Assembly: GCF_004402375.1 (NCBI RefSeq)
Contig: NZ_SOGJ01000023.1
Span: 1 to 64,000, forward strand
Direction of reading: 5' to 3'
DNA: 64,000 bases
Origin: Cryobacterium breve
Lineage (GTDB): Bacteria > Actinomycetota > Actinomycetes > Actinomycetales > Microbacteriaceae
Below, piece by piece: positions 1 to 64,000 of this stretch (position 1 is its first letter; each line of letters opens with the position of its first letter). Under the pieces are notes generated by a model. The model had not been told where the DNA came from and searched no databases. It saw only the letters and a list, made by a program, of their open reading frames with translations. A program made the translations under genes and the position numbers.

Positions 1-647
1 CGCAGTTGAGGGCGGACGTCTTCGCTGACATCATCCTCGATGGCGTCACACCGTCCGGAATCGGTCAGGGCATCCGGGGTGCGGTGAACGTGACCGTGCC
101 GGTGCTGACGGTGCTGACGTTGATGGGGTTGAGTGAGGAGCCGGGTTTCCTGAAGGGGTATGGGCCGATCGGCCCGGACACGGCCCGGCAGATCGCGGCC
201 GGGGCGCCGAGCTTCACCCGGATTCTGGTGCACCCGGAGACGGGCGCGGTGCTGTCGGTGGGCCGGGACCGGTACACGGTTCCGAAAGATCTGAAACGGT
301 TCCTGCGGGTGCGCGACAAAACGTGCCGGTTCCCGGGCTGCAACAAGTCGGCCGCGCACTGCGATCTCGACCACTCCCTGGATTGGCAGTTCGACGGTGT
401 GACCGCGCACGACAACCTCGCGCATCTGTGTCCGGCGTGTCATGCGCTCAAGAGCGAGACCGGGTGGCGCGTGTTGCATCTCGGCGACGGGCTGCTCGAG
501 TGGACGTCGCCGACGGGGCTCGCCTTCGTGAGCGAGCCGGCCACGGTCATCCGTTCGGCATCGCCCGCCGTGAAACCGGAGGCGCCATCAGCGGAACCAA
601 CGCCGGAGCCCGAGTCTGACGAAACGCCCGAACCCGCACCGTTCTAA
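1..647 (+). CDS. DUF222 / HNH endonuclease-domain protein, 3' part
   Basis: The gene is already open at the left edge, so only the C-terminal ~214 residues are visible. They carry a typical HNH nuclease fold: a CRFPGC zinc-type pair, then CDLDHSLDW (the catalytic DH step), then a CPACH pair before a conserved W-rich tail. This is the C-terminal module of the 13E12/DUF222-HNH family, usually 400-550 residues in actinobacteria, where it occurs in many chromosomal copies of unknown role. The last ~30 residues are a low-complexity Pro/Glu tail. Nothing nearby shows it to be part of a mobile element. Family is clear; biological substrate is unknown. Confidence 0.85.
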   Translation, partial: QLRADVFADIILDGVTPSGIGQGIRGAVNVTVPVLTVLTLMGLSEEPGFLKGYGPIGPDTARQIAAGAPSFTRILVHPETGAVLSVGRDRYTVPKDLKRFLRVRDKTCRFPGCNKSAAHCDLDHSLDWQFDGVTAHDNLAHLCPACHALKSETGWRVLHLGDGLLEWTSPTGLAFVSEPATVIRSASPAVKPEAPSAEPTPEPESDETPEPAPF

Positions 648-704
648 CCCGGGCGCTGCGCGGAATGGCAGATCCGGCGAAGTCAGATGCGGGGGACAAC
701 GCCT

Positions 705-1424
705 TCATCGCTGGAGCAGGAGAAACAGGCCGAGGATGATCGCGGAGAAGAGGGGGAAGAACCAGTTGGTCAGCATTAGGAACGCTCGTCGAGCCCGATA
801 GCGGTGCGGGAGCTGGTCCGGGAGGGGAGTCGTGATGTCGTCGACATTGCCGCGTCGAAGCGTTTGCACGGTGTTCCAGAGGGACAGGAGCACCATTGAG
901 GTGGTGCTGCCGAGCAGCCACGGGACGGGGTCGAGGCTGAGCCAGGCCTCACCGGGCAATGCCGGTGCAACGGCGGACGACAGGAACCCCAGGACTGCGC
1001 CGATGAGGAGGAGCAGGCCGAGCAGCCAGGGGCGCCGCATCGCTGCCTGGAGGTAGAGCGGCAAGAAGGCGACCAGAGCCGCCGGCGCCACGAGCAGCGC
1101 GAGCCGGGCCGGGGAGACCAGAAAACGGTCATCCTGTGCCCACGCGACGAACACGTGCACGAACAGCAGGAAGGCGAGTACTCCGAGCAGGGTAGGCCAC
1201 AGGCCCCGCGTTGCCCACCCGGGTCCGGAGTCTCGCGGAAGTTCGAGGGAAGCGGCGTAGGTGCGGGCAGGCCCGAAGGCTTCCTCCGCGCTTTGGCCGG
1301 TGTCGGCGAGTAGTTCCCGGGCACTCGCCACCGCGTCGCCGATCGCATGTCCAAGGACATCGCGCAGGCGTAGCTCCACAATGAACTCATCGAACCATTT
1401 CTTGTCCGAGACGGTGGCGATCAT
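705..1424 (-). CDS. PadR-linked integral membrane protein (HAAS/DUF1048-like N-terminus)
   Basis: 239 residues. The first ~60 residues are a soluble helical segment containing the ELLADTGQSAEEAFGPARTYA stretch, in the style of HAAS/DUF1048 signalling domains with their alternating acidic helices and G-x-P/A-x-x-Y/A step. Six or so hydrophobic helices follow from about residue 78. Its start overlaps the stop of the upstream padR gene by 4 nt (ATGA), so the two are translationally coupled. In Firmicutes and actinobacteria PadR regulators are often paired with such membrane proteins, which are thought to sense envelope stress. That role is inference; the pairing and topology are seen directly. 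Confidence 0.7.
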   Translation of the reverse strand: MIATVSDKKWFDEFIVELRLRDVLGHAIGDAVASARELLADTGQSAEEAFGPARTYAASLELPRDSGPGWATRGLWPTLLGVLAFLLFVHVFVAWAQDDRFLVSPARLALLVAPAALVAFLPLYLQAAMRRPWLLGLLLLIGAVLGFLSSAVAPALPGEAWLSLDPVPWLLGSTTSMVLLSLWNTVQTLRRGNVDDITTPLPDQLPHRYRARRAFLMLTNWFFPLFSAIILGLFLLLQR

Positions 1425-1807
1425 GGATTTATCTCCTTGCCGGGCTGTGTGGTTCCCAGATAGCTGTTGCTCACTTCAGCGAAGCGCGCCCATTCGGTGC
1501 GGAGCCGTTGGAGTTCGTCGAGGCCGTGTTCGGTCAGCGCGAAGTATTTTCTGCCAGGTCCGGCATCGCCCGGACGCCATTCCGTGGCAACCAGGCCGGC
1601 GGCCTCATATCGGGTCAGAAGCGGATAAAGCGTGCCGCCTTTAACCGTGCCGAGACCGTGGCGTTCGAATTCCCCGATGATCGCGTAGCCGTAGGACGGG
1701 CCTGCCTCCAGTGCGCGCAATGCGAACAGGCCGAGCGTCGCCCGGAGCCAGTCACTCGGCCAGTCGCCGCCTGACGATTCGGGGGAGTCCTGCGTGCTGG
1801 GCGTCAT
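1421..1807 (-). CDS. PadR family transcriptional regulator
   Basis: 128 residues. The winged-helix signature is plain: LGLFALRALEAGPSYGYAI, then TVKGGTLYPLLTRYEAAGLV, then GRKYFALTEHGLDEL. The C-terminal helix used for dimerisation is short, as in the small PadR-s2 type. The gene is first in an operon with the membrane protein downstream (4-nt overlap). A palindrome lies just upstream of the start and is the likely autoregulatory site. PadR proteins normally repress the adjacent operon and are released by a ligand or stress; the signal here is not known. Confidence 0.88.
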   Translation of the reverse strand: MTPSTQDSPESSGGDWPSDWLRATLGLFALRALEAGPSYGYAIIGEFERHGLGTVKGGTLYPLLTRYEAAGLVATEWRPGDAGPGRKYFALTEHGLDELQRLRTEWARFAEVSNSYLGTTQPGKEINP

Positions 1808-1820
1808 GACTAGATTGTGT

Positions 1821-1836
1821 CTCTATGTAGTTAGAG
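1821..1836. promoter_or_regulatory. Candidate PadR operator
   Basis: CTCTA-TGTAGT-TAGAG is a perfect 5-bp inverted repeat with a 6-bp centre, 14 bp upstream of the padR start codon and in the only non-coding space between padR and the rightward pseudogene. PadR proteins commonly bind such A/T-rich palindromes over their own promoter. Assignment rests on position and symmetry only. Confidence 0.4.
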
Positions 1837-1874
1837 TGTCAACTCCGCGAATTCATTGACACCGTCGTCATGGG

Positions 1875-2545
1875 ATGCTGGGCAACGTGAGTGGAAAACT
1901 GCATGGCGGATTCGTCGGCGGTGCGCATCTGGTCAACGGAACTGTGCGCCGGGTTCCCGGTCCGTGGACGCCGGCGGTCAGCGCCCTCTTGCGGCATTTG
2001 TTTCACCAGGAGTGTCTCGGGGTGCCGAGGCCGCTCGGGACCGACTGCCAGGGACGCGATGTCGTGAGCTTTCTCGCGGGTTCAACGGTCGGCAACGATC
2101 GCCCGTGGCCACGGTGGACGCACAGCGACGAGGCGCTCCTCGATGTGGGCGACTGGCTGAGGCGCTATCACGCCGCGGTGGCTGACTTCGTCCCGCCCGC
2201 GGACCCTGTCTGGCGCGAGGGTCAGGCGTGGGCTCCCGGTCTGATCGTCCGCGACAACGATGCGGCGCCCTGCAACGCGGTGTGGAACAAAGCCGGCCTG
2301 GTCGGATTTGTGGACTGGGACATGGACGGCCCGACCACGTACGCCGAAGACCTCGCCTGGCGAGATTCCTCCATGCCTACGGGTGGGAGGGCACGACCAA
2401 CGATGTCCTTGAGCTCGTTCGCAAGCGAGTTCAGAAGCAACGTGACGTCATCCGCTCCGTCGCGGCCAAGGGCGATCCGACGTACCAGGGAATGCTCGTT
2501 CATGGAGTCGACCGCAACCTTCACGCCGCGTTGTGCGACCTCAGC
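1875..2545 (+). pseudogene. Aminoglycoside phosphotransferase / choline kinase-like, broken
   Basis: The first ~162 residues read as an APH-family kinase: VRRVPGPWTPAVSALLRHL, then VGDWLRRYHAA, then DNDAAPCNAVW (Brenner-type loop) and GLVGFVDWDMDGP (Mg-binding D). After DLAW (about 2358) the frame is lost. The expected C-terminus (RFLHAYGWEGTTNDVLELV, then KQRDVIRSVAAKGDP) continues immediately in another frame from about 2363. The usual ~25-residue segment between DLAW and the C-terminal helices is missing, so a deletion removed it and shifted the frame. The histidine usual two residues before the loop aspartate is replaced by D (DNDAAP instead of HNDAAP). A functional kinase is unlikely unless the break is a sequencing error. 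Confidence 0.72.
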
Positions 2546-2626
2546 GCGGTCCAGCGGGTCATCTCGATATCGCGGCGAATCTCAAGGTCGCTGGACAATC
2601 CCCCGGCCGGCGGTCACTATCAAGCC

Positions 2627-2986
2627 ATGGGGGATGCATCGGGCACGACGCAGCGCACGGCCTCACAGTGGTCGGCGCTGGATACTGGGATTGTTGTGCT
2701 GGCGCTCGTCCTGGTCTGGCTTTTCAGATTCAAGTCGACGGTGTGCGCCATCTCCAACGTCACAGCCTGCCCGGGAGCGGATGCCAGGCAGATTCCCGCC
2801 CTGGTGGCAACGGGCGTTCTGGTGTTCTTGCTGTGTGGCGCGCTGGTCACCTCCTACCTGGTGCCGAGTGCTCAGCGGGCAGCAATTATGAGCGGCGTGA
2901 GCCTGCTCCTGGCAGTTGCGGGCCTCGTCGCCAGCCTCGTTGTGCTGTTCTCCGCCGGCTTCGTGGTGTGGCCGGTGTGGGCGTGA
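2627..2986 (+). CDS. Small membrane protein, unknown function
   Basis: 119 residues from ATG 2627 with three hydrophobic segments (about residues 19-32, 60-79 and 93-115) and two cysteines between the first two. The reading frame is the same one that carries the C-terminus of the broken kinase upstream, with no stop between them, so a longer fused product is formally possible. The ATG is chosen because the kinase homology ends well before it and the membrane protein looks complete from there. No clear Shine-Dalgarno is seen. Its stop is 4 nt before the next gene's start, suggesting joint expression with the lipoprotein. No family recognised. Confidence 0.5.
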   Translation: MGDASGTTQRTASQWSALDTGIVVLALVLVWLFRFKSTVCAISNVTACPGADARQIPALVATGVLVFLLCGALVTSYLVPSAQRAAIMSGVSLLLAVAGLVASLVVLFSAGFVVWPVWA

Positions 2987-2990
2987 AAGC

Positions 2991-4052
2991 ATGACGCACA
3001 GACGATGGATGTTGGTGTGGGGGTCCGTCGCGCTGCTGGTGTCCCTCAGCGCGTGTTCCGTGATCTCGCCCGACTCCTGGCTCGTAGCGCCGATCGAGTT
3101 CGACAATGCACTGGACGACGATGCACTGGATGGCGGAGTCGACGACCGAATCGATGTCACCTATTCCATGGCGAACATCACCGCTGATACCGCGGGCGGA
3201 TTCTGGACCGAGTCCGCCGGGTCCTGGCTGCACCTGGATCGGAACGGTGACACCCGGAGCCGCTTCAACGACGAGGGCTTCAGCACGGTGCACGGTATCT
3301 CGGCTGTCTCACCCACCAACCTCGTCGTCTCCCGCACCGATCGAGTGGATGCCGTCGGCAGCGGCACGGGGATCTTCCGGTTCGACACCCAAGCCGGCAC
3401 CTGGACCCGAGTCGAGGTCGATGCAACGTCGATCGGCGACGTCGTCGCCGAGGTCGACGGACGAATCGTCTTCGTCGACTTTCTGGGCGGGACCGTGCCC
3501 GGAGTCTTCGGTGATCTATCCGGCAGTGACCAACCGAAGCCGTTCGCCATTCGAGCCATCGATGCGTCCGGGCGGCAAACCACGGTGCTGGGTGCAGAGT
3601 CCGGTCTAGCCGCAACGGCCGTCGCAATCGACGCCGATTCCACCGGCACTGTCTACATCAGCACGGACCGGGAGGCTTTCACGATCAGTGTCGACGGAAC
3701 TCCCACGTCCCTGGGCACACACTCGAACCGGGTGCCGGTGTTGGCCGTGAGTCCCGCCGGGGAGGTGCTCGTGGGCAGCTCGACCGCCGCTGAGACCACT
3801 GACCTGGCCTGGACGCTGGTGCGCGGTTCGTCGAAGGCTCGGGACGTCATGGCCGACAAGGGCGACTGCTCGCGGTCAGCGGACGGGGGGCTGGCCATCC
3901 TGCAGGCTGGACAGCCGACGGGGTTGCCGTTCTCCTGCGGCACCAAGGCCGCCGTCTGGGTTACCGACACCACTTTCGTGCTCGCCATCGGAGACGAGGC
4001 CGGAACGATCCTCGTCAGGGTGACCCCGCCAAGGAGCGACTCCGACCGCTGA
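2991..4052 (+). CDS. Secreted lipoprotein, beta-propeller-like
   Basis: 353 residues from ATG 2991. MTHRRWMLVWGSVALLV followed by SLSAC is a lipoprotein signal peptide with a clean lipobox, so the protein is probably anchored outside the membrane. The mature part consists of repeating short beta-rich units (for example GGFWTESAGSWLHLDRNG and GIFRFDTQAGTWTRVEVDA) resembling the blades of NHL/YVTN-type propellers, but no single family is certain. Starting at 2991 rather than further upstream puts the signal peptide at the N-terminus and leaves a 4-nt gap from the preceding gene. Likely a surface binding protein; ligand unknown. Confidence 0.7.
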   Translation: MTHRRWMLVWGSVALLVSLSACSVISPDSWLVAPIEFDNALDDDALDGGVDDRIDVTYSMANITADTAGGFWTESAGSWLHLDRNGDTRSRFNDEGFSTVHGISAVSPTNLVVSRTDRVDAVGSGTGIFRFDTQAGTWTRVEVDATSIGDVVAEVDGRIVFVDFLGGTVPGVFGDLSGSDQPKPFAIRAIDASGRQTTVLGAESGLAATAVAIDADSTGTVYISTDREAFTISVDGTPTSLGTHSNRVPVLAVSPAGEVLVGSSTAAETTDLAWTLVRGSSKARDVMADKGDCSRSADGGLAILQAGQPTGLPFSCGTKAAVWVTDTTFVLAIGDEAGTILVRVTPPRSDSDR

Positions 4053-4279
4053 GGTCGCGCCGGCAACGCCGGCCTGTTTGCCGCGATTTCGGATCTTGTC
4101 GAGCGATCAGTGGAAGCTTCGCCCCTGGTCGCGGTGGCGCGCGTTCTCGTGGGGGCATCGCTCGTGGTGCTGGCGGTGTGGAAGTGGCCGGGCTGGTGAT
4201 CGGCGCGGCCCTCATCGGAGGAGGGCTGTCCGACCTGAATTCTGTCCCGGGCGAGAAGCAGGACTCCCCGGGGCCGGCA
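4053..4279. other. Convergent gap with possible small membrane-protein remnant
   Basis: Between the lipoprotein and the leftward membrane gene. A GCCGGC-AAC-GCCGGC hairpin at about 4060-4074 could act as a weak terminator. From about 4072 one frame reads a hydrophobic helix (VARVLVGASLVVLAVW) that stops at ~4199, while a second frame just after reads VAGLVIGAALIGGGLSDLN. Joined by a frameshift they would make a small two-helix protein, so this may be a decayed gene. No start or ribosome site supports an intact one. Confidence 0.3.
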
Positions 4280-4861
4280 TCAGGTCGTCGGGCCGGACAC
4301 GGGGCCTGAGCGCAGGTCGCTCGGCTGAGCCCGGGCAGGCTGACTCCTCGGCCAGACAAAGTACCCGATGGCCCACAAAACCTCGGCGCCGACGATCACG
4401 GCAAGAATCCTGTACAGATCGGTCAGCGCCTGAGTCTTCTCGAGGTCGTCCACCACGAGGGTCAACGTCCAGAGGGTTCCGGCAGCAATGAGCACGGCGA
4501 GTGCGGTGCGTGCCACGTCTTTCCAGCACTCGGCCGTGTACGCCCTGGCGTACCGTTTCACCGGCGCCGGCCCGTCGGCGAAGCGATAGGCGAATCGTGA
4601 GTCTGCCCAGGAGATCATTTTGTGCCCATAGGCGATGGAGAATCCCAGATAGATCGCGGCTATGCCATGGAAAACCGTCGCTGTGGCCCCTGCCATCAGG
4701 TCCGCCGCGGTCGCCGTGAGAAGAACGACATCCACTACCGGCGTCATCGCCAGCAGCACCAGGCCCGTCCTCCTGAGCCGCACCACGTACCGTGCGCAGA
4801 GGCCCAGCAGGATCAGTACCCAGAAACCGATCTCGCAGCCGACAATGATGGCAAGAATCAC
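4280..4861 (-). CDS. Conserved integral membrane protein
   Basis: 193 residues from GTG 4861, chosen because GAGGAAGGG lies 6-8 nt upstream; a longer version from 4930 would overlap the exporter gene. About five membrane helices: residues 1-20, 31-50, 56-75, 110-132 and 143-165. A polar loop GHKMISWADSRFAYRFADG sits in the middle and the C-terminal ~25 residues are a basic tail. Resembles membrane proteins of unknown function widespread in actinobacteria. It lies 52 nt downstream of the EamA exporter and is probably cotranscribed with it. Confidence 0.6.
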   Translation of the reverse strand: MILAIIVGCEIGFWVLILLGLCARYVVRLRRTGLVLLAMTPVVDVVLLTATAADLMAGATATVFHGIAAIYLGFSIAYGHKMISWADSRFAYRFADGPAPVKRYARAYTAECWKDVARTALAVLIAAGTLWTLTLVVDDLEKTQALTDLYRILAVIVGAEVLWAIGYFVWPRSQPARAQPSDLRSGPVSGPTT

Positions 4862-4913
4862 GGGTCGCCCTTCCTCGAGGGGTGCTTTCAGGATGTCCCT
4901 GCCATTCACCTGC

Positions 4914-5813
4914 TCATGGAGCCCCCGCAAGCGACCCTAGCCCGGTGACAGCAGGGTTGGTGGTTGCGGAGACGATGACGGCGGAGATCGAACCCAGGAC
5001 AACGACGATTCCGATTATCTGTACGGGCCTGAAGTGCTCTCCCGCGATCGTCCAGCCCAGGAGGATGGCCACGACCGGGCTGAGTAAGCCGAGGAATGCC
5101 GTGGTGCTCGCGGGAAGGCGTGAAATTCCGCGGAACCAGACGAAGTAGGCGAATGCGGTGCCCGCGAGCGAGAGATAGGCGTACCCGATGAGGTTCGTCG
5201 TGGTCAGCGGTGTGGCCGGGAGTCCCTCGATCAGGAGCATCACGGGTAGGAGGGTGACCCCGCCGGTGATGAGCTGCCATGCGGTTGTGGCCAGTGGCGG
5301 CGCGGGCTGCCCCCACTTCTTGGTCAGCACAATCCCGGAGGCCATGGAGAGGGTGCCGGCGACGGCGGCAAGAACGCCAAGGGCGTCCAGACGCGCCTCG
5401 GCTTGCAGCACGATCAAGCAGACGCCGAGCAATCCAGCGACGCCGGCTGCCAGCATCCGCCCGGTCAGTCGTTCGTGCAGAACGCGACTGGCGAGGAGTG
5501 CGACCAGGAGCGGCTGCAGGCCGCCGACGATGGCGGCAACGCCGCCGGGGAGCCTGTACGCCGCAACGAAGAGCAGGGCGAAGAACGCCCCGATGTTGAG
5601 AACGCCGAGAACCCAGGACTTCCACCACCAGGCGCCGCGCGGCAATCGTGGGCACAGCGCGAGGAGCAGGACCCCCGCGGGAAGCGCGCGCAGCGTGGCC
5701 GAGAGCAAGGGCCGATCCTCCGGGAGGAAAAGCGTGGTCGTCAGGTAGGTGGTGCCCCAGAGGGTTGGAGCCAGGGCCGTGGTTGCCAAAAGGGCTGTTC
5801 GATTGCTAAGCAC
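4914..5813 (-). CDS. EamA/DMT-family exporter
   Basis: 299 residues with ten hydrophobic helices in two repeats of five, the standard EamA (drug/metabolite transporter) layout. Repeat 1 begins ALAPTLWGTTYLTTT and ends near AGVAGLLGVCLIVLQ; repeat 2 begins GVLAAVAGTLSMASGIVLT. The GTG start at 5813 is 6 nt after TATTAT on the same strand, so the mRNA is probably leaderless. The gene is divergent from a MarR regulator and the start codon lies inside one of two matched palindromes, so MarR repression is likely. Substrate unknown: members export amino acids, metabolites or toxic compounds. Confidence 0.88.
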   Translation of the reverse strand: MLSNRTALLATTALAPTLWGTTYLTTTLFLPEDRPLLSATLRALPAGVLLLALCPRLPRGAWWWKSWVLGVLNIGAFFALLFVAAYRLPGGVAAIVGGLQPLLVALLASRVLHERLTGRMLAAGVAGLLGVCLIVLQAEARLDALGVLAAVAGTLSMASGIVLTKKWGQPAPPLATTAWQLITGGVTLLPVMLLIEGLPATPLTTTNLIGYAYLSLAGTAFAYFVWFRGISRLPASTTAFLGLLSPVVAILLGWTIAGEHFRPVQIIGIVVVLGSISAVIVSATTNPAVTGLGSLAGAP

Positions 5814-5838
5814 TTAGCCATAATACCTAAGGACTTAG
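5805..5838. promoter_or_regulatory. Paired MarR operators in the exporter/regulator intergenic region
   Basis: Two inverted repeats of the same design: GCTAAG-CA-CTTAGC at 5805-5818 (perfect) and CTAAG-GA-CTTAG at 5827-5838. Their centres are 21 bp apart, two helical turns, so two dimers could bind the same face of DNA. The first covers the exporter start codon; the second abuts the marR -10 (TAGTCT, 5846-5851). The layout predicts that MarR represses both itself and the exporter. Confidence 0.7.
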
Positions 5839-5857
5839 CAATTGCTAGTCTGGAGGG

Positions 5858-6352
5858 ATGGCAGACCACGTAGATCGAATCCTGGAGCAGTGGAAGGCCG
5901 AGAAGCCTGACCTCGACGTCTCACCCATGGCCATCATCGGGCGGTTGTCGCGTGCGGCCCTCGCCGTGGACGCCCGCCTCGCGAACACCTTCGCGCGGTA
6001 CGGTCTGGATGCCTCATCCTTCGACGTGCTCGCCACGCTGCTGCGTAGTGGTGCCCCCTATCGAATCTCCCCGGTGGAACTCGCACGCGACGCCATGATC
6101 TCCACGAGTGCCGTGGCCCAGCGGCTGAACAAGTTGGAAGCCCGAGGGTTGGTCAGTCGGCAGGCAAATCCGGACGACGGCCGCGGAACACTCGTCGCAC
6201 TCACCGCTGCAGGGAGGAAACTCATCGAGACCGCCCTGCTACCCCACCTCGAGACGGAACGCGCAATCACGGCGAGCCTCACCGTGGAGGAGAAGACACT
6301 CCTCGCGGCGCTTCTTCAGAGAATCAACGACGCGGCCAGACCCCTGAAATAG
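5858..6352 (+). CDS. MarR family transcriptional regulator
   Basis: 164 residues. The winged helix-turn-helix is clear: DVLATLLRSGAPYRISPVEL, then STSAVAQRLNKLEARGLV, then ANPDDGRGTLVALTAAGR (the D-x-R wing). The N-terminal block VDRILEQWKAEKPDLDVSPM is typical of one actinobacterial MarR subfamily and supports the ATG at 5858. TAGTCT ends 6 nt before that ATG and GGAGGG fills the gap, too close to serve as a ribosome site, so a leaderless mRNA is likely. Divergent from the EamA exporter, its probable target. Confidence 0.9.
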   Translation: MADHVDRILEQWKAEKPDLDVSPMAIIGRLSRAALAVDARLANTFARYGLDASSFDVLATLLRSGAPYRISPVELARDAMISTSAVAQRLNKLEARGLVSRQANPDDGRGTLVALTAAGRKLIETALLPHLETERAITASLTVEEKTLLAALLQRINDAARPLK

Positions 6353-6375
6353 TCCGGTGCGGGCTGTCGTGTGAG

Positions 6376-6738
6376 TCAGCTGGGCGGATGCGTCGCCTCA
6401 GGTCGCCAGACGGCGCGGAGGATCGCGACGGTGTCTTCCAGTGAGATGAGTGCGCCTTCGCTTGCATCCGCGAGAGCGCGAGCCTGCTCGACGACCGCCT
6501 GTGGTGCACGGGATGCTCCGGGGGCGACGCGGGTACCCGCTGCGGTGCGAGTGACGATGAGTCCGTCGCGTTCGAGAGCCTTGTAGGCCTTGGCCGCTGT
6601 GGCCTGGGCGACACCGAAATCTCGAGCGGTTTGTCGCACGGTCGGCAAACGTTCGCCGTCTCCGAGTTGTCCGGACCGGATCGCCCCGCGGAACAGGGCA
6701 TCGATTTCGTCCGCAGTGCTCGGTGTGGTCGCCGTCAT
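6376..6738 (-). CDS. GntR family regulator, short YtrA-type
   Basis: 120 residues. The GntR winged helix covers residues 10-72: AIRSGQLGDGERLPTVRQTA, then ATAAKAYKALERDGLIVTR and GTRVAPG. There is almost no effector domain, which is the hallmark of the YtrA subfamily, whose members usually control adjacent transporter genes. Its start overlaps the stop of the upstream membrane-protein gene by 4 nt (ATGA). Target and signal are inferred only from that pairing. Confidence 0.88.
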   Translation of the reverse strand: MTATTPSTADEIDALFRGAIRSGQLGDGERLPTVRQTARDFGVAQATAAKAYKALERDGLIVTRTAAGTRVAPGASRAPQAVVEQARALADASEGALISLEDTVAILRAVWRPEATHPPS

Positions 6739-7799
6739 CGGCGGGGTCCGGTAGTGGATGTCTCGTACTCGGCTGCTGGTGCGGACCGTGATCGACGTGT
6801 TGCCAGCGCGGCGCGGGCGGTGTCGACCGAAAGCCGAAGCAGGAACGCGACCCCGCCACCCTGGAGGGCATACCCCACTAGGTTCATCGGGCGGGCGATG
6901 GCGTCGTAGCCACCCGCTACGAGAATGCGCGGGTACGCCTGATCGTCGGAGACCCATTGCTCGTCCAACCCGACCAGCGCTTGCCCGGAGGAGCCGGTGT
7001 ACATCCATACGGCGCCGAGGGTGGTGATGAGTCCACCGAGAAGGATGAACGTCACCAACCGAGCGGTCAGCTCTCGTTCCGAGCGCACGCTGGGGGAGGA
7101 TGAGCGGGTGAAAAGGGGTCGATTGGCGTCGGTGCGCAGAACGGCGAAAAAGACGGCGGCGGCCAGGGCGAGCGCCACGAGTGTGGCGAGATGGTTCGGC
7201 CACCCTGCACCGGACAGATACCCGTAGCCACTATTGAAGGCCATGTAGATCGGCAGGCTGGAATAGTCGGGAACGTTTCCAAAGAATGGCCCGTCCTTGG
7301 GCGCGGTCGTTGCAATCGCAATCTGCCACACCGAGGTCAGTGCGAGCAGCGCGGCCAGGATTCCGAGAATCCAGAGCAGCGTTCGAGACGCGAATGCACA
7401 CCAGGGGCGGCGCGGAACAATCGACCGCTCACCCAGCGCAGGAAGGGGTATCCGTCGAAGCGCCAGGGCTGCGGCCGCCACCACCAACGTCGCCGCGAAT
7501 AGCGGCGCCGGGCGACGCCACCAACCGTCAAACCCGGACATGTCATTCGTTGATACGGCAATCGCGCTGACCGCCGTCGCCACGACAACCACCAGCAGTG
7601 AACCCGCCACTCCCGCCCAGACGAGAGTCGCTGTGCGTCGACCGGTCTGCGGGAGCGCCACGATCCGCCGTGGACGAACCCACGACAGTATGAACAGGCT
7701 CAGGCCGAAGGTGATGGCCACCTCTAGAGGCAGTAGATCTTGAACGGCGTGCGCGAAGAGAAAGAGTGAGTTCACCTGGGCCCCAAATGATCGAACCAC
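6735..7799 (-). CDS. Multi-pass membrane protein coupled to a GntR regulator
   Basis: 354 residues from GTG 7799. About seven hydrophobic helices, including ATLVWAGVAGSLLVVVVAT, a second block near residue 145, and LVTFILLGGLITTLGAVW. A large polar loop around GYGYLSGAGWPNHL separates the halves and the tail is rich in R and S. An internal GTG at 7775 has a G-rich sequence before it and is an alternative start. Cotranscribed with the YtrA-type regulator (4-nt overlap). No ABC ATPase is adjacent, although YtrA regulators often control one. Family not recognised. Confidence 0.6.
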   Translation of the reverse strand: MVRSFGAQVNSLFLFAHAVQDLLPLEVAITFGLSLFILSWVRPRRIVALPQTGRRTATLVWAGVAGSLLVVVVATAVSAIAVSTNDMSGFDGWWRRPAPLFAATLVVAAAALALRRIPLPALGERSIVPRRPWCAFASRTLLWILGILAALLALTSVWQIAIATTAPKDGPFFGNVPDYSSLPIYMAFNSGYGYLSGAGWPNHLATLVALALAAAVFFAVLRTDANRPLFTRSSSPSVRSERELTARLVTFILLGGLITTLGAVWMYTGSSGQALVGLDEQWVSDDQAYPRILVAGGYDAIARPMNLVGYALQGGGVAFLLRLSVDTARAALATRRSRSAPAAEYETSTTGPRR

Positions 7800-7896
7800 T
7801 CGCGAGAGCCGCGAGCTTGTGCTGCAAAGCTAGCACAATCTTGTTCTATCGAGACAGTGCAAGTTGACGCTCACTCGGCCTCGCGGACAAACCGGG

Positions 7897-8550
7897 TTAT
7901 CGGTAGACGTCGACCCATTCGTGACCGAGAGCCTGCAGTTCCGCGCTTCCGGCCGTGACGTGCGCCACGATGGCGGCGAGTCGTTCGGTGTTGTCATCGG
8001 CAATGTGGAGCACCGCGTCCTGCCCGTAGTCGGTACTCAGGACGATCACTCCGCGCTGACGCAACTCGGCTTCGACGCGACCGGCATCTGCATGGGACAG
8101 TGCGAGCGTGAACAGCTCACGTCGTTCGCGCTCCACGACCAGCCCGAGATATTGGGCCTCGTCGATCGTGGTCAGGACGGCTTCCGAGTAGGCGCGCACG
8201 AGGCCGCCGGCGCCGAGGAGAGTGCCACCGAAGTAGCGGGTGACGACGGCCACGCAGTCGACGAAACTGCGCCCGGACAGCGCCTCGAGCATGGGGCGAC
8301 CCGCGGTTCCTGACGGTTCACCGTCATCGTTCGAGCGACGCACCTGGTCGGGGGCGTCGCTTGGGCCGAGCACGAAAGCCGAGCAATGGTGGCGGGCGCT
8401 CCAATGCTCCTTGCGTGCGGCCTCGATCGCAGCACGCGCGGCGTCCTCGGTCTCGGTTCTAACCAGTCGACAGAGGAATCGTGAGCGTTTCACTTCGATC
8501 TCGGCGTCATGACGGCTGCCGACGCCGCCGTGCAGAGTGAGATCGGGCAT
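7897..8550 (-). CDS. YigZ/IMPACT family protein
   Basis: 217 residues, the usual length. The N-terminal UPF0029/IMPACT domain shows KRSRFLCRL, then HHCSAFVLG, then RSNDDGEPSGTAGRPML (the DGEP-x-GTAG signature), and TRYFGGTLLGAGGLVRAYS. The C-terminal ~70 residues form the DUF1949 domain with ferredoxin-like spacing. Bacterial members bind nucleic acid in vitro and resemble a eukaryotic regulator of Gcn2, but the cellular role is not settled. Single gene, divergent from the TetR regulator. Confidence 0.9.
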   Translation of the reverse strand: MPDLTLHGGVGSRHDAEIEVKRSRFLCRLVRTETEDAARAAIEAARKEHWSARHHCSAFVLGPSDAPDQVRRSNDDGEPSGTAGRPMLEALSGRSFVDCVAVVTRYFGGTLLGAGGLVRAYSEAVLTTIDEAQYLGLVVERERRELFTLALSHADAGRVEAELRQRGVIVLSTDYGQDAVLHIADDNTERLAAIVAHVTAGSAELQALGHEWVDVYR

Positions 8551-8609
8551 GCCCCAGTCTCTCGCGCATTCGCCGAGGCCGCTGCACCTGCCGGGCCATT
8601 CCGACGATA

Positions 8610-8626
8610 CCTAATAACATTAGGCT
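8610..8626. promoter_or_regulatory. TetR operator overlapping a -10 element
   Basis: CCTAAT-AAC-ATTAGG (8610-8624) is a perfect 6-3-6 palindrome. TAGGCT, the -10 form seen before several genes in this window, begins inside its right arm (8621-8626). Binding by the adjacent TetR protein would block its own promoter. The site is 34 nt upstream of the GTG start, which has its own AGGAAGGAAAGG ribosome site. Confidence 0.6.
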
Positions 8627-8657
8627 AAACCAATGACATACTAGGCAGGAAGGAAAG

Positions 8658-9248
8658 GTGGCCGAAATGGCACGGATGGGACTGACAACGCAACGCGTGA
8701 CCGTCGCCGCGGCTGACCTGGCCGACGAGATCGGTTTCGAAGGCGTGACCGTATCTGCTGTCGCACGCAGCTTCGGCGTCAGGGACGCGAGCCTCTACTC
8801 CCACATCAAGAATGTGCACGACCTCCGGGCGAGGGTGGCCGTGCTGGCCTTGGCCGAACTCGCCGAGCGCGTGGCCGCCGCCTTGGCAGGACGCGCAGGC
8901 AAGGACGCGCTGGTCGCATTCGCCAACGCCTACCGGGCATACGCGGGAGAGCATCCGGGACGCTACGCCGCAACCCGGCTGCAACTCGAGCCTGAGGTTG
9001 CTGCCGCCAGCGCGGCGGGGCGGCACGCGGCGATGACCCGGGCAATCCTTCGGGGCTATGCGCTCGAGGAACCCGACCAGACCGACGCCGTGCGCCTGCT
9101 GCACAGCGTTTTCCACGGATACGTGAGTCTGGAAGGCACCGGCGCCTTCCTGAACACCCCACGAGCAGCGGATGCATCGTGGTCGCGTTCCCTGGACGCC
9201 CTCGACATGGTCTTGAGCAACTGGCCGACGGCCGGTCGGGACCGCTGA
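8658..9248 (+). CDS. TetR family transcriptional regulator (WHG-domain type)
   Basis: 196 residues. N-terminal TetR helix-turn-helix at residues 11-57: VTVAAADLADEIGFEGVTVS, then AVARSFGVRDASLYSHIKN. The C-terminal ligand domain contains RLLHSVFHGYVSLE followed by GAFL, the WHG-type pattern. The GTG start at 8658 follows AGGAAGGAAAGG; ATG 8667 is an in-frame alternative. The FBP-domain gene begins 66 nt downstream on the same strand and is the likely coregulated partner. Confidence 0.9.
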   Translation: MAEMARMGLTTQRVTVAAADLADEIGFEGVTVSAVARSFGVRDASLYSHIKNVHDLRARVAVLALAELAERVAAALAGRAGKDALVAFANAYRAYAGEHPGRYAATRLQLEPEVAAASAAGRHAAMTRAILRGYALEEPDQTDAVRLLHSVFHGYVSLEGTGAFLNTPRAADASWSRSLDALDMVLSNWPTAGRDR

Positions 9249-9313
9249 ACGCACCGGACCACCACTCGCACCCCGCAGTTCAGCGCCACAGACACGCAAG
9301 GGAATGGCACTTC

Positions 9314-9805
9314 ATGCTCCAGCTCTCCGCCATCGACATCCGGTCATCGTTCATCAACGCTTCGCTCAGGGAACGCAAGGCTCTCACCCTTCCCCGGGAC
9401 TTCGACACCCTGCCGTGGGACACCCTCGACTACCTCGGTTGGCGGGATCCCAAGATCCCTGGAATCGGCTATGTCATAGTCGACCTCCCGGAGGGCCCGG
9501 TCGGGATGCTGCTTCGTCAGGCCGACGGGAAGACCAGGACCCGGCCCCAGTGCTCATGGTGCGAGGACGTGCACCTCCCGAACGAGGTGGTGTTCTTCAG
9601 CATCAAGCGTGCCGGTCAGGCAGGACGCAACGGTGACACGGTCGGCACCCTTGCCTGCGCCGGATTCGAATGTTCGGCCAACGTTCGCAAGCTTCCCCCG
9701 GTCGCCTACGTCGGCTTCGACGTGCAGGCAGCGCGCCAGCGACGCATCGAGGCGCTGGGAGTGCGCGTTTCGAACTTAGCCCGTAGCGTTCGTGACGGAA
9801 CCTAG
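9314..9805 (+). CDS. FBP-domain protein (EF-G-binding / FusB-like zinc finger)
   Basis: 163 residues. The fold signature is a helical N-terminus (IDIRSSFINASLRERKALTL, then DFDTLPWDTLDYLGWRDP), followed by a treble-clef zinc site made by CSWC (about residues 79-82) and CAGFEC (about 115-120), with the linker VVFFSIKRAGQAGRNGDTVG. This matches the actinobacterial FBP family, which is related to the C-terminal domain of FusB/FusC proteins that bind EF-G and rescue it from fusidic acid. Downstream of a TetR regulator, so inducible expression is plausible. Drug resistance is not shown, only family kinship. The stop overlaps the end of the convergent GNAT remnant by 4 nt. Confidence 0.78.
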   Translation: MLQLSAIDIRSSFINASLRERKALTLPRDFDTLPWDTLDYLGWRDPKIPGIGYVIVDLPEGPVGMLLRQADGKTRTRPQCSWCEDVHLPNEVVFFSIKRAGQAGRNGDTVGTLACAGFECSANVRKLPPVAYVGFDVQAARQRRIEALGVRVSNLARSVRDGT

Positions 9806-10200
9806 CCCAGCTCGCAGGACGCGTGAACTCGATGTGCGTGCGCCAGTCCCTGCTGCAGTTCGATGGCCGCCAGACCTCGAAGGAAGGCGGTGTCGGAAGC
9901 GCACTCGACGAACCCACAGCTGGCGTGGAGGTAACGTTCCACGGAACGTCCGCATTGGTCGGGCGGGTGAGGCGCGTGCATCCACGGCGCCTCGACTCGT
10001 TCCTGGCTGCGTCCAGGAGAGAGCGCCCATGTCCGCGGCGCGTCGCTGCAGGAACGACGGAGAGTTGCTCCAGGTGATCGCCGTCAGGAGCCGGAATGAC
10101 GTGGACGAACCCGACCGGCACCAAGTCGAGATCGCTCGGTCCCCGTCGGCACCGACGAAGAGGAAGCGTAATTGGCCAGCTTCGCGAGAGATTGTGTAGA
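9802..10200 (-). pseudogene. GNAT acetyltransferase, frameshifted remnant
   Basis: On the minus strand the middle of a GNAT enzyme is clear: LVPVGFVHVIPAPDGDHLEQ, then LSVVPAATRRGHGRSLLDAA (motif A, R/Q-x-x-G-x-G/A) and ADVPWN. Just after PWN the frame breaks; the expected C-terminal part (YLHASCGFVECASDTAFLRG, then LAAIELQQGLAHAHRVH) continues in the next frame to a TAG at 9802-9804. One missing base at about 9930 would explain it. Upstream, QLRFLFVGADGD sits in yet another frame, so a second frameshift lies near 10130-10150. No intact start is found. At least two lesions make a sequencing error an unlikely full explanation. Confidence 0.7.
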
Positions 10201-10353
10201 AGTCGGCGTGGACTATGCAGGGATGGTTCTCTGTCGACAGGGCGCTGTGACTGGAATGGCATTCGATGCGGCGAGCCCGTTTGGGACACTAGATGCCCTA
10301 GTGCCTCACACTGAGCATGTCGAACCACTGCTCGGCGCGCGCCGCCCATGAGG

Positions 10354-10761
10354 TTAGACGTAGTCGCCGGAGCCCTGCTCGGGGACCTCCCACTCGCCCT
10401 CAGCGGTTCGCCGCCCGCGCATGGTGCCGAACATCATGTCGGTCATTCCGGTCGGGTCACCGCCGCACCGTACGAAATCCTCCCGGCGGCGCCGGCCGGA
10501 CCGCACTGTTCCGCGAACACTCCACACGGTAGCCAGTGTCGCTCCGATAACCGCAGCAATCAGGTAGAGGATCGTCGCGTCCGGGGCCAACCAGGCCACA
10601 AGGCAGGCCCCGCCAATGGCTCCGGCACCGAATGCCAGCACGATGCTCACACCTGCGGCCCTGCGCAGCGATGCGTCGGTTGGCCGCCCGATGCGAACGA
10701 ACTTGTCCGGGTCGACGGGAGTGTAGCCGGTTCTACTGCTGCGCCTCGTGGGTTCGTTCAT
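10354..10761 (-). CDS. Small two-helix membrane protein, unknown
   Basis: 135 residues. A basic, Thr/Ser-rich N-terminus (about 35 residues) precedes two membrane helices (about 37-55 and 62-82), then RSGRRRRED and a charged C-terminal tail. Codon use is like its neighbours. No family recognised. It is separated by 75 nt from the bkd operon end and points the same way, so readthrough from bkd is possible but not shown. Confidence 0.55.
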   Translation of the reverse strand: MNEPTRRSSRTGYTPVDPDKFVRIGRPTDASLRRAAGVSIVLAFGAGAIGGACLVAWLAPDATILYLIAAVIGATLATVWSVRGTVRSGRRRREDFVRCGGDPTGMTDMMFGTMRGRRTAEGEWEVPEQGSGDYV

Positions 10762-10836
10762 GACGTGATCGGCTGTCGTCTCATGGTCAAAACGCTAGCC
10801 CACTCGCAACCTCGAGCCCACGTCGGCACGGCCGAG

Positions 10837-12240
10837 TCAGAGGTCGGCAAGCATACTCACCGGGGACTCGATGCAGCGCGCGACATAGGTGAGGAATCCC
10901 GCGGCCGTGCCGCCGTCGCAGACCCGATGATCGAAGACCAGGGACAGCTCCACGACTGTGCGCACCGCGAGGGCGTGGTCGACCACCCAGGGGCGCTCAA
11001 TCATCCGGCCGATGCCCAGTATGGCGGCCTCCGGGTGATTGATGATGGCAGCCGACCCGTCGACTCCCAACGCGCCGAAGTTGTTCAGAGTGAACGTGCC
11101 GCCCGTGAGTAGGGCCGGCGGGAACGAGCCATCCGCGGCCTGGATCACAATGCCCGCGATCGAATCCCGCAATTCGCGGGTGGTCATCGCGTGGGCGTCA
11201 TGCACCACAGGCACCATCAACCCACGCGGAGTCTGGGCGGCCAACCCGAGGTTGATGGCCCCGCGCTGGAGGATTTCCTGGCTCGCCGTGTCCACCGAGG
11301 AGTTCAGGAGTGGGAACTTGCGCAGCCCGGCCACCGTGAAACGGGCGATCAGCGCGGTCACGCTGAACCGCTCACCCGTGGCATGGAAGAGGCGGTCCCG
11401 CGCGGCGAAGAGCTCGGTCGCGTCCACATCGAGCCAGACGGTTGCCTCGGGGATCTCGCGCCGCGAGGTGGACATTCGCTCCGAGACCACCTTGCGCAGT
11501 CCGGTGATCGGGATGCGGATGTCGACGGTGGGCGCGGCCCAGGTCTCGACAGACGGGGCCGCCGGTGCGGGCGTGGTTGCCGCGGACACGGCCGACGCCG
11601 CCGCGCGTTCACGGATCACCGACTCGACGTCACGGCGCAGCACGAGCGCGTTGCTGCCGGTACCGATAAGCAGGGTCGCGTCAAGGCCATTCTCGCGGGC
11701 CAGACGCCGTACGAGCGGCGAAACCACGGGGGAGCGGACGGCCGGGTCGGTTAGAGCGGAGGGAGCCGCCGCCGTGGCGACCGGTGCGACGATGGGCGGG
11801 TCGATCGGAGCCGCTGAGCCGGGCCGCACGCCGAAGCGCGCCGTCGCCGGGCGCCGCACCGGACGCGTGTTCTCGGTCGTGCCATAGCCGATCAGCACGG
11901 CACCGGATGCCGACCCACCTGCGGGCACTGCGACGGGCACTGCGACAGGCACTGCCACGGGCGGGGCCGCATCCGAAGCCTCAGCGGCCGCCGTAGCGTC
12001 CGCGCCATCGGCCACCGTCAGGAGCACCTGGCCGGCGTGCACGACCTGGCCTGCGACTCCATTGAGAGCCACGACCACGCCGCCGTACGGAGACGGCAGC
12101 TCCACGATCGACTTGGCCGACTCCACCTCCACCACGGGCTGGTCGATGGCGATGGTGTCCCCCACGGCAACCAGCCAGGAGACGATTTCGGCCTCGGTGA
12201 GTCCTTCGCCGAGGTCGGGCAAAATGAAGTGCTGTCCCAT
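10837..12240 (-). CDS. bkdC: Branched-chain 2-oxoacid dehydrogenase E2 (lipoamide acyltransferase)
   Basis: 467 residues from ATG 12240. Domains in order: lipoyl domain (residues 1-76) with the modified lysine in VESAKSIVE (K43); a Pro/Ala/Val-rich linker with a PVAVPVAVPVAVP repeat; an E1/E3-binding domain (VSPLVRRLARENGLDA, about 180-215); and the catalytic domain, ending with DHRVCDGGTAAGF, where H438 and D442 form the HxxxDG site. It transfers the acyl group made by E1 from lipoamide to CoA. The start shares one base with the E1-beta stop (TGATG). Variants of this E2 also serve pyruvate or acetoin complexes; the gene set and Lrp neighbour favour branched-chain acids. Confidence 0.9.
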   Translation of the reverse strand: MGQHFILPDLGEGLTEAEIVSWLVAVGDTIAIDQPVVEVESAKSIVELPSPYGGVVVALNGVAGQVVHAGQVLLTVADGADATAAAEASDAAPPVAVPVAVPVAVPAGGSASGAVLIGYGTTENTRPVRRPATARFGVRPGSAAPIDPPIVAPVATAAAPSALTDPAVRSPVVSPLVRRLARENGLDATLLIGTGSNALVLRRDVESVIRERAAASAVSAATTPAPAAPSVETWAAPTVDIRIPITGLRKVVSERMSTSRREIPEATVWLDVDATELFAARDRLFHATGERFSVTALIARFTVAGLRKFPLLNSSVDTASQEILQRGAINLGLAAQTPRGLMVPVVHDAHAMTTRELRDSIAGIVIQAADGSFPPALLTGGTFTLNNFGALGVDGSAAIINHPEAAILGIGRMIERPWVVDHALAVRTVVELSLVFDHRVCDGGTAAGFLTYVARCIESPVSMLADL

Positions 12241-13253
12241 CAGTTCCACTCCCACATTCCGAGGGCGGCCAGGATGCGGTCGGGGGAGGGCAGGAAGTAC
12301 TCCTCAAGCTTGGGGGAGGGATAGGGGATGTCGAAGCCCGTGATCCGGAGGATCGGCGCGGCCAGGTGAAAGAAATTGCGCTCGGTGAGCCGGGCGGCCA
12401 CCTCGGCCCCGTAGCCACCGAACTGCGCCGCCTCGTGCAGCACGGCGGCACGGGAGGTCTTCCGCACGGACGCGCCCACGGTCTCGTCGTCAAACGGAGA
12501 GAGGCTTCGCAGGTCGATCACCTCGATGGAGAGGCCCTCGGCCATGGCGAGTTCCGCCGTGGCGAGCGCCGTTTTCACGGTCGGGCCGTAGGCGATCAAC
12601 GTGACGTCGGTTCCCTCCCTCAGCACGACCGCGGTGTTCATCGGCGGGGTGTGCACGGGCAGGCTGAGTTCCGCCTTTACCCAATACCGGCTTTTGGGCT
12701 CGAGGAAGATGACCGGGTCGTCACTACTGATTGCCTCGCGGAGCATCGAATAGGCATCCGCCGGGTTCGACGGTGAGACCACCGTGAGGCCGGGCGTGGC
12801 CGTCCAGTAGGCCTCAGAGGAATCCGAGTGGTGTTCCACCCCGCCGATGTCGCCGGCGTAGGGGATGCGGATCACGAGCGGAAGCTGAACGCGCCCACGG
12901 GTGCGGTTTCGCATCTTGGCAACGTGCGACACGATCTGCTCGAAGGCCGGGTAGCTGAAGGCGTCGAACTGCATCTCCACTACCGGACGCAGGCCGTACA
13001 TGGCCATGCCGATCGCGGTGCCCACGATCCCGGACTCGGCCAGCGGCGAGTCGCTCACCCGGCTCTCCCCAAATTCGGCGTACAGCCCGTCGGTCACCCG
13101 GAAGACGCCGCCGAGCGGGCCGACATCCTCGCCGAACAGAACGACCGTGGGGTCGTCGCGCATCGCGTCCTGAATCGCCGCGTTGAGCGCCGCCGCCATG
13201 GTCAGGATAACCGGCGCGCGAACGGGCGCCACGGTCGTCTCGTGGGGAGTCAT
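12240..13253 (-). CDS. bkdB: 2-oxoacid dehydrogenase E1 component, beta subunit
   Basis: 337 residues from ATG 13253. The transketolase-type pyrimidine domain is typical: AALNAAIQDAMRDDPTVVLF, then GEDVGPLGGVF, RVSDSPLAESGIVGTAIGMA and PYAGDIGGVEHHSDSSEAYW. The C-terminal half carries the transketolase C domain (VEVIDLRSLSPFDDE-like). With the alpha subunit it decarboxylates branched-chain 2-oxoacids using ThDP and acylates the E2 lipoyl arm. Overlaps the alpha-subunit stop by 4 nt and E2 by 1 nt, so all three are one translationally coupled operon. Confidence 0.92.
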   Translation of the reverse strand: MTPHETTVAPVRAPVILTMAAALNAAIQDAMRDDPTVVLFGEDVGPLGGVFRVTDGLYAEFGESRVSDSPLAESGIVGTAIGMAMYGLRPVVEMQFDAFSYPAFEQIVSHVAKMRNRTRGRVQLPLVIRIPYAGDIGGVEHHSDSSEAYWTATPGLTVVSPSNPADAYSMLREAISSDDPVIFLEPKSRYWVKAELSLPVHTPPMNTAVVLREGTDVTLIAYGPTVKTALATAELAMAEGLSIEVIDLRSLSPFDDETVGASVRKTSRAAVLHEAAQFGGYGAEVAARLTERNFFHLAAPILRITGFDIPYPSPKLEEYFLPSPDRILAALGMWEWN

Positions 13254-14422
13254 CGGGTTCCTCCTGCTTCGGCGGTGCCGGACGTGGAGGAAGCTGCTGC
13301 GGCGTGCTCGGCGAGCTCGGCCTCCAGGAAGGCGCGCTGCTCCACCAGAGCGGGGTGCGGGGTCGCGTAGACGTGGTCGAATAGTTCGAGCGGATCCACC
13401 GGAGCGGACCGCGTCATGCATTCCCGGGTGTCTGCGGCCAGATCTTCGGCCTCGGCACGGATGTCCGCGCGTTCCGCGTCGCTCAACGCCCCGACTGCGC
13501 CGAGGTAGGTGTCCAGGCGGGTGATCGGGTCGCGGCGTCGCCAGACCTCCAGGTCGCCGGCATCGCGGTAACGGCTGGGGTCGTCGGAGTTGGTGTGTGC
13601 CTCCATCCGGTAGGTTAGACCCTCGATCAGGGTCGGGCCGTGGCCGCCGCGGGCGTTCTCCACCGCCGCCGACGTCACCGCGTACATGGCCGCGACGTCG
13701 TTGCCGTCCACGAAGTAGCCGGGCATGCCGTAGCCGATGGCCTTGTCGGCGATGGTGCGGCAGCGCATCTGCTTGTCCAGTGGCACGCTGATCGCGAACT
13801 GGTTGTTCTGCACCAGGAAGACCACTGGAGCCTGCCAGACGGCGGCGAAGTTGAACGCCTCGTGGGCGTCGCCCTCGCTGGTCGCTCCGTCTCCGAGCAG
13901 GGTCAGTGCCACAGTGCTGTCGCGCTTGAGCTTGGACGCGGTCGCCAGACCCACGGCGTGCAGCGCCTGCGTCGCCAGCGGGGTCGCCTGCGCCGCGATC
14001 CGGTGGGCGTTCTGGTCGTAGCCGCTGTGCCAGTCCCCGCGGAACGAGGCCAGGATCTGCTCGGGCGGAACGCCGCGCGTGAGTAGGGCGATGCTGTCTC
14101 GGTAGGTGGGAAAGAGCCAGTCCTCGGTGCCGAGGGCGGCGACCGCGGCGATCTCGCAGGCTTCCTGGCCGAGGGCCGACGGGTATGTCGCCAAGCGCCC
14201 CTGGCGGGTCAGAGCCGTGACCTGCACATCGAACCGGCGGGCGACGACCATGCGTCGGTAGAGGCTGAGTAGTGTGGCCGGGTCCGGCAGTGCCAACCCG
14301 CCGGCCTCGTCGGGCGGCGCGGCGCGGCCGGTGTCATCGATCAGACGGAGTGGGCGCGGCGCGGTGAGGGTGCTCTCGACCAGGCTCTCGACATTGAGGC
14401 TCATGTCGCAATGGTGGGGCAT
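13250..14422 (-). CDS. bkdA: 2-oxoacid dehydrogenase E1 component, alpha subunit
   Basis: 390 residues. The ThDP-binding motif GDGATSEGDAHEAFNFAAVW ending in NN (QNNQFAIS) is complete. Other E1-alpha marks are YPSALGQEACEIAAVAALG, FPTYRDSIALLTRGVPPEQI and the phosphorylation-loop region YRMEAHTNSDDPSRYRDAGD. The length and sequence style fit branched-chain rather than pyruvate E1. First gene of the bkd operon; an Lrp regulator lies 92 nt upstream in the same direction. No E3 (lipoamide dehydrogenase) gene is in the window, so E3 must be shared from elsewhere. ATG 14404 is an alternative start. Confidence 0.92.
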   Translation of the reverse strand: MPHHCDMSLNVESLVESTLTAPRPLRLIDDTGRAAPPDEAGGLALPDPATLLSLYRRMVVARRFDVQVTALTRQGRLATYPSALGQEACEIAAVAALGTEDWLFPTYRDSIALLTRGVPPEQILASFRGDWHSGYDQNAHRIAAQATPLATQALHAVGLATASKLKRDSTVALTLLGDGATSEGDAHEAFNFAAVWQAPVVFLVQNNQFAISVPLDKQMRCRTIADKAIGYGMPGYFVDGNDVAAMYAVTSAAVENARGGHGPTLIEGLTYRMEAHTNSDDPSRYRDAGDLEVWRRRDPITRLDTYLGAVGALSDAERADIRAEAEDLAADTRECMTRSAPVDPLELFDHVYATPHPALVEQRAFLEAELAEHAAAASSTSGTAEAGGTR

Positions 14423-14514
14423 CTCTGCAACCTCGGCGACGTCCCGGCGACGGATGCGAACGTTTGGTCAGAAGCGGCGTCCCGCCGGGCCGATCGTCCG
14501 CGAAAAGCAGCCGG

Positions 14515-15018
14515 TCAGTGCCAGTTGTCCGCCGCCCGGGCCGGGGGGAGGCCGGTGATCTCCTCGAGGATGAGGTGAGACCGGGTGGAGATCACACCGG
14601 GCATGCTGTGGATGTCGCGCAGGATGGCCTGGCTGAGCTGCTCGTGGTCGGGAGCGCTGACGGTGAGGATGATGTCGATGTCGCCGCTCACGGCCTGTGC
14701 CTTCTCGACGAAGGGAAGTTCGCTCAGGCGCCGGGCCATTTCGGCCCAGGACACGTCGCCGATCTTCACGATTACGAGGGCGGAGACCCGCAGCCCGAGT
14801 GCCCGGCGATCGATCTGCGCGCCGAACCCGGTGACCACACCCTGCCGAACGAGATTCTGCACGCGACTGTGCGCGGTCGTTCGGGAAATGTGCACGAGCG
14901 TGGCCAGCTGCCTCATCGAAAGGCGGCCGTCGCGGCTGAGTTCGGCAACGATCCGCCGGTCGATCGGGTCGAGACCGTCGGGCGTGGCCGGGGTGGCGGG
15001 GACCGAGTGCTGCGTCAT
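14515..15018 (-). CDS. Lrp/AsnC family transcriptional regulator
   Basis: 167 residues. N-terminal helix-turn-helix: LDPIDRRIVAELSRDGRLSM, then RQLATLVHISRTTAHSRVQN. The C-terminal RAM/AsnC ligand domain runs from about residue 75 (LRVSALVIVKIGDVSWAEMA, then VEKAQAVSGDIDIILTVSAP). It lies directly upstream of bkdA in the same orientation, the usual place for BkdR-type regulators that respond to branched-chain amino acids and activate bkd genes. That target is inference from position. Confidence 0.9.
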   Translation of the reverse strand: MTQHSVPATPATPDGLDPIDRRIVAELSRDGRLSMRQLATLVHISRTTAHSRVQNLVRQGVVTGFGAQIDRRALGLRVSALVIVKIGDVSWAEMARRLSELPFVEKAQAVSGDIDIILTVSAPDHEQLSQAILRDIHSMPGVISTRSHLILEEITGLPPARAADNWH

Positions 15019-15024
15019 TGAAAT

Positions 15025-15050
15025 CCTCAGACTGTGGAAAACCTCAGACT
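15025..15050. promoter_or_regulatory. Direct-repeat site upstream of the Lrp gene
   Basis: CCTCAGACT occurs at 15025-15033 and again at 15042-15050, with a 17-bp period, 7 and 24 bp upstream of the lrp start codon. Lrp-type octamers bind several spaced sites, so this may be an autoregulatory element. The second copy overlaps the stop of the upstream oxygenase gene. Only two copies are seen and the site is not a palindrome, so confidence is low. Confidence 0.3.
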
Positions 15051-15829
15051 ACTGCCAGCTCACGCGACTGCCGCATGGCGCGCAGGCAGTGGGTCTTGGG
15101 CCAGTGGCGCAGCCGTCGCGGCAGTCGGGGGTACACAGCGGCGGTCACCCGGATCAGCCCGTCGAAGCGGCGCTGCGAGCGTGCTGACCAGGGCAGGCCG
15201 AACAGAGACCGCACAGACGGCGGCAGAAGACCGATGGTGACGAACCGGCCGAGCGGCATCATCAGGCGCAGCCAGAGCGGCCCGGTGCGCGGGTGCAGCA
15301 GCTGCCGGGCCACGGCGCGCGTGGCAGCATCCGTCTGAAGCTGTCCGAGCCGGCGATCCCAGTAGACGGCGAATGCGCCACGGTCGCGCGGCCACAGCTC
15401 CGGCGGCATCTGCAAGGCCGTTCCCAGCACGCCGTACTCCCGGTATAGCGCGTCGGCTGCGGCGTCGTCCAGTGGGCCGTAGACCAGGTCCCGCATCCTG
15501 AGCGCGGAGTCGTAGAGGGTCGCGGCCACCCAGAGCTGTAGCTCAGGGGTGAAGGCGCTGTAGGCCGGCCTCTGCGCCGTGGCCGGGCCCGAAACCGGGC
15601 CGTGGGCGTGATCGACCTGGCGTCGCGCCTGTGTGGCCTCCTCGGGCGTGCCGAACACCACTGCGTACACGTAGGTCAGGGTGCCGCGCAGCCGATCCAG
15701 GGGGCGGGAGGCGAAATCGCTGTGGTGCGCCACTCCGTGGCAGATCGCCGGGTCGGCGATCTGCAGCAGGATGGCGCGGCCACCAGCGGCGATCAGCACG
15801 GCCTCGCCGGCCATGTCGCGCATCTGCAT
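15044..15829 (-). CDS. Oxygenase MpaB family protein (DUF2236)
   Basis: 261 residues. The conserved DUF2236 core is visible: GEAVLIAAGGRAILLQIADP, then GVAHHSDFASRPLDRLRGTL, then TYVYAVVFGT, a region with HAHGPVSG, and LQLWVAATLYDSALRM. The family includes fungal MpaB and the latex-clearing-protein-like oxygenases, all-helical haem proteins that cleave C=C bonds. The physiological substrate in this organism is unknown. It is about 30-40 residues shorter at the N-terminus than many relatives; a G/C-rich purine run (GGGGAGGG) precedes the ATG and supports this start. Confidence 0.82.
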   Translation of the reverse strand: MQMRDMAGEAVLIAAGGRAILLQIADPAICHGVAHHSDFASRPLDRLRGTLTYVYAVVFGTPEEATQARRQVDHAHGPVSGPATAQRPAYSAFTPELQLWVAATLYDSALRMRDLVYGPLDDAAADALYREYGVLGTALQMPPELWPRDRGAFAVYWDRRLGQLQTDAATRAVARQLLHPRTGPLWLRLMMPLGRFVTIGLLPPSVRSLFGLPWSARSQRRFDGLIRVTAAVYPRLPRRLRHWPKTHCLRAMRQSRELAVV

Positions 15830-15902
15830 GGGGCCCTCCCCGGTTAAGCCCCGAGTGTATCTCCGCCACCGGGGAATCCGGTGGGACGGCTGCCGTCTGA
15901 GA

Positions 15903-16571
15903 TCAGGAATTCGGTCGGCCCTCCGCCGTGCCCACGTAGTAGGCCGCGACCACGTCGCGGATGTGCAGCGGCTCGGTTCCCGATAGGGGTGCGAGATTCA
16001 CCGTCCAGCGCGGAGTGGTTCGATCGATCCCGTCGTCACTCTCGGCCCAGAGTGCACGGTTGCCCGTGCACGCATAGGTGCCGTACCAATCGGGATGCTG
16101 GTCCAGGACGTTCCAGACCCCGCCGCTGCGGATCAAACAGCGCTCGCCGTCGCTGAGCAGCAGGCCGAGGGGCCGGGCCTCTGCAAAGGCGACGGATGCG
16201 GGAAAGCTTCCTGTGCTCGGCAGGCGCACCACCTCCAATCCCCAGGGATCGCGGAAGCAGACTGCGAAACCGGGATCCGGGTCCTGCCAGCAGGCCACGC
16301 CGAACGCGCTTGACGGCGAGCAGTTCAGGATGTTGTCATCGACGGCGACGGGGGAGGGCCGCGCGTTGAGTGCAGTGCTCCCGCACTCCAAGGTCACGGT
16401 CATGTCGTCGGTCGCTGTGAAGCCCGCGGCGGGCAGTCCGTCCTCGGTGACAGGGCGCACCACAATGCGCTCGGTTGCCGGAGCCGCCGGGCCTGCGGTG
16501 GGAGTCGGTGAGGCTGTGCATCCGGTCAGTAGTGCGAGTACGCCCAGAGTATTCAGGAACTGGGAACGCAT
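15903..16571 (-). CDS. Putative lipoprotein
   Basis: 222 residues. MRSQFLNTLGVLALLTGC ends in a lipobox (LLTGC) and is followed by a short Thr/Pro/Ala spacer, so the protein is predicted to be lipid-anchored on the outer face of the membrane. The mature domain has six cysteines that could form disulfides, with CSPSSAFGVACWQDPDPGFA and CLIRSGGVWNVLDQHPD as landmarks. A GGAGG ribosome site precedes the ATG. No family recognised. It faces away from yceI across a 208-bp gap. Confidence 0.65.
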   Translation of the reverse strand: MRSQFLNTLGVLALLTGCTASPTPTAGPAAPATERIVVRPVTEDGLPAAGFTATDDMTVTLECGSTALNARPSPVAVDDNILNCSPSSAFGVACWQDPDPGFAVCFRDPWGLEVVRLPSTGSFPASVAFAEARPLGLLLSDGERCLIRSGGVWNVLDQHPDWYGTYACTGNRALWAESDDGIDRTTPRWTVNLAPLSGTEPLHIRDVVAAYYVGTAEGRPNS

Positions 16572-16779
16572 CTCGGCCTCCGTTCACTGCGCGCCCGCTG
16601 AAGCCGCGCTCTGCGGGGCAAACGCTACGCGCGGCCTCACGGGGCGTCAAGGGAATTCGACGGCTGAGGGCGGGATGCCGTTCACAAATGATTTTTCCGC
16701 TCCGGAATAAAGACGGATCCTATGCGCTTGCATGAAAACGAGGACGAGAATTCACCGTTCCGCGAATTGAGGAGAACCC

Positions 16780-17343
16780 ATGACTGAGACCACCGCAGTG
16801 ACCATCCCCGGCTACAAGGCCGGAACCTGGACCATCGACCCGACCCACAGCGAGGTCGGTTTCAGCATTCGTCACATCATGATCAGCAAGGTCAAAGGCA
16901 CGTTCGAGAAGTTTGACGCGACCTTCGTCACCGGCGAGAACCCGCTCGACTCCTCTGTAACGGCCTCCGCACAGGTCGTCTCGATCAACACGAACCAGGC
17001 TGACCGCGACGGACACCTGCGCACCGGTGAATTCTTCGACGCCGAGACGTACCCGACCATCGACTTCGTGTCCACCGGCGTGCGCCAGGTCAAGGGCGAG
17101 TTCCTCGTCGACGGCAACCTCACCATCAAGGGCGTCACCAAGCCCGCCACCTTCGACTTCGAGTTCGGTGGCTTCGGCACCGACCCGTACGGCAACTACA
17201 AGGCCGGCGCCACGGCGACGGCTGAGGTCACCCGCGCCGACTTCGGTCTCACCTACAACGCGGCCCTTGAGACCGGCGGAATGCTCCTCGGGGACAAGGT
17301 CACCATCACCATCGAACTGCAGGCCGCGCTCAACCAGGCGTAG
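16780..17343 (+). CDS. YceI family protein
   Basis: 187 residues. Starts in the usual way with WTIDPTHSEVGFSIRHIMIS followed by KVKGTFEKFDA. Later marks are HLRTGEFFDAETYPTIDFVS and GNLTIKGVTKPATFDFEFGG. YceI proteins form a lipocalin-like barrel that binds long-chain polyisoprenoids. No signal peptide is present, so this copy is cytoplasmic, as is common in actinobacteria. GAGGAG lies 8 nt before the ATG, and a terminator follows 50 nt after the stop; a single-gene unit. Confidence 0.92.
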   Translation: MTETTAVTIPGYKAGTWTIDPTHSEVGFSIRHIMISKVKGTFEKFDATFVTGENPLDSSVTASAQVVSINTNQADRDGHLRTGEFFDAETYPTIDFVSTGVRQVKGEFLVDGNLTIKGVTKPATFDFEFGGFGTDPYGNYKAGATATAEVTRADFGLTYNAALETGGMLLGDKVTITIELQAALNQA

Positions 17344-17393
17344 TCGTTCCGCGCGGAGGTCTGCGCGCGAGCATCACAAAAGCACGCACACGG

Positions 17394-17430
17394 CGAGGGG
17401 TTCCGCAGGTGTGGGACCCCTCGTTTTGTT
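17394..17430 (+). terminator. Rho-independent terminator after yceI
   Basis: CGAGGGGTTCC (17394-17404) pairs with GGGACCCCTCG (17413-17423, one G-U) around an 8-nt loop and is followed by TTTTGTT. It closes the yceI transcript. The remaining ~250 bp to the FUSC gene, which is convergent, show no gene, promoter or repeat that I can support. Confidence 0.85.
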
Positions 17431-17683
17431 CTATTCCGGTAGTCCGCGACCTCCGGGCGGAAGCCGCGACATTCCGGCAGCAACCCGGAGCCGAGCACAT
17501 GCATCCTGAAGGCGGCTGGGGCAGCCGCTCCGCTCGTCCACGTCCCTGGCCCGTGCTCGTTCGTGAGAGACCTCTTCTGGCGGGCCGGGCGCAGGCATCC
17601 GAGCTCGGAACTGCGCTCTCGTTGTCGGTCCGACGGGGCATTTTCTGAACCCCAGAAGTCTTGCCGAGGCGCCGCTGGCCCGA

Positions 17684-18724
17684 CTACGCGCCCGTGATCT
17701 CTTCGCGCACCCGGCGCAGGTCCTCCATCAGTGAACCGATCAGGATCCAGTGCTGCGGATGCGGCGTCGCAATGATCAGGGGGGCGGTCAGTGTCGGTGG
17801 TTCCGCAGGCAGGCTGATCGGCTGGGCGCCGGGGTGATCGACCTGTTCGGTGAGCAGACGCAGGTCGTGGGCGGCCCGGCTCAGTTCCACCGTAATCGCC
17901 AGGACCGTGGGCTCGAGGTGCAGCGAGTGGTCGTAATGATCACGCAATGACCTGGTCATGCCGATTGTGCGTGCCACGAGCGAGGTCAGTCGCCCGAAGA
18001 GCTCCTCATCGATATCGAGCAGGCGCCGGTTGACCGCATGCCGGGGGTTGAGCGTGAGGCTCTCCTCGGCTTGCTTGATCGCCTGATCCGCCTTGGCGAG
18101 CATGGGACGCAACAGGCGTACCTTGATCATCATCTCTTCGATCTGGCTGGTTTTCTGCGGAAACCGCAGGGCGTCGACGATGCGGTCGAGGGTATCCGCA
18201 ACCTCGTAGGCCAGCCGCACGACGGCCTCGTGAGCCGGCGCGAGCAGCACCGGCGGCACGATAAGGGCATTGACGAGGAGGGCTGCCGCCGCTCCGATGA
18301 TGGTTTCGACGATGCGATCCCGAGCGTACTCGGCCGTGGCCGTGCCGATCGTGAGCAGGAGCATGGCGCTGATCGGGATCTGGCTGGCCGAGCTCGGTGC
18401 CAGGCGAAGCGCCCAGGCCAACATGATGCAGAATACGATCGCCAGCAGCACGACCCAGCTCGACTGGCCGAAGGCGACACCGACGCCGTAGGCGATGATC
18501 ACCCCGCCGATGACCCCCAGGCTGCGCTCGACCGCGCGGCCAAGGGTCTGGTTGATGTTCGGCTGCACCACCAGCAGGGCAGCGATCGCGGCGAATACAG
18601 GCAACTGTTCCGTGTCCAGCAGCAGCTGCGAGGAGATCCAGCCGAGCGCGACTGCGGCGGATGTCTTCGCAGCCTGGAGCAGTGGAATCCGGTTCGTCGA
18701 TCGCAGCCGGGTGTTGATTCTCAC
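17684..18724 (-). CDS. FUSC family transporter (aromatic acid exporter-like)
   Basis: 346 residues. The N-terminal ~150 residues hold five or six helices, beginning LLQAAKTSAAVALGWISSQL, then AAIAALLVVQPNINQTLGRA and ERSLGVIGGVIIAYGVGVAF, the FUSC/ArAE pattern. The rest is a soluble helical domain (IEEMMIKVRLLRPMLAKADQ). Actinobacterial half-size FUSC proteins are presumed exporters of aromatic or other organic acids; the substrate here is unknown. 54 nt downstream of sepH on the same strand, so possibly cotranscribed. Confidence 0.82.
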   Translation of the reverse strand: MRINTRLRSTNRIPLLQAAKTSAAVALGWISSQLLLDTEQLPVFAAIAALLVVQPNINQTLGRAVERSLGVIGGVIIAYGVGVAFGQSSWVVLLAIVFCIMLAWALRLAPSSASQIPISAMLLLTIGTATAEYARDRIVETIIGAAAALLVNALIVPPVLLAPAHEAVVRLAYEVADTLDRIVDALRFPQKTSQIEEMMIKVRLLRPMLAKADQAIKQAEESLTLNPRHAVNRRLLDIDEELFGRLTSLVARTIGMTRSLRDHYDHSLHLEPTVLAITVELSRAAHDLRLLTEQVDHPGAQPISLPAEPPTLTAPLIIATPHPQHWILIGSLMEDLRRVREEITGA

Positions 18725-18778
18725 GTGTTCAGGGTAGCCGAACGGGGACTGGTGCTGATGCTGGTAGAGACCTGCGGC

Positions 18779-19942
18779 TTAGGGCAGGTCGTCGTCGGTG
18801 CGGGCGCCGAACACGATTTCGTCCCAGCTGGGCATCGAGGCGCGTCCACGCTTTCCGTGGTTGCCGGCCTGGCGTGGAGTTGCAGACGGCGTTTGCGATG
18901 CTGCAGCCTGAGCTGACCACGCGTTGCGAGGAGTTTCGGCCGGTGCTGCCGACGCGTCGGCGGCATGGACGCCGGAGGGCTCGGCGCCGGCCTCTACGGG
19001 CTGGCCCACGAGACGGATGCCCGGTCCCGCCGCCTGAGCCGCGGCGTTCTCGGTGAGGCTACTGTGGTGGCTCTCGGACTGGTTGCTCTCGAAGGCGGCC
19101 GCTTCGCGCTCCCCGCGGCGACGGCGGAGGGACGCGAGCAGGTCAGCGGTCTCGCTCAGGCTCTGCGGGGGTTCGTCGGCGCGCTTGATGGCCGCCCGGG
19201 ACACGGCATCCGTCGTTCCGGCCTGGCGCGAGTACGGCACCGGCTCCAGAAGCGGGGCCGTGTCGTTGAGCAGCTCTTCGGTCAAAGATTCCCTGAACGT
19301 GAAGGCGCCGCTGTCGAACCTGGACACGTCGGCAGGACTCGTCTCGGCGCCCACGGCCCGCAGCCGCGGGATCAAGGCGCCCTTGAGCTCGCCCTGCTGG
19401 GAGAGCGCGATGGCTTCGCCACCGACCGGTGTGAGGGAATTCTTCTTCGGTTCAAAGCCCCAACGGGCGTCATGATCGATGTCATCGGCGGTAAAGGCCA
19501 ATTTGACGATCCACCCGGCGCCGGGCTCTTTCCAGCTGGCCCAACGTTCGTTGGTGGCGCCGAGGGAGGCCAGGCGTTCCCGGATGACGGTGCCAAAATT
19601 GGCTCCGCCGTCAATCGGGTCAGGGTCAATGGCGGTATGCACGGGCACGCTCAGCGCACAAGACACCATGTAGTCGCGTTCGGCGACCACCGGGCCCTCG
19701 AAGCGGCGCACGAAATCGATGGATGCGCCCGTGACGGCAGCCACATCCTCGGCGGACATGCCGGCGCGAATGTGGGCCTGCACCTCCTTGGGGCTCAGCT
19801 TCGGCCCGGACGTGGGATCCGCCTGGGTTTGGCGAAGCCGGGACTGGAGAACTTCATCGATGGGGATCCGGAATCTGTCACCCTCTTCTGACGCTGCGAG
19901 CAGCGCACCGTTCTCGACTCCAATAACTTTCAATTCCTGCAT
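18779..19942 (-). CDS. sepH: Septation protein SepH
   Basis: 387 residues. The N-terminal DUF3071 domain (residues 1-~170) begins MQELKVIGVENGALLAASEE and includes the helix-turn-helix-like AHIRAGMSAEDVAAVTGASI followed by DFVRRFEGPVVAERDYM. A long, low-complexity Ala/Ser/Pro C-terminal tail follows, ending in RASMPSWDEIVFG, the conserved C-terminal tip. SepH in Streptomyces and Mycobacterium binds FtsZ and promotes Z-ring assembly, so this gene acts in cell division. AGAGGG precedes the ATG by 8 nt. It is divergent from the DUF4193 gene. Confidence 0.92.
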   Translation of the reverse strand: MQELKVIGVENGALLAASEEGDRFRIPIDEVLQSRLRQTQADPTSGPKLSPKEVQAHIRAGMSAEDVAAVTGASIDFVRRFEGPVVAERDYMVSCALSVPVHTAIDPDPIDGGANFGTVIRERLASLGATNERWASWKEPGAGWIVKLAFTADDIDHDARWGFEPKKNSLTPVGGEAIALSQQGELKGALIPRLRAVGAETSPADVSRFDSGAFTFRESLTEELLNDTAPLLEPVPYSRQAGTTDAVSRAAIKRADEPPQSLSETADLLASLRRRRGEREAAAFESNQSESHHSSLTENAAAQAAGPGIRLVGQPVEAGAEPSGVHAADASAAPAETPRNAWSAQAAASQTPSATPRQAGNHGKRGRASMPSWDEIVFGARTDDDLP

Positions 19943-20138
19943 GTTGAAAGCCCTCTCGCGATCATTAGTGCAGCCAAGACTGCCATGTAAAAGACGAATC
20001 GCTGGGGAATACGCCGGGCGTGCCGCAAGTTGATGACTGTGCCGAACAGATACGGCGACGTGTAGTTTGCTATTCCGCCCGGATTGTTGGAAACTATGGC
20101 CGCCGAAATCGTTTCTCGGCGTAACTGAATGGATGGGT

Positions 20139-20432
20139 ATGGCAACCGATTACGACGCACCACGGAAGACCGAAGACGACTCGGAGTCGATTGAGGCCCT
20201 CAAGGAGCGCGTACCCGACAAGATGTCCGGTGTCGTAGATGTCGACGACTCGGACAACCCCGGTGGGTTCGACCTTCCCGGCGCCGATCTGTCCGACCTC
20301 GACCTCGATGTCGTCGTCCTGCCCCCGCAGGCCGACGAGTTCACCTGCGTGGAATGCTTCCTGGTGAAGCACCGTTCGCAGATGTCGCACGAGACCAAGC
20401 TCGGCCCGGTTTGCCTGGAGTGCGACTCCTAA
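20139..20432 (+). CDS. DUF4193 family protein
   Basis: 97 residues, the family's usual length. Highly acidic N-terminus and middle (DLPGADLSDLDLDVVVLPPQ), then a C-terminal zinc-ribbon-like CVECFLVKHRSQMSHET followed by CLECDS. The ATG at 20139 follows GGATGGGT; upstream in-frame sequence is not conserved in style. The protein is near-universal in actinobacteria and lies beside sepH, DUF3093 and dut in many of them. No function is established. Confidence 0.9.
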   Translation: MATDYDAPRKTEDDSESIEALKERVPDKMSGVVDVDDSDNPGGFDLPGADLSDLDLDVVVLPPQADEFTCVECFLVKHRSQMSHETKLGPVCLECDS

Positions 20433-20438
20433 ACGCGC

Positions 20439-20894
20439 TTAGTCACCTGACGCTGGCCGTCGCGATCCATTGATCGCGGCGGCCAATTTCTGTGGATGCC
20501 GCGTTGACACGAGCCAGTACGGGGCCGGGTCGGTCTCATCCACGATCGGAATCCGCACGACCGGGCGGATCCAACCGCGGATCAGCAGCCACGCTCTGGC
20601 ATCGAGCCGGCGTCCGCGCTCCAGTACGGCCTCATCCCCCTCGAAGGGCAGAACCTCGCCCACCAGCTCGGCCGAGATGCGCGCGCGCCCGGCGATGACC
20701 TCTCCGTTCGCCACCTGGATCATGGGAGCCGACAGAATCAGCGTCAGAACGCAGGCGGCGTACAACCCCGCGGCGATCAGGATCCCGGCGAACATCGAAA
20801 TCGGTGCGAACACGAGAATGCTGGCCGGGATGATCAGTGCGGTGGCGACGTAGGGTGCGGGTGAGGCCCACAGTTTTTCGCGATATTCAGGCAT
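20439..20894 (-). CDS. DUF3093 family membrane protein
   Basis: 151 residues. Two membrane helices in the first ~60 residues (APYVATALIIPASILVFAPI, then FAGILIAAGLYAACVLTLIL), then a beta-rich cytoplasmic domain with IQVANGEVIAGRARISAELV, WLLIRGWIRPVVRIPI and YWLVSTRHPQKLAAAI, the family signature. Convergent with DUF4193 (6-nt gap) and divergent from dut. Conserved in actinobacteria; function unknown. Confidence 0.9.
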   Translation of the reverse strand: MPEYREKLWASPAPYVATALIIPASILVFAPISMFAGILIAAGLYAACVLTLILSAPMIQVANGEVIAGRARISAELVGEVLPFEGDEAVLERGRRLDARAWLLIRGWIRPVVRIPIVDETDPAPYWLVSTRHPQKLAAAINGSRRPASGD

Positions 20895-20932
20895 GGCTCT
20901 ATTCGATCAGACTTCTGCACTAGCCTCGACAC

Positions 20933-21409
20933 GTGGCAGAAAGCGTCGAAGTCCTGATTACCGCGTCCATCCTCCCGAGCTACGCGCATCCGGGCGACGC
21001 GGGGGCGGACCTTCATTCCTCCCAGGCTCTGGTCCTGGCCCCCGGCGAACGCGCTCTGGTCGGCACGGGCGTATCCATCGCCTTGCCAGACGGGTTCGCG
21101 GCGTTCGTCGTTCCCCGCAGCGGTCTCGCCTTCAAGCACGGGATCACGATCGTGAACTCCCCGGGAACGGTTGACGCCGGGTACCGCGGGGAGATCAAGG
21201 TCACGCTCCTGAACACCGACCAGAACGAGGCTTTTTCGATCGCGGTCGGCGATCGCATCGCCCAGATCATCATCATGCCGGTCAGTCGGGCTGCTTTTAT
21301 CCCCGTCGACCGGCTGCCAGGCAGCCAGCGCGGCGAAGGCGGGTTCGGGTCGACCGGCCAAGGCCAGCAGATCAGCACGGGCACCACAACGTCAGGAGAC
21401 AACCAGTGA
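20933..21409 (+). CDS. dut: Deoxyuridine 5'-triphosphate nucleotidohydrolase
   Basis: 158 residues. All five dUTPase motifs are present: HPGDAGADLHSS (1), VVPRSGLAFKHGI (2, P-R-S-G-L), NSPGTVDAGYRGEIKVTLLN (3, catalytic D), GDRIAQIIIMP (4) and the C-terminal RGEGGFGSTG (5, P-loop-like). It hydrolyses dUTP to dUMP, keeping uracil out of DNA and feeding dTMP synthesis; active as a trimer. The GTG start is 6 nt after TAGCCT (20921-20926), so the mRNA is probably leaderless. DUF3710 overlaps its stop by 4 nt (GTGA). Confidence 0.96.
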   Translation: MAESVEVLITASILPSYAHPGDAGADLHSSQALVLAPGERALVGTGVSIALPDGFAAFVVPRSGLAFKHGITIVNSPGTVDAGYRGEIKVTLLNTDQNEAFSIAVGDRIAQIIIMPVSRAAFIPVDRLPGSQRGEGGFGSTGQGQQISTGTTTSGDNQ

Positions 21410-22026
21410 GCGACACCGCGAACACGGACGAGACCGCGGACGTGTCGGCCAAGTCGGCACCCGAGGACCGGGCAACCGAGGGACCCCTCGATGAAGTCGA
21501 AGCCAACCCGGTCCGGCCTTACGTCGACCTCGGTGGGGTGAAAATCCTTCCACGTGAAGGCCTGCACCTGCGACTCGAAATTGAGGAGGGCAGCAAGCGC
21601 GTCGTCGCGATCGGGCTTGACTACGCCGGTTCGACCCTGCAGGTGCAGCCGTTCGCCGCTCCCCGTTCCAGCGGTCTCTGGCACGAGATTCGCGCCCAGA
21701 TCGCCGACCAGATCGGCAAGCAGGGTGGAACCACGACGCTGCGAGAGGGGCCCTTCGGCCCCGAACTCGTTGCGGAAATTCCCGTGGCCGCCGGTCAGGG
21801 GGCGGACGGATCGAGCCGGCTGGCTCGATTCATCGGCGTCGACGGTCCGCGCTGGTTCCTCCGCGGGGTTATCGCCGGTGAGGGTGCCGTCAACCCCGAC
21901 GCAGCGAGTGAGATCGAGGACCTTTTCCGCAGCATCGTGGTGGTGCGGGGATCGGCCCCGATGCCTCCGCGCGACCTCATTCCGCTCCGGATGCCGGCCA
22001 CGCCGGCCGAGCCCGGCCAGTCCTGA
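21406..22026 (+). CDS. DUF3710 family protein
   Basis: 206 residues from a GTG overlapping the dut stop. An acidic disordered N-terminus (~35 residues) precedes the conserved domain: PYVDLGGVKILPREGLHLRL, then TLQVQPFAAPRSSGLWHEIR, then VDGPRWFLRGVIAGEGA and LFRSIVVVRGSAPMPPRDLI. The dut-DUF3710 order is conserved in actinobacteria, M. tuberculosis included. No function is known. Translationally coupled to dut. Confidence 0.92.
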   Translation: MSDTANTDETADVSAKSAPEDRATEGPLDEVEANPVRPYVDLGGVKILPREGLHLRLEIEEGSKRVVAIGLDYAGSTLQVQPFAAPRSSGLWHEIRAQIADQIGKQGGTTTLREGPFGPELVAEIPVAAGQGADGSSRLARFIGVDGPRWFLRGVIAGEGAVNPDAASEIEDLFRSIVVVRGSAPMPPRDLIPLRMPATPAEPGQS

Positions 22027-22037
22027 GGTATTCCCGG

Positions 22038-22841
22038 ATGACGGAAACCCCGCCGCCCAACGAGGCACATGGTCCCCGTGTCACACGGAATCCGCCGGAC
22101 TCGCCCGAGCCTGGAACCGAAGCGGTGTCCGGCGCGTTGGCCGAGGGTATGGCCGCCGCGGCCCGGCGGGCCGGCTTCTCGTCGGCAGCCGATGGCGAGC
22201 CGATCAGCGGGCGTGTGCTCCTGGCGGCGATGGGCGGCATCCGCGGTCTGGTCGAAGCGGTCCTGCCCGGCCTGGTCTTCCTGCTCACGTACACGTTCAC
22301 CAGGCAGCTGCTGCCCGATTACTCGCTTCTGGTCTCGTTGGTCGTGCCGGTTCTGATCGGCGTCGTCTTCATCGCGCTGCGGCGGGTCAGTCGCCAGACG
22401 ATGACGCCGGCCGTCGGCGGACTGGTGGCGCTGGTCTTCAGTGCTGTGCTGGCCCTGTTCACGGGTCGGGCTGAGGACTTCTTCCTGCCCGGATTCTGGA
22501 CCAATGGGCTCTACGGCGGCGCGCTGCTGGTCTCGGCGCTGGTCGGCTGGCCGCTGATCGGGTTGGCCGTGGGGTTCCTGATGGGAGACGGAATCGACTG
22601 GCGTGCGAATCCGTCCAAGCGACGTGTGTTGACCATCCTCACACTGTGCTGGGCCGGCCTGTTCGCGCTGCGACTGGCCGTGCAGCTTCCGCTGTACTAT
22701 TCCGGCAACGTGGAGTGGCTGGGAGCCGCGAAGCTCCTGATGGGGATCCCGCTCTATGCGCCGCTTCTCGTGACCTCGTGGTTGGTCGTCCGGACGGTCT
22801 ACCGGGCGACCGACGACGACACGGCCCGACGACGCGACTGA
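22038..22841 (+). CDS. DUF3159 family membrane protein
   Basis: 267 residues. About 70 hydrophilic residues precede five to six helices, including RGLVEAVLPGLVFLLTYTFT, LLVSLVVPVLIGVVFIALRR and GALLVSALVGWPLIGLAVGF. The signature blocks AAMGGIRGLVEAVLPGLVF and FFLPGFWTNGLYG match DUF3159. It starts 11 nt after DUF3710, so dut, DUF3710 and DUF3159 form one operon. In M. tuberculosis an OB-fold gene lies between the last two; here it is absent. Function unknown. Confidence 0.9.
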   Translation: MTETPPPNEAHGPRVTRNPPDSPEPGTEAVSGALAEGMAAAARRAGFSSAADGEPISGRVLLAAMGGIRGLVEAVLPGLVFLLTYTFTRQLLPDYSLLVSLVVPVLIGVVFIALRRVSRQTMTPAVGGLVALVFSAVLALFTGRAEDFFLPGFWTNGLYGGALLVSALVGWPLIGLAVGFLMGDGIDWRANPSKRRVLTILTLCWAGLFALRLAVQLPLYYSGNVEWLGAAKLLMGIPLYAPLLVTSWLVVRTVYRATDDDTARRRD

Positions 22842-22902
22842 TTCGCGACACCTTGATTCCGCGAAACCGCTCGAAAGGGCACGCGTATCGGCGGGGCACC
22901 GC

Positions 22903-22916
22903 TAGAGTTATCTCTA
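22903..22916. promoter_or_regulatory. Palindrome upstream of aconitase
   Basis: TAGAG-TTAT-CTCTA is a perfect 5-4-5 inverted repeat, about 145 bp upstream of the aconitase start in a 218-bp non-coding gap. A second, looser repeat CTAT-GTCAAG-ATAG follows at about 22914-22927. They could be regulator sites for the aconitase promoter. No regulator gene is adjacent and the match is not to a known box, so this is a position-and-symmetry call only. Confidence 0.3.
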
Positions 22917-23059
22917 TGTCAAGATAGTTTGACGGAGGACATCGTCCGCACGTCGCATCCGCCGGTTAGGTAACCCTTGCTGGCAGCCGCAGGCGTCCGG
23001 TCGTCAGGATTGAGGATTGCGGACGGTTACCCGTCGGTTTCCACGAAGGAGAGGGCATC

Positions 23060-25894
<2,835 letters not shown>

Positions 25895-26009
25895 CGGCGC
25901 CCAGCCGCCTTTCGGTTTGCTCCCGAAACCGGCGCGTAGACTCGGTGTGACCGAATCTATGCGCCGGTTTCTCTGGGTGGCGGATAGCGCAACGTGAAAG
26001 GTGTTACCG

Positions 26010-27962
26010 ATGGCGCTACTGGACACGATCTCCGGGCCGAGAGATCTTGATCACCTCTCGGCGGAACAGCTCGTCCAGCTCGCTGCGGAGGTCCGGGCCT
26101 TCCTCGTACGGGAGGTCTCCAAGACCGGCGGGCACCTCGGGCCCAATCTCGGTGTGGTCGAGCTGACCATCGCCATGCACCGGGTGTTCGAGTCGCCGCG
26201 GGACGCGATCGTGTTCGACACCGGGCACCAGTCCTACGTGCACAAGCTGCTCACCGGCCGCCAGGACTTCGGCCTCTTGCGCCAGACGGGTGGGCTGGCC
26301 GGCTACCCGCAACGCCGGGAGTCCGAGCACGACATCGTGGAGAGTTCCCACGCCTCGAGCTCGCTGTCCTGGGCCGACGGCATCTCACGGGCCTTCGAGA
26401 TGACCGGCCAGAGCGACCGTCACGTTATTGCGGTGGTCGGCGACGGCTCCCTGACCGGCGGCATGACCTGGGAAGCCCTCAACAACATCAGTGATGACAA
26501 CACCCGTCGCCTGATCATCATCGTGAACGACAACGGCCGCTCCTACGCGCCCACCATCGGTGGCATGGCCCGCTTCCTCAACACGGTGCGCACCCGCCAG
26601 GCGTACCACAGCGCCTACCTGACCAGCCGTGAGGCCTTCGAACGGATGGGCGCGCCCGCCCGGGCCTTCTTCCGCGGCGTGCGCGGCGGCATGCACGGTT
26701 TCCTCTCCCGGTTCACCAACAACGAGGCGCTCTACTCCAACCTCGACATCAAGTACATCGGGCCGATCGACGGCCACGATATGGCGGCGATGGTCGAAGC
26801 GCTCGGGCAGGCCAAGGGCTACGGCGCCCCGGTGATCGTGCATGCCATCACCCAGAAGGGCAAGGGTTACGACCCTGCCGTTCAGGACACGGCGGACCAG
26901 TTCCACGCGGTTGGTCAGATCGACCCGGAGACGGGGGAGTCCACGGAATCCGCCGGTGCGCCCTCCTGGACATCCGTCTTCGCCGACGAACTGTTGCGCC
27001 TGGCCACGCTGCAGCCCAAGATCGTCGGCATCACCGCGGCCATGCTGCGCCCCACGGGCCTGCACAAGATGGCCGAAAGGTTCCCCACGCGCGTGCACGA
27101 CGTGGGCATTGCCGAACAGCACGCCGTGACCAGTGCTGCCGGACTCGCGTTCGGCGGCCTGCACCCGGTCGTCGCGCTGTACGCAACCTTCATCAACCGT
27201 GCGTTCGACCAGGTGCTGATGGACGTCGCTCTGCACAAGGCCGGCGTCACATTCGTGCTCGATCGGGCCGGCGTGACCGGTCCGGACGGTCCCAGCCACC
27301 ACGGCATCTGGGACCTGGCCATTCTGCAAGTCGTCCCCGGAATCCGCCTGGCGGCCCCGCGGGACTCGGTGCGCCTGGCCGAGGAACTGGGGGAGGCCGT
27401 GGCCGTCGACGATGGGCCCACTGTCCTGCGTTTCCCCAAGGGCAGCGTCAGCGCCCCGATCGAGGCCGTTCGCCGCCTGGACGACGGGGTCGACGTGCTT
27501 CTGGAAGCGTCCCAGAAAGACGTGCTCATCGTCACCGTCGGGCCGATGGCCTCGATGGGACTCGATGTCGCCGCGCGGCTCGCCGCTCAGGGCATCGGGG
27601 CGACCGTCGTCGACCCCCGTTGGGTCGTCCCGGTGCCGAGGAACATCGTCTCCCTGGCTGCTGAGTACCGGATCGTCGTGAGCATCGAGGACGGTATCCG
27701 GGTCGGTGGTATCGGCACCCGCATCCGTCAGGACCTGCGCGAGGCGGGTGTGGACACGGCCGTCACCGAACTCGGTCTGCCCGACGAGTTCCTCGACCAC
27801 GGCACCCGAGCGGAAATCCTCGAGCGCGTCGGACTGACCCCACAGCGGATCGCCCGCGACGTGGTGGACATGGTCCTCGGCAGCAAGATCCCGCACGCGC
27901 GCCCGCTACCGGTCGACAGCGTCGATACCGGATCCATCCCGGCCAGCCGCCAGAACGACTAG
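26010..27962 (+). CDS. dxs: 1-deoxy-D-xylulose-5-phosphate synthase
   Basis: 650 residues from ATG 26010. ThDP motif GDGSLTGGMTWEALNNI; KTGGHLGPNLGVVELTIAMH near the N-terminus; transketolase pyrimidine domain with GIAEQHAVTSAAGLAFGGLH; DRAGVTGPDGPSHHGIWDLA; C-terminal domain with GLPDEFLDHGTRAEILERVG. It condenses pyruvate and glyceraldehyde 3-phosphate, the first step of the non-mevalonate isoprenoid pathway, and its product also feeds thiamine synthesis. A TAGACT -10 lies at about 25936 and AAAGGTG before the start. It sits between aconitase and, further on, RNase D/DUF3000, an order seen in other actinobacteria. Confidence 0.95.
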   Translation: MALLDTISGPRDLDHLSAEQLVQLAAEVRAFLVREVSKTGGHLGPNLGVVELTIAMHRVFESPRDAIVFDTGHQSYVHKLLTGRQDFGLLRQTGGLAGYPQRRESEHDIVESSHASSSLSWADGISRAFEMTGQSDRHVIAVVGDGSLTGGMTWEALNNISDDNTRRLIIIVNDNGRSYAPTIGGMARFLNTVRTRQAYHSAYLTSREAFERMGAPARAFFRGVRGGMHGFLSRFTNNEALYSNLDIKYIGPIDGHDMAAMVEALGQAKGYGAPVIVHAITQKGKGYDPAVQDTADQFHAVGQIDPETGESTESAGAPSWTSVFADELLRLATLQPKIVGITAAMLRPTGLHKMAERFPTRVHDVGIAEQHAVTSAAGLAFGGLHPVVALYATFINRAFDQVLMDVALHKAGVTFVLDRAGVTGPDGPSHHGIWDLAILQVVPGIRLAAPRDSVRLAEELGEAVAVDDGPTVLRFPKGSVSAPIEAVRRLDDGVDVLLEASQKDVLIVTVGPMASMGLDVAARLAAQGIGATVVDPRWVVPVPRNIVSLAAEYRIVVSIEDGIRVGGIGTRIRQDLREAGVDTAVTELGLPDEFLDHGTRAEILERVGLTPQRIARDVVDMVLGSKIPHARPLPVDSVDTGSIPASRQND

Positions 27963-28065
27963 CCGGGTCAGATCCCGACGACCGGTTGCGTCCATCCCGA
28001 CAGGGCGGGACTGTAATCAGGTATGGCCGCTGCCAACCACGGCCGGGGTACCGGCTCCAGCGTCT

Positions 28066-28150
28066 AACGAATTCGACGGAGATTTTCCAATAAAAACGGG
28101 TTTTCAGGCTTTGCGGCCCGTGTTAGCCAAAAATCACCGTCGAGTTCGTT
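28066..28150. repeat. 85-bp intergenic inverted-repeat element, copy 1
   Basis: Left end AACGAATTCGACGGAGAT (28066-28083) pairs with the reverse complement of the right end (28133-28150); over 22 bp at each end only two positions differ. The 41-bp centre is A/T-richer than its surroundings and is not related to the other copies. Two further elements of identical length and the same ends occur at 41639 and 60898. No open frame is inside. Confidence 0.88.
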
Positions 28151-28297
28151 CGTGACTTGGGGCGGAACACACGCACCGGCTGACACGCAGACCTCGTCCG
28201 CCTCCGCCCACGTCGACCGGCGGGAACTGTCACTCCGTGTCGACTGGGGACGGCTTAACAGGCCCCGCCGACCGTGCGACAGTACCACCCGCCACAG

Positions 28298-28360
28298 CGC
28301 CGAGCCGTGAAGCCAGCTCCCAATTCTTCAAGAAAGTGGAACCGACCTCACGGCTCGGCG
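28298..28360. repeat. 63-bp inverted repeat near the fadB-like 3' end
   Basis: CGCCGAGCCGTGA (28298-28310) is the exact reverse complement of TCACGGCTCGGCG (28348-28360), with 37 bp between, and the spacer itself contains TTCTT-C-AAGAA (28324-28334). It begins 13 nt beyond the stop of the leftward fadB-like gene. No U-run follows, so it is not a standard terminator. Possible roles: mRNA 3'-end protection, a protein site, or a mobile-element scar. Confidence 0.7.
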
Positions 28361-28372
28361 TGGTGAATGCGG

Positions 28373-30553
28373 TCAGTCGCCTACTGTCGTGGCGGTCGTG
28401 TGTGCAACGGGCTCGGAGGCCGCGCCGACTCCGCGGATCGGCGGCGTGTGGAACGTGCCCTGGAAGACGCGTTCGCTTGCGCCGACGCGGTCCAGGTAGG
28501 GCGTGATCCCGCCCATCTGGAACGGCCAGTTGGCACCGAGAATCATGCACAAGTCGATGTCCTCGGCGGCGTGCACGACGCCGTCGTCCAGCATCCGCTT
28601 GATTTCATCGGCCAGGCCGTCTTCAACGCGGCGCAGGATCTGCTCGGCCGTCATCGGTTCCTGCCCGCCGGCGACGATCTTCACGGCGCCCTTGTCGAAG
28701 CCCTTGATCTTGCCCTTCGAATCGCGCTCGAGGATCGTGCCGTGCTCTGCCAGGCGGTGCAGATTCGGGCTGTCGAAGAACCGGTCCGGGAACGCCGCGT
28801 GGTGGGTGTCCAGCACGTGTGCACCGACCTTGAGGCCGACGAGTTCGAGAAGTTCGAACGGGGTCATCGGCATGCCGAACGGCGCGAGAGAACCGTCCAC
28901 CACCGCGAACGGCGTGCCGGTGTCGACCGCGTGCATGGCCTCGCCCAGCAGCTTGGCGAGGAGCCGGTTGACCACGAACCCGGGGGTGTCTCGGGTGATG
29001 ACGGCGTTCTTCCGCAGCTTAGCGGCCACAACCATGGCCGTGGATAGGGAGGTGTCGTTGGTCTGGGGGGTGTTCACGACTTCGATCAGCGGCATGATGG
29101 CCACCGGATTGAAGAAATGGAAACCGACCAGGCGCTCCGGGTGGGCCAGCTTGGCCCCGATCTGTTCGACCGACAGCGACGAGGTGTTGGTGGCGAGGAT
29201 GGCGTCGGGGGAAATGTGTTTCTCGATCTCGGCGAAGACATCCTGCTTCACGCCCAGCTCTTCGAAGACGGCCTCGATCACCCAATCGGCATCGGCGAAC
29301 TGTGCCTTGTCGGTGGTGCCTGTCACGAGGGCGCGCAGCCGGTTGGCCTCGTCGGGGGAGATGCGCTTCTTGGTCTCCAGAGCGAGGATCTCGCCGTGGA
29401 TGTAGGCGACACCCTTGTCGACGCGGGCCTGGTCGAGGTCGGTGATGACCACAGGCACGCGCAGGCGGCGCACGAAAAGCAGCGCGAACTGGCTGGCCAT
29501 CAGGCCGGCGCCGATGACGCCCACCTTCTTGATCGGCCGGGCGAGGGCCTTGTCCGGTGCTCCGGCTGGGCGTTTGGCTCGCTTCTGAACCAGATTGAAG
29601 GAGTAGATGCTCGCCTGTAGCTGATCGCCGGAGATGAGCTCGGCCAGGCAGTCGTCTTCCCGTTCGAAGCCTTCCTGCCGGGTGCCGCTCTTGGCCGCTT
29701 TGACCAGGTCCAGCGCGATGTACGGCGCCCGGGCGACGGTGCCGATGCGGCCTTCGAGCATCTTGCGGGCGATGCCGACGGCGACGTCCCACTTGACGAG
29801 ACGCTCGACCTTGCCAGGCAGGTTCGGCCTGGCGACCTTGATCTTTCCGGTGATCACGCCGTCTGCCCACGTGATGGACTGCTCGAGGAACATAGCCGAG
29901 TCGAACTGCACATCCGCGATGCCGAGCTCGAGGGCGTCGGCCGCTTTCAGCGTACGGTGCTTCAGCGGGTTCTCGATGATCACCTTGAGTGCGTTCTCGA
30001 TGCCGATCAGGTTGGGGAGCAGGTAGGAGGCACCCCAGCCTGGGATCAGCCCGAGGGAGACCTCGGGCAGCGCGATCGCCGGAACGGACGCGTCGACCGT
30101 GCGGTAGTCGGCGTTGAGGGCGATCTCGAGCCCGCCGCCGAGCGCGAGCCCGTTGATGAACACGAAGGAGGGCACGCCGAGCTCGGCCTGCTTGCCGAGG
30201 GCATAGTGGCCGAGCTGCGCGAGCAACTTACCTGTCTCGAGGGAGGGGATCTGGCTGACCTTGCTCAGGTCGGCACCGGCAGCGAGGATGAACGGCTTGC
30301 CGGTGACGGCGACGCCGTGGATGTCCCCGAGCGCGGCCCGCTCCCGAAGGAGGTCCATCGTCATGCCGAACTCGAGCAGGGTGATGGGCCCAAGCGTATT
30401 AGGGCGGGTGTGGTCCCGCCCGTTGTCCAGCGTGACGAGCGCCAGGGTACGGCCCCCGGACAACGGCACGTCGCGCACGAAAGAGTGTGTAACGACCTCG
30501 TCGGCCGACAGGTCGACCAGCGGAGTGAAATCGAGTGCTGAGTAGTCGGTCAT
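28373..30553 (-). CDS. fadB: 3-hydroxyacyl-CoA dehydrogenase / enoyl-CoA hydratase fusion
   Basis: 726 residues from ATG 30553. N-terminal crotonase domain (about 1-290): GVAVTGKPFILAAGADLSKV, then FINGLALGGGLEIALNADYR and ALPEVSLGLIPGWGASYLLP. Then the NAD-binding dehydrogenase with VGVIGAGLMASQFALLFVRR, NTSSLSVEQIGAKLAHPERL, VGFHFFNPVAIMPLIEVV (catalytic His) and TRDTPGFVVNRLLAKLLGEA, followed by the C-terminal dehydrogenase fold. It performs hydration and oxidation in fatty-acid beta-oxidation. Its start overlaps the thiolase stop by 4 nt, so thiolase and FadB are made from one operon, as in classic fadAB. Confidence 0.93.
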   Translation of the reverse strand: MTDYSALDFTPLVDLSADEVVTHSFVRDVPLSGGRTLALVTLDNGRDHTRPNTLGPITLLEFGMTMDLLRERAALGDIHGVAVTGKPFILAAGADLSKVSQIPSLETGKLLAQLGHYALGKQAELGVPSFVFINGLALGGGLEIALNADYRTVDASVPAIALPEVSLGLIPGWGASYLLPNLIGIENALKVIIENPLKHRTLKAADALELGIADVQFDSAMFLEQSITWADGVITGKIKVARPNLPGKVERLVKWDVAVGIARKMLEGRIGTVARAPYIALDLVKAAKSGTRQEGFEREDDCLAELISGDQLQASIYSFNLVQKRAKRPAGAPDKALARPIKKVGVIGAGLMASQFALLFVRRLRVPVVITDLDQARVDKGVAYIHGEILALETKKRISPDEANRLRALVTGTTDKAQFADADWVIEAVFEELGVKQDVFAEIEKHISPDAILATNTSSLSVEQIGAKLAHPERLVGFHFFNPVAIMPLIEVVNTPQTNDTSLSTAMVVAAKLRKNAVITRDTPGFVVNRLLAKLLGEAMHAVDTGTPFAVVDGSLAPFGMPMTPFELLELVGLKVGAHVLDTHHAAFPDRFFDSPNLHRLAEHGTILERDSKGKIKGFDKGAVKIVAGGQEPMTAEQILRRVEDGLADEIKRMLDDGVVHAAEDIDLCMILGANWPFQMGGITPYLDRVGASERVFQGTFHTPPIRGVGAASEPVAHTTATTVGD

Positions 30554-31755
30554 CGCTTGCTTGCCTTCCGGTTGAAGTGCGGGTTCTCCCAAATTACGGT
30601 GCCACCCTGGCCGAGGCCGATGCACATGGCGGTGAGGCCGTAGCGCACCTCGGGGTGCTCGCTGAACTGACGTGCGAGCTGGTTCATCAGGCGCACGCCG
30701 GAGGAGGCCAGCGGATGTCCGATGGCGATCGCACCGCCGTATTCGTTCACGCGAGGGTCGTCGTCGTCGATGCCGAAGTGATCCAGGAAGGAGATCACCT
30801 GCACCGCGAACGCCTCGTTGAGTTCGAACAGTCCGATATCTGTGATGCTGAGGCCCGCCTTGCGCAGCGCCTTTTCCGTAGAGGGGACAGGTCCGAGACC
30901 CATGACCTCCGGTTCGACGCCGGCGAAGGCGAAGCTGACCATCTTCATCTTGACGGTCAGTCCCAGTTCCTTGGCGGCCCCGCTGCTGGCGAGAAGGCAG
31001 GCGCTGGCACCATCGTTGAGCCCGGAGGCGTTGCCGGCCGTGACCCGCCCGAAGGGGCGGAACGGGGTCTTCAGGGAGGAGAGACCTTCCATCGTGGTCT
31101 CCGGTCGCGGAGCCTCGTCACGGGTCGCGAGACCCCAGCCGGACTCGCTGCGGATCGACACTGAGATGAGGTCGGGTTGGATCTTCTCGGCTGCATAGGC
31201 GGCGGCAACCTTTTCCTGGCTGCGCAGGGCGAACCGGTCGGAGCGCTCCTTGGTATAGGAAGGAAAGCGGTCGTGGATGCGCTCGGCGGTGGCACCCATG
31301 TTGAGGGCGTCCTCACTGACGAGGCGCTCGGAGAGGAATCGCGGGTTCGGGTCGACGCCGGATCCCATCGGGTGGCGGCCCATGTGCTCGACCCCACCCG
31401 CAATGGCCAGGTCGTAAGCGCCGAAGCCGATTCCCGCTCCGAGAGTGGTGACGGCGGTCATCGCGCCGGCGCACATCCGGTCGATGGCGAATCCTGGCAC
31501 CGACTTCGGCAGGCCGGAGAGGAGCGCCGCCGTGCGACCGAGGGTGAGACCCTGGTCACCGGTCTGGGTCGTGGCGGCAATCGCCACCTCATCGATCCGA
31601 TCCCCGGGAACCGAGGGGTTGCGTTCCAGCAGTCCGATCATGGCCTTGACCACCAGATCATCCGCCCGGGTGTTCCAGTACATTCCCTTTTCACCAGCGC
31701 GTCCGAACGGGGTGCGAACCCCGTCTACAAACACGACTTCTGCTCTATCGGCCAC
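30550..31755 (-). CDS. fadA: Acetyl-CoA acyltransferase (beta-oxidation thiolase)
   Basis: 401 residues. Nucleophile C95 lies in DRMCAGAMTAV; the second catalytic pair is in GGAIAIGHPLASSGVRLMNQ (His) and TAMCIGLGQGG (Cys). The N-terminal VVFVDGVRTPFGRAGEKGMY and NEAFAVQVISF complete the thiolase signature. It cleaves 3-ketoacyl-CoA with CoA in the last step of beta-oxidation. GTG start with GGAGG 6 nt upstream and a possible TAGGAT -10 about 35 nt before. Followed by fadB with a 4-nt overlap. Confidence 0.93.
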   Translation of the reverse strand: MADRAEVVFVDGVRTPFGRAGEKGMYWNTRADDLVVKAMIGLLERNPSVPGDRIDEVAIAATTQTGDQGLTLGRTAALLSGLPKSVPGFAIDRMCAGAMTAVTTLGAGIGFGAYDLAIAGGVEHMGRHPMGSGVDPNPRFLSERLVSEDALNMGATAERIHDRFPSYTKERSDRFALRSQEKVAAAYAAEKIQPDLISVSIRSESGWGLATRDEAPRPETTMEGLSSLKTPFRPFGRVTAGNASGLNDGASACLLASSGAAKELGLTVKMKMVSFAFAGVEPEVMGLGPVPSTEKALRKAGLSITDIGLFELNEAFAVQVISFLDHFGIDDDDPRVNEYGGAIAIGHPLASSGVRLMNQLARQFSEHPEVRYGLTAMCIGLGQGGTVIWENPHFNRKASKR

Positions 31756-31831
31756 TTTGCCTCCATCAATCGATCAGGTGTCGGTCGATCCTAAAGGGGC
31801 ACCCGGGGAGGGTCGAATCGTTGGACGGTTC

Positions 31832-33028
31832 CTACGAACTGGTTTGCGGGGAGACCTCGTTCGTTTGCAGGACATCCACAAAGGCATCGGCAATCCGTTG
31901 TGCGGTCGCTTCAATCTGCCAGGTGCGTGCGCCCAGATGGGCGAGCGCCTCTCCAACGGATGCGGGGTCGACGGTCTCCGGCGGCGTCCACGCCACCCGC
32001 CGCACGTAATCGGGCGTAACGAGGTTTTCCAGTGGGATGGCGAGTGCCTCGGAAACCTCCGTCAGCGCGGCGCGAGCGGCCTTATAGCGCAGGTCCGCTT
32101 CCGGATTGCGATCTGACCAGGCGCGCGGGGGAGGGAGCAGGTCGCCGCTGGCGCGCAGCGAGGGCAAATCGCTCGATGCCTGCCCCTTCTGAACAGCGCC
32201 CCACCAGCGGTCGAGCTCGGTGCGGCTCGCTCGCCCGCTGAACTCGCGCAGCTCGGCCAGCGCCTGCCGGGACGCGGGCATGGCCCGTGCGGCCGCGGTC
32301 AGGGACGCATCGGGAACGAGTCGGCCGGGGGAGACATCGAGGTCCTGAGCCAGCCTGTCGCGGGCCAGCCAAAGCTCCCGTGCGACTGCGAGGCCACGCT
32401 GGCTACGGATGGAGTGCACGCCGGAGAGGCGACGCCAGGGTTCGGGGCCGACGGGTTTGGCCTCCCGGGCCAGTACCGCGGCGAATTCCTGGGCGGCGAT
32501 GTCGCTTTTGGAATCGGTGGCGAGCATGTCGGCCATCCGGTCTCGAAGGTCAGGGAGCAGCTCGACGTCGAGTGCGCCGTACACGAGCCAAGCCTCCGGT
32601 AGAGGCCGGGTAGACCAGTTCGCGGCGGAGTGCTCTTTGGCCAAGTGGATGCCCAGGAGCTCCTCCACCACAGTGCCGAGGCCCACCCGGGGGATGCCGA
32701 GCAGACGGGCAGCTAATTCCGTGTCGAAGATGTGCTTGGGATCCAGGCCCACTTCACGTAGGCAGGCCAAGTCCTGGCTGGCGGCGTGAAAGATCCACTC
32801 GACGTCGTGGAGCGCCTCATTGAGTTCGTGGAACTCTCCGATCGCGGGCGGGTCGAAGAGGAAGGTGCCCGCGTCCCGCCGATAGATCTGGATCAGATAG
32901 GCGCGCTGCGAGTAGGTGAAGCCGGATGCCCGTTCCGCATCGATACCGACCGGGCCCGTACCGGCGCTGATGGCGGCCGTTGCTGCCAGGTAGGCGTGCC
33001 GGGTATCGATTACCTGGTGATCAAGCAC
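31832..33028 (-). CDS. rnd: Ribonuclease D (3'-5' exonuclease with HRDC domain)
   Basis: 398 residues from GTG 33028. DEDD exonuclease sites: VGIDAERASGFTYSQRAYLI (D-x-E), EWIFHAASQDLACLREVGLD, IFDTELAARLLG and YGALDVELLPDLRDRM. The HRDC domain is near residues 215-290 (RGLAVARELWLARDRLAQDL). RNase D trims tRNA and other stable RNA 3' ends. The start is chosen because the upstream reading frame duplicates DUF3000 coding sequence; from GTG 33028 the overlap with the DUF3000 stop is 8 nt. The DUF3000-RNase D pair is conserved in actinobacteria. Confidence 0.9.
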   Translation of the reverse strand: MLDHQVIDTRHAYLAATAAISAGTGPVGIDAERASGFTYSQRAYLIQIYRRDAGTFLFDPPAIGEFHELNEALHDVEWIFHAASQDLACLREVGLDPKHIFDTELAARLLGIPRVGLGTVVEELLGIHLAKEHSAANWSTRPLPEAWLVYGALDVELLPDLRDRMADMLATDSKSDIAAQEFAAVLAREAKPVGPEPWRRLSGVHSIRSQRGLAVARELWLARDRLAQDLDVSPGRLVPDASLTAAARAMPASRQALAELREFSGRASRTELDRWWGAVQKGQASSDLPSLRASGDLLPPPRAWSDRNPEADLRYKAARAALTEVSEALAIPLENLVTPDYVRRVAWTPPETVDPASVGEALAHLGARTWQIEATAQRIADAFVDVLQTNEVSPQTSS

Positions 33029-33611
33029 GACCGGTGCGGCGTGTGGACAACATGCTGACTCCTTCGCCAGTGGGTGGAAGGCCTGCGAGCATGCAGAGCA
33101 GCTCGCCCCATCCTTCGACGTGGGCGGCGAGATTATGGTCCAGCGGCGTCCACGAGGCACGCAGTTCTATTTGCGCACCATCGCCCTGCCTGGCAAGTTC
33201 GCCGAAGCCTGACGAGATGATCTTAGTCGCGGTGCCTGAGGCCGCGGTATATCGTGCCCCATGGGAGTCGAGGGCATCGACCAGCCACGACCAGGCGACT
33301 CCGGCGACGAACGGGTCCAGCCCGATGTCGGTTTCGAGCGGAGCCTGCGCGAAACAGACGACGCGAAACGCACCGCCCCACTCTTCGGGTTCGTCCGGAT
33401 CGTGGAGCAGAATGAAACGACCGGTCCCCAAGTCGGAGTTGCCGCCATGACGAGTCGGATTGATATCGGCGGAGAAGGCGACGGCGTTCGGGGCGATGCT
33501 CGCCGGGGCGGAAATCTCGTTCACCACGAGCTCCGCGCGGATGCGTGCACCCTCGATGGATGCGCGGGCGGCGGTGAACTCCGGAGGGGGCTGGTGTTGT
33601 GTTTCGGGCAC
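33021..33611 (-). CDS. DUF3000 family protein
   Basis: 196 residues. Family marks: PPEFTAARASIEGARIRAEL, then ISAPASIAPNAVAFSADIN, GRFILLHDPDEPEEWGGAFR, VCFAQAPLETDIGLDPFVAG and VAWSWLVDAL. GTG start at 33611 is exactly 6 nt after TAGTCT on the same strand, so the mRNA is probably leaderless. Overlaps RNase D by 8 nt. Conserved across actinobacteria next to RNase D; function unknown, though a link to RNA processing is suggested by the pairing. Confidence 0.9.
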   Translation of the reverse strand: MPETQHQPPPEFTAARASIEGARIRAELVVNEISAPASIAPNAVAFSADINPTRHGGNSDLGTGRFILLHDPDEPEEWGGAFRVVCFAQAPLETDIGLDPFVAGVAWSWLVDALDSHGARYTAASGTATKIISSGFGELARQGDGAQIELRASWTPLDHNLAAHVEGWGELLCMLAGLPPTGEGVSMLSTRRTGRA

Positions 33612-33627
33612 GTCTGCAGACTAGAGT
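33612..33627. promoter_or_regulatory. Back-to-back overlapping -10 elements
   Basis: Leftward TAGTCT (minus strand, 33623 to 33618) for DUF3000 and rightward TAGAGT (33622-33627) for the hydrolase share two base pairs. RNA polymerase could occupy only one at a time, so the two divergent transcripts are probably mutually exclusive at the moment of initiation. The hydrolase leader is then about 40 nt; DUF3000 is leaderless. Confidence 0.5.
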
Positions 33628-33674
33628 TTTTTCCGTGCAGTGTCGCTCAGGCACGCCGGACAGGGAAGGTAGTC

Positions 33675-34907
33675 ATGCGCGACGGAATGGGTTCAGGGCG
33701 GCACCCAGGGCGAATTGTGGCTGTGACCGGGATCGCTGTTGCGGGGACGGCGGTGGCGCTCGGAATCGCTGGCGGTGTTCTCGCGACCGTGATGGCCCGC
33801 CGGATCGTGACTCCCGGGGGCCGGCGCACCGACGATGTGCGTGTCAAGGGCGTCGACCTGGTGGCGGGAACGATCACGCTGGCGTGCACGGCGGACTCCG
33901 TTCTGCAGGGTGACTACAGTTTCTGGTTCTCCCAGGACCGGGGGCACGCGCACCTGGGCGAGGTCCTGCGCCTGACGCCGACCCGAGTGACACGGCGCAT
34001 CCTTCGTGTGGATCACGGAGATCTGGCTCTGGCCGAGCGCGGCCGTCTCGGCGGTTACTCTTATCTGGGTCCCTGGGACCTTGGCCTTGCCTTCGAGGAC
34101 GTGCTTGTTCCGACCGACGTCGGTGCAGCGCCGGCCTGGTTGGTACCGGCGGAGGAACCGGACGGGCGCTGGGTGCTTCAGGTGCACGGGCGGGGCGTGC
34201 AGCGGCAGGAGACCCTGCGGGCGACTCCGGTCTTCCGGGACGCGGGTTTCACGTCCCTGCTGGTGTCCTATCGCAACGACGGGGAAGCTCCCATGAGCGG
34301 CGGCGGACGGTACGCCCTCGGAGACGCGGAGTGGCTGGATGTCGACGCTGCCATCGCGTTCGCCGTTGCCCGCGGCGCGACCGAGATTGTGCTGATGGGC
34401 TGGTCGATGGGCGGGGCCATTGTGCTGCAGACGGCGACTCGGTCCATGCTTCGTGACCGGATCGTCGGAATCGTGCTCGACTCGCCCGTGCTCGATTGGG
34501 CGGACGTCGCGAAGTTCCACGGCGGACTGCTCGGCCTGCCCGCGGTCGTCGCCAGGGGCGCTCTGGAAGTGTTGGGCCGGCGGTGGGGCGGGATCTTCAC
34601 CGGCCGGACCGAACCGATCGACTTCGGACGCCTCGACTTCGTCACGCGCGCCGCCGAGCTCGAGCTGCCGGTGCTGTTGATGCACAGCGACGACGACGGC
34701 TTCGTGCCCGCGACCGGCTCACGCGCCCTGGCCGGGCGCCGCCCCGATATTGTGACCTTTCTACCGTTCGCGGTGGCGCGGCACACCAAATTGTGGAACT
34801 ACGATCGCGAAGGCTGGAACCAGGCCATCACGAACTGGCTGGACGAGATCGCTCCCACCGGGCGAACACCGCACCCTGATCGTCCAGTAGCAGCTGCCGC
34901 AGACTGA
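33675..34907 (+). CDS. Membrane-anchored alpha/beta hydrolase
   Basis: 410 residues from ATG 33675, with GGAAGGT before it. One N-terminal helix (RIVAVTGIAVAGTAVALGIA) anchors or exports the protein. The hydrolase fold begins near residue 155: RWVLQVHGRGVQRQETLRAT, then the nucleophile elbow GWSMGG (Ser about 243), the acid in LMHSDDDGFVP and the histidine in VARHTKLWNYDREG. This is the dienelactone/BAAT-type peptidase-like group of actinobacteria. Substrate unknown. The last 80 bp overlap the convergent reductase gene. Confidence 0.85.
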   Translation: MRDGMGSGRHPGRIVAVTGIAVAGTAVALGIAGGVLATVMARRIVTPGGRRTDDVRVKGVDLVAGTITLACTADSVLQGDYSFWFSQDRGHAHLGEVLRLTPTRVTRRILRVDHGDLALAERGRLGGYSYLGPWDLGLAFEDVLVPTDVGAAPAWLVPAEEPDGRWVLQVHGRGVQRQETLRATPVFRDAGFTSLLVSYRNDGEAPMSGGGRYALGDAEWLDVDAAIAFAVARGATEIVLMGWSMGGAIVLQTATRSMLRDRIVGIVLDSPVLDWADVAKFHGGLLGLPAVVARGALEVLGRRWGGIFTGRTEPIDFGRLDFVTRAAELELPVLLMHSDDDGFVPATGSRALAGRRPDIVTFLPFAVARHTKLWNYDREGWNQAITNWLDEIAPTGRTPHPDRPVAAAAD

Positions 34908-35604
34908 ATCCGGTGGCGCCAGGCTGCGCCGATTCGAGGAGGCCACGGGCCCCAAGCACGATCTGGGGGCTGGTGGACAGGCAGAGTTCGTCTACGAGGT
35001 CCGCCGCGAAGAACTGCCCGGCCAGCACCGGGCCGCCCTCGCAGACGATCCGGGTGAGGCTCAGGCGGCTCAGGGCCGCGACGACGGTGGCGGGAGTGAT
35101 CTGGCCATTGTCATCGTCGAGAGCGACGATCACAGCTCCGGACCCGGCCGTGGTGTCCTCCGCCCGGGCGACCGCGGTCCGCGGGCAGAGCACGAGGACG
35201 CGGCTCGTCCGGTCGACCGCTTGGACCGCCGGCGGCTCGAGTCGGTGACCGGAGAGGTCGCCGCTGGCCGTGACGACCGCCAGGGTCGCGCGCGCGGGAA
35301 CGACGTAGCCCTCCGTCCGCACACTGCCGGCGCCGATCAGGACCACGTCGGCGAGTTGCCGGATCACGCCCAGGATGCGACGATCCAGCCTGCTTGACAA
35401 CGAATCGGAGGTATTGTCCGCGCCGGTGACGCTGCCATTCATGCTGGCGATCATATTGACCCGCAGGTATGGTCCCGGCTTCGGGGCGTAACGTCGCAGC
35501 AGCCAGTCCCGACTGGCCTGATCGAGCCCGTCGACGGTCCGGGGCAGGTCGGCCGCGTCGGCCTGTTCCGGCTCAGGCTCCGGGAAGACCCGGGTCAGGG
35601 TCAC
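34828..35604 (-). CDS. RibD C-terminal-domain reductase (pyrimidine reductase family)
   Basis: 258 residues from GTG 35604 (4-nt overlap with sufE). RibD_C/DHFR-like fold: PYLRVNMIASMNGSVTGADN, then RILGVIRQLADVVLIGAGSV followed by RTEGYVVPAR, and VCEGGPVLAGQFFAADLVDE. These match stand-alone RibD-C proteins that reduce a nucleotide or deazaflavin-like substrate with NADPH. The riboflavin deaminase domain is missing and no other rib genes are near, so the true substrate is unclear. Its 3' end overlaps the opposing hydrolase by 80 bp. Confidence 0.85.
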   Translation of the reverse strand: MTLTRVFPEPEPEQADAADLPRTVDGLDQASRDWLLRRYAPKPGPYLRVNMIASMNGSVTGADNTSDSLSSRLDRRILGVIRQLADVVLIGAGSVRTEGYVVPARATLAVVTASGDLSGHRLEPPAVQAVDRTSRVLVLCPRTAVARAEDTTAGSGAVIVALDDDNGQITPATVVAALSRLSLTRIVCEGGPVLAGQFFAADLVDELCLSTSPQIVLGARGLLESAQPGATGFSLRQLLLDDQGAVFARWERSRPASS

Positions 35605-36038
35605 GCAGCGCCCTCGCGCAGGCGACGTTTGGCGCGCGCGAGCATGGCGGTCATGCCACGGATGCGCAGGGGAGACACGGCCTTCGTCAGCCCGATCGTG
35701 TTCGGGTAGTCGTCCGGAACGTTGAGCACCTCCTGGCGGCTGAGGCCGTCCAATCCCTGGGCGAGGATCGAGGCAAAGCCGCGGGTCGTGGGCGATTCTC
35801 GGGGAGCGGTTGCGTGGAGGTGCACGGCCAAGTCGACGTCGACCTCGACGAACATGAAAACGGGGGACTGGCATTCCACGACCCGCTCCAGTAAATCCGG
35901 GTGGTCCGCGTAGCGTGATGGCAGCGCCGGAAGCTCGTCCGCGAATTCGAGCAACAACAGCAGGCGGTCGGGCTCCTCGAGTTCGAGGAACTCATCGCGG
36001 ATCTCGGCTAGTTTCGCGGGCAATTCGGTGGCAGTCAT
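35601..36038 (-). CDS. sufE: SufE family sulfur-acceptor protein
   Basis: 145 residues from ATG 36038; ATG 36056 is an alternative six codons upstream. SufE marks: LAEIRDEFLELEEPDRLLLL, then LPALPSRYADHPDLLERVVE with the acceptor cysteine in ECQSPVFMFVEVD, and TTRGFASILAQGLDGLS. SufE takes sulfane sulfur from a cysteine desulfurase for Fe-S assembly. No suf operon is adjacent; instead it sits right after a thiosulfate sulfurtransferase gene, a pairing common in actinobacteria, which suggests sulfur transfer between the two. Confidence 0.9.
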   Translation of the reverse strand: MTATELPAKLAEIRDEFLELEEPDRLLLLLEFADELPALPSRYADHPDLLERVVECQSPVFMFVEVDVDLAVHLHATAPRESPTTRGFASILAQGLDGLSRQEVLNVPDDYPNTIGLTKAVSPLRIRGMTAMLARAKRRLREGAA

Positions 36039-36098
36039 CACCGACCATTCTGCCATGCGCGGGCCGAGCGAGCCCAGAAACCCAGTGGGCCGGCCGAC

Positions 36099-37001
36099 TC
36101 AGCGGGGCTGGGGCGCCGCACCCGGCTCGGTGCCCAGTGCGATCGGCACGTGAACGGCGTTTCCCCACTCGGTCCAGGATCCGTCGTAGTTGCGCACGCC
36201 CTCGAAACCGAGCAGGTGCGTCAGTACGAACCACGTGTGGCTGGAGCGCTCACCGATCCGGCAGTAGGCGATGACGCTGTCTCCATCGGAAAGACCGGCT
36301 TCGTCCCGGTAGATGGCATCGAGTTCCTGACGGGTGCGGAACGAGGCATCCGGCGCCGCGGCGCGGGCCCATGGCACCGATGCCGCAGACGGGATGTGCC
36401 CGCCGCGCAGGGCACCCTCTTCCGGATACGCGGGCATGTGGGTTCGTTCGCCGGTGTACTCCTCCGTGGAGCGCACGTCGATCAACGGGTTTCCGAAATG
36501 GGCCAGGACATCCTCCCGGAAGGCGCGGATGGGGGCGTCGTTGCGTTCGACGATCGGGTATTCCGTCGGAGTGATGACGGGCTTGTCCCGGGTGAGCTCG
36601 CGTTCTTCGGCCACCCACTTGTCACGGCCGCCGTCAAGCAGGCGCACGTCCGCGTGGCCGAACAACGTGAACACCCAGAGGGCGTAGGCCGCCCACCAGT
36701 TGTTCTTGTCGCCGTAGATGACAACGGTGGTGTCGCGGGAGATGCCCTTGGCTCCGAGCATGTCGGCAAAAGCGGCGCTGCCGACGAAGTCGCGTTCGAC
36801 TGGGTCGTTGAGGTCGGTGTGCCAGTCGATCTTGACGGCTTCGGGGATGTGACCGGTTTCGTAGAGCAGCACGTCCTCGTCCGATTCCACCACCGTGAGG
36901 CCGGGGGTACCGAGGTGCTGCTGAAGCCATTCGGTAGTGACCAACCGTTCGGGATGGGCGTAGGCGGTGAACTTCGCTGCCGGATCGAGATCAACGGGCA
37001 T
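36099..37001 (-). CDS. sseA: Thiosulfate sulfurtransferase (tandem rhodanese)
   Basis: 300 residues from ATG 37001, with AGGAGG 8 nt upstream. Two rhodanese domains: N-terminal ([20 protein letters not shown], then [18 protein letters not shown]) lacks an active cysteine; C-terminal domain ([20 protein letters not shown], then [18 protein letters not shown]) has the catalytic loop [12 protein letters not shown] with C247. Transfers sulfur from thiosulfate or persulfide donors. Followed 60 nt later by sufE. A 179-bp gap separates it from divergent zapE. Confidence 0.92.
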
Positions 37002-37180
37002 AGGGGAATCCTCCTGGGAGCGTGCAATGGACACCGGATCAAATGTACGCGGTTTAGGCTGTTTACCGGCCCGCTTTTCGAATCTACGCGGTCTTGGTCC
37101 TGATCGCATCCGCGGTCGTTATTCAGCGATGATGCGCCGCGGGTGGCCAGCGTCCGACACAGAAAACCGGGTATTTCAGC

Positions 37181-38230
37181 ATGGCTCCACAGGCCCTCAG
37201 CCAGGTGCAACGATTGGCCGACCGTTCACCGAGCATCACTGGATCCGAGATTGTGGCCGAGCTGGTTCCGCCGCCCCAGTTCGAGCACGCGTCTTTCGAG
37301 TCATATCGCCCCGACCTCGACTTCCCCTCCCAACTCGATGCCGTCGAACGTCTGAACGCCTTTTCAGCGGCGTGGCTGCCTCAGCGGCCCGGCGGCTTCT
37401 TCTCCCGCACTCGCAAACCCAAGGCGGAGCTGCCCGGGATCTACCTGGACGGCGGCTTCGGTGTGGGCAAAACCCACCTGTTGGCCGCCCTGTGGCATGC
37501 CGCACCGGGGCCGAAGTACTTCGGCACATTCATCGAGTACACGGCCCTGGTGGGGGCGCTCGGCTATGCGGCCACCGTCAAACAGCTTTCCGGCGCCTGC
37601 CTGATCTGCATCGACGAATTCGAACTCGACGATCCGGGCGACACCATGCTGATGACCCGGTTGCTGGGCGAGCTCGTGGCCTCGGGCACGCGGGTCGCGG
37701 CGACCTCCAACACGCCGCCGAACTCGCTCGGCGAGGGCCGCTTCGCCGCGATCGACTTCCTCCGGGAGATCCAGGCGATGTCCGCAAACTTCGAGATCGT
37801 GCGCATCGACGGTCTCGACTACCGACGTCGGGACATCGAGGGCCACGCGATTGCGGTGCCCCGGGACGAGCTCGATCAGATGGTGCCGGCACTGCTTCAG
37901 CGCGGCTCCATGGTGACCCGGGATGACTTCGGCAGCCTGATCCGTCACCTGAGCACGGTGCATCCGTCGAAGTACATCAAGATGATCCAGGGAATCGACG
38001 TCATCGCACTGACCGACGTGTACCTGCTGACCGACCAGACGGATGCGCTTCGGCTGGTGGCCTTCATCGACCGGGTCTATGACGCGGAGATTCCGATCCT
38101 CGCCAACGGGCAGCCCCTGAACGAGGTTTTCGACGAGGAGATGCTCTCCGGCGGTTATCGCAAGAAGTACCAGCGGTCCCAGTCCCGCCTGGTGGCGCTG
38201 ACCACGGGGGAGCTGCCGCCGCACGACTGA
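37181..38230 (+). CDS. zapE: Cell division protein ZapE (AFG1-like ATPase)
   Basis: 349 residues. Walker A GGFGVGKTHLLAALWHA (about residues 90-98), Walker B CLICIDEFELDDPGD, sensor VAATSNTPPNSLGEG, and the conserved C-terminal DVYLLTDQTDALRLVAFIDR with ANGQPLNEVFDEEM. ZapE/AFG1-type ATPases associate with the Z-ring or inner membrane; in E. coli ZapE destabilises FtsZ polymers under some conditions. Single gene with a divergent partner sseA. The 5' 25 residues before the ATPase core are poorly conserved. Confidence 0.92.
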   Translation: MAPQALSQVQRLADRSPSITGSEIVAELVPPPQFEHASFESYRPDLDFPSQLDAVERLNAFSAAWLPQRPGGFFSRTRKPKAELPGIYLDGGFGVGKTHLLAALWHAAPGPKYFGTFIEYTALVGALGYAATVKQLSGACLICIDEFELDDPGDTMLMTRLLGELVASGTRVAATSNTPPNSLGEGRFAAIDFLREIQAMSANFEIVRIDGLDYRRRDIEGHAIAVPRDELDQMVPALLQRGSMVTRDDFGSLIRHLSTVHPSKYIKMIQGIDVIALTDVYLLTDQTDALRLVAFIDRVYDAEIPILANGQPLNEVFDEEMLSGGYRKKYQRSQSRLVALTTGELPPHD

Positions 38231-38260
38231 TCGGGGCGGGGCCCTGTGGTCTGCCCGCTG

Positions 38261-38329
38261 GAAACGCGATGTTAACACCGTCCGTTGCCGCGTAACGCGG
38301 TCGAAACATCCGCGCGCGTTCGCGGAAAC
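38261..38329. promoter_or_regulatory. GlnR-like box upstream of the ammonium transporter
   Basis: GTAAC (38292-38296), six bases, GAAAC (38303-38307) matches the actinobacterial GlnR site gTnAc-n6-GaAAc exactly. A further GAAAC at 38325-38329 is 22 bp after the first, the spacing expected for the next repeat, while the intervening fourth half-site (38314-38318) is degenerate. Upstream, GAAAC (38261-38265)-n6-TTAAC (38272-38276) may be an extra, off-register pair. The box is about 100-165 bp before the amt start, a normal place for nitrogen control of transport. Confidence 0.6.
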
Positions 38330-38427
38330 CTGACAACTCCACACTGACTCTGTACCCGCCGAGACACGATCTACTGCTCACCCTGTGCACGTCGACGGCA
38401 CTCACTGTTAGTTAGAGAGAGGTAACC

Positions 38428-39705
38428 ATGCCCATGGTTGAACTGTCAGTCCTGTTGGACGCCACAACTGATGAAATAACTCTGAATCTCAATTCCCTCT
38501 GGCTTCTCGTCGCGGCAGCCCTCGTGCTCCTGATGACCCCTGGTGTCGCCTTTTTCTACGGCGGCATGGTCAAGGCCAAGAGCGTCATCAGCATGATGAT
38601 GATGAGCTTCGGCGCGATGGGCGTCGTCGGGGTGCTCTGGGTGCTCTACGGCTATGGGCTGGTCTTCGGCCCACCACTGATCCCCGGCTTCCTCGGCAAT
38701 CCGTCCGAGCTGCTCGGCCTGAGCGGACTTCTCGGCGCCGGCGAAGACGGCTCGCTCTCACCCGACCTGAACGGGCTGGCGTTCGCCGGCTTCCAGGCCA
38801 CCTTCGCCATCATCACCGTCGCCCTGATCTCCGGCGCCATCGCAGACCGCGCCAAGTTCGGTGCCTGGATCATCTTCGCTGCCGTGTGGTCGACTCTCGT
38901 GTACTTTCCGGTCGCGTACTGGGTCTTCAACCTTGCCGACGGCTGGGCTCCCGCCGCACTCGGGGTCAATGACTTCGCCGGTGGTACCGCAGTGCACATC
39001 AACGCCGGTGCGGCCGCTTTGGCTCTCGCGCTGGTCTTAGGCAAGCGGGTCGGCTTCAAGAAGGGCATCTCCAAGCCGCACAACGTTCCGCTCACCCTCC
39101 TCGGCGCCTCGCTCCTGTGGTTCGGCTGGTTCGGTTTCAACGCCGGATCCGAGGCTGCCGTCGACGGTGTCGCCGCCCTCGCCTGGATCAATACGCTCGT
39201 CGGTCCCGCCGCCGGTATTCTCGGTTGGCTGATCGTCGAGAAGATCAAGGACGGCAAGCCCACCTCGATCGGTGCCGCATCGGGCGCAGTAGCCGGACTC
39301 GTCGCCGTCACCCCGGCCTGTAACATCCTCACCCCATTCTGGGCGATCGTTCTCGGCCTCCTCGTCGGCGCGGTCTGCGCCGTCGCCGTCGATCTGAAGT
39401 TCAAATGGGGTTTCGACGACTCGCTCGACGTGGTGGGCATCCACCTCATCGGCGGCATGATCGGAACGCTCTACATCGGAATCTTCGGATCAGGCATCGG
39501 CCTCCTCGACACCGGCAGCCTGAACCAGCTCTGGGTGCAGTTCATCGCGGCCTTCGGCATTGCAGTGTTCTCCTTTGTGATGGCGTACGGCATCGGCTGG
39601 GTCATCCAGAAGACGATCGGCTTCCGAATCAACAACGAAGACGAAGTGGCCGGAGTGGACACCATCGTTCACGGTGAAGAGGGTTACGCGCTCGACGCCG
39701 TCTAA
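38428..39705 (+). CDS. amt: Ammonium transporter (Amt/MEP/Rh family)
   Basis: 425 residues with eleven helices. Signatures: NSLWLLVAAALVLLMTPGVA then FFYGGMVKAKSVISMMMMS; DFAGGTAVHINAGAAALALA (first pore His); LLWFGWFGFNAGSEAAVDG; and DDSLDVVGIHLIGGMIGTLY (second pore His). Imports ammonium as NH3/NH4+ through a trimeric pore. GAGAGAGG precedes the ATG. Many actinobacteria have glnK and glnD directly after amt; here neither follows, and a terminator lies 210 nt downstream. The GlnR-like box upstream suggests induction under nitrogen limitation. Confidence 0.95.
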   Translation: MPMVELSVLLDATTDEITLNLNSLWLLVAAALVLLMTPGVAFFYGGMVKAKSVISMMMMSFGAMGVVGVLWVLYGYGLVFGPPLIPGFLGNPSELLGLSGLLGAGEDGSLSPDLNGLAFAGFQATFAIITVALISGAIADRAKFGAWIIFAAVWSTLVYFPVAYWVFNLADGWAPAALGVNDFAGGTAVHINAGAAALALALVLGKRVGFKKGISKPHNVPLTLLGASLLWFGWFGFNAGSEAAVDGVAALAWINTLVGPAAGILGWLIVEKIKDGKPTSIGAASGAVAGLVAVTPACNILTPFWAIVLGLLVGAVCAVAVDLKFKWGFDDSLDVVGIHLIGGMIGTLYIGIFGSGIGLLDTGSLNQLWVQFIAAFGIAVFSFVMAYGIGWVIQKTIGFRINNEDEVAGVDTIVHGEEGYALDAV

Positions 39706-39917
39706 CCGCACAGCGATTAGCGCGCTGCAGAGCGGTTACCAGCTCGATCAGTCCGATCCATGCATGTGGGCGCAACCGGTTGGACCGGATGCGCCCACCG
39801 TCCGGGCGCATGTCGGCGCCCCACTGCCGGAGCCCGGCGGCCCGGTGCCCAACCTTGACGCGTTCCGGGGGTCGCGCCACACTGACGGAACTTGCCGGGG
39901 ACCCGAAGCCCGCAAGA

Positions 39918-39962
39918 AGAACCCTGCCAGGCTCTCGGTGGCTGAGAGCCTGGCGGGGTTCT
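39918..39962. terminator. Long-stem bidirectional-looking terminator
   Basis: AGAACCCTGCCAGGCTCTC (39918-39936) pairs with GAGAGCCTGGCGGGGTTCT (39944-39962): 19 bp with one G-U, 7-nt loop. Flanked by A-rich sequence on the left and T/C on the right. It is 213 nt past the amt stop, unusually far, so the amt mRNA would carry a long 3' UTR. Confidence 0.75.
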
Positions 39963-40042
39963 GTCCCGTCTGTCGGCCATCTGTCGGTGTGCGCCTGCCT
40001 GTCGAGGAGCGTCTGCTCCGTGGACGACGAGTCTGACGCGGG

Positions 40043-40066
40043 CCGTCGCCGTCGCCGTCGCCGTCG
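40043..40066. repeat. CCGTCG x4 microsatellite
   Basis: Four perfect tandem copies of the hexamer CCGTCG lie about 30 bp upstream of the flotillin -10. Copy-number change by slippage would alter spacing upstream of the promoter. Non-coding. Confidence 0.7.
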
Positions 40067-40183
40067 CGCAGGAGCGCGCCCTTCTCTGACCAACCAGTAG
40101 GCTTCGAGGGTCTCGTGACCCGCGCGTCGCGGCACGGGGCCCACGCGCATGATCGTCGTGTGCCGGCGGATCGGAAGGACCCC

Positions 40184-41629
40184 ATGTTCGAATTCCTGCT
40201 CAGCCCCATCCCCGGCCTCATCACTCTGGGCGTCGTCGTTTTTCTGGTCGGCCTGATCTACGCCAAGAGCGTCTATAAGAATGCCGGGCCCGACGAGGCC
40301 TTGGTGATCACCGGCAAGAAGTCGAAGAAGACCATCGTCGACGGCGCCACCCTGGAGGAATCCGGGCAGCGGGTCGTGCACGGCCAGGGCGTGTTCATCA
40401 CCCCGTTTTTCCAAAAGGCGTTCAAGATCAGCCTCCGGAGCCGCGCGATCGAGATCACGGCCGTCGCCCAGGACCAGAACGGCGTCACCCTCACTGTGGA
40501 AGCCGTCGCGATCGTGAAGGTCGGCGACGACCCGGCGGCGATCCGGGCTGCGGCTCAGCGATTCCTCGGGCAAGACAAGAACATCGACGGTTTCGCCCAG
40601 GAAGTTCTGTCGGGATCCCTGCGGTCGTCGATCGGTGGCACCAACGTGATGACCATCATCCAGAAACGCGATGAGCTCGGCTCCTCCGTGCTGGCGACCG
40701 CGCGGGAATCCCTGGCCAACCAGGGCGTCGACGTGGACTCGTTCGAGATCAAGGGCATCACCGACGAGAACGACTACATCCGTGACCTCGGCCGCGCCGA
40801 GCAGGCCAAGGTGCGGCGTCAGGCCGAGGTCGCCGAGCATGCGGCGAACCGGGAAGCGCAGGAGGCCGCCATCCTCGCCGAGCAGGCCATCGCCGAGGCC
40901 CAGAACACGCTCGCTCTGCGCAGGGCAGCCCTGCAGCTTGACACCGACAAAGCAGCCGCCGAAGCCGCCGCGGCCAAACCGCTGGCCGAGGCCAAGGCCC
41001 AGCAGGCCATCGTGCAGGAGCAGGAGCTGACCGCCCAGCGGCGCGCATCGCTGCGTAAGGCCGAGCTGGAATCCGAGGTCAACGCCATCGCCGACGCCGA
41101 CGCCTACCGCATCCGGGTGACCGCCATCGCGGCCGCCGAGGCCGCCGTCGCCGGCGCGAACGCCGATCGCGACAGCCGCATAGCCAACGCCGAGGCCCTC
41201 CGCGCGGAGGGTCAGGCCGAGGCCGACGCGATCCTCGCCCGTGGTACCGCGGAGGCGACCGCCACGCGGCTGTCCGCCGAGGCCGTCGCCGAGCAGAGCG
41301 AGGCGCTGATCCAGCTGCGAATGGTGGAGATGCTGCCCGAGATCGCCCGCGAGCTGGCCGCCCCGATGTCGAACATTGACAATCTGACGGTGATCTCCAC
41401 GGATGGCGCCAGCCAGCTGACCAAGAACGTCGCCTCGGGTTTCACCGAGGTCGACGGGGTGCTCAAGTCCACCATGGGCATCGGTATCCGCGAGATGCTC
41501 GGCAACCTCGTCGGGGGCGCTGCCGCCGGTGCCGCCGCGGCGAAGGCCGCCAACGCGGCTCCATCACTCACGATCGCCCAGCAGGCCGACGTCGACCACG
41601 CTCTGGCCGCTCCGGCCGTCGAGGCGTAG
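40184..41629 (+). CDS. Flotillin-like SPFH/Band 7 protein
   Basis: 481 residues from ATG 40184 (GGAAGG before it). N-terminal membrane hairpin (FLLSPIPGLITLGVVVFLVG), Band 7 domain about residues 30-190 (VITGKKSKKTIVDGATLEES, then GVFITPFFQKAFKISLRSRA), then a long Ala/Glu coiled coil with EA-rich repeats (residues ~205-395) and a Gly/Ala-rich tail. Flotillins scaffold ordered membrane regions and influence secretion and division. No NfeD partner is adjacent. An 85-bp repeat begins 9 nt after the stop. Confidence 0.92.
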   Translation: MFEFLLSPIPGLITLGVVVFLVGLIYAKSVYKNAGPDEALVITGKKSKKTIVDGATLEESGQRVVHGQGVFITPFFQKAFKISLRSRAIEITAVAQDQNGVTLTVEAVAIVKVGDDPAAIRAAAQRFLGQDKNIDGFAQEVLSGSLRSSIGGTNVMTIIQKRDELGSSVLATARESLANQGVDVDSFEIKGITDENDYIRDLGRAEQAKVRRQAEVAEHAANREAQEAAILAEQAIAEAQNTLALRRAALQLDTDKAAAEAAAAKPLAEAKAQQAIVQEQELTAQRRASLRKAELESEVNAIADADAYRIRVTAIAAAEAAVAGANADRDSRIANAEALRAEGQAEADAILARGTAEATATRLSAEAVAEQSEALIQLRMVEMLPEIARELAAPMSNIDNLTVISTDGASQLTKNVASGFTEVDGVLKSTMGIGIREMLGNLVGGAAAGAAAAKAANAAPSLTIAQQADVDHALAAPAVEA

Positions 41630-41638
41630 CGCGGCTCG

Positions 41639-41723
41639 AACTAATTCGACGGAGATCCAACCCGGAGCGGCGCGTGACCGGACGAAAAATCGGTTGTGGA
41701 CCGGCATCTCCGTCGAATTGGTT
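41639..41723. repeat. 85-bp intergenic inverted-repeat element, copy 2
   Basis: Left end AACTAATTCGACGGAGAT (41639-41656); right end (41706-41723) is its reverse complement with one difference. Ends extend one more base as GAAC...GTTC. Centre is G/C-rich and unrelated to copies 1 and 3, yet the total length is the same. It starts 9 nt after the flotillin stop. Confidence 0.9.
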
Positions 41724-42113
41724 CACGCACCGTTGACTTCCCTGGCCCGAAGCTGCGGGACCAGGGGCGAGTCGGCGTCGGGCGCCGCGCCCATGCGAGT
41801 CCGCGGCGGGGGTGTGCCCAGGCGTGCGCTGGGTGAGGCGGCAATCCACAGGGCGGACGGATCTGTCGCGCCCATCGCGGATAGCGGTTCCTGGCCGGTC
41901 CCCAACCAGAATGGTGGAAACTGGCTGAGCTGCCGCAACCTGGGTTCTGCGGCAGCCTTCCTCCGCTTCCCGCAAAAGCCTAAGCTTTACCGCGTCTATT
42001 CCGGAAACAGGTCCGCGTCGACCGGTGGGACCGGTTCCCCGGCGGGTATCATCTACCGCACGGAGTTCCTCAGGGTGCTCTGAACCGCACGGCGAACATG
42101 GGGAGACTGCCAG
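41724..42113. other. Non-coding remainder of the flotillin-DUF2071 gap
   Basis: About 390 bp. At 41929-41956 GCTGCCGCAACC pairs with GGTTCTGCGGCAGC (2-nt bulge), a strong hairpin without a U-tract. A/T-richer sequence near 41985-42000 may be a promoter for the DUF2071 gene, which has GGGGAG before its ATG. No frame here has recognisable homology. Confidence 0.5.
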
Positions 42114-42845
42114 ATGACGGATGCCGCGTTGGACCCGATCTCGGCGGTCGCGCCCCGGCTCGCGGGGAGAGCCTCCTCAAGCCAACGCTGGTCGAACCTG
42201 ATGTTCCTGCACTGGCGGGTGGACGCCGACCTCGTGGCGCCCTTGCTCCCGAAGGGGCTCGTGCCGGACGAATTCGACGGAACCAGCTGGGTCGGGTTGA
42301 TTCCGTTCGTGCTTGATCGGGCCACCGTCCTCGGCAGCCCGCCCATCCCGTATTTCGGCACTTTCGTCGAGGTGAACGTGCGCCTCTACGCCGTCGACGC
42401 GAACGGTCATCGCGGCGTGGTCTTCGTCTCGCTGGAAGCCTCTCGGCTCGCCGCAGTGCTGGCCGCCCGGGCGCTTTTCTCGATCCCGTACATGTGGTCA
42501 CGCACCCGGCTCGGGGTTTCCGCGGGGGAGTACAAGTACACCTCCCGTCGGCATCTGGCTGCTGGGGCGCACACCGAGATCGTGGTGCGGCCGACAGCTC
42601 GCCCGGTCGTGGGCGACCCGCTTGCTGACTTTCTCACCGCGCGCTGGGCTCTTTTCACTCGCACGCGGGGGCGAACGGTTCACCTGCGCAATCACCACGA
42701 GCCGTGGGTTCTTTTCCAGGCCGAGCTGGTGAGCCTCGATGACACCCTGCTCTCCGTGGCCGGCTTCCCCGGACTGGCCGGACGCGCGCCGGATTCCGTG
42801 CTCTACTCGCCCGGCGTCACGACCTGGTTCGGCACGGCCGGCTGA
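42114..42845 (+). CDS. YqjF/DUF2071 family protein
   Basis: 243 residues. Family marks: QRWSNLMFLHWRVDADLVAP, then LLPKGLVPDEFDGTSWVGLI followed by PFVL, FGTFVEVNVRLYAVDANGHR, GVVFVSLEASRLAAVLAARA and LTARWALFTRTRGRTVHLRN. DUF2071 has an acetoacetate-decarboxylase-like fold and no settled biochemical role. GGGGAG precedes the ATG by 8 nt. Single gene, convergent with the NmrA-like gene. Confidence 0.9.
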   Translation: MTDAALDPISAVAPRLAGRASSSQRWSNLMFLHWRVDADLVAPLLPKGLVPDEFDGTSWVGLIPFVLDRATVLGSPPIPYFGTFVEVNVRLYAVDANGHRGVVFVSLEASRLAAVLAARALFSIPYMWSRTRLGVSAGEYKYTSRRHLAAGAHTEIVVRPTARPVVGDPLADFLTARWALFTRTRGRTVHLRNHHEPWVLFQAELVSLDDTLLSVAGFPGLAGRAPDSVLYSPGVTTWFGTAG

Positions 42846-43006
42846 GTCGCGGCCGGGGCGCCAAGTTTCACCTCAGAATAGTGGGCGTGCTCTGGTCTGC
42901 GTGTCCCCGGCCTTCGGGCGCTGTCACCGTCGGGGTTGTGGGAGAGATCTGATTCGGGGCGATATGAACCACGCCAGGGACCGGAGGCACGATCCATCAG
43001 AACCGG

Positions 43007-43873
43007 TCACGGATTCCAGACAGCTCGCTCTCGATGGGCGAATTCCGCGAATGTCGTGGGCGGGCGACCCGTCACCGCGCGCACGTCGTCCGTTAGACCC
43101 GACGCGCGACCCAGCCGTGCAACAGTGTAGATGGCCGTCGTGACCAGCACCATCGCCCACGGCATCGCAAGGTCACGATGGGCATGCTGCGCGTAGCGCC
43201 CGATGCCGGGTCGTGTGTACCGGATGGGACGTTCCAGCTCCGTGCTGAGGATCTTGGCTACCTCGTCGTAGGTGTCGGCACTCGGGCCGGTCAGGGTCCA
43301 GGCCCGGTTGATGTGCGCCTGGGGATGGCGGATCACCTCCAGCGCGACGGCTGCGATGTCGGTGACGTCCACGAACGCGGTGCGACCTCTTCCAGCCGGT
43401 ATGACTATCTGTGAGTGGTCCCGGATCTCGGACACGTGGGTCGTTGAGAGGTTCTGCATGAAGAATGACGGCCGAAGGAACGTCCAGCTCAGCCCCGAGG
43501 CGCGGAGCCACTTTTCGATCTTCGCGTGCGGCACGATGGAGTTCGACTCCGCACCCTGCAGCGAAAGGAACACTATGTGCTTCACTCCGGCGCGTTTGGC
43601 AGCGGCGAGAGCCGGAACGATGTCGCGCGGAACATTCGACAGCGCGGGCGGGCGCACCAGGAACATCAGCTGCACGCCCGTGAACGCCGCATTCCACGTC
43701 GATGAATCAAGGAAATCGAAAGCCACGGTGCCCGGGTCGACCTCGGCGACGCGTCCCCGAGCCGAACCCGGCCTCGGACGGACGGCGCCGCGAGCGGGAA
43801 TCTTGGCCTCTCGCAGGAGCTTCAGCACGAGCGAGCCGACATTGCCGGTTGCCCCGGTCACCAATACAGTCAT
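43007..43873 (-). CDS. NmrA-like NAD(P)-binding protein
   Basis: 288 residues. Rossmann motif TVLVTGATGNVGSLVLKLLR at the N-terminus, then AFTGVQLMFLVRPPALSNV, GVKHIVFLSLQGAESN, HAKIEKWLRASGLSWTFLRP (S-x-x-x-FLRP) and RTAFVDVTDIAAVALEVIRH. This atypical short-chain dehydrogenase group includes NmrA/HSCARG redox sensors and quinone reductases; no catalytic Tyr-Lys pair is obvious. ATG 43873 is 6 nt after TAGGCT, so probably leaderless. Confidence 0.87.
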   Translation of the reverse strand: MTVLVTGATGNVGSLVLKLLREAKIPARGAVRPRPGSARGRVAEVDPGTVAFDFLDSSTWNAAFTGVQLMFLVRPPALSNVPRDIVPALAAAKRAGVKHIVFLSLQGAESNSIVPHAKIEKWLRASGLSWTFLRPSFFMQNLSTTHVSEIRDHSQIVIPAGRGRTAFVDVTDIAAVALEVIRHPQAHINRAWTLTGPSADTYDEVAKILSTELERPIRYTRPGIGRYAQHAHRDLAMPWAMVLVTTAIYTVARLGRASGLTDDVRAVTGRPPTTFAEFAHRERAVWNP

Positions 43874-44002
43874 CCTCCCAGCCTAAATCGGAGGATGAGT
43901 GCAGACCTGTCGCCGACGTCTGGAGTACTCGACGGTTGGACAACGACACCCTCGCCTGCCCGCCGGCTCTGCGATCCTCCGGCGTGCGGCACCAGGGCCA
44001 GA

Positions 44003-44728
44003 TCAGGCAGCTCCGAAGGGGGCCAGCAGACCGAGGAACCGTGCGGCGAGCCCGGTGCTCGCGATGGTCGCGGCGAGGAACACGGCCACCCAGATCGCGC
44101 CCGGCAGGTGGGTCAGCCGGGCAAGCTGGTCGGCGTCCGATGCGCCGCCGCGGCTCCTGGACCGGGATCGCTGCAGCTCGACCACGGTACGCACGGCACC
44201 GAAGAGCAGGAACGCCGTGATCAGCAGGGCGAAGACGCTCTGCACCAGGGGCGACCCGAACCACGTGATCCCGAACACCAGGCCGGCGGTGACGAGCACT
44301 GACCAAAGCCCGAACCAGTTGCGGATCTGCACCAGCAGCAGGGCCAGTGCGGCCAACAGCAGCCACAGCAGACCGATGTCGTAGCCGAGGCTGAGCATCC
44401 GTGCGGAGCCGAGCCCCAGCAGGGCCGGTGCCGTATAGCCGGCCAGCAGGGTCAGCACCATGCCGAGGCCGCGCGGGCGTCCACTGCTCACGGTCAGGCC
44501 GGACGTGTCGGAGTGCAGACGGATGCCCCCGAGCCGGCGACCGCTCAACGTCGCGATCACGGCGTGGCCGCCCTCGTGAACGATCGTGATGACATGACGG
44601 CTGACCCTCCACAGAGTCGGCACCGTTACGAGCACTGCTGCGGCAACGACGGTCAGCCAGGCCGTGGCCGTGGGTAAAGGTGCATTTCGGGCGGAGAGTT
44701 GCCCCCAGAGTTCGATCAGCCCGTCCAT
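44003..44728 (-). CDS. M50B family membrane metallopeptidase
   Basis: 241 residues. Zinc motif IVHEGGHAVIATLSGRRLGG (HExxH) lies in the first third between hydrophobic helices; five to six more helices follow. The usual second motif (N/x-D-G) is replaced by PLVQSVFALLITAFLLF-type sequence, as in the short actinobacterial M50B group. Likely an intramembrane protease, target unknown. ATG is 7 nt after TAGGCT (leaderless). Confidence 0.8.
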   Translation of the reverse strand: MDGLIELWGQLSARNAPLPTATAWLTVVAAAVLVTVPTLWRVSRHVITIVHEGGHAVIATLSGRRLGGIRLHSDTSGLTVSSGRPRGLGMVLTLLAGYTAPALLGLGSARMLSLGYDIGLLWLLLAALALLLVQIRNWFGLWSVLVTAGLVFGITWFGSPLVQSVFALLITAFLLFGAVRTVVELQRSRSRSRGGASDADQLARLTHLPGAIWVAVFLAATIASTGLAARFLGLLAPFGAA

Positions 44729-44880
44729 GATTGTCAGCCTAGATGACCTTGACGGAAGGATTTATACTGGGCGCAATCACCGCTGAATGGTGCCACCTCG
44801 GACTGACCGGCGGGCGCCGGCGTTGACGTCTCAGACCGTTACTCCGCTGAAGGCACAATTATGAAAGGCACGGGATATCC

Positions 44881-45042
44881 ATGAATGTCGTCCTCGTCAT
44901 CGTTGCCATCGTCGCCATCGTTCTACTCGTGACCGGAGGATTCGTTGAGTCGCTCAATTTTCTCATCTGGGTCGGCATCGTTCTTGCCGTCATCGCCCTG
45001 ATTGTCTGGCTCGCCCGCGTGATTTCGGGCAACCGAGCCTGA
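44881..45042 (+). CDS. Small two-helix membrane protein (53 aa)
   Basis: Encodes 53 residues: MNVVLVIVAIVAIVLLVTGG, a short turn with FVESLNF, then LIWVGIVLAVIALIVWLARV and ISGNRA. Two membrane helices. GAAAGG lies 13 nt before the ATG and TATACT, a strong -10, at about 44764. Similar tiny hydrophobic proteins occur throughout actinobacteria and are often stress-linked; the role here is unknown. Too short for a family call, but composition, start signal and promoter support it. Confidence 0.65.
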   Translation: MNVVLVIVAIVAIVLLVTGGFVESLNFLIWVGIVLAVIALIVWLARVISGNRA

Positions 45043-45083
45043 GCAGGTTGTGTCGTCGAGTCCGGGGACACCTGGAGAAATGG

Positions 45084-45106
45084 AAAAAGCCCCAGTGTTC
45101 CGGGGC
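45084..45106 (-). terminator. Terminator after tRNA-Val(CAC)
   Basis: On the minus strand GCCCC-GGAACACT-GGGGC is followed by TTTTTCC. It lies 12 nt past the tRNA 3' end. Confidence 0.85.
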
Positions 45107-45117
45107 CTTCTCTAGTG

Positions 45118-45190
45118 TGGGCGATACCGGACTCGAACCGATGACCTCTTCCGTGTGAAGGAAGCGCGCTACCAACTGCGCCAATCGCCC
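45118..45190 (-). tRNA. tRNA-Val (anticodon CAC)
   Basis: 73 nt including discriminator A; no CCA encoded. Acceptor GGGCGAT/ATCGCCC, T-loop GTTCGAGTC, and anticodon loop TTCACAC between CTTCC and GGAAG. Reads GUG. It is a different isoacceptor from the GAC copies on the other strand, with near-identical arms. Confidence 0.95.
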
Positions 45191-45284
45191 ATGTGGCCAG
45201 AGCTGCAACCACGAGTTCTGATACTAGTCGAGAGCCGGCGAATGGCGCACATCGAGAGCCTGCAACACGCCGTCGTTGCCCGGT

Positions 45285-45314
45285 TTGAATATGCACCGGA
45301 GTATCCGCTAGAGT
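45285..45314 (+). promoter_or_regulatory. Promoter of tRNA operon copy 1
   Basis: TTGAAT (45285-45290), 18-bp spacer, TAGAGT (45309-45314), 28 nt before tRNA-Gly. The second operon copy has the same TAGAGTCTT at 45770-45778 but a poor -35, so copy 2 may be weaker. Confidence 0.65.
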
Positions 45315-45342
45315 CTTCAAGCGCGCAGAGATGTGTGCAGTT

Positions 45343-45414
45343 GCGGATGTGGCGCAGTGGTAGCGCATCACCTTGCCAAGGTGAGGGTCGCGAGTTCGAA
45401 TCTCGTCATCCGCT
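45343..45414 (+). tRNA. tRNA-Gly (anticodon GCC), copy 1
   Basis: 72 nt with discriminator U. Acceptor GCGGATG/CATCCGC; anticodon loop TTGCCAA between CACCT-like stems; T-loop GTTCGAATC. First gene of the copy 1 operon. Confidence 0.96.
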
Positions 45415-45464
45415 CGAAATTGAATCGGCCGAAAGGCCGGTTCTTTTTGGTACGAATCCCAAGT

Positions 45465-45535
45465 GGTGGGTTGGCCGAGAGGCGAGGCAACGGCCTGCAA
45501 AGCCGTGTACACGGGTTCGAATCCCGTATCCACCT
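45465..45535 (+). tRNA. tRNA-Cys (anticodon GCA), copy 1
   Basis: 71 nt, discriminator U followed by an encoded CCA (45536-45538). Anticodon loop CTGCAAA between ACGGC and GCCGT. The acceptor has one G-U pair (GGTGGGT/ATCCACC) that is a full Watson-Crick pair in copy 2. Confidence 0.95.
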
Positions 45536-45564
45536 CCATTCCAGGAAAGCAATTTTCAGGAAAT

Positions 45565-45636
45565 GGGCGATTGGCGCAGCGGTAGCGCGCTTCCCTGACA
45601 CGGAAGAGGTCACTGGTTCGATCCCAGTATCGCCCA
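45565..45636 (+). tRNA. tRNA-Val (anticodon GAC), copy 1
   Basis: 72 nt with discriminator A. Acceptor GGGCGAT/ATCGCCC; anticodon loop CTGACAC between CTTCC and GGAAG. Reads GUC/GUU. Last gene before the terminator. Confidence 0.96.
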
Positions 45637-45642
45637 CAGATG

Positions 45643-45668
45643 AACCCCCGGTAATTCGGGGGTTTTTC
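45643..45668 (+). terminator. Terminator of tRNA operon copy 1
   Basis: AACCCCCG-GTAATT-CGGGGGTT followed by TTT. Identical to the one closing copy 2. Confidence 0.93.
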
Positions 45669-45805
45669 TTTGCCCGCGGAGGGCGGGATTTGCCGGCGCA
45701 GAGGGGCGTTTCTCGGTGTTGGCCCGACGAATCGCTACTCCCGGTGCGGTGAGGCCGTCCGGAATCGGCTAGAGTCTTTCAAGTCAGCAATAACGCTGAC
45801 GAAGT

Positions 45806-45877
45806 GCGGATGTGGCGCAGTGGTAGCGCATCACCTTGCCAAGGTGAGGGTCGCGAGTTCGAATCTCGTCATCCGCT
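45806..45877 (+). tRNA. tRNA-Gly (anticodon GCC), copy 2
   Basis: 72 nt, identical to copy 1. Second operon, first gene. Confidence 0.96.
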
Positions 45878-45927
45878 CGAAATTGAATCGGCCGAAAGGC
45901 CGGTTCTTTTTGGTACGAATCCCAAGT

Positions 45928-45998
45928 GGTGGGTTGGCCGAGAGGCGAGGCAACGGCCTGCAAAGCCGTGTACACGGGTTCGAATCCCGTACCCACCT
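45928..45998 (+). tRNA. tRNA-Cys (anticodon GCA), copy 2
   Basis: 71 nt plus encoded CCA (45999-46001). Differs from copy 1 by one base in the acceptor arm, giving a perfect GGTGGGT/ACCCACC stem. Most bacteria have a single tRNA-Cys gene, so two adjacent copies are notable. Confidence 0.95.
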
Positions 45999-46027
45999 CC
46001 ACTCCAGGAAATTAATTTTCAGGAAAT

Positions 46028-46099
46028 GGGCGATTGGCGCAGCGGTAGCGCGCTTCCCTGACACGGAAGAGGTCACTGGTTCGATCCCAGTATCGCCCA
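46028..46099 (+). tRNA. tRNA-Val (anticodon GAC), copy 2
   Basis: 72 nt, identical to copy 1. Confidence 0.96.
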
Positions 46100-46105
46100 C
46101 AGATG

Positions 46106-46131
46106 AACCCCCGGTAATTCGGGGGTTTTTT
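46106..46131 (+). terminator. Terminator of tRNA operon copy 2
   Basis: AACCCCCG-GTAATT-CGGGGGTT followed by TTTT, ending at 46131. Confidence 0.93.
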
Positions 46132-46264
46132 CGTTCCCGATCTGGCCTGTACCGAATGCTCTCCGTCGGTTATGGCTGGGGCCGGTATATCGGTGGGGCT
46201 GTCCACCACACTGGGGATACCGGTGCGGTCCGTTCTGAACCACTGTGGTCAAGGAGGTTTGGCC

Positions 46265-47002
46265 ATGGAACTACTCGGCCCGTTTGCGATCGTGCTGGCG
46301 TGCGTGCTCGCCATCACCGCTTGGCTGACGCGCGTGGCCGGCTACTCGGCTGCCGAACCCGCGATTCCGCAGCGACGGGCGACGGATGCCCCGGCACGTG
46401 CCTGGAACCAGCTCACCCTGCCGCCACAGTGGCCCGCGCCGCCGTGCCTCAGTATTGGACGCGACCGACTGTCGATCACCGACGCCAACCGGCTCCTGGT
46501 AGCCGATGCGCAGGGCCTGCCGCCGCTCCGCGTGCAGGAGCACGGCGGCGTGCTGTGGCTCGTCGAGGTCACCTCCGGCAAGCTCGTGGGCATCGGTGAC
46601 GCCCGCCTCCCTGCCCTCGGAATCTGGAGCATCTGGCTTCGCGCTGTCGATTCCAGGACCATCCTCGCCCGCGAGGGGCTGCTCCATTCCGGCGCCGCGC
46701 TCCGCCTCGTGCGGCAGCCTCGCAACGCGGCGGACTCGAACGCTATCGCCGTGCACTCCGTCACGGGGAGACTCGTGGGGTACGTCAGCCCTCGCATCGC
46801 GGCAGGCCTGGCCGCGGTCCTGGATGCCGGCACGTCGATCGACGCGGTGGTCGTGTCCTTCAGCTCGCGGTCCGGTTCCTCACAGCCGGGATTGATCACG
46901 CTGCTGGCCGCATCCCCGCAGACCCTTTCCCACCTGTTCGAGCCGGTCAGTAGCCACGGCACTGTGCAGATGAGCCTGCCCGACGAGCTCCTCACCGGGT
47001 AG
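46265..47002 (+). CDS. HIRAN-domain protein with N-terminal membrane helix
   Basis: 245 residues from ATG 46265; AAGGAGG is 6 nt upstream. One N-terminal helix (ELLGPFAIVLACVLAITAWL). The C-terminal part has the HIRAN pattern: ALRLVRQPRNAADSNAIAVH, then SVTGRLVGYVSPRIAAGLAA followed by VLDAGTSIDAVV. HIRAN domains in eukaryotic helicase-like proteins bind 3'-OH DNA ends. Stand-alone membrane-anchored bacterial HIRAN proteins are poorly studied; its target is unknown. It sits between the tRNA array and thrS. Confidence 0.7.
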   Translation: MELLGPFAIVLACVLAITAWLTRVAGYSAAEPAIPQRRATDAPARAWNQLTLPPQWPAPPCLSIGRDRLSITDANRLLVADAQGLPPLRVQEHGGVLWLVEVTSGKLVGIGDARLPALGIWSIWLRAVDSRTILAREGLLHSGAALRLVRQPRNAADSNAIAVHSVTGRLVGYVSPRIAAGLAAVLDAGTSIDAVVVSFSSRSGSSQPGLITLLAASPQTLSHLFEPVSSHGTVQMSLPDELLTG

Positions 47003-47069
47003 GCGGAGAGGACTGCTCGGGCGCGCCGCTAAAGTTGAGGGGTTCGAACAATACTGAGGAGTAATACAC

Positions 47070-49037
47070 GTGGCTGACGGCTTTGAGCTATTCACCGACC
47101 GGTCCGTTGTCGCAATGCGCGTCAACGGCGAGCTCAGGGATCTCGCCACGACGGTGACTCCCACCGATACCGTCGAACCGGTGACGATCGGTTCGCCCGA
47201 TGGTCTCAGCATTCTGCGCCACTCGGCGGCCCATGTGCTCGCACAGGCCGTGCAGACCGTCAATCCGGCCGCTCGCCTGGGCATCGGCCCGCCCGTCACC
47301 GACGGCTTCTATTACGACTTCGACGTCGAAGAGGCCTTCACCCCCGAGGATGTTAAGTCGCTTGAGAAAGCCATGGACCGGATCATCCGTCAGGGCCAGC
47401 GATTCGTGCGCCGTGTTGTGACCGACGCCCAGGCGCGCGACGAACTCGCCGCCGAGCCGTACAAGCTGGAGCTGATCGGGCTCAAGGGCGGTGCCGCGGA
47501 CACTGCCGACAACGAGTCGGTCGAGGTCGGTGGCGCGGAGCTCACCATCTACGACAACGTGGACCCGAAGACGGGGGAGACGCTCTGGAAGGACCTGTGC
47601 CGCGGCCCCCACCTGCCGAACACCCGCATGATCGGCAACGGATATTCCCTGACCCGTCTGGCCGCCGCGTACTGGCGCGGTTCCGAGAAGAACCCGCAGC
47701 TACAGCGCATCTACGGCACGGCCTGGCCGACCAAGGACGAGTTGCGCGCCTACCAGGCCCGCCAGGAAGAAGCCGCCAAACGCGACCACCGCAAGCTTGG
47801 CGCCGAACTTGACCTGTTCAGCTTCCCCGAGGAAATCGGCTCCGGCTTGCCGGTCTTCCACCCCAAGGGAGGCATCATCCGCCAGGAGATGGAGAACTAC
47901 TCCCGCAAGCGGCACACCGAAGCCGGCTACGACTTCGTCTACACGCCCCACATCACCAAATCGAACCTGTTCGAGACCTCCGGCCATCTCGACTGGTACT
48001 CCGACGGCATGTTCCCGCCCATGAAGCTCGACGCGGAATACGACGCAGACGGCCACATGACCCGGCAGGGCGTCGACTACTACCTCAAGCCCATGAACTG
48101 CCCGTTCCACAACCTGATCTTCCGCTCCAGCGGCCGCAGCTACCGCGACCTGCCGATGCGCCTGTTCGAATTCGGCTCGGTCTACCGCTACGAGAAGTCG
48201 GGAGTCGTGCACGGGCTCACCCGTGTGCGCGGCATGACGCAGGACGACGCGCACATCTACACGACCCGTGAGGGCATGAAGGATGAGCTCACCAGCACCC
48301 TGAACTTCGTGCTGAAACTGCTCGCCGACTATGGCCTCGAGGACTACTACCTCGAACTTTCCACGAAAGACCCGAAGAAATTCGTCGGCACCGACGAGGC
48401 GTGGGCGGAAGCGACCGACACCCTGCGCGAGGTCGCCGAAGCATCCGGCCTGGAGCTCGTGGCCGACCCGGGCGGCGCCGCTTTCTACGGTCCGAAGATC
48501 TCCGTGCAGGCTCGCGACGCGATCGGCCGCACCTGGCAGATGTCCACGATCCAGTTGGACTTCAACCTGCCGGAGCGCTTCGACCTCGAATACACCGCCC
48601 CCGACGGCTCACGCCAGCGCCCGGTGATGATCCACCGAGCCCTCTTCGGGTCGATCGAGCGCTTTTTCGCAGTGCTCACCGAGCACTACGCGGGGGCGTT
48701 CCCGGTGTGGCTGTCCCCGGTGCAGGTCGTTGGCATCCCGGTCTCCGAGCAGTACGGTCCGTATCTCGATGAGATTGTGGCCCGACTCAAGACAGCCGGC
48801 GTGCGTGCGGAGGTCGACCACTCCGACGACCGGATGCAGAAGAAGATCCGCAACCACACCAAGGCGAAAGTCCCCTTCCAGCTCATCGTCGGTGAGGACG
48901 ACCGTGACAACGGTGCGGTCAGCTTCCGGTTCCGCGACGGCACGCAGGAGAACGGCGTGCCGGCTGACGAGGCCATCCACCGCATCATCGCCGCAATCGA
49001 GACGCGCGCGCAGGTCACGACACAGGGCCAGGTCTGA
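47070..49037 (+). CDS. thrS: Threonyl-tRNA synthetase
   Basis: 655 residues, GTG start with GAGGAG before it. Domains: N-terminal TGS-like strand (1-~60), editing domain with [20 protein letters not shown] and [20 protein letters not shown] followed by H, class II catalytic core with [55 protein letters not shown] (motif 2) and [20 protein letters not shown] (motif 3), and the anticodon-binding domain ([20 protein letters not shown]). First gene of the conserved thrS-HIT cluster; the HIT gene starts 1 nt after the stop. No T-box is seen upstream. Confidence 0.96.
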
Positions 49038-49038
49038 G

Positions 49039-49602
49039 ATGGAGACACCCGACGACGAGTTTGAGGGGCTCGAGCAGTCGTCTGACTTCGCCGCGGTTCC
49101 GGATGCCTTCCAGCGCCTCTGGACGCCCCACCGCATGGTTTACATCCAGGACGGCCAGCAGCCGCATGCGGATTCCTGCCCGTTCTGCCTGGCGCCGGAC
49201 ATGACCGACGAGAAAGCCCTGATCGTGGCCCGCGGCACGCACGCCTACGTGCTGCTGAACCTGTTCCCCTATAACAGCGGACACCTTCTGGTCTGCCCCT
49301 ACCGGCACATTGCGACGTATGACGAGGCGAGCCCGGAGGAGATCGCCGAGATCGGTAGCCTGACCCAGGTGGCCATGCGCGTGCTCAAGTCGGTGTCGCA
49401 CTGCGAAGGCTTCAACATCGGCATGAACCAGGGCCGGATCGCGGGGGCCGGAATCGCCGAGCACCTTCACCAACACATCGTTCCCCGCTGGGCGCTGGAC
49501 TCGAACTTCTTCCCGATCATCGCCGGCACGAAGGCTATTCCCCGACTGCTCGGCGATGTGCGACGCGAAGTCGCAGGAGGCTGGCCTCAGGATGGCAACT
49601 AG
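49039..49602 (+). CDS. HIT family hydrolase (Ap4A phosphorylase-like)
   Basis: 187 residues from ATG 49039. HIT core: CPFCLAPDMTDEKALIVARG, then AYVLLNLFPYNSGHLLVCPY, GFNIGMNQGRIAGAGIAEHL and the histidine triad EHLHQHIVPRWALDSNFF. Actinobacterial members (M. tuberculosis Rv2613c) are diadenosine tetraphosphate phosphorylases; that activity is expected but not shown. Next to thrS as in mycobacteria; in this genome pgsA, which follows in M. tuberculosis, is absent from the cluster. Confidence 0.92.
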   Translation: METPDDEFEGLEQSSDFAAVPDAFQRLWTPHRMVYIQDGQQPHADSCPFCLAPDMTDEKALIVARGTHAYVLLNLFPYNSGHLLVCPYRHIATYDEASPEEIAEIGSLTQVAMRVLKSVSHCEGFNIGMNQGRIAGAGIAEHLHQHIVPRWALDSNFFPIIAGTKAIPRLLGDVRREVAGGWPQDGN

Positions 49603-49670
49603 CCGAATAAACCTCTCCACCGGCACCTGCCGGGCGGAACCGTCAAGTCCCAGGGAATAGAATCAAAGCT

Positions 49671-50567
49671 ATGACTGAAACCACTTCCGCCTTTGGTTCG
49701 AGCCGCGTCAAGCGTGGACTCGCCGACATGATGAAGGGCGGCGTCATCATGGACGTCGTCAACGCCGAGCAGGCACGCATCGCCGAGGACGCCGGTGCCG
49801 TCGCCGTCATGGCTCTTGAGCGGGTACCCGCCGACATCCGTTCGCAGGGTGGCGTCGCTCGCATGAGTGACCCCGACCTGATCGACAGCATCATCGCCGA
49901 GGTCTCCATCCCGGTGATGGCCAAGGCGCGCATCGGCCATTTCGTCGAAGCGCAGATCCTCCAGGCCCTGAACGTCGACTACATCGATGAGTCCGAGGTG
50001 CTCAGCCCCGCCGACTACGTCAACCACATCGACAAGTGGAACTTCACGGTTCCGTTCGTCTGTGGCGCCACCAACCTGGGTGAGGCGCTCCGCCGCATCA
50101 CCGAGGGTGCGGCCATGATCCGGTCCAAGGGCGAGGCCGGAACCGGCGACGTCTCCGAGGCCATGAAGCATATTCGCACCATCAAGGGTGAGGTGGCACG
50201 TTTGTCCGCCCTGAGCAAGGACGAACTCTACGTCGCCGCGAAGGAACTGCAGGCCCCGTACGAACTGGTCGCCGAGGTCGCCGCCACGGGCAAGCTCCCC
50301 GTCGTGCTGTTCGTCGCCGGCGGCGTGGCCACCCCGGCCGACGCGGCCCTGATGATGCAGATGGGTGCGGACGGCGTGTTCGTCGGATCCGGCATCTTCA
50401 AGTCGGGCAACCCGCAGGCTCGCGCGAACGCCATTGTCAAAGCCGTCACGTTCTACGACGACCCCAGCGTGATCGCATCCGTCTCCCGCGGACTCGGCGA
50501 AGCCATGGTCGGCATCAACGTGTCCGACCTGGCGGCGCCGCACCGCCTCTCCGAGCGCGGCTGGTGA
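49671..50567 (+). CDS. pdxS: Pyridoxal 5'-phosphate synthase subunit PdxS
   Basis: 298 residues. Typical (beta/alpha)8 marks: [20 protein letters not shown], then [38 protein letters not shown] (catalytic lysine), [20 protein letters not shown] and [20 protein letters not shown]. Builds PLP from ribose 5-phosphate, glyceraldehyde 3-phosphate and ammonia delivered by PdxT. TAGAAT ends 7 nt before the ATG, so leaderless initiation is likely. Followed by pdxT 10 nt later. Confidence 0.97.
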
Positions 50568-50577
50568 CCACCCGTTC

Positions 50578-51171
50578 GTGAGCGTTGGAGTTCTCGCCCT
50601 TCAGGGTGACTTTCGCGAGCATGCCGCGGTTCTTCGGAACCTCGGCGCCGAGGTCGAACTCATTCGCCGACCGGAGGAGCTGTCCCGCATCAATGGGCTG
50701 GTGATTCCGGGCGGCGAATCCAGCGTGATGGACAAACTGGCGCGGGCGTTCGGCCTCGCCGAACCGCTCGCGGGGGCCGTGCGGAGCGGCCTGCCTGTGT
50801 ACGGCACCTGTGCCGGCCTGATCATGCTCGCCGACAGGGTCATCGACGGGATCACAGGCCAGCAGACCATCGGCGGCCTCGACATCGCGGTGCGCCGAAA
50901 CGCCTTCGGTTCGCAGACGCTGTCGTTCGAGACTGATCTCGACGTGCCCGTTCTCGGCGCTTCCCCGGTGCATGCCGTGTTCATCCGGGCTCCCGTGGTG
51001 GAGACCGTCGGGCCGCGCGCCCGGGCACTGGCGAGGCTTTCCGACGGGCGCTGCGTCGCGGTTGAGCAGGATAACCTGCTCGGCACTTCGTTCCATCCGG
51101 AGATCACCGGGGAATTCCGCTTCCACGAGTATTTCCTGCAGAAGGTGGCTGCGGCGAACTTTGGTCACTAG
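50578..51171 (+). CDS. pdxT: PLP synthase glutaminase subunit PdxT
   Basis: 197 residues, GTG start. Class I glutaminase: GVLALQGDFREHAAVLRNLG, INGLVIPGGESSVMDKLARA, nucleophile C78 in YGTCAGLIMLADRV, and the His-Glu pair in SFHPEITGEFRFH. Supplies ammonia to PdxS; the two assemble into a 12+12 complex. Its TAG stop (51169-51171) is part of the next gene's likely -10 element. Confidence 0.96.
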   Translation: MSVGVLALQGDFREHAAVLRNLGAEVELIRRPEELSRINGLVIPGGESSVMDKLARAFGLAEPLAGAVRSGLPVYGTCAGLIMLADRVIDGITGQQTIGGLDIAVRRNAFGSQTLSFETDLDVPVLGASPVHAVFIRAPVVETVGPRARALARLSDGRCVAVEQDNLLGTSFHPEITGEFRFHEYFLQKVAAANFGH

Positions 51172-51180
51172 GCTCCGGTG

Positions 51181-51723
51181 ATGGCCGACTGGGTGGCGCT
51201 CCTGCGCGGGATCAACGTGAACGGGATCACCATTGCGATGGCCGATCTGCAGAGTGTCTTTCGCGAAATCGGCTTCACCGGTGTTCGCACGGTCCTGGCC
51301 AGCGGCAATGTGCTGTTCACAACGGGTGAAACGGATGCGGCGGCGCTCAAACTCCGGATCGAACGTGCCCTCTCTACGGCCTTCGGCTATCAGGCTTGGA
51401 TCGTGCTCGTGGGTGTCGGCACCCTTGATGCGGTGGTGCGGGCGTTCCCGTTCGACCCGCAGCGGGAGGGATGGCATCCGTACGTCGTGTTCGGGGCGAG
51501 GCAATCTGCCCTCGACGAGCTGATCGAGGCGGCCGGCCCGTTGGACCCGGACACGGAGGAGGTGCTGCCCGGGCTGAGCGTGCTCTACTGGCAGGTGCTC
51601 CGGGAGGTCGGTATCAACAGCCCGTTCAGCAAGCTCAGTGGCAAGGCCCGCTACCGCTCGACCACGACCACCCGCAACCTGCGCACTCTGAACAAATTGC
51701 TCGCCGCAGCCCCGGGCGCGTGA
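51181..51723 (+). CDS. DUF1697 family protein
   Basis: 180 residues from ATG 51181; GTG 51178 is an alternative one codon upstream. Marks: [20 protein letters not shown], then [18 protein letters not shown], and the C-terminal [26 protein letters not shown] (51169-51174) ends 6 nt before the ATG and overlaps the pdxT stop, suggesting leaderless synthesis from an internal promoter. Family function unknown. Its place between pdxT and yebC is not the usual actinobacterial order. Confidence 0.88.
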
Positions 51724-51770
51724 AGCCCGTCCCATCAGGCATCGCGGGTTAGAATGGGGCGCACTCCAAG

Positions 51771-51811
51771 GTGCAGCGACCAGTGGCACGGCAGTGCAGC
51801 GACCAGCGGCA
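51771..51811. repeat. Two 18-bp direct repeats in the yebC leader
   Basis: GTGCAGCGACCAG[T/C]GGCA at 51771-51788 and 51794-51811 (one difference, 23-bp period), between a TAGAAT -10 (about 51751) and the yebC start. The transcript would carry both copies in its ~110-nt leader. Confidence 0.6.
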
Positions 51812-51871
51812 GCAAGCGCCCCGGTGCCAATCGACAGCCAAGTCACGACAGCCAAAGACAACGGGAGACTC

Positions 51872-52636
51872 ATGTCCGGACATTCCAAGTGGGCGACAAC
51901 AAAGCACCAGAAGGCGGTCACCGACTCTCGTCGGGCGAAGGCCTTCGCCAAGTTGATCAAGAACATCGAAGTCGCGGCCCGCATGGGCGGTGCCGATCTC
52001 TCGGGAAACCCGACTCTGGTCGACGCCATCCAGAAGGCCAAGAAGACCTCAGTTCCCAATGACAACATCGACCGTGCCGTCAAGCGCGGCGCCGGCCTGT
52101 CCGGCGAAGTGGTCGATTACACGACCATCATGTACGAGGGCTACGCCGCGAACGGCGTCGCCGTCATGATCGAGTGTCTGACGGACAACAAGAACCGCGC
52201 GGCCGCTGAGGTGCGCACCACCATGTCCCGCAATGGCGGCAACATGGCCGACCCGGGCAGCGTGGCGTACAACTTCCACCGCAAAGGCATCGTCGTCGTG
52301 CCGAAGAGCAAGGGCCTCACGGAGGATGACGTGCTCCTCGCCGTGCTCGACGCCGGCGCCGAAGAGGTCGCCGACGACGGAGAGAAGTTCGAGGTCTTCA
52401 GTGAAGCCCACGACCTCGTCGCGACCCGCACGGCCCTCCAGACGGCGGGAATCGATTACGACTCGGCCGACATCGCGTTCGTGCCGCAGCTCAAGGTCGA
52501 GGTCGACGCCGAGACCGCTCGTAAGGTGTTCCGTTTGATCGATGCGCTCGAAGAGCTCGATGACGTACAGAACATCTACAGCAACTACGACGTGTCGCCC
52601 GAGGTCATCGCGGAGCTCCAGTCCGAAGCCGAGTAG
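51872..52636 (+). CDS. yebC: YebC/PmpR family protein
   Basis: 254 residues. Signature [20 protein letters not shown] followed by [20 protein letters not shown]; then [34 protein letters not shown] and the domain with [18 protein letters not shown]. Long annotated as a transcriptional regulator; some YebC proteins act as translation factors at proline-rich stretches. It directly precedes ruvC, with a 4-nt gap. GGGAG lies 6 nt before the ATG. Confidence 0.95.
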
Positions 52637-52640
52637 GGCG

Positions 52641-53243
52641 GTGTCACTCCGGGTTCTGGGTATTGATCCCGGACTGACCCGCTGCGGGGTGGGCATTGTC
52701 GACGTGGCCGGCAACCGCTCCGCGACACTCGTCGACGTCACGGTGCTGCGCAGTTCGCCCGACCTGCCCCTTGAGCAGCGCCTGCTCCTGATCAGCCGGG
52801 GGCTGGAGGACATGCTCGACCGTCACAAGCCCGCCGTCGTCGCCATCGAGCGGGTCTTCGCACAGAACAACGTCAGCACGGTGATGGGCACGGCCCAGAT
52901 CAGCGGGGTCGCCCTGCTCCTCGCGGCACAGCGAGGGCTCACTGTCACCCTGCACACCCCGAGCGAGGTCAAGGCCGCGATCACGGGCTACGGTTCCGCC
53001 GACAAGGCCCAGGTCGGACTCATGGTGGCGCGGGTTCTGGGCCTGGCCGAGGCACCGAAACCGGCGGATGCCGCAGACGCCCTGGCCATCGCCATCTGCC
53101 ATGCCTGGCGAAGCGGGGCTTCCGGCACCACCCTGCCCGGCGCAGCCGGCGTAGCTCCCGGCACGCTGACGCCGGCCCAAAGGGCGTGGCGCGCCGCCGA
53201 GCGCAGCGCGGTGTCGTCGGTGCCCCGTAGTCTGAAGCGGTGA
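52641..53243 (+). CDS. ruvC: Holliday junction resolvase RuvC
   Basis: 200 residues from GTG 52641. Catalytic carboxylates are in [36 protein letters not shown] and [17 protein letters not shown]. The C-terminal ~35 residues are an Ala/Gly-rich extension common in actinobacteria. Cleaves Holliday junctions with RuvAB. Its stop overlaps the ruvA start by 4 nt (GTGA). Confidence 0.95.
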
Positions 53244-53863
53244 TTGCTTCCGTACGTGGCCTTGTCCTGTCTGCCATTGGTTCCGTGGCCGTGATCGAGG
53301 TCGGGGGAGTCGGTCTGGCCGTGCAGGTCACCCCATCGACCGCGCTGTCCCTCCGCGTTGGCACCGAGACTCTGCTCTCCACCACCCTGATCGTGCGCGA
53401 GGACTCGCTAACGCTCTACGGTTTCCCGGCCGCCGACGAACTCGAGGTCTTCGAACTACTCGTCGGCGTCACCGGAGTCGGGCCCAAATCCGCCCTCGGA
53501 GTGCTCGCGGTGCTCAGTCCTAGCCAAATCGCCCAAGCCGTTTCGTCCGAAGACGACGGTGCTTTCCGCAAGGTGAGCGGCATTGGCCCCAAGACCGCGA
53601 AACTCATCGTGCTGTCCCTCGCCGGCAAGGTGTTCGTCACGACCACGGCTGCGGCAGCCACCCGCCCTGCCCCCACGAGCGCCTCGGCAAACGTGCAGGC
53701 GGCCCTGATCGGTCTCGGGTGGTCCGAGAAGGTGGCGGCCCAGGCCGTCGACGAGACCCTTGCCGAGTCGAACGAACCGGAACTGATCGGTGTGGCCGCC
53801 CTCCTCCGCCTCGTGCTCTCCAGACTCGGACCGGCGCAGCAGGCATCGGAGCGCCGCGCGTGA
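53240..53863 (+). CDS. ruvA: Holliday junction branch migration protein RuvA
   Basis: 207 residues. Domain I OB-fold: [20 protein letters not shown]-like start, [20 protein letters not shown]. Domain II two HhH motifs: [20 protein letters not shown] and [20 protein letters not shown]. Domain III ([20 protein letters not shown]) contacts RuvB. Tetramer that recognises the four-way junction. GTGA overlap with ruvC and with ruvB. Confidence 0.95.
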
Positions 53864-54927
53864 GCGGCGCACAAGGGCTGGCCGGCGACCCCGGCGTCGA
53901 GTTGACCCGCCCGGAACTCGAAGGTGACGCCGAACTGGCCTTCGAGGGTGCCCTGCGACCGCGTAGCCTGGGCGAGTTCGTGGGCCAGCAGAAGGTGCGC
54001 GGCCAGCTTCAACTGCTTCTCACGGCGGCCACCATGCAGAGCCGCACCCCCGACCACATCCTCCTCGCCGGCCCGCCCGGACTCGGAAAGACCACGCTCG
54101 CCATGATCATCGCCTACGAGGGCAACCGGCCGCTCCGGATGTCCAGCGGCCCTGCCATCCAGCACGCCGGCGATCTCGCCGCCGTGCTCTCGTCACTCGT
54201 GCCGGGCGAGGTCCTCTTCATCGACGAGATCCACCGTATGGCCCGCTCCGCCGAGGAGATGCTCTACCTGGCCATGGAAGACTTTCGCATCGACATCATG
54301 GTCGGCAAGGGTGCTGGCGCCACCTCCGTGCCGCTGGACCTGGCACCGTTCACTCTCGTGGGGGCAACCACGCGGTCCGGGCTGTTACCCAACCCGCTCC
54401 GCGACAGGTTCGGCTTCACCGCCCACCTGGAGTTCTACGCCGACCACGAACTCGAACAGGTACTCGGGCGTGCGGCCAAATTGCTCGACCTCGTGATCGA
54501 GCAGGATGCCCTGGCCGAGATCGCCGGCCGGTGCCGCGGCACGCCCCGAATCGCGAACCGGCTCCTTCGGCGGGTGCGGGACTACGCGCTGGTGCACGGC
54601 GGAGACGCCGACCTGGCCGCGGTGCACGCCGCCCTGGAGCTCTACGACGTCGACGCCATCGGCCTCGACCGGCTCGACCGGGAGGTGATGCGCATCATCC
54701 TGACCCGTTTTGGGGGAGGGCCGGTTGGCCTCAACACCCTTGCGGTCTCCGTTGGCGAGGAGGCCGAGACCATCGAGGCAGTCGTGGAGCCGTTCCTGGT
54801 GCGCATCGGATTCCTGATGCGCACGCCGCGCGGGCGAGTCGCCACCCCGGAGGCGTGGCGGCATTTCGGTCTGAGCGGGCCCCAGGCGAGCGGGCCGCCA
54901 GTTCCCCTCCTGTTGGATGACCTATAA
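53860..54927 (+). CDS. ruvB: Holliday junction branch migration ATPase RuvB
   Basis: 355 residues from GTG 53860. Walker [21 protein letters not shown], Walker [21 protein letters not shown], sensor 1 [18 protein letters not shown], arginine finger region [20 protein letters not shown], and the C-terminal winged helix ([20 protein letters not shown]). Drives branch migration with RuvA. Its last codons contain a consensus TATAAT that may start the yajC-secDF transcript. Confidence 0.95.
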
Positions 54928-54964
54928 TTCGAGTTGGTTCGCCTAGAACCATCCGTGCGGGTTC
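54923..54964 (+). promoter_or_regulatory. yajC-secDF promoter and structured leader
   Basis: TATAAT (54923-54928) is a perfect -10 that overlaps the ruvB stop codon; the -35 region is poor. The predicted RNA starts near 54935. GGTTC (54936-54940) can pair with GAACC (54946-54950), and that same GAACC can instead pair with a second GGTTC (54960-54964), so two hairpins exclude each other in a ~90-nt leader. Confidence 0.5.
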
Positions 54965-55026
54965 CTCCGGGACCTGTGCGCACAGACTTCGGCCCTCGTG
55001 CCGCTACCGAAAGGTTTCACAGTTTT

Positions 55027-55413
55027 ATGGATCCGTTGACTCTTGTCATGCTTGCCGTTCTCGCGGCGCTCGTGTTCTTCATGTTCCGCAATAGCCGCAA
55101 GCGCCAGAAGGACCAGGCTGCCCTGCAGTCCCAGATGGTTGCCGGTGCCGACGTCATGACCAACTTCGGCCTGTACGGAACGATCGTATCCATCGACGAA
55201 GAAGCGAACAAGGTCGCCCTGGAGATCGCCCCTGGCACCGTCGTCGAGCTGCACCGCCAGACCATCGCCCGGGTGGTCGAGCCGATCCTGGTCGAGCCTC
55301 ACGACGAGTCCGTTGCCGAACTGAACCAGGACAGCGCAGCCGTCATGGGTGAGCCGGACTTCGGCCAGCGCGTTGCAGACACCGACGAAGAGCCCAAAAA
55401 GGGCGACGCATAA
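55027..55413 (+). CDS. yajC: Preprotein translocase subunit YajC
   Basis: 128 residues. One membrane helix (LVMLAVLAALVFFMFRN), then the YajC domain: RKRQKDQAALQSQMVAGADV, then MTNFGLYGTIVSIDEEANKV and GTVVELHRQTIARVVEP. The C-terminal ~35 residues are an acidic tail. Associates with SecD-SecF. Ribosome site GAAAGG is 13 nt before the ATG, rather far. An intense hairpin separates it from secD. Confidence 0.93.
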   Translation: MDPLTLVMLAVLAALVFFMFRNSRKRQKDQAALQSQMVAGADVMTNFGLYGTIVSIDEEANKVALEIAPGTVVELHRQTIARVVEPILVEPHDESVAELNQDSAAVMGEPDFGQRVADTDEEPKKGDA

Positions 55414-55425
55414 CCAATCCCTCTC

Positions 55426-55451
55426 CATGCCCGCGCCTCGGCGCGGGCATG
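55426..55451. other. Perfect 12-bp hairpin between yajC and secD
   Basis: CATGCCCGCGCC (55426-55437) and GGCGCGGGCATG (55440-55451) pair perfectly around TC. No U-run follows, so it is not a standard terminator; a GAGCATGAGCAT repeat follows directly and the secD GTG is 30 nt downstream. Could set the secD/yajC ratio by RNA processing or control secD translation. Confidence 0.8.
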
Positions 55452-55480
55452 AGCATGAGCATAGAAAGCTGAGTTCTCTG

Positions 55481-57217
55481 GTGGCAAAGTCGTCCCCGGC
55501 CAAGAAGGCCTGGCGTTCCCTCACGTGGCTGGGTGTGATCATCGCCGGACTGATCGCACTCAACACGGCCGGTGTTCTCACCGGAGGCGGATCCTGGACC
55601 CCCAAACTGGCCCTCGACCTCGAGGGTGGCACGCAGATCATCCTCGCGCCCAAGCTCGAATCCGGGCAGTCCGTCTCCTCGGAACAGCTGAACGAAGCCG
55701 TGAAGATCATCCGGCAGCGCATCGACTCGGCCGGTGTCTCCGAAGCGGAGATCAACACCCAGGGCGGCCAGAATATCGTCGTATCCATCCCCGGCGTGCC
55801 AGACGACGCCACCATCAACAGGATCGAGTCCTCGGCCAAGCTGGAGTTCCGTCCGGTCCTCGTCGCCGGAGCGCCCTCCGCCGCCGCCGTGGGTGAGGAC
55901 ATCGTCGGAGAAGATGGTGTTGCTACGCCCGCTCCGACGCCGACCGTCGACCCCAGCCTGGTGAGCACCCCCACCGCGGTGCCCACCGACGGGAGCGACC
56001 TGAACTGGATCACCCCCGCTCTCCAGGCCCAGTACGAGGCCTTCGACTGCAGCAAGATCGACTCGACCAATGTGGCTCCGGCCGCCGAGCCGCTGATCAC
56101 GTGCGAGGCCGACGGATCGATCAAGTACATCCTCGGACCCGTGGAAGCCAGTGGCGAGAATGTCTCCGACGCCACCAACGGCCAGCGGACCACTCAGAGC
56201 GGCGCCACCACTGGTGAATGGGTCGTCAACATCGTCTTCGACAGCACCGGGACCAAGGACTTCGCCACGGTCAGCACACGACTGAGCGGACTCACCGGGG
56301 CTCAGAACCAGTTTGCAATCGTTTTGGACGGCAACGTCATCTCCGCGCCGCGCACGCTGGCCGTCATCACCGACGGCAACGCGCAGATCAGTGGCAACTT
56401 CGACCAGGATTCCTCCAAGGCACTCGCCGACCAGCTCAAGTTCGGCGCCCTGCCGCTCAGCTTCACGGTGCAGAGCCAGGACACCATCTCGGCCACCCTG
56501 GGTTCGAGCCAACTCACCGGCGGCCTGATCGCCGGATTGATCGGCCTCATCCTGGTCGTGATCTACTCGCTCATCCAGTACCGCCTGCTTGGGCTCGTCA
56601 CGGTCGCGTCCCTCACCGTAGCCGCCGTCATCACCTACCTCTTGATCACGATCCTGTCGTGGCGGGAGGGATATCGCCTGTCGCTCGCCGGCGTCGCCGG
56701 CCTGATCGTCGCGATCGGCATCACCGCAGACTCCTTCATCGTCTACTTCGAGCGAGTGCGTGACGAACTCCGTGACGGCCGCGGACTCGAGTCCTCGGTG
56801 GAAGCCGGGTGGAAGCGTGCCCTGCGAACCATCCTCGCGTCCGACGCGGTGAACATCCTCGCGGCGGGAGTCCTGTTCATCGTCGCCGTCGGCAACGTGA
56901 AGGGCTTCGCCCTCACTCTGGGGCTCACCACCCTGGTCGACGTGCTCGTGGTCATGCTCTTCACCCACCCGATGCTCCAGCTGCTCGCGCGCACCAAATT
57001 CTTCAGCGAGGGCCACAAGTTCAGCGGGCTCGACCCGCGTGCACTGGGCGCCGCCTACCGCGGCCGGGCCACTTTCAAGCCGGCGCCGGGCGCACCGACC
57101 GCCAAGCTGTCATCGGCCAGCCGCGAGGCAGCCAAACGTCAGACCATCGCCGAACGCAAAGCGGCGGAACTCGTGGGTTCCAGCACGGATCGATCGACCG
57201 ATGGGAAGGAATCCTAA
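55481..57217 (+). CDS. secD: Protein translocase subunit SecD
   Basis: 578 residues from GTG 55481. First helix LGVIIAGLIALNTAGVLTGG; D1 signature LALDLEGGTQIILAPKL; periplasmic P1 domain with IRQRIDSAGVSEAEINTQGG and a Pro/Thr-rich insert (residues ~150-180); then five helices from GLIAGLIGLILVVIYSLIQY, including VAGLIVAIGITADSFIVYFE (D4/D5, essential Asp) and ERVRDELRDG. Uses proton motive force to help pull proteins through SecYEG. Stop overlaps the secF start by 1 nt (TAATG). Confidence 0.95.
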   Translation: MAKSSPAKKAWRSLTWLGVIIAGLIALNTAGVLTGGGSWTPKLALDLEGGTQIILAPKLESGQSVSSEQLNEAVKIIRQRIDSAGVSEAEINTQGGQNIVVSIPGVPDDATINRIESSAKLEFRPVLVAGAPSAAAVGEDIVGEDGVATPAPTPTVDPSLVSTPTAVPTDGSDLNWITPALQAQYEAFDCSKIDSTNVAPAAEPLITCEADGSIKYILGPVEASGENVSDATNGQRTTQSGATTGEWVVNIVFDSTGTKDFATVSTRLSGLTGAQNQFAIVLDGNVISAPRTLAVITDGNAQISGNFDQDSSKALADQLKFGALPLSFTVQSQDTISATLGSSQLTGGLIAGLIGLILVVIYSLIQYRLLGLVTVASLTVAAVITYLLITILSWREGYRLSLAGVAGLIVAIGITADSFIVYFERVRDELRDGRGLESSVEAGWKRALRTILASDAVNILAAGVLFIVAVGNVKGFALTLGLTTLVDVLVVMLFTHPMLQLLARTKFFSEGHKFSGLDPRALGAAYRGRATFKPAPGAPTAKLSSASREAAKRQTIAERKAAELVGSSTDRSTDGKES

Positions 57218-58230
57218 TGGCCAGTTTCGCTCAGTTCGGAAACGATCTACACACCGGTAAGCGGTCATTCGACATCGTCGGCCGACGCAAGACCTGGTAC
57301 CTGGTCGCCGTGGTTGCGCTCCTCGTTGCCATCGTGGTACCCCAGTTGCGTGGCGGCTTCGTCTTCGGCATCGAGTTCACTGGCGGATCCGAGTTCAAAA
57401 TCTCTCAAGTCGCCGAACAGGATCAGGCAGCGGGCGCCGACGCCGTGACGGAGGTCGTTCCGCAGGCTGCGCCGCGGGTGTCGAGCGTCAGCTCCACGGG
57501 TATCCGCGTGCAGACCGACCAGCTCACCAGCGGCGAGACCCGTGAGGTTCGCGCCGCTCTAGCGGATGCCTACGCCGTGCCGGTCGAGCAGGTCACGGCC
57601 TCTTTCATCGGCCCGAGCTGGGGCCAGGACATCACCGGTCAGGCCGTGCGCGGACTCATCATCTTCCTCGTGCTCGCCGCTATCGGCATGGCGCTGTACT
57701 TCCGCACCTGGAAGATGTCACTCGCGGCAATGACGGCGTTGATGCACGACCTCGTCATCACCGCGGGGATCTACGGCATCACTGGATTCGAGATCACCCC
57801 GGCGGCCGTGATCGGATTCCTCACCATCCTCGGCTACTCGCTCTACGACACGGTCGTGGTGTTCGACAAAATCCGTGAGAACACGTCCGAAGCAGGTTCG
57901 GAGACGCGCATGTTCGGCGAATCGGTGAACCTGGCTGTGAACCAGACCCTGGTGCGCTCGATCAACACCTCGGTTGTCGCTGTGTTGCCGGTCGCGTCGA
58001 TCCTCTTCATCGGGACGCTCGTGCTCGGCGCGGGAACCCTGCGGGATATCTCGCTGGCCCTCCTGATCGGAATCATCGCGGGTGCCTACTCGACAATCTT
58101 CATCGCTTCACCGCTCTACGCTCAGATTCGCTCCGCGGAGCCGGACGTGCGCAAGGCCGACCAGAAGGTCCTCGCCCAGCGGGCGAAGGCCGGCTCGGCG
58201 TCGAAGGTGGCTGAGGAAGTCAGCGCCTAA
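57217..58230 (+). CDS. secF: Protein translocase subunit SecF
   Basis: 337 residues. First helix TWYLVAVVALLVAIVVPQLR; FGIEFTGGSEFKI signature; P1-like domain; five C-terminal helices with TALMHDLVITAGIYGITGFE, AAVIGFLTILGYSLYDTVVV followed by FDKIREN, and RSINTSVVAVLPVASILFIG. Partner of SecD. GGAAGG precedes the ATG. In mycobacteria apt follows before rel; here rel comes directly, 88 nt later. Confidence 0.95.
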   Translation: MASFAQFGNDLHTGKRSFDIVGRRKTWYLVAVVALLVAIVVPQLRGGFVFGIEFTGGSEFKISQVAEQDQAAGADAVTEVVPQAAPRVSSVSSTGIRVQTDQLTSGETREVRAALADAYAVPVEQVTASFIGPSWGQDITGQAVRGLIIFLVLAAIGMALYFRTWKMSLAAMTALMHDLVITAGIYGITGFEITPAAVIGFLTILGYSLYDTVVVFDKIRENTSEAGSETRMFGESVNLAVNQTLVRSINTSVVAVLPVASILFIGTLVLGAGTLRDISLALLIGIIAGAYSTIFIASPLYAQIRSAEPDVRKADQKVLAQRAKAGSASKVAEEVSA

Positions 58231-58318
58231 CGGCGCGAGTCGGAGTCTGCCCGGGGCGACGTGGTAGGGATGTTGCCCGGGAGCAGTGATAATTGATCAA
58301 ACGGATGGAGGTGGCCAG

Positions 58319-60592
58319 GTGACCGAGCTGACAACGCCGCCTGCCTCCCCGGCTCCGCTCCCGCCCGCGTCACTGCGGCGCCTGGTGCCCCGGATATTCT
58401 CCCGGGCCCAGCCGGTCGGCGCGGTTGACACCCTGCTGAAAACCGTTCGGACGCACCACCCCAAGGTGGACCTCTCCGTCATCGAGCGTGCGTACGCCGT
58501 CGCCGAACAGGCGCATGAGGGGCAGTTCCGGCGCAGCGGCGAGCCGTACATCACGCATCCGGTCGCGGTCGCCCAGATTCTGGCCGACCTGGGCATCGGG
58601 CCGAAGACCGTATCCGCCGCTCTGCTGCACGACACTGTCGAGGACACCGAGTACACCCTCGACCAGCTCCGCAGCGACTTCGGTGACGAGATCACCATGC
58701 TTGTCGACGGCGTGACCAAACTCGACAAGGTCAAGTACGGCGATAGCACCCAGGCCGAGACCGTGCGCAAGATGATCGTGGCGATGTCCAAGGACATCCG
58801 CGTACTGATCATCAAGCTCGCTGACCGCCTGCACAATGCGCGCACCTGGGGTTTTGTGCCAGCCGAGTCGGCCGTGCGCAAGGCAACCGAGACACTGGAA
58901 ATTTACGCCCCGCTCGCGCACCGGCTCGGTATCCAGACCATCAAGTGGGAACTCGAAGACCTGTCCTTCGCGGTGCTGTATCCGAAGCTCTACGCCGAGA
59001 TCGACAGCCTTGTCAAGCAGCGCACGCCGCAGCGAGAAGAATTCGTGCAGCACGTCATCGACGCGATCGTCGACGACTTGAAGGCCGCGCGCATCCGGGG
59101 CAAGGTGGCCGGCCGGCCCAAGCAGTACTACTCGATCTATCAGAAGATGGTCGTTCGCGGCCGCGACTTCGACGAGATCTACGACCTGGTCGGCATCCGC
59201 GTGCTCGTCAACTCGGTTCGTGACTGTTACGCGGTGCTCGGCGCGATCCATGCCCGTTGGACTCCCCTGCCCGGCCGGTTCAAGGACTACATCGCAACCC
59301 CCAAGTTCAACCTCTACCAGTCCCTGCACACCACTGTTCTCGGCCCGAGTGGCCGCGCGGTCGAGATTCAGATCCGCACGCAGGAGATGCACCAGCGTGC
59401 AGAGTTCGGCGTGGCATCGCACTGGAAGTACAAGGAGCAGACCACCGGTAAGAGCGCCGGTCCCGGCCCACAGAGTGACACCGACATGGCGTGGCTCGCG
59501 CACATCTCCGACTGGCAGGCCGAAACGGCCGATCCGGGGGAGTTCCTCGACTCCCTCCGCTACGAGATCGGTGCCAAAGAGGTCTACGTCTTCACGCCCA
59601 AGGGGCGTGTTATCGGCCTCCCGGCCGACGCCACTCCGGTGGACTTCGCCTATGCCGTGCACACCGAGGTCGGTCATCGAACGATGGGTGCCAAGGTCAA
59701 CGGGCGCTTGGTGCCGCTGGAGAGCCCCTTGCTCACCGGAGACGTCGTCGAGGTCTTCACCTCGAAGAACCCCGACTCTGGACCCAGCAAAGACTGGCTG
59801 AACTTCGTCAAGAGCCCTCGGGCTCGCAACAAGATCCGGCAGTGGTTCACCAAGGAACGCCGAGACGAGGCGATCGAGCAGGGCCGTGATGCCATCGCCC
59901 GCGCCATGCGCAAGCAGAACCTGCCGCTGCAGAAGCTGATGAACCAGGACTCCTTCGCCGAGGTCGCCGCGGTGATGAAGTACGAAGATGTCTCCGCGCT
60001 GTACGCTGCCGTCGGCGAGGGCCACGTGTCCACGCAGTCCGTCCTGGAGAAAGTCGTCGCCACCCTGCAGAGCGTTGAGGAAAGCGACGCCACCGATTTG
60101 CCGTTCGCACCTCACGGTCGAACGCAGACACTCCGGAACAGCGACTCCGGCATCCTCGTGCGCGGTGCGCCCGACATTCTGGTGAAGCTCGCACGCTGCT
60201 GCACACCCGTTCCAGGCGACAAGGTTGTGGGGTTCATCACGCGCGGGGCCGGTGTCTCCGTCCACCAGGCATCCTGCCGTAACGTGCAGTCACTGCTGAA
60301 GGAACCCGAACGCATGATCGAGGTCGACTGGGCGCCCACGTCCAAGAGTCTGTTCCTGGTTCAGATTCAGATCGAAGCTCTCGACCGTTCCGGGCTGCTC
60401 TCCGACGTCACGCGCGTTCTGTCTGAGCACCACGTCAATATCCTGTCGGCGACCGTGCACACCTCCACCGACCGCCTGGCGATCAGCCGGTTCGTCTTCG
60501 AGATGGGGGACACCACCCACCTCGACCGTGTGCTCAACGCCGTGCGCCGGATCGACGCCGTGTACGACGTGTATCGCGTCAACGACGGCTGA
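58319..60592 (+). CDS. rel: Bifunctional (p)ppGpp synthetase/hydrolase Rel
   Basis: 757 residues from GTG 58319, chosen because GGAGGTGG lies 6 nt upstream; GTG 58286 is an in-frame alternative. HD hydrolase with LLHDTVEDTEYT (His104-Asp109); synthetase with GRPKQYYSIYQKMVVRGRDF then DEIYDLVGIRVLV, and RFKDYIATPKFNLYQSLHTT; TGS (KEVYVFTPKGRVIGLPADAT); zinc-finger-like LARCCTPVPGDKVVGFITRG; ACT domain (VQIQIEALDRSGLLSDVTRV). Sole RelA/SpoT homologue type of actinobacteria, making and degrading (p)ppGpp on starved ribosomes. Likely transcribed with or after secDF. Confidence 0.95.
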   Translation: MTELTTPPASPAPLPPASLRRLVPRIFSRAQPVGAVDTLLKTVRTHHPKVDLSVIERAYAVAEQAHEGQFRRSGEPYITHPVAVAQILADLGIGPKTVSAALLHDTVEDTEYTLDQLRSDFGDEITMLVDGVTKLDKVKYGDSTQAETVRKMIVAMSKDIRVLIIKLADRLHNARTWGFVPAESAVRKATETLEIYAPLAHRLGIQTIKWELEDLSFAVLYPKLYAEIDSLVKQRTPQREEFVQHVIDAIVDDLKAARIRGKVAGRPKQYYSIYQKMVVRGRDFDEIYDLVGIRVLVNSVRDCYAVLGAIHARWTPLPGRFKDYIATPKFNLYQSLHTTVLGPSGRAVEIQIRTQEMHQRAEFGVASHWKYKEQTTGKSAGPGPQSDTDMAWLAHISDWQAETADPGEFLDSLRYEIGAKEVYVFTPKGRVIGLPADATPVDFAYAVHTEVGHRTMGAKVNGRLVPLESPLLTGDVVEVFTSKNPDSGPSKDWLNFVKSPRARNKIRQWFTKERRDEAIEQGRDAIARAMRKQNLPLQKLMNQDSFAEVAAVMKYEDVSALYAAVGEGHVSTQSVLEKVVATLQSVEESDATDLPFAPHGRTQTLRNSDSGILVRGAPDILVKLARCCTPVPGDKVVGFITRGAGVSVHQASCRNVQSLLKEPERMIEVDWAPTSKSLFLVQIQIEALDRSGLLSDVTRVLSEHHVNILSATVHTSTDRLAISRFVFEMGDTTHLDRVLNAVRRIDAVYDVYRVNDG

Positions 60593-60645
60593 TTCTCCAG
60601 CGGGCTGAGGCTGTGGTGTCCGGCGGCGGACAGCCGTGCCCGGCC

Positions 60646-60724
60646 GCTCTCTGCTGCTCTCCGCTTTCTGCATTCCGCTGCTCTCCGCTGCTCTATGCCT
60701 TCTGCTTTCTGTTGCTCTCGCTTG
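60646..60724. repeat. Pyrimidine-rich imperfect tandem tract
   Basis: About 78 bp of C/T/G with almost no A. GCTGCTCTCCGCT occurs twice and CTTTCTG/CTTCTG units recur. On the opposite strand it reads as purine-rich low-complexity Glu/Arg/Gln codons, but no supported gene uses it. Could form an H-DNA-like or unstructured single strand in rel 3' RNA. Confidence 0.6.
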
Positions 60725-60725
60725 A

Positions 60726-60832
60726 GTGGCCAATTCAGGAGATTCGACGAACGGGTGGCTTCGATACCGGGAGCGGGCGCGGAACCAGTACGGATGCGTG
60801 GCGTGGCTGCTGGGATCTCCTGAGTTGGCCAC
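60726..60832. repeat. 107-bp inverted repeat with 18-bp ends
   Basis: GTGGCCAATTCAGGAGAT (60726-60743) is the reverse complement of ATCTCCTGAGTTGGCCAC (60815-60832) with one difference; 71 bp lie between. Its ends share an AATTC...GGAGAT core with the 85-bp elements but the order of bases differs, so it may be a related or separate family. Only one copy is in the window. Confidence 0.75.
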
Positions 60833-60897
60833 AGCACCCGGCGGCTGCGCCGCATCATTCGGAGCGGGCGCTGACCACGCGGCCGCCCGACGCGCCG

Positions 60898-60982
60898 AAC
60901 GAATTCGACGGAGACTTCACCCAAACGGCCCGGAGTTCAGCGGAAACCTCAACTTTTTCTCAGAATCTCCGTCGAATTAGTT
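60898..60982. repeat. 85-bp intergenic inverted-repeat element, copy 3
   Basis: Left end AACGAATTCGACGGAGA (60898-60914); right end (60966-60982) is its reverse complement with one difference. Exactly 85 bp, as in copies 1 and 2, with an unrelated centre that contains ACTTTTTCT. Ends extend one more base as GAAC...GTTC. It lies 34 nt past the 3' end of the leftward AbiEi-like gene. Confidence 0.9.
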
Positions 60983-61015
60983 CGCTCGTAGCTGGGCCTG
61001 GGACAGAGCCTCGGC

Positions 61016-61618
61016 CTAGGGCTCGTGCGAGTCCAGGTAACGCTGCACCTCGTCAAGCCGGGCGAGGGCCTGTGCTTTGAACGGCAGGTTGGGTGCCGAG
61101 AAGAGGTCGCGCGCGGGTGCGACGCTGGTGTGACCCCCGTACCGCACGAGCGCGGCGATCAGCGGGATGCGGTCGGGGACCGTGGATACGTCAGCCGGGT
61201 CGTCGGGCCAGCGTGCCAAGTCAACGGCCGTGCGCAGCGGCAGCGTGACGCGCAGGCCGGATATGGTCTGGAGCTGGTCCGCGGGACAACTGATTTCGCG
61301 GATGTGCAGCCGCGGAGACGGGACCAGTTTCATCCGGGCGGACACCTGCACGCAGAACTGGTGGCGGCGCGGCTCGGACGCCAGACCGTAGATCCAGGCT
61401 GCGGTCATCCGTTCGGCGATCGCCCGGGGCGACGCCGGTAGCATCCCTGCCGCACGGGCGCGACGCATGCTGTCGTCGACCTCGTCGACCGGGCACCAGA
61501 AGTCGCCCAGGGTGAACAGTTCCCCGTCAAGCCGGGCGCTGCACAGTTCGGCGAGGGGAAGGTCCAGGGAAGAGAGCACCGAGCGCAGCCGCGAGTTCAT
61601 CGACTCAGCGTGCGGCAA
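61016..61618 (-). CDS. AbiEi-antitoxin-like / DUF559-associated protein
   Basis: 200 residues. Blocks such as MTAAWIYGLASEPRRHQFCV, LHIREISCPADQLQTISGLR and VTLPLRTAVDLARWPDD match the linker region shared by actinobacterial AbiEi-type type IV antitoxin-like proteins and DUF559 nuclease fusions. The N-terminal winged helix is only weakly visible and no toxin (AbiEii-type nucleotidyltransferase) gene is next to it, so an active toxin-antitoxin pair is not supported. ATG 61600 is an alternative start. It ends by the third 85-bp repeat. Confidence 0.5.
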   Translation of the reverse strand: MPHAESMNSRLRSVLSSLDLPLAELCSARLDGELFTLGDFWCPVDEVDDSMRRARAAGMLPASPRAIAERMTAAWIYGLASEPRRHQFCVQVSARMKLVPSPRLHIREISCPADQLQTISGLRVTLPLRTAVDLARWPDDPADVSTVPDRIPLIAALVRYGGHTSVAPARDLFSAPNLPFKAQALARLDEVQRYLDSHEP

Positions 61619-61637
61619 CGGCCACGCTTGCGGAAAC

Positions 61638-61671
61638 GCAAACGGGGATCTGTGGACAGATCCCCGTTTGC
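61638..61671 (-). terminator. Terminator after the DUF349 gene
   Basis: GCAAACGGGGATCTG and CAGATCCCCGTTTGC form a perfect 15-bp stem with a 4-nt loop, 18 nt past the DUF349 stop. On the minus strand the stem is followed by GTTTCC, a weak U-tract. It lies just upstream of the next leftward gene, insulating it. Confidence 0.8.
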
Positions 61672-61688
61672 ATGCTGTGGTATACCGG

Positions 61689-62921
61689 CTACTGGCCGAT
61701 GGCCTTCAACCACGCCTTGCGGGTTTCCAGAGCCTCGGTGGCTTCCGCGATGGCCGCGGCGTCGCCGCCGGCCTGTGCGGTGACCAGTTCGGCCTCGAGC
61801 TTGGTGATGGCGTCGTGCAGTTGGCCGGCCAGACCCTCGGCGCGAGCCTTGGTCTCCGGATTGTTGCGATTCCAATGATCATCGTCGAGCTTGCGCACGG
61901 CCGCTTCTACCTTGCGCATGCGGTCTTCGACGGACTTGACCGAGTCGCGGGGCACCTTGCCGATGGCGTCCCAGCGCCGCTGAATGGAGCTCAGCGCGGT
62001 GCGTGCCTTGGCCCGGTCGTTCTCGGACAGCAGTAGTTCAGCCTCGGTGAGCAGCTCGAGCTTCAGAGTCAGGTTGCCAGCGAACTCCTCGTCGTCCTGC
62101 GCGTCGATCTCGGACTTGACTGAGTAGAGCACGTCGCCGGCAGCTTTGAACTTGGCCCACATGGCGTCGTCCTGCTTCTTGCCGCTGCGACCGGCGAGCT
62201 TCCACTCGTCGAGAAGGTTGCGGTAGGCCGGAATGCCGTCGGCACCCTTCGGGGCGAGCGCTTCGGCCTGCTCGATCAAGTGCTGCTTGCGGTTGCGGAC
62301 ATCCTTGTGGGCGCTGTCCAACTCGGCGAAGAACGCCTTGCGGTTCTGTTCGATCGTGGTGCGGGCCGCCCGGAACCGCTTCCACAGGTCGTTGGCCTCA
62401 CCCTTGGGGATGCGCGGGGCGTCGTGCTGGTGCGCCTGCCATTTGGCGAAGAGTGCCTCGAGAGCGGCGCTGGTCTGCTTCCACTGCGTCTTGGCGGGAT
62501 CCTCGGCTGCAAGCGCCTCGGCCTCGGCGACAATGGCGGCCCGTTCGGCGACAGCGGCCGTGGCCGCAGCCTTCGCTTCGGCGCCCTGCTGCTCGGTAAG
62601 CTCGGTGACTGCGCCGCCGAGAGCACCCAGACGGGTGGCCAGTGCTGCCAGGTTGCCGACGGCGTTGGCGTTCGCCACGGTCTCCGTCAGGTGCTTGACT
62701 GACTTCGCGATGTCCGCGGCAGGAGCTCCACCCTTGGCGCGCTGTTCGAGGAGCGTGACCTGGCCGTTGAGCTCGACGTATTTACGTTCGAAGTAGGCAA
62801 GTGCCTCCTCCGGCGTCGCGTCGGGATACTGACCGACGGCGCGTTCGCCTGTTGCTTCGCGCACGTAAACCGTGCCGGTTTCGTCTACGCGACCCCATGG
62901 TTGCTGATCTGTCGTAGTCAA
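61689..62921 (-). CDS. DUF349 family coiled-coil protein
   Basis: 410 residues from TTG 62921, chosen because AAGGTGAGG lies 4-5 nt upstream and the protein then begins with the conserved TTTDQQPWGRVDETGTVYV. An N-terminal domain (residues 1-40), then DUF349 helical repeats each with a W-x-x-A/F core: TQWKQTSAALEALFAKWQAH, DLWKRFRAARTTIEQNRKAF, DEWKLAGRSGKKQDDAMWAK and RRWDAIGKVPRDSV. The protein is acidic and helical. Conserved beside rel/cyclophilin in actinobacteria; function unsettled, with proposed stress or nucleic-acid roles. Confidence 0.9.
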   Translation of the reverse strand: MTTTDQQPWGRVDETGTVYVREATGERAVGQYPDATPEEALAYFERKYVELNGQVTLLEQRAKGGAPAADIAKSVKHLTETVANANAVGNLAALATRLGALGGAVTELTEQQGAEAKAAATAAVAERAAIVAEAEALAAEDPAKTQWKQTSAALEALFAKWQAHQHDAPRIPKGEANDLWKRFRAARTTIEQNRKAFFAELDSAHKDVRNRKQHLIEQAEALAPKGADGIPAYRNLLDEWKLAGRSGKKQDDAMWAKFKAAGDVLYSVKSEIDAQDDEEFAGNLTLKLELLTEAELLLSENDRAKARTALSSIQRRWDAIGKVPRDSVKSVEDRMRKVEAAVRKLDDDHWNRNNPETKARAEGLAGQLHDAITKLEAELVTAQAGGDAAAIAEATEALETRKAWLKAIGQ

Positions 62922-63012
62922 GAGCCTCACCTTATTGATGTCGTTGTGTGTGCCCACGGATGAGCCAATACCAGATCAAGCCTATTGCAAGCCTGCCCGC
63001 TGTTTGTCGGTT

Positions 63013-63813
63013 CTACTGAACTGATACCTGAGTGATGCTCGTCGGCACCGCGGGGGCGCCGTCCGACGAGCCGTTGGCGACGCCGGCATCCGTGATCTGG
63101 GCCTTGATTTCGTCCAAGCCGCTCGTCACCCGGCCGAGGACGGTGTAACCACCCGCCGCGTCTGAAGAAATGGTTGTGTCGTCGTAAACGATGAAGAACT
63201 GGCTGCCCATGCTGTACCCGTTCTCGCCCTGGCGGGCCATGGCCAGCGTGCCGGCCGGGTACACGTTGTCGGAGGGGGCGTTCTCGACCGGGCCGTAGGT
63301 GTAGCCGGGGCCGCCGGATCCGGTACCGGTCGGGTCGCCGCATTGCAGAACGAAGAAACCGCCGTTGGTCAACCGGTGACAGGTCACGTCCTGGTAGAAG
63401 CCTGTGTTGATCAGATTGATCGTCGACGCGACGCCCTGCGGGGCGAGGGCGCCGTCCAGCTCGATCTCGAGGGGGATGCCGTTGAGGGCCAGCGTACCGG
63501 ACCAGGTGCGGTCCTCGGCAAGGGAGCTGGGTGGCACATCGCCGCTGTTGGCGTTGTCGGTCGATTCGGACGAAGCGCTGGGCGTGGCCGATGCTGCGGA
63601 GGAAGGCTCCGCGTTGCCCGGGCCGTCCGCGAAGAACAGGACCTGGGCGCCGACGGCCAGGGCCAAGACGGCAACCACGCTGACTCCGGCGATGAGGTTG
63701 TCCCGTGCACGCCGCTTCACCTGGTGCTCGTTCACGGCTCGCCGTGCCTGGAACGCGCGCACTCTCACTCGCGCTTCGCGGGCGTCCCGATCTTGCTTCT
63801 TGTTCGTTACCAC
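63013..63813 (-). CDS. Membrane-anchored cyclophilin-type peptidyl-prolyl isomerase
   Basis: 266 residues from GTG 63813, with GGAGG 7 nt upstream. A Lys/Arg-rich cytoplasmic segment (~40 residues), one helix (LIAGVSVVAVLALAVGAQVL), a Ser/Ala/Thr linker, and a cyclophilin domain from about residue 105: GVASTINLINTGFYQDVTCH, RLTNGGFFVLQCGDPTGTGS and MGSQFFIVYDD. The catalytic R-F-H-R block is altered to CHRL, as in other actinobacterial extracellular cyclophilins. Probably folds exported proteins, fitting its place near secDF. Confidence 0.9.
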   Translation of the reverse strand: MVTNKKQDRDAREARVRVRAFQARRAVNEHQVKRRARDNLIAGVSVVAVLALAVGAQVLFFADGPGNAEPSSAASATPSASSESTDNANSGDVPPSSLAEDRTWSGTLALNGIPLEIELDGALAPQGVASTINLINTGFYQDVTCHRLTNGGFFVLQCGDPTGTGSGGPGYTYGPVENAPSDNVYPAGTLAMARQGENGYSMGSQFFIVYDDTTISSDAAGGYTVLGRVTSGLDEIKAQITDAGVANGSSDGAPAVPTSITQVSVQ

Positions 63814-63985
63814 GTCGTAGCCTCCAGGCGGCCTCCGTCGGAGGCCAGATCGAGCAGGAATGGCCTGGGCGCTGACACCCGAACCTCGTTGAACTCTACG
63901 CAACCCGGCCAAACCAGACAAAACTCCCCATGGTCGGGATCGTCAGGGGATCGGCCCGGTCACCGGCACAAACTACTCTGGACTC

Positions 63986-64000
63986 ATGGTGGATTCACAA
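63986..64000 (+). CDS. Start of a rightward gene, cut by window end
   Basis: ATG 63986 begins MVDSQ and runs off the window. TACTCT (63974-63979) ends exactly 6 nt before it, the leaderless arrangement seen elsewhere in this window, which supports a real start. Only five codons are visible, so no product can be named. Confidence 0.4.

What the first reader, a model, noticed from the sequence alone, without database searches (positions are those of the whole stretch)
28066..60982. Three 85-bp palindromic intergenic elements with conserved ends and unrelated centres
Elements at 28066-28150, 41639-41723 and 60898-60982 are each exactly 85 bp. All have inverted ends of the form AACKAATTCGACGGAGA (17-22 bp, one or two differences between arms). 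The 40-50 bp centres do not align. All three lie just past gene 3' ends (dxs/fadB, flotillin, rel/AbiEi-like). Constant length with a variable core is odd for simple decay of one MITE. It suggests selection on arm spacing, for example RNA folding, a protein that bridges the arms, or a transposed hairpin whose centre is replaced. Such a family is not one I recognise.
Basis: seen in the sequence. Interest (0 to 1): 0.72.

Follow-up and report, generated by a model that had tools for sequence, protein, structure and literature searches.

The report
Fixed-length palindromic repeats between bacterial genes
The three 85-base elements belong to a large family of short palindromic DNA repeats, up to 131 per genome in Cryobacterium with relatives in other Microbacteriaceae, whose ends and end-to-end distance stay nearly constant while the middle drifts, which suggests that an unknown protein grips both ends.

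Summary
The three elements are real and exactly 85 bp. They belong to a genome-wide family: 76 exact-arm copies in this Cryobacterium genome, up to 131 in congeners. Of 66 own-genome arm pairs 64 span 84-86 bp; the other two are second pairings of counted elements. 'Unrelated centres' fails: once oriented, centres share a weak consensus. Four things stand. Arms hardly change at orthologous sites while centres drift. Length is held. Central A/T runs are spaced 10 bp with one phase. The core CGGAGAT-N49-ATCTCCG, with other outer arms, recurs in other Microbacteriaceae genera; of 396 phylum genomes none outside the family has more than 2 matches. No target duplication, RAYT or Rfam family. Copies lie mostly past gene 3' ends: 77 convergent, 72 tandem, 15 divergent of 164. 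Closest known kind: REPIN, but without RAYT and with other ends. Best reading: an old mobile palindrome family kept in place as a two-arm protein-binding site with fixed arm spacing. The protein was not found; A/T phasing may be inherited. New variant of a known kind.

The parts
28066..28150 (.). 85-bp element 1 (right-arm core carries two changes); left-arm core CGGAGAT at 28077-28083
41639..41723 (.).
60898..60982 (.). 85-bp element 3, between the convergent genes 58286-60592 (rel-like by eye) and 61016-61618 (AbiEi-like)
28066..28087 (+). left arm of element 1, AACGAATTCGACGGAGATTTTC
60898..60919 (+). left arm of element 3
60961..60982 (-). right arm of element 3

Best explanation
A REPIN-like, probably once mobile, palindromic repeat family whose resident copies are kept as DNA sites. 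SHOWN: arm sequence is nearly invariant in place while the centre drifts; arm spacing is held to about 1 bp in the own genome; the centre carries A/T blocks at about 5, 15 and 25 bp on either side of the dyad; copies lie mostly past gene 3' ends; the core CGGAGAT/ATCTCCG and its spacing are found in other Microbacteriaceae genera with different outer arms. INFERRED: a dimeric or oligomeric protein grips the two arms, which lie about 64 bp or six helical turns apart and so on one face of the helix; the bent centre is looped or wrapped between them; the complex acts as a boundary (transcription roadblock or supercoil/nucleoid anchor) at the ends of transcription units.
For: Length: of 61 own-genome elements 54 are 85, 6 are 86 and 1 is 84 bp; all 13 fetched elements of another genus have one inner length, 63 bp, where 59-67 was allowed. 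Arms: over 34 orthologous pairs (equal length, centre identity at least 0.55), substitution at positions 6-14 is 0.00-0.01 per site against 0.16-0.51 at centre positions 23-43. Phasing: period 10.0 bp, power 1.24 against 0.25 for shuffled centres, phase coherence 0.957 over 53 elements, flat in the flanks; 2.40 against 0.24 in G175. Predicted bend 42-58 degrees against 21-24 for shuffled centres. Context. No centre base-pair covariation. Core, spacing and paired outer arms in other genera.
Against: No binding protein was found. Phasing is weak in the GACACGCCG subtype (0.32 against 0.18, G211), so wrapping is not general. Selection on A/T class is not proven: with doubtful orientations removed (109 of 178 kept), A columns drift to T (.094) no more than to G (.136) or C (.093), so the phasing may be inherited. 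Orthologous pairs were drawn largely from loci fetched by spacing and kept only at 84-87 bp, so 51 of 57 with equal length is partly by construction. Arm pairs show some covariation above shuffles, which a hairpin would also give.
Confidence: 0.45

Rival explanations
1. A purely selfish REPIN-like element: an unidentified transposase moves the palindrome in trans, and fixed arm spacing is a requirement of transposition only.
For: Copy number swings from 0 to 131 between congeners; profile-model counts are bimodal, 21 of 57 genomes with 11 or more and 36 of 57 with 0-4 (at most 75 candidates scored per genome); lineage-specific outer arms and several subtypes per genome; close near-identical copies.
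Against: Resident copies at orthologous sites keep their arms while their centres drift, which a dead copy would not do; no convincing TSD; no Y1 transposase family in the genome.
Confidence: 0.3
2. An RNA element: a 22-bp stem at mRNA 3' ends acting as terminator or stabiliser in both directions.
For: Near stops, rich between convergent genes; at two sites that lack the element in a relative, a GC-rich hairpin stands in its place, by eye (L220, L166); arm pairs covary above shuffles (8 of 22 pairs changed on both sides against 4.5; score .063 against .048, 0 of 500 shuffles; related rows); other subtypes pair through the centre (G175 -50.9 against -44.2, sd 5.0, n=13; GACACGCCG type -51.9 against -42.2, sd 11.0, 22 stretches).
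Against: Needs neither a 41-nt loop of fixed length nor 10-bp phasing; in the window's subtype the centre adds little to folding (-38.4 against -36.3, sd 6.5, 60 of 178); no orientation bias to tandem genes (35 against 37); no Rfam match at threshold.
Confidence: 0.2
3. DNA gyrase loading sites (BIME-like).
For: Located where positive supercoils gather; phased GC/AT as in the E. coli gyrase motif (PMC6379681, passages).
Against: That motif is periodic at 10.75 bp in wings -63..-17 and +20..+66 and is called degenerate; here phasing is central, 10.0 bp, and absent outside the 85 bp, and the arms are nearly invariant.
Confidence: 0.05

Closest known systems
REPIN / REP doublets (PMC3116915 and PMC8049555; passages seen)
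   Same: Two inverted conserved ends, preferred spacing (next-neighbour peaks at 71 and 110 bp in SBW25), diverse spacer, many extragenic copies.
   Different: No RAYT (PF01797) in the genome; no GTAG end; almost single length; partly alignable centre with helically phased A/T; seen here only in Microbacteriaceae.
GTAG- and CGTC-tagged REPs (PMC3733652; part 1 of 8 read, and passages)
   Same: Palindromic, between tandem and convergent genes; CGTC families apparently lack a dedicated transposase.
   Different: REPs are 20-40 bp with an unpaired tag at one end; here CGTC lies inside the paired arm and the unit is 85 bp; the word Actinobacteria does not occur in that paper's main text.
REP / palindromic units as targets of IS3-family IS1397 (PMC1525189; passages seen)
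   Same: An IS with an rve transposase sits inside these elements: 3 of 3 copies in G000.
   Different: Target is an 85-bp actinobacterial element.
MITEs (general)
   Same: Short, no coding capacity, inverted ends.
   Different: No convincing target duplication, no parent IS seen, length held.
LrpC / RemA DNA wrapping (PMC8481266; passages seen)
   Same: Works-like analogy: oligomers proposed to wrap DNA.
   Different: RemA family (PF04025) absent from this genome; Lrp family not tested.

Membership tests
REPIN | two inverted copies of a conserved end around a variable spacer | tested here: met
REPIN | cognate RAYT (Y1 transposase) in the genome | tested here: not met
   PF01797: 0 matches in G000; control rings in 5 of 14 genomes
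REPIN | GTAG at the palindrome end | tested here: not met
   consensus ends CCCG-AACG and GGTT-CG
REPIN | duplication within genomes | tested here: inconclusive
   near-identical centres on one contig, L178 0.93 and L172 0.88; could be segmental
MITE of a DDE transposon | target-site duplication | tested here: not met
   2-11 bp tested over many boundary offsets, 178 elements; largest excess is 2 bp.213 against .151 shuffled
MITE of a DDE transposon | parent IS with the same ends | tested here: inconclusive
   8 unpaired arm matches seen in the fetched loci, none looked like an IS end; not every arm of the genome was fetched
gyrase site (E. coli motif) | 10.75-bp periodic wings 17-66 bp from the dyad | tested here: not met
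   flank A/T flat
structured RNA of Rfam 15 | score over the curated threshold | tested here: not met
   window: only tRNAs; 7 relatives' loci: two hits far below threshold
DNA-wrapping site | protein-bound in vivo | not testable with these tools
   needs ChIP or pull-down

The most novel reading that the evidence does not exclude
A Microbacteriaceae-wide class of sequence-specified nucleoprotein sites: a lineage-adapting protein grips the CGGAGAT arms exactly 63-64 bp apart (outer edge to outer edge) and loops or wraps the bent DNA between them, forming regularly built boundary complexes at the ends of transcription units, with outer arms that change from genus to genus together with the protein.
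Probability: 0.27. Interest if true: 0.82.

Novelty: new variant of a known kind. Interest (0 to 1): 0.6.

Why it matters
REPIN-like palindromes of near-constant length are known with a partner transposase; here the known partner is absent, the core recurs across genera, and arm conservation in resident copies points to a function. It gives a testable case of what keeps such repeats in bacterial genomes, and a DNA bait for finding an unknown DNA-binding protein.

Tried and rejected
RAYT-driven REPIN: Y1 transposase absent. Classic MITE: no convincing TSD. RNA fold of the centre: no covariation in 54 unoriented or 178 oriented elements. Insertion inside a terminator stem: flanks are no more complementary than random pairs (-21.5 against -21.7 own, -24.3 against -24.7 other). 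attC/CRISPR-like replaced centres: rejected because centres are weakly homologous and orthologous centres diverge gradually. AbiEi_4/MTES_1575-like gene as partner: L398 has elements on both sides of one, but a search of the loci held then found only three such proteins. A looser core pattern (CGGAG..CTCCG) was useless: control near the signal in most genomes. The A/T-class retention test by column is confounded by ancestry and is not used as proof. Apparent A/T mixing in A/T columns came partly from wrong orientations. Empty-site reading across species was blurred by fast intergenic change. Element 1 of the window is not in the 178-element statistics because its right arm has two changes; elements of 84, 86 and 87 bp were also left out there (197 seen, 178 of 85 bp).

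Full report
The observation. The three elements are at the stated places and each is exactly 85 bp with inverted ends. The window is G000:C31:1-64000. The own genome has 94+92 arm matches with at most one mismatch, control 0, and 76 full elements with exact 8-bp inner arms. Own loci were fetched by arm matches, or by arm pairs allowed to span 58-88 bp. Of 66 arm pairs found there 64 span 84-86 bp; the other two (73 and 98 bp, L083 and L099) overlap elements already counted. By a second arm rule (12-mer, up to 2 mismatches) I saw 61 elements: 54 of 85, 6 of 86 and 1 of 84 bp; a 62nd row at 106 bp is a second pairing. Eight arm matches stayed unpaired; two of them are elements split by an insertion sequence.

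Centres. Treated without orientation they look unrelated. But the arms are not quite symmetric: one end is mostly CCCG-AACG, the other GTCG/GCCG-AACC. An EM orientation from the 41 central bases alone agrees with the arm orientation in 86 of 107 elements (77 of 89 with a clear score), and yields one weak consensus, mean identity 0.56. Random pairs in best orientation are 0.43 identical against 0.36 when letters are shuffled within A/T and G/C classes. So the centres most likely descend from one sequence and have drifted far.

In-place evolution. Among the fetched loci, 57 orthologous pairs carry an element at the same site, flanks 70-96% identical; centres are 0.27-0.95 identical. In the 34 equal-length pairs with at least 0.55 centre identity, positions 6-14 of the arms differ in 0.00-0.01 of cases and centre positions 23-43 in 0.16-0.51. 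Pairs share species and are not independent. Element length is equal in 51 and differs by 1 in 6 of 57, while the spacer outside the element changed its net length in 56 of 57. This length result is conditional, since both members had to be 84-87 bp and named loci were fetched by a spacing pattern. One pair of 57 (L002/L159) has its centre inverted between the arms (0.93 in reverse, 0.54 direct).

DNA shape. In 53 own elements the A/T fraction of the centre oscillates at 10.0 bp with phase coherence 0.957 and five times the power of shuffled centres; the flanks to 150 bp are flat. A/T blocks lie about 5, 15 and 25 bp from the dyad. Another genus (G175) gives 13 of 13 fetched elements of one length and ten times the shuffled power; G051 1.06 against 0.24, G313 0.66 against 0.23, G211 0.32 against 0.18. 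A wedge model with recalled parameters predicts 42 degrees (57 own, 121 other) and 58 degrees (13 of G175) of bend against 21-24 for shuffled centres. Whether selection keeps the phasing is open: once doubtful orientations are dropped (109 of 178 kept), consensus-A columns drift to T .094, G .136, C .093.

RNA structure. In the centre there is no covariation in 54 unoriented or 178 oriented elements. In the arms of the 70-sequence alignment 7 of 22 pairs never vary; 8 have a change on both sides against 4.5 in shuffles, so some pairing signal exists. In this subtype the centre adds little folding energy; in G175 and in the GACACGCCG subtype, also present in this genome (C27:78783 and C27:80095), it does.

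Context. With my own codon-usage gene caller, of 178 elements 77 are convergent, 72 tandem, 15 divergent, 11 at locus edges and 3 inside calls; the window's intergenic gaps of 85 bp or more are 18 tandem, 7 divergent, 6 convergent. Median distance to a flanking stop is 45 bp; orientation to tandem genes 35 same, 37 opposite. At the flotillin site an exact-arm element was seen in G000 and G012 only, of 30 loci scanned for 420 bp past the aligned gene end, which in some does not reach past the gene; G008 has a GC-rich hairpin there. A second site shows a similar swap (L166). Two cases, read by eye, are only a hint.

Spread. Exact-arm pairs occur in 39 of 149 relatives; counts above 2 only in the genus. 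A profile model finds 11 or more in 21 of 57 congeners and 0-4 in 36 of 57; at most 75 candidates were scored per genome. Best hits in the low group revealed other outer arms around the same core. The pattern CGGAGAT-N45..53-ATCTCCG has matches in 85 of 299 family genomes, reversed control 0; ten genomes, of eight genera, have 8 or more. Of the 30 best loci, 11 have outer arms paired for 5 or more bases in a row, ten of them from other genera; most of the rest look like chance matches. In 396 phylum genomes none outside the family has more than 2 matches, taken as chance and not examined one by one. In the genus 36 of 57 have at least one exact core pair. The genus-level viral pattern gave 0 contigs; a looser one gave 4 without matching outer arms. 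No plasmid match.

Mobility. No convincing target duplication, no Y1 transposase. An IS with two ORFs, the second with an rve domain, IS3-like by recalled anatomy, gave 39 matches in 17 of 57 congeners. In 28 loci I could read its junction, and 8 lie in an element: 3 of 3 in G000, 2 of 3 in G012, 1 of 1 in G034, 2 of 2 read in G005 (6 present). In G000 and G012 four of five break the element after base 44, the dyad, and one after base 34; in G034 and G005 the break is after base 63-64. In other genomes, the element-bearing G052 and G003 included, the junctions read are elsewhere. IS3-family IS1397 is known to target E. coli REPs (PMC1525189, passages).

Known kinds. REPINs are the nearest: two inverted REPs, diverse spacer, next-neighbour peaks at 71 and 110 bp (PMC3116915, passages; PMC8049555, passages). 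Tag, partner transposase and narrow length differ. Searches for print: Cryobacterium+palindromic+intergenic 0 papers; Microbacteriaceae+palindromic+repeats+intergenic 2, unrelated by title, not opened; Actinobacteria/REP/MITE terms 13, 10 listed; cggagat+palindrom 136, 10 listed. None of the listed titles describes this family.

Judgement. Shown: the family, near-constant length, arms conserved in place, a phased centre, gene-end placement, a core shared across genera. Inferred: a protein on both arms, looping or wrapping, a boundary role. I put 0.45 on this, 0.3 on a purely selfish element, 0.2 on an RNA role, 0.05 on gyrase.

Noticed in passing
G000:C31:611326, C22:1, C21:93728 (L279, L296, L305); G012, G034, G005: A two-ORF, rve-domain insertion sequence sits inside the elements in 8 of 28 junctions read: after base 44 (the dyad) in 4 of 5 cases in G000 and G012, after base 63-64 in G034 and G005.
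   Followed up: partly
L002:1497-1581 against L159:1766-1850: At one orthologous site the centre is inverted between the arms (0.93 identity in reverse).
   Followed up: partly
G000:C27:78783 and C27:80095 (L397): A second subtype (CGCGACACGCCG centre) in the window's genome, two copies 1.3 kb apart with one called gene of unknown family between them; the subtype also occurs in other genera.
   Followed up: partly
L398:2395-3858 (G051): A gene with sub-threshold AbiEi_4 and MTES_1575 Pfam hits, flanked on both sides by GACACGCCG-type elements.
   Followed up: partly
L220 and L166: A GC-rich hairpin stands where relatives have the 85-bp element (read by eye).
   Followed up: partly
window 45118-46099: Seven tRNA genes, with a block of three tRNAs repeated about 463 bp apart.
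   Followed up: no
window 61016-61618 (-): AbiEi C-terminal-like protein just under the Pfam cut-off, next to element 3; a toxin partner was not looked for.
   Followed up: no
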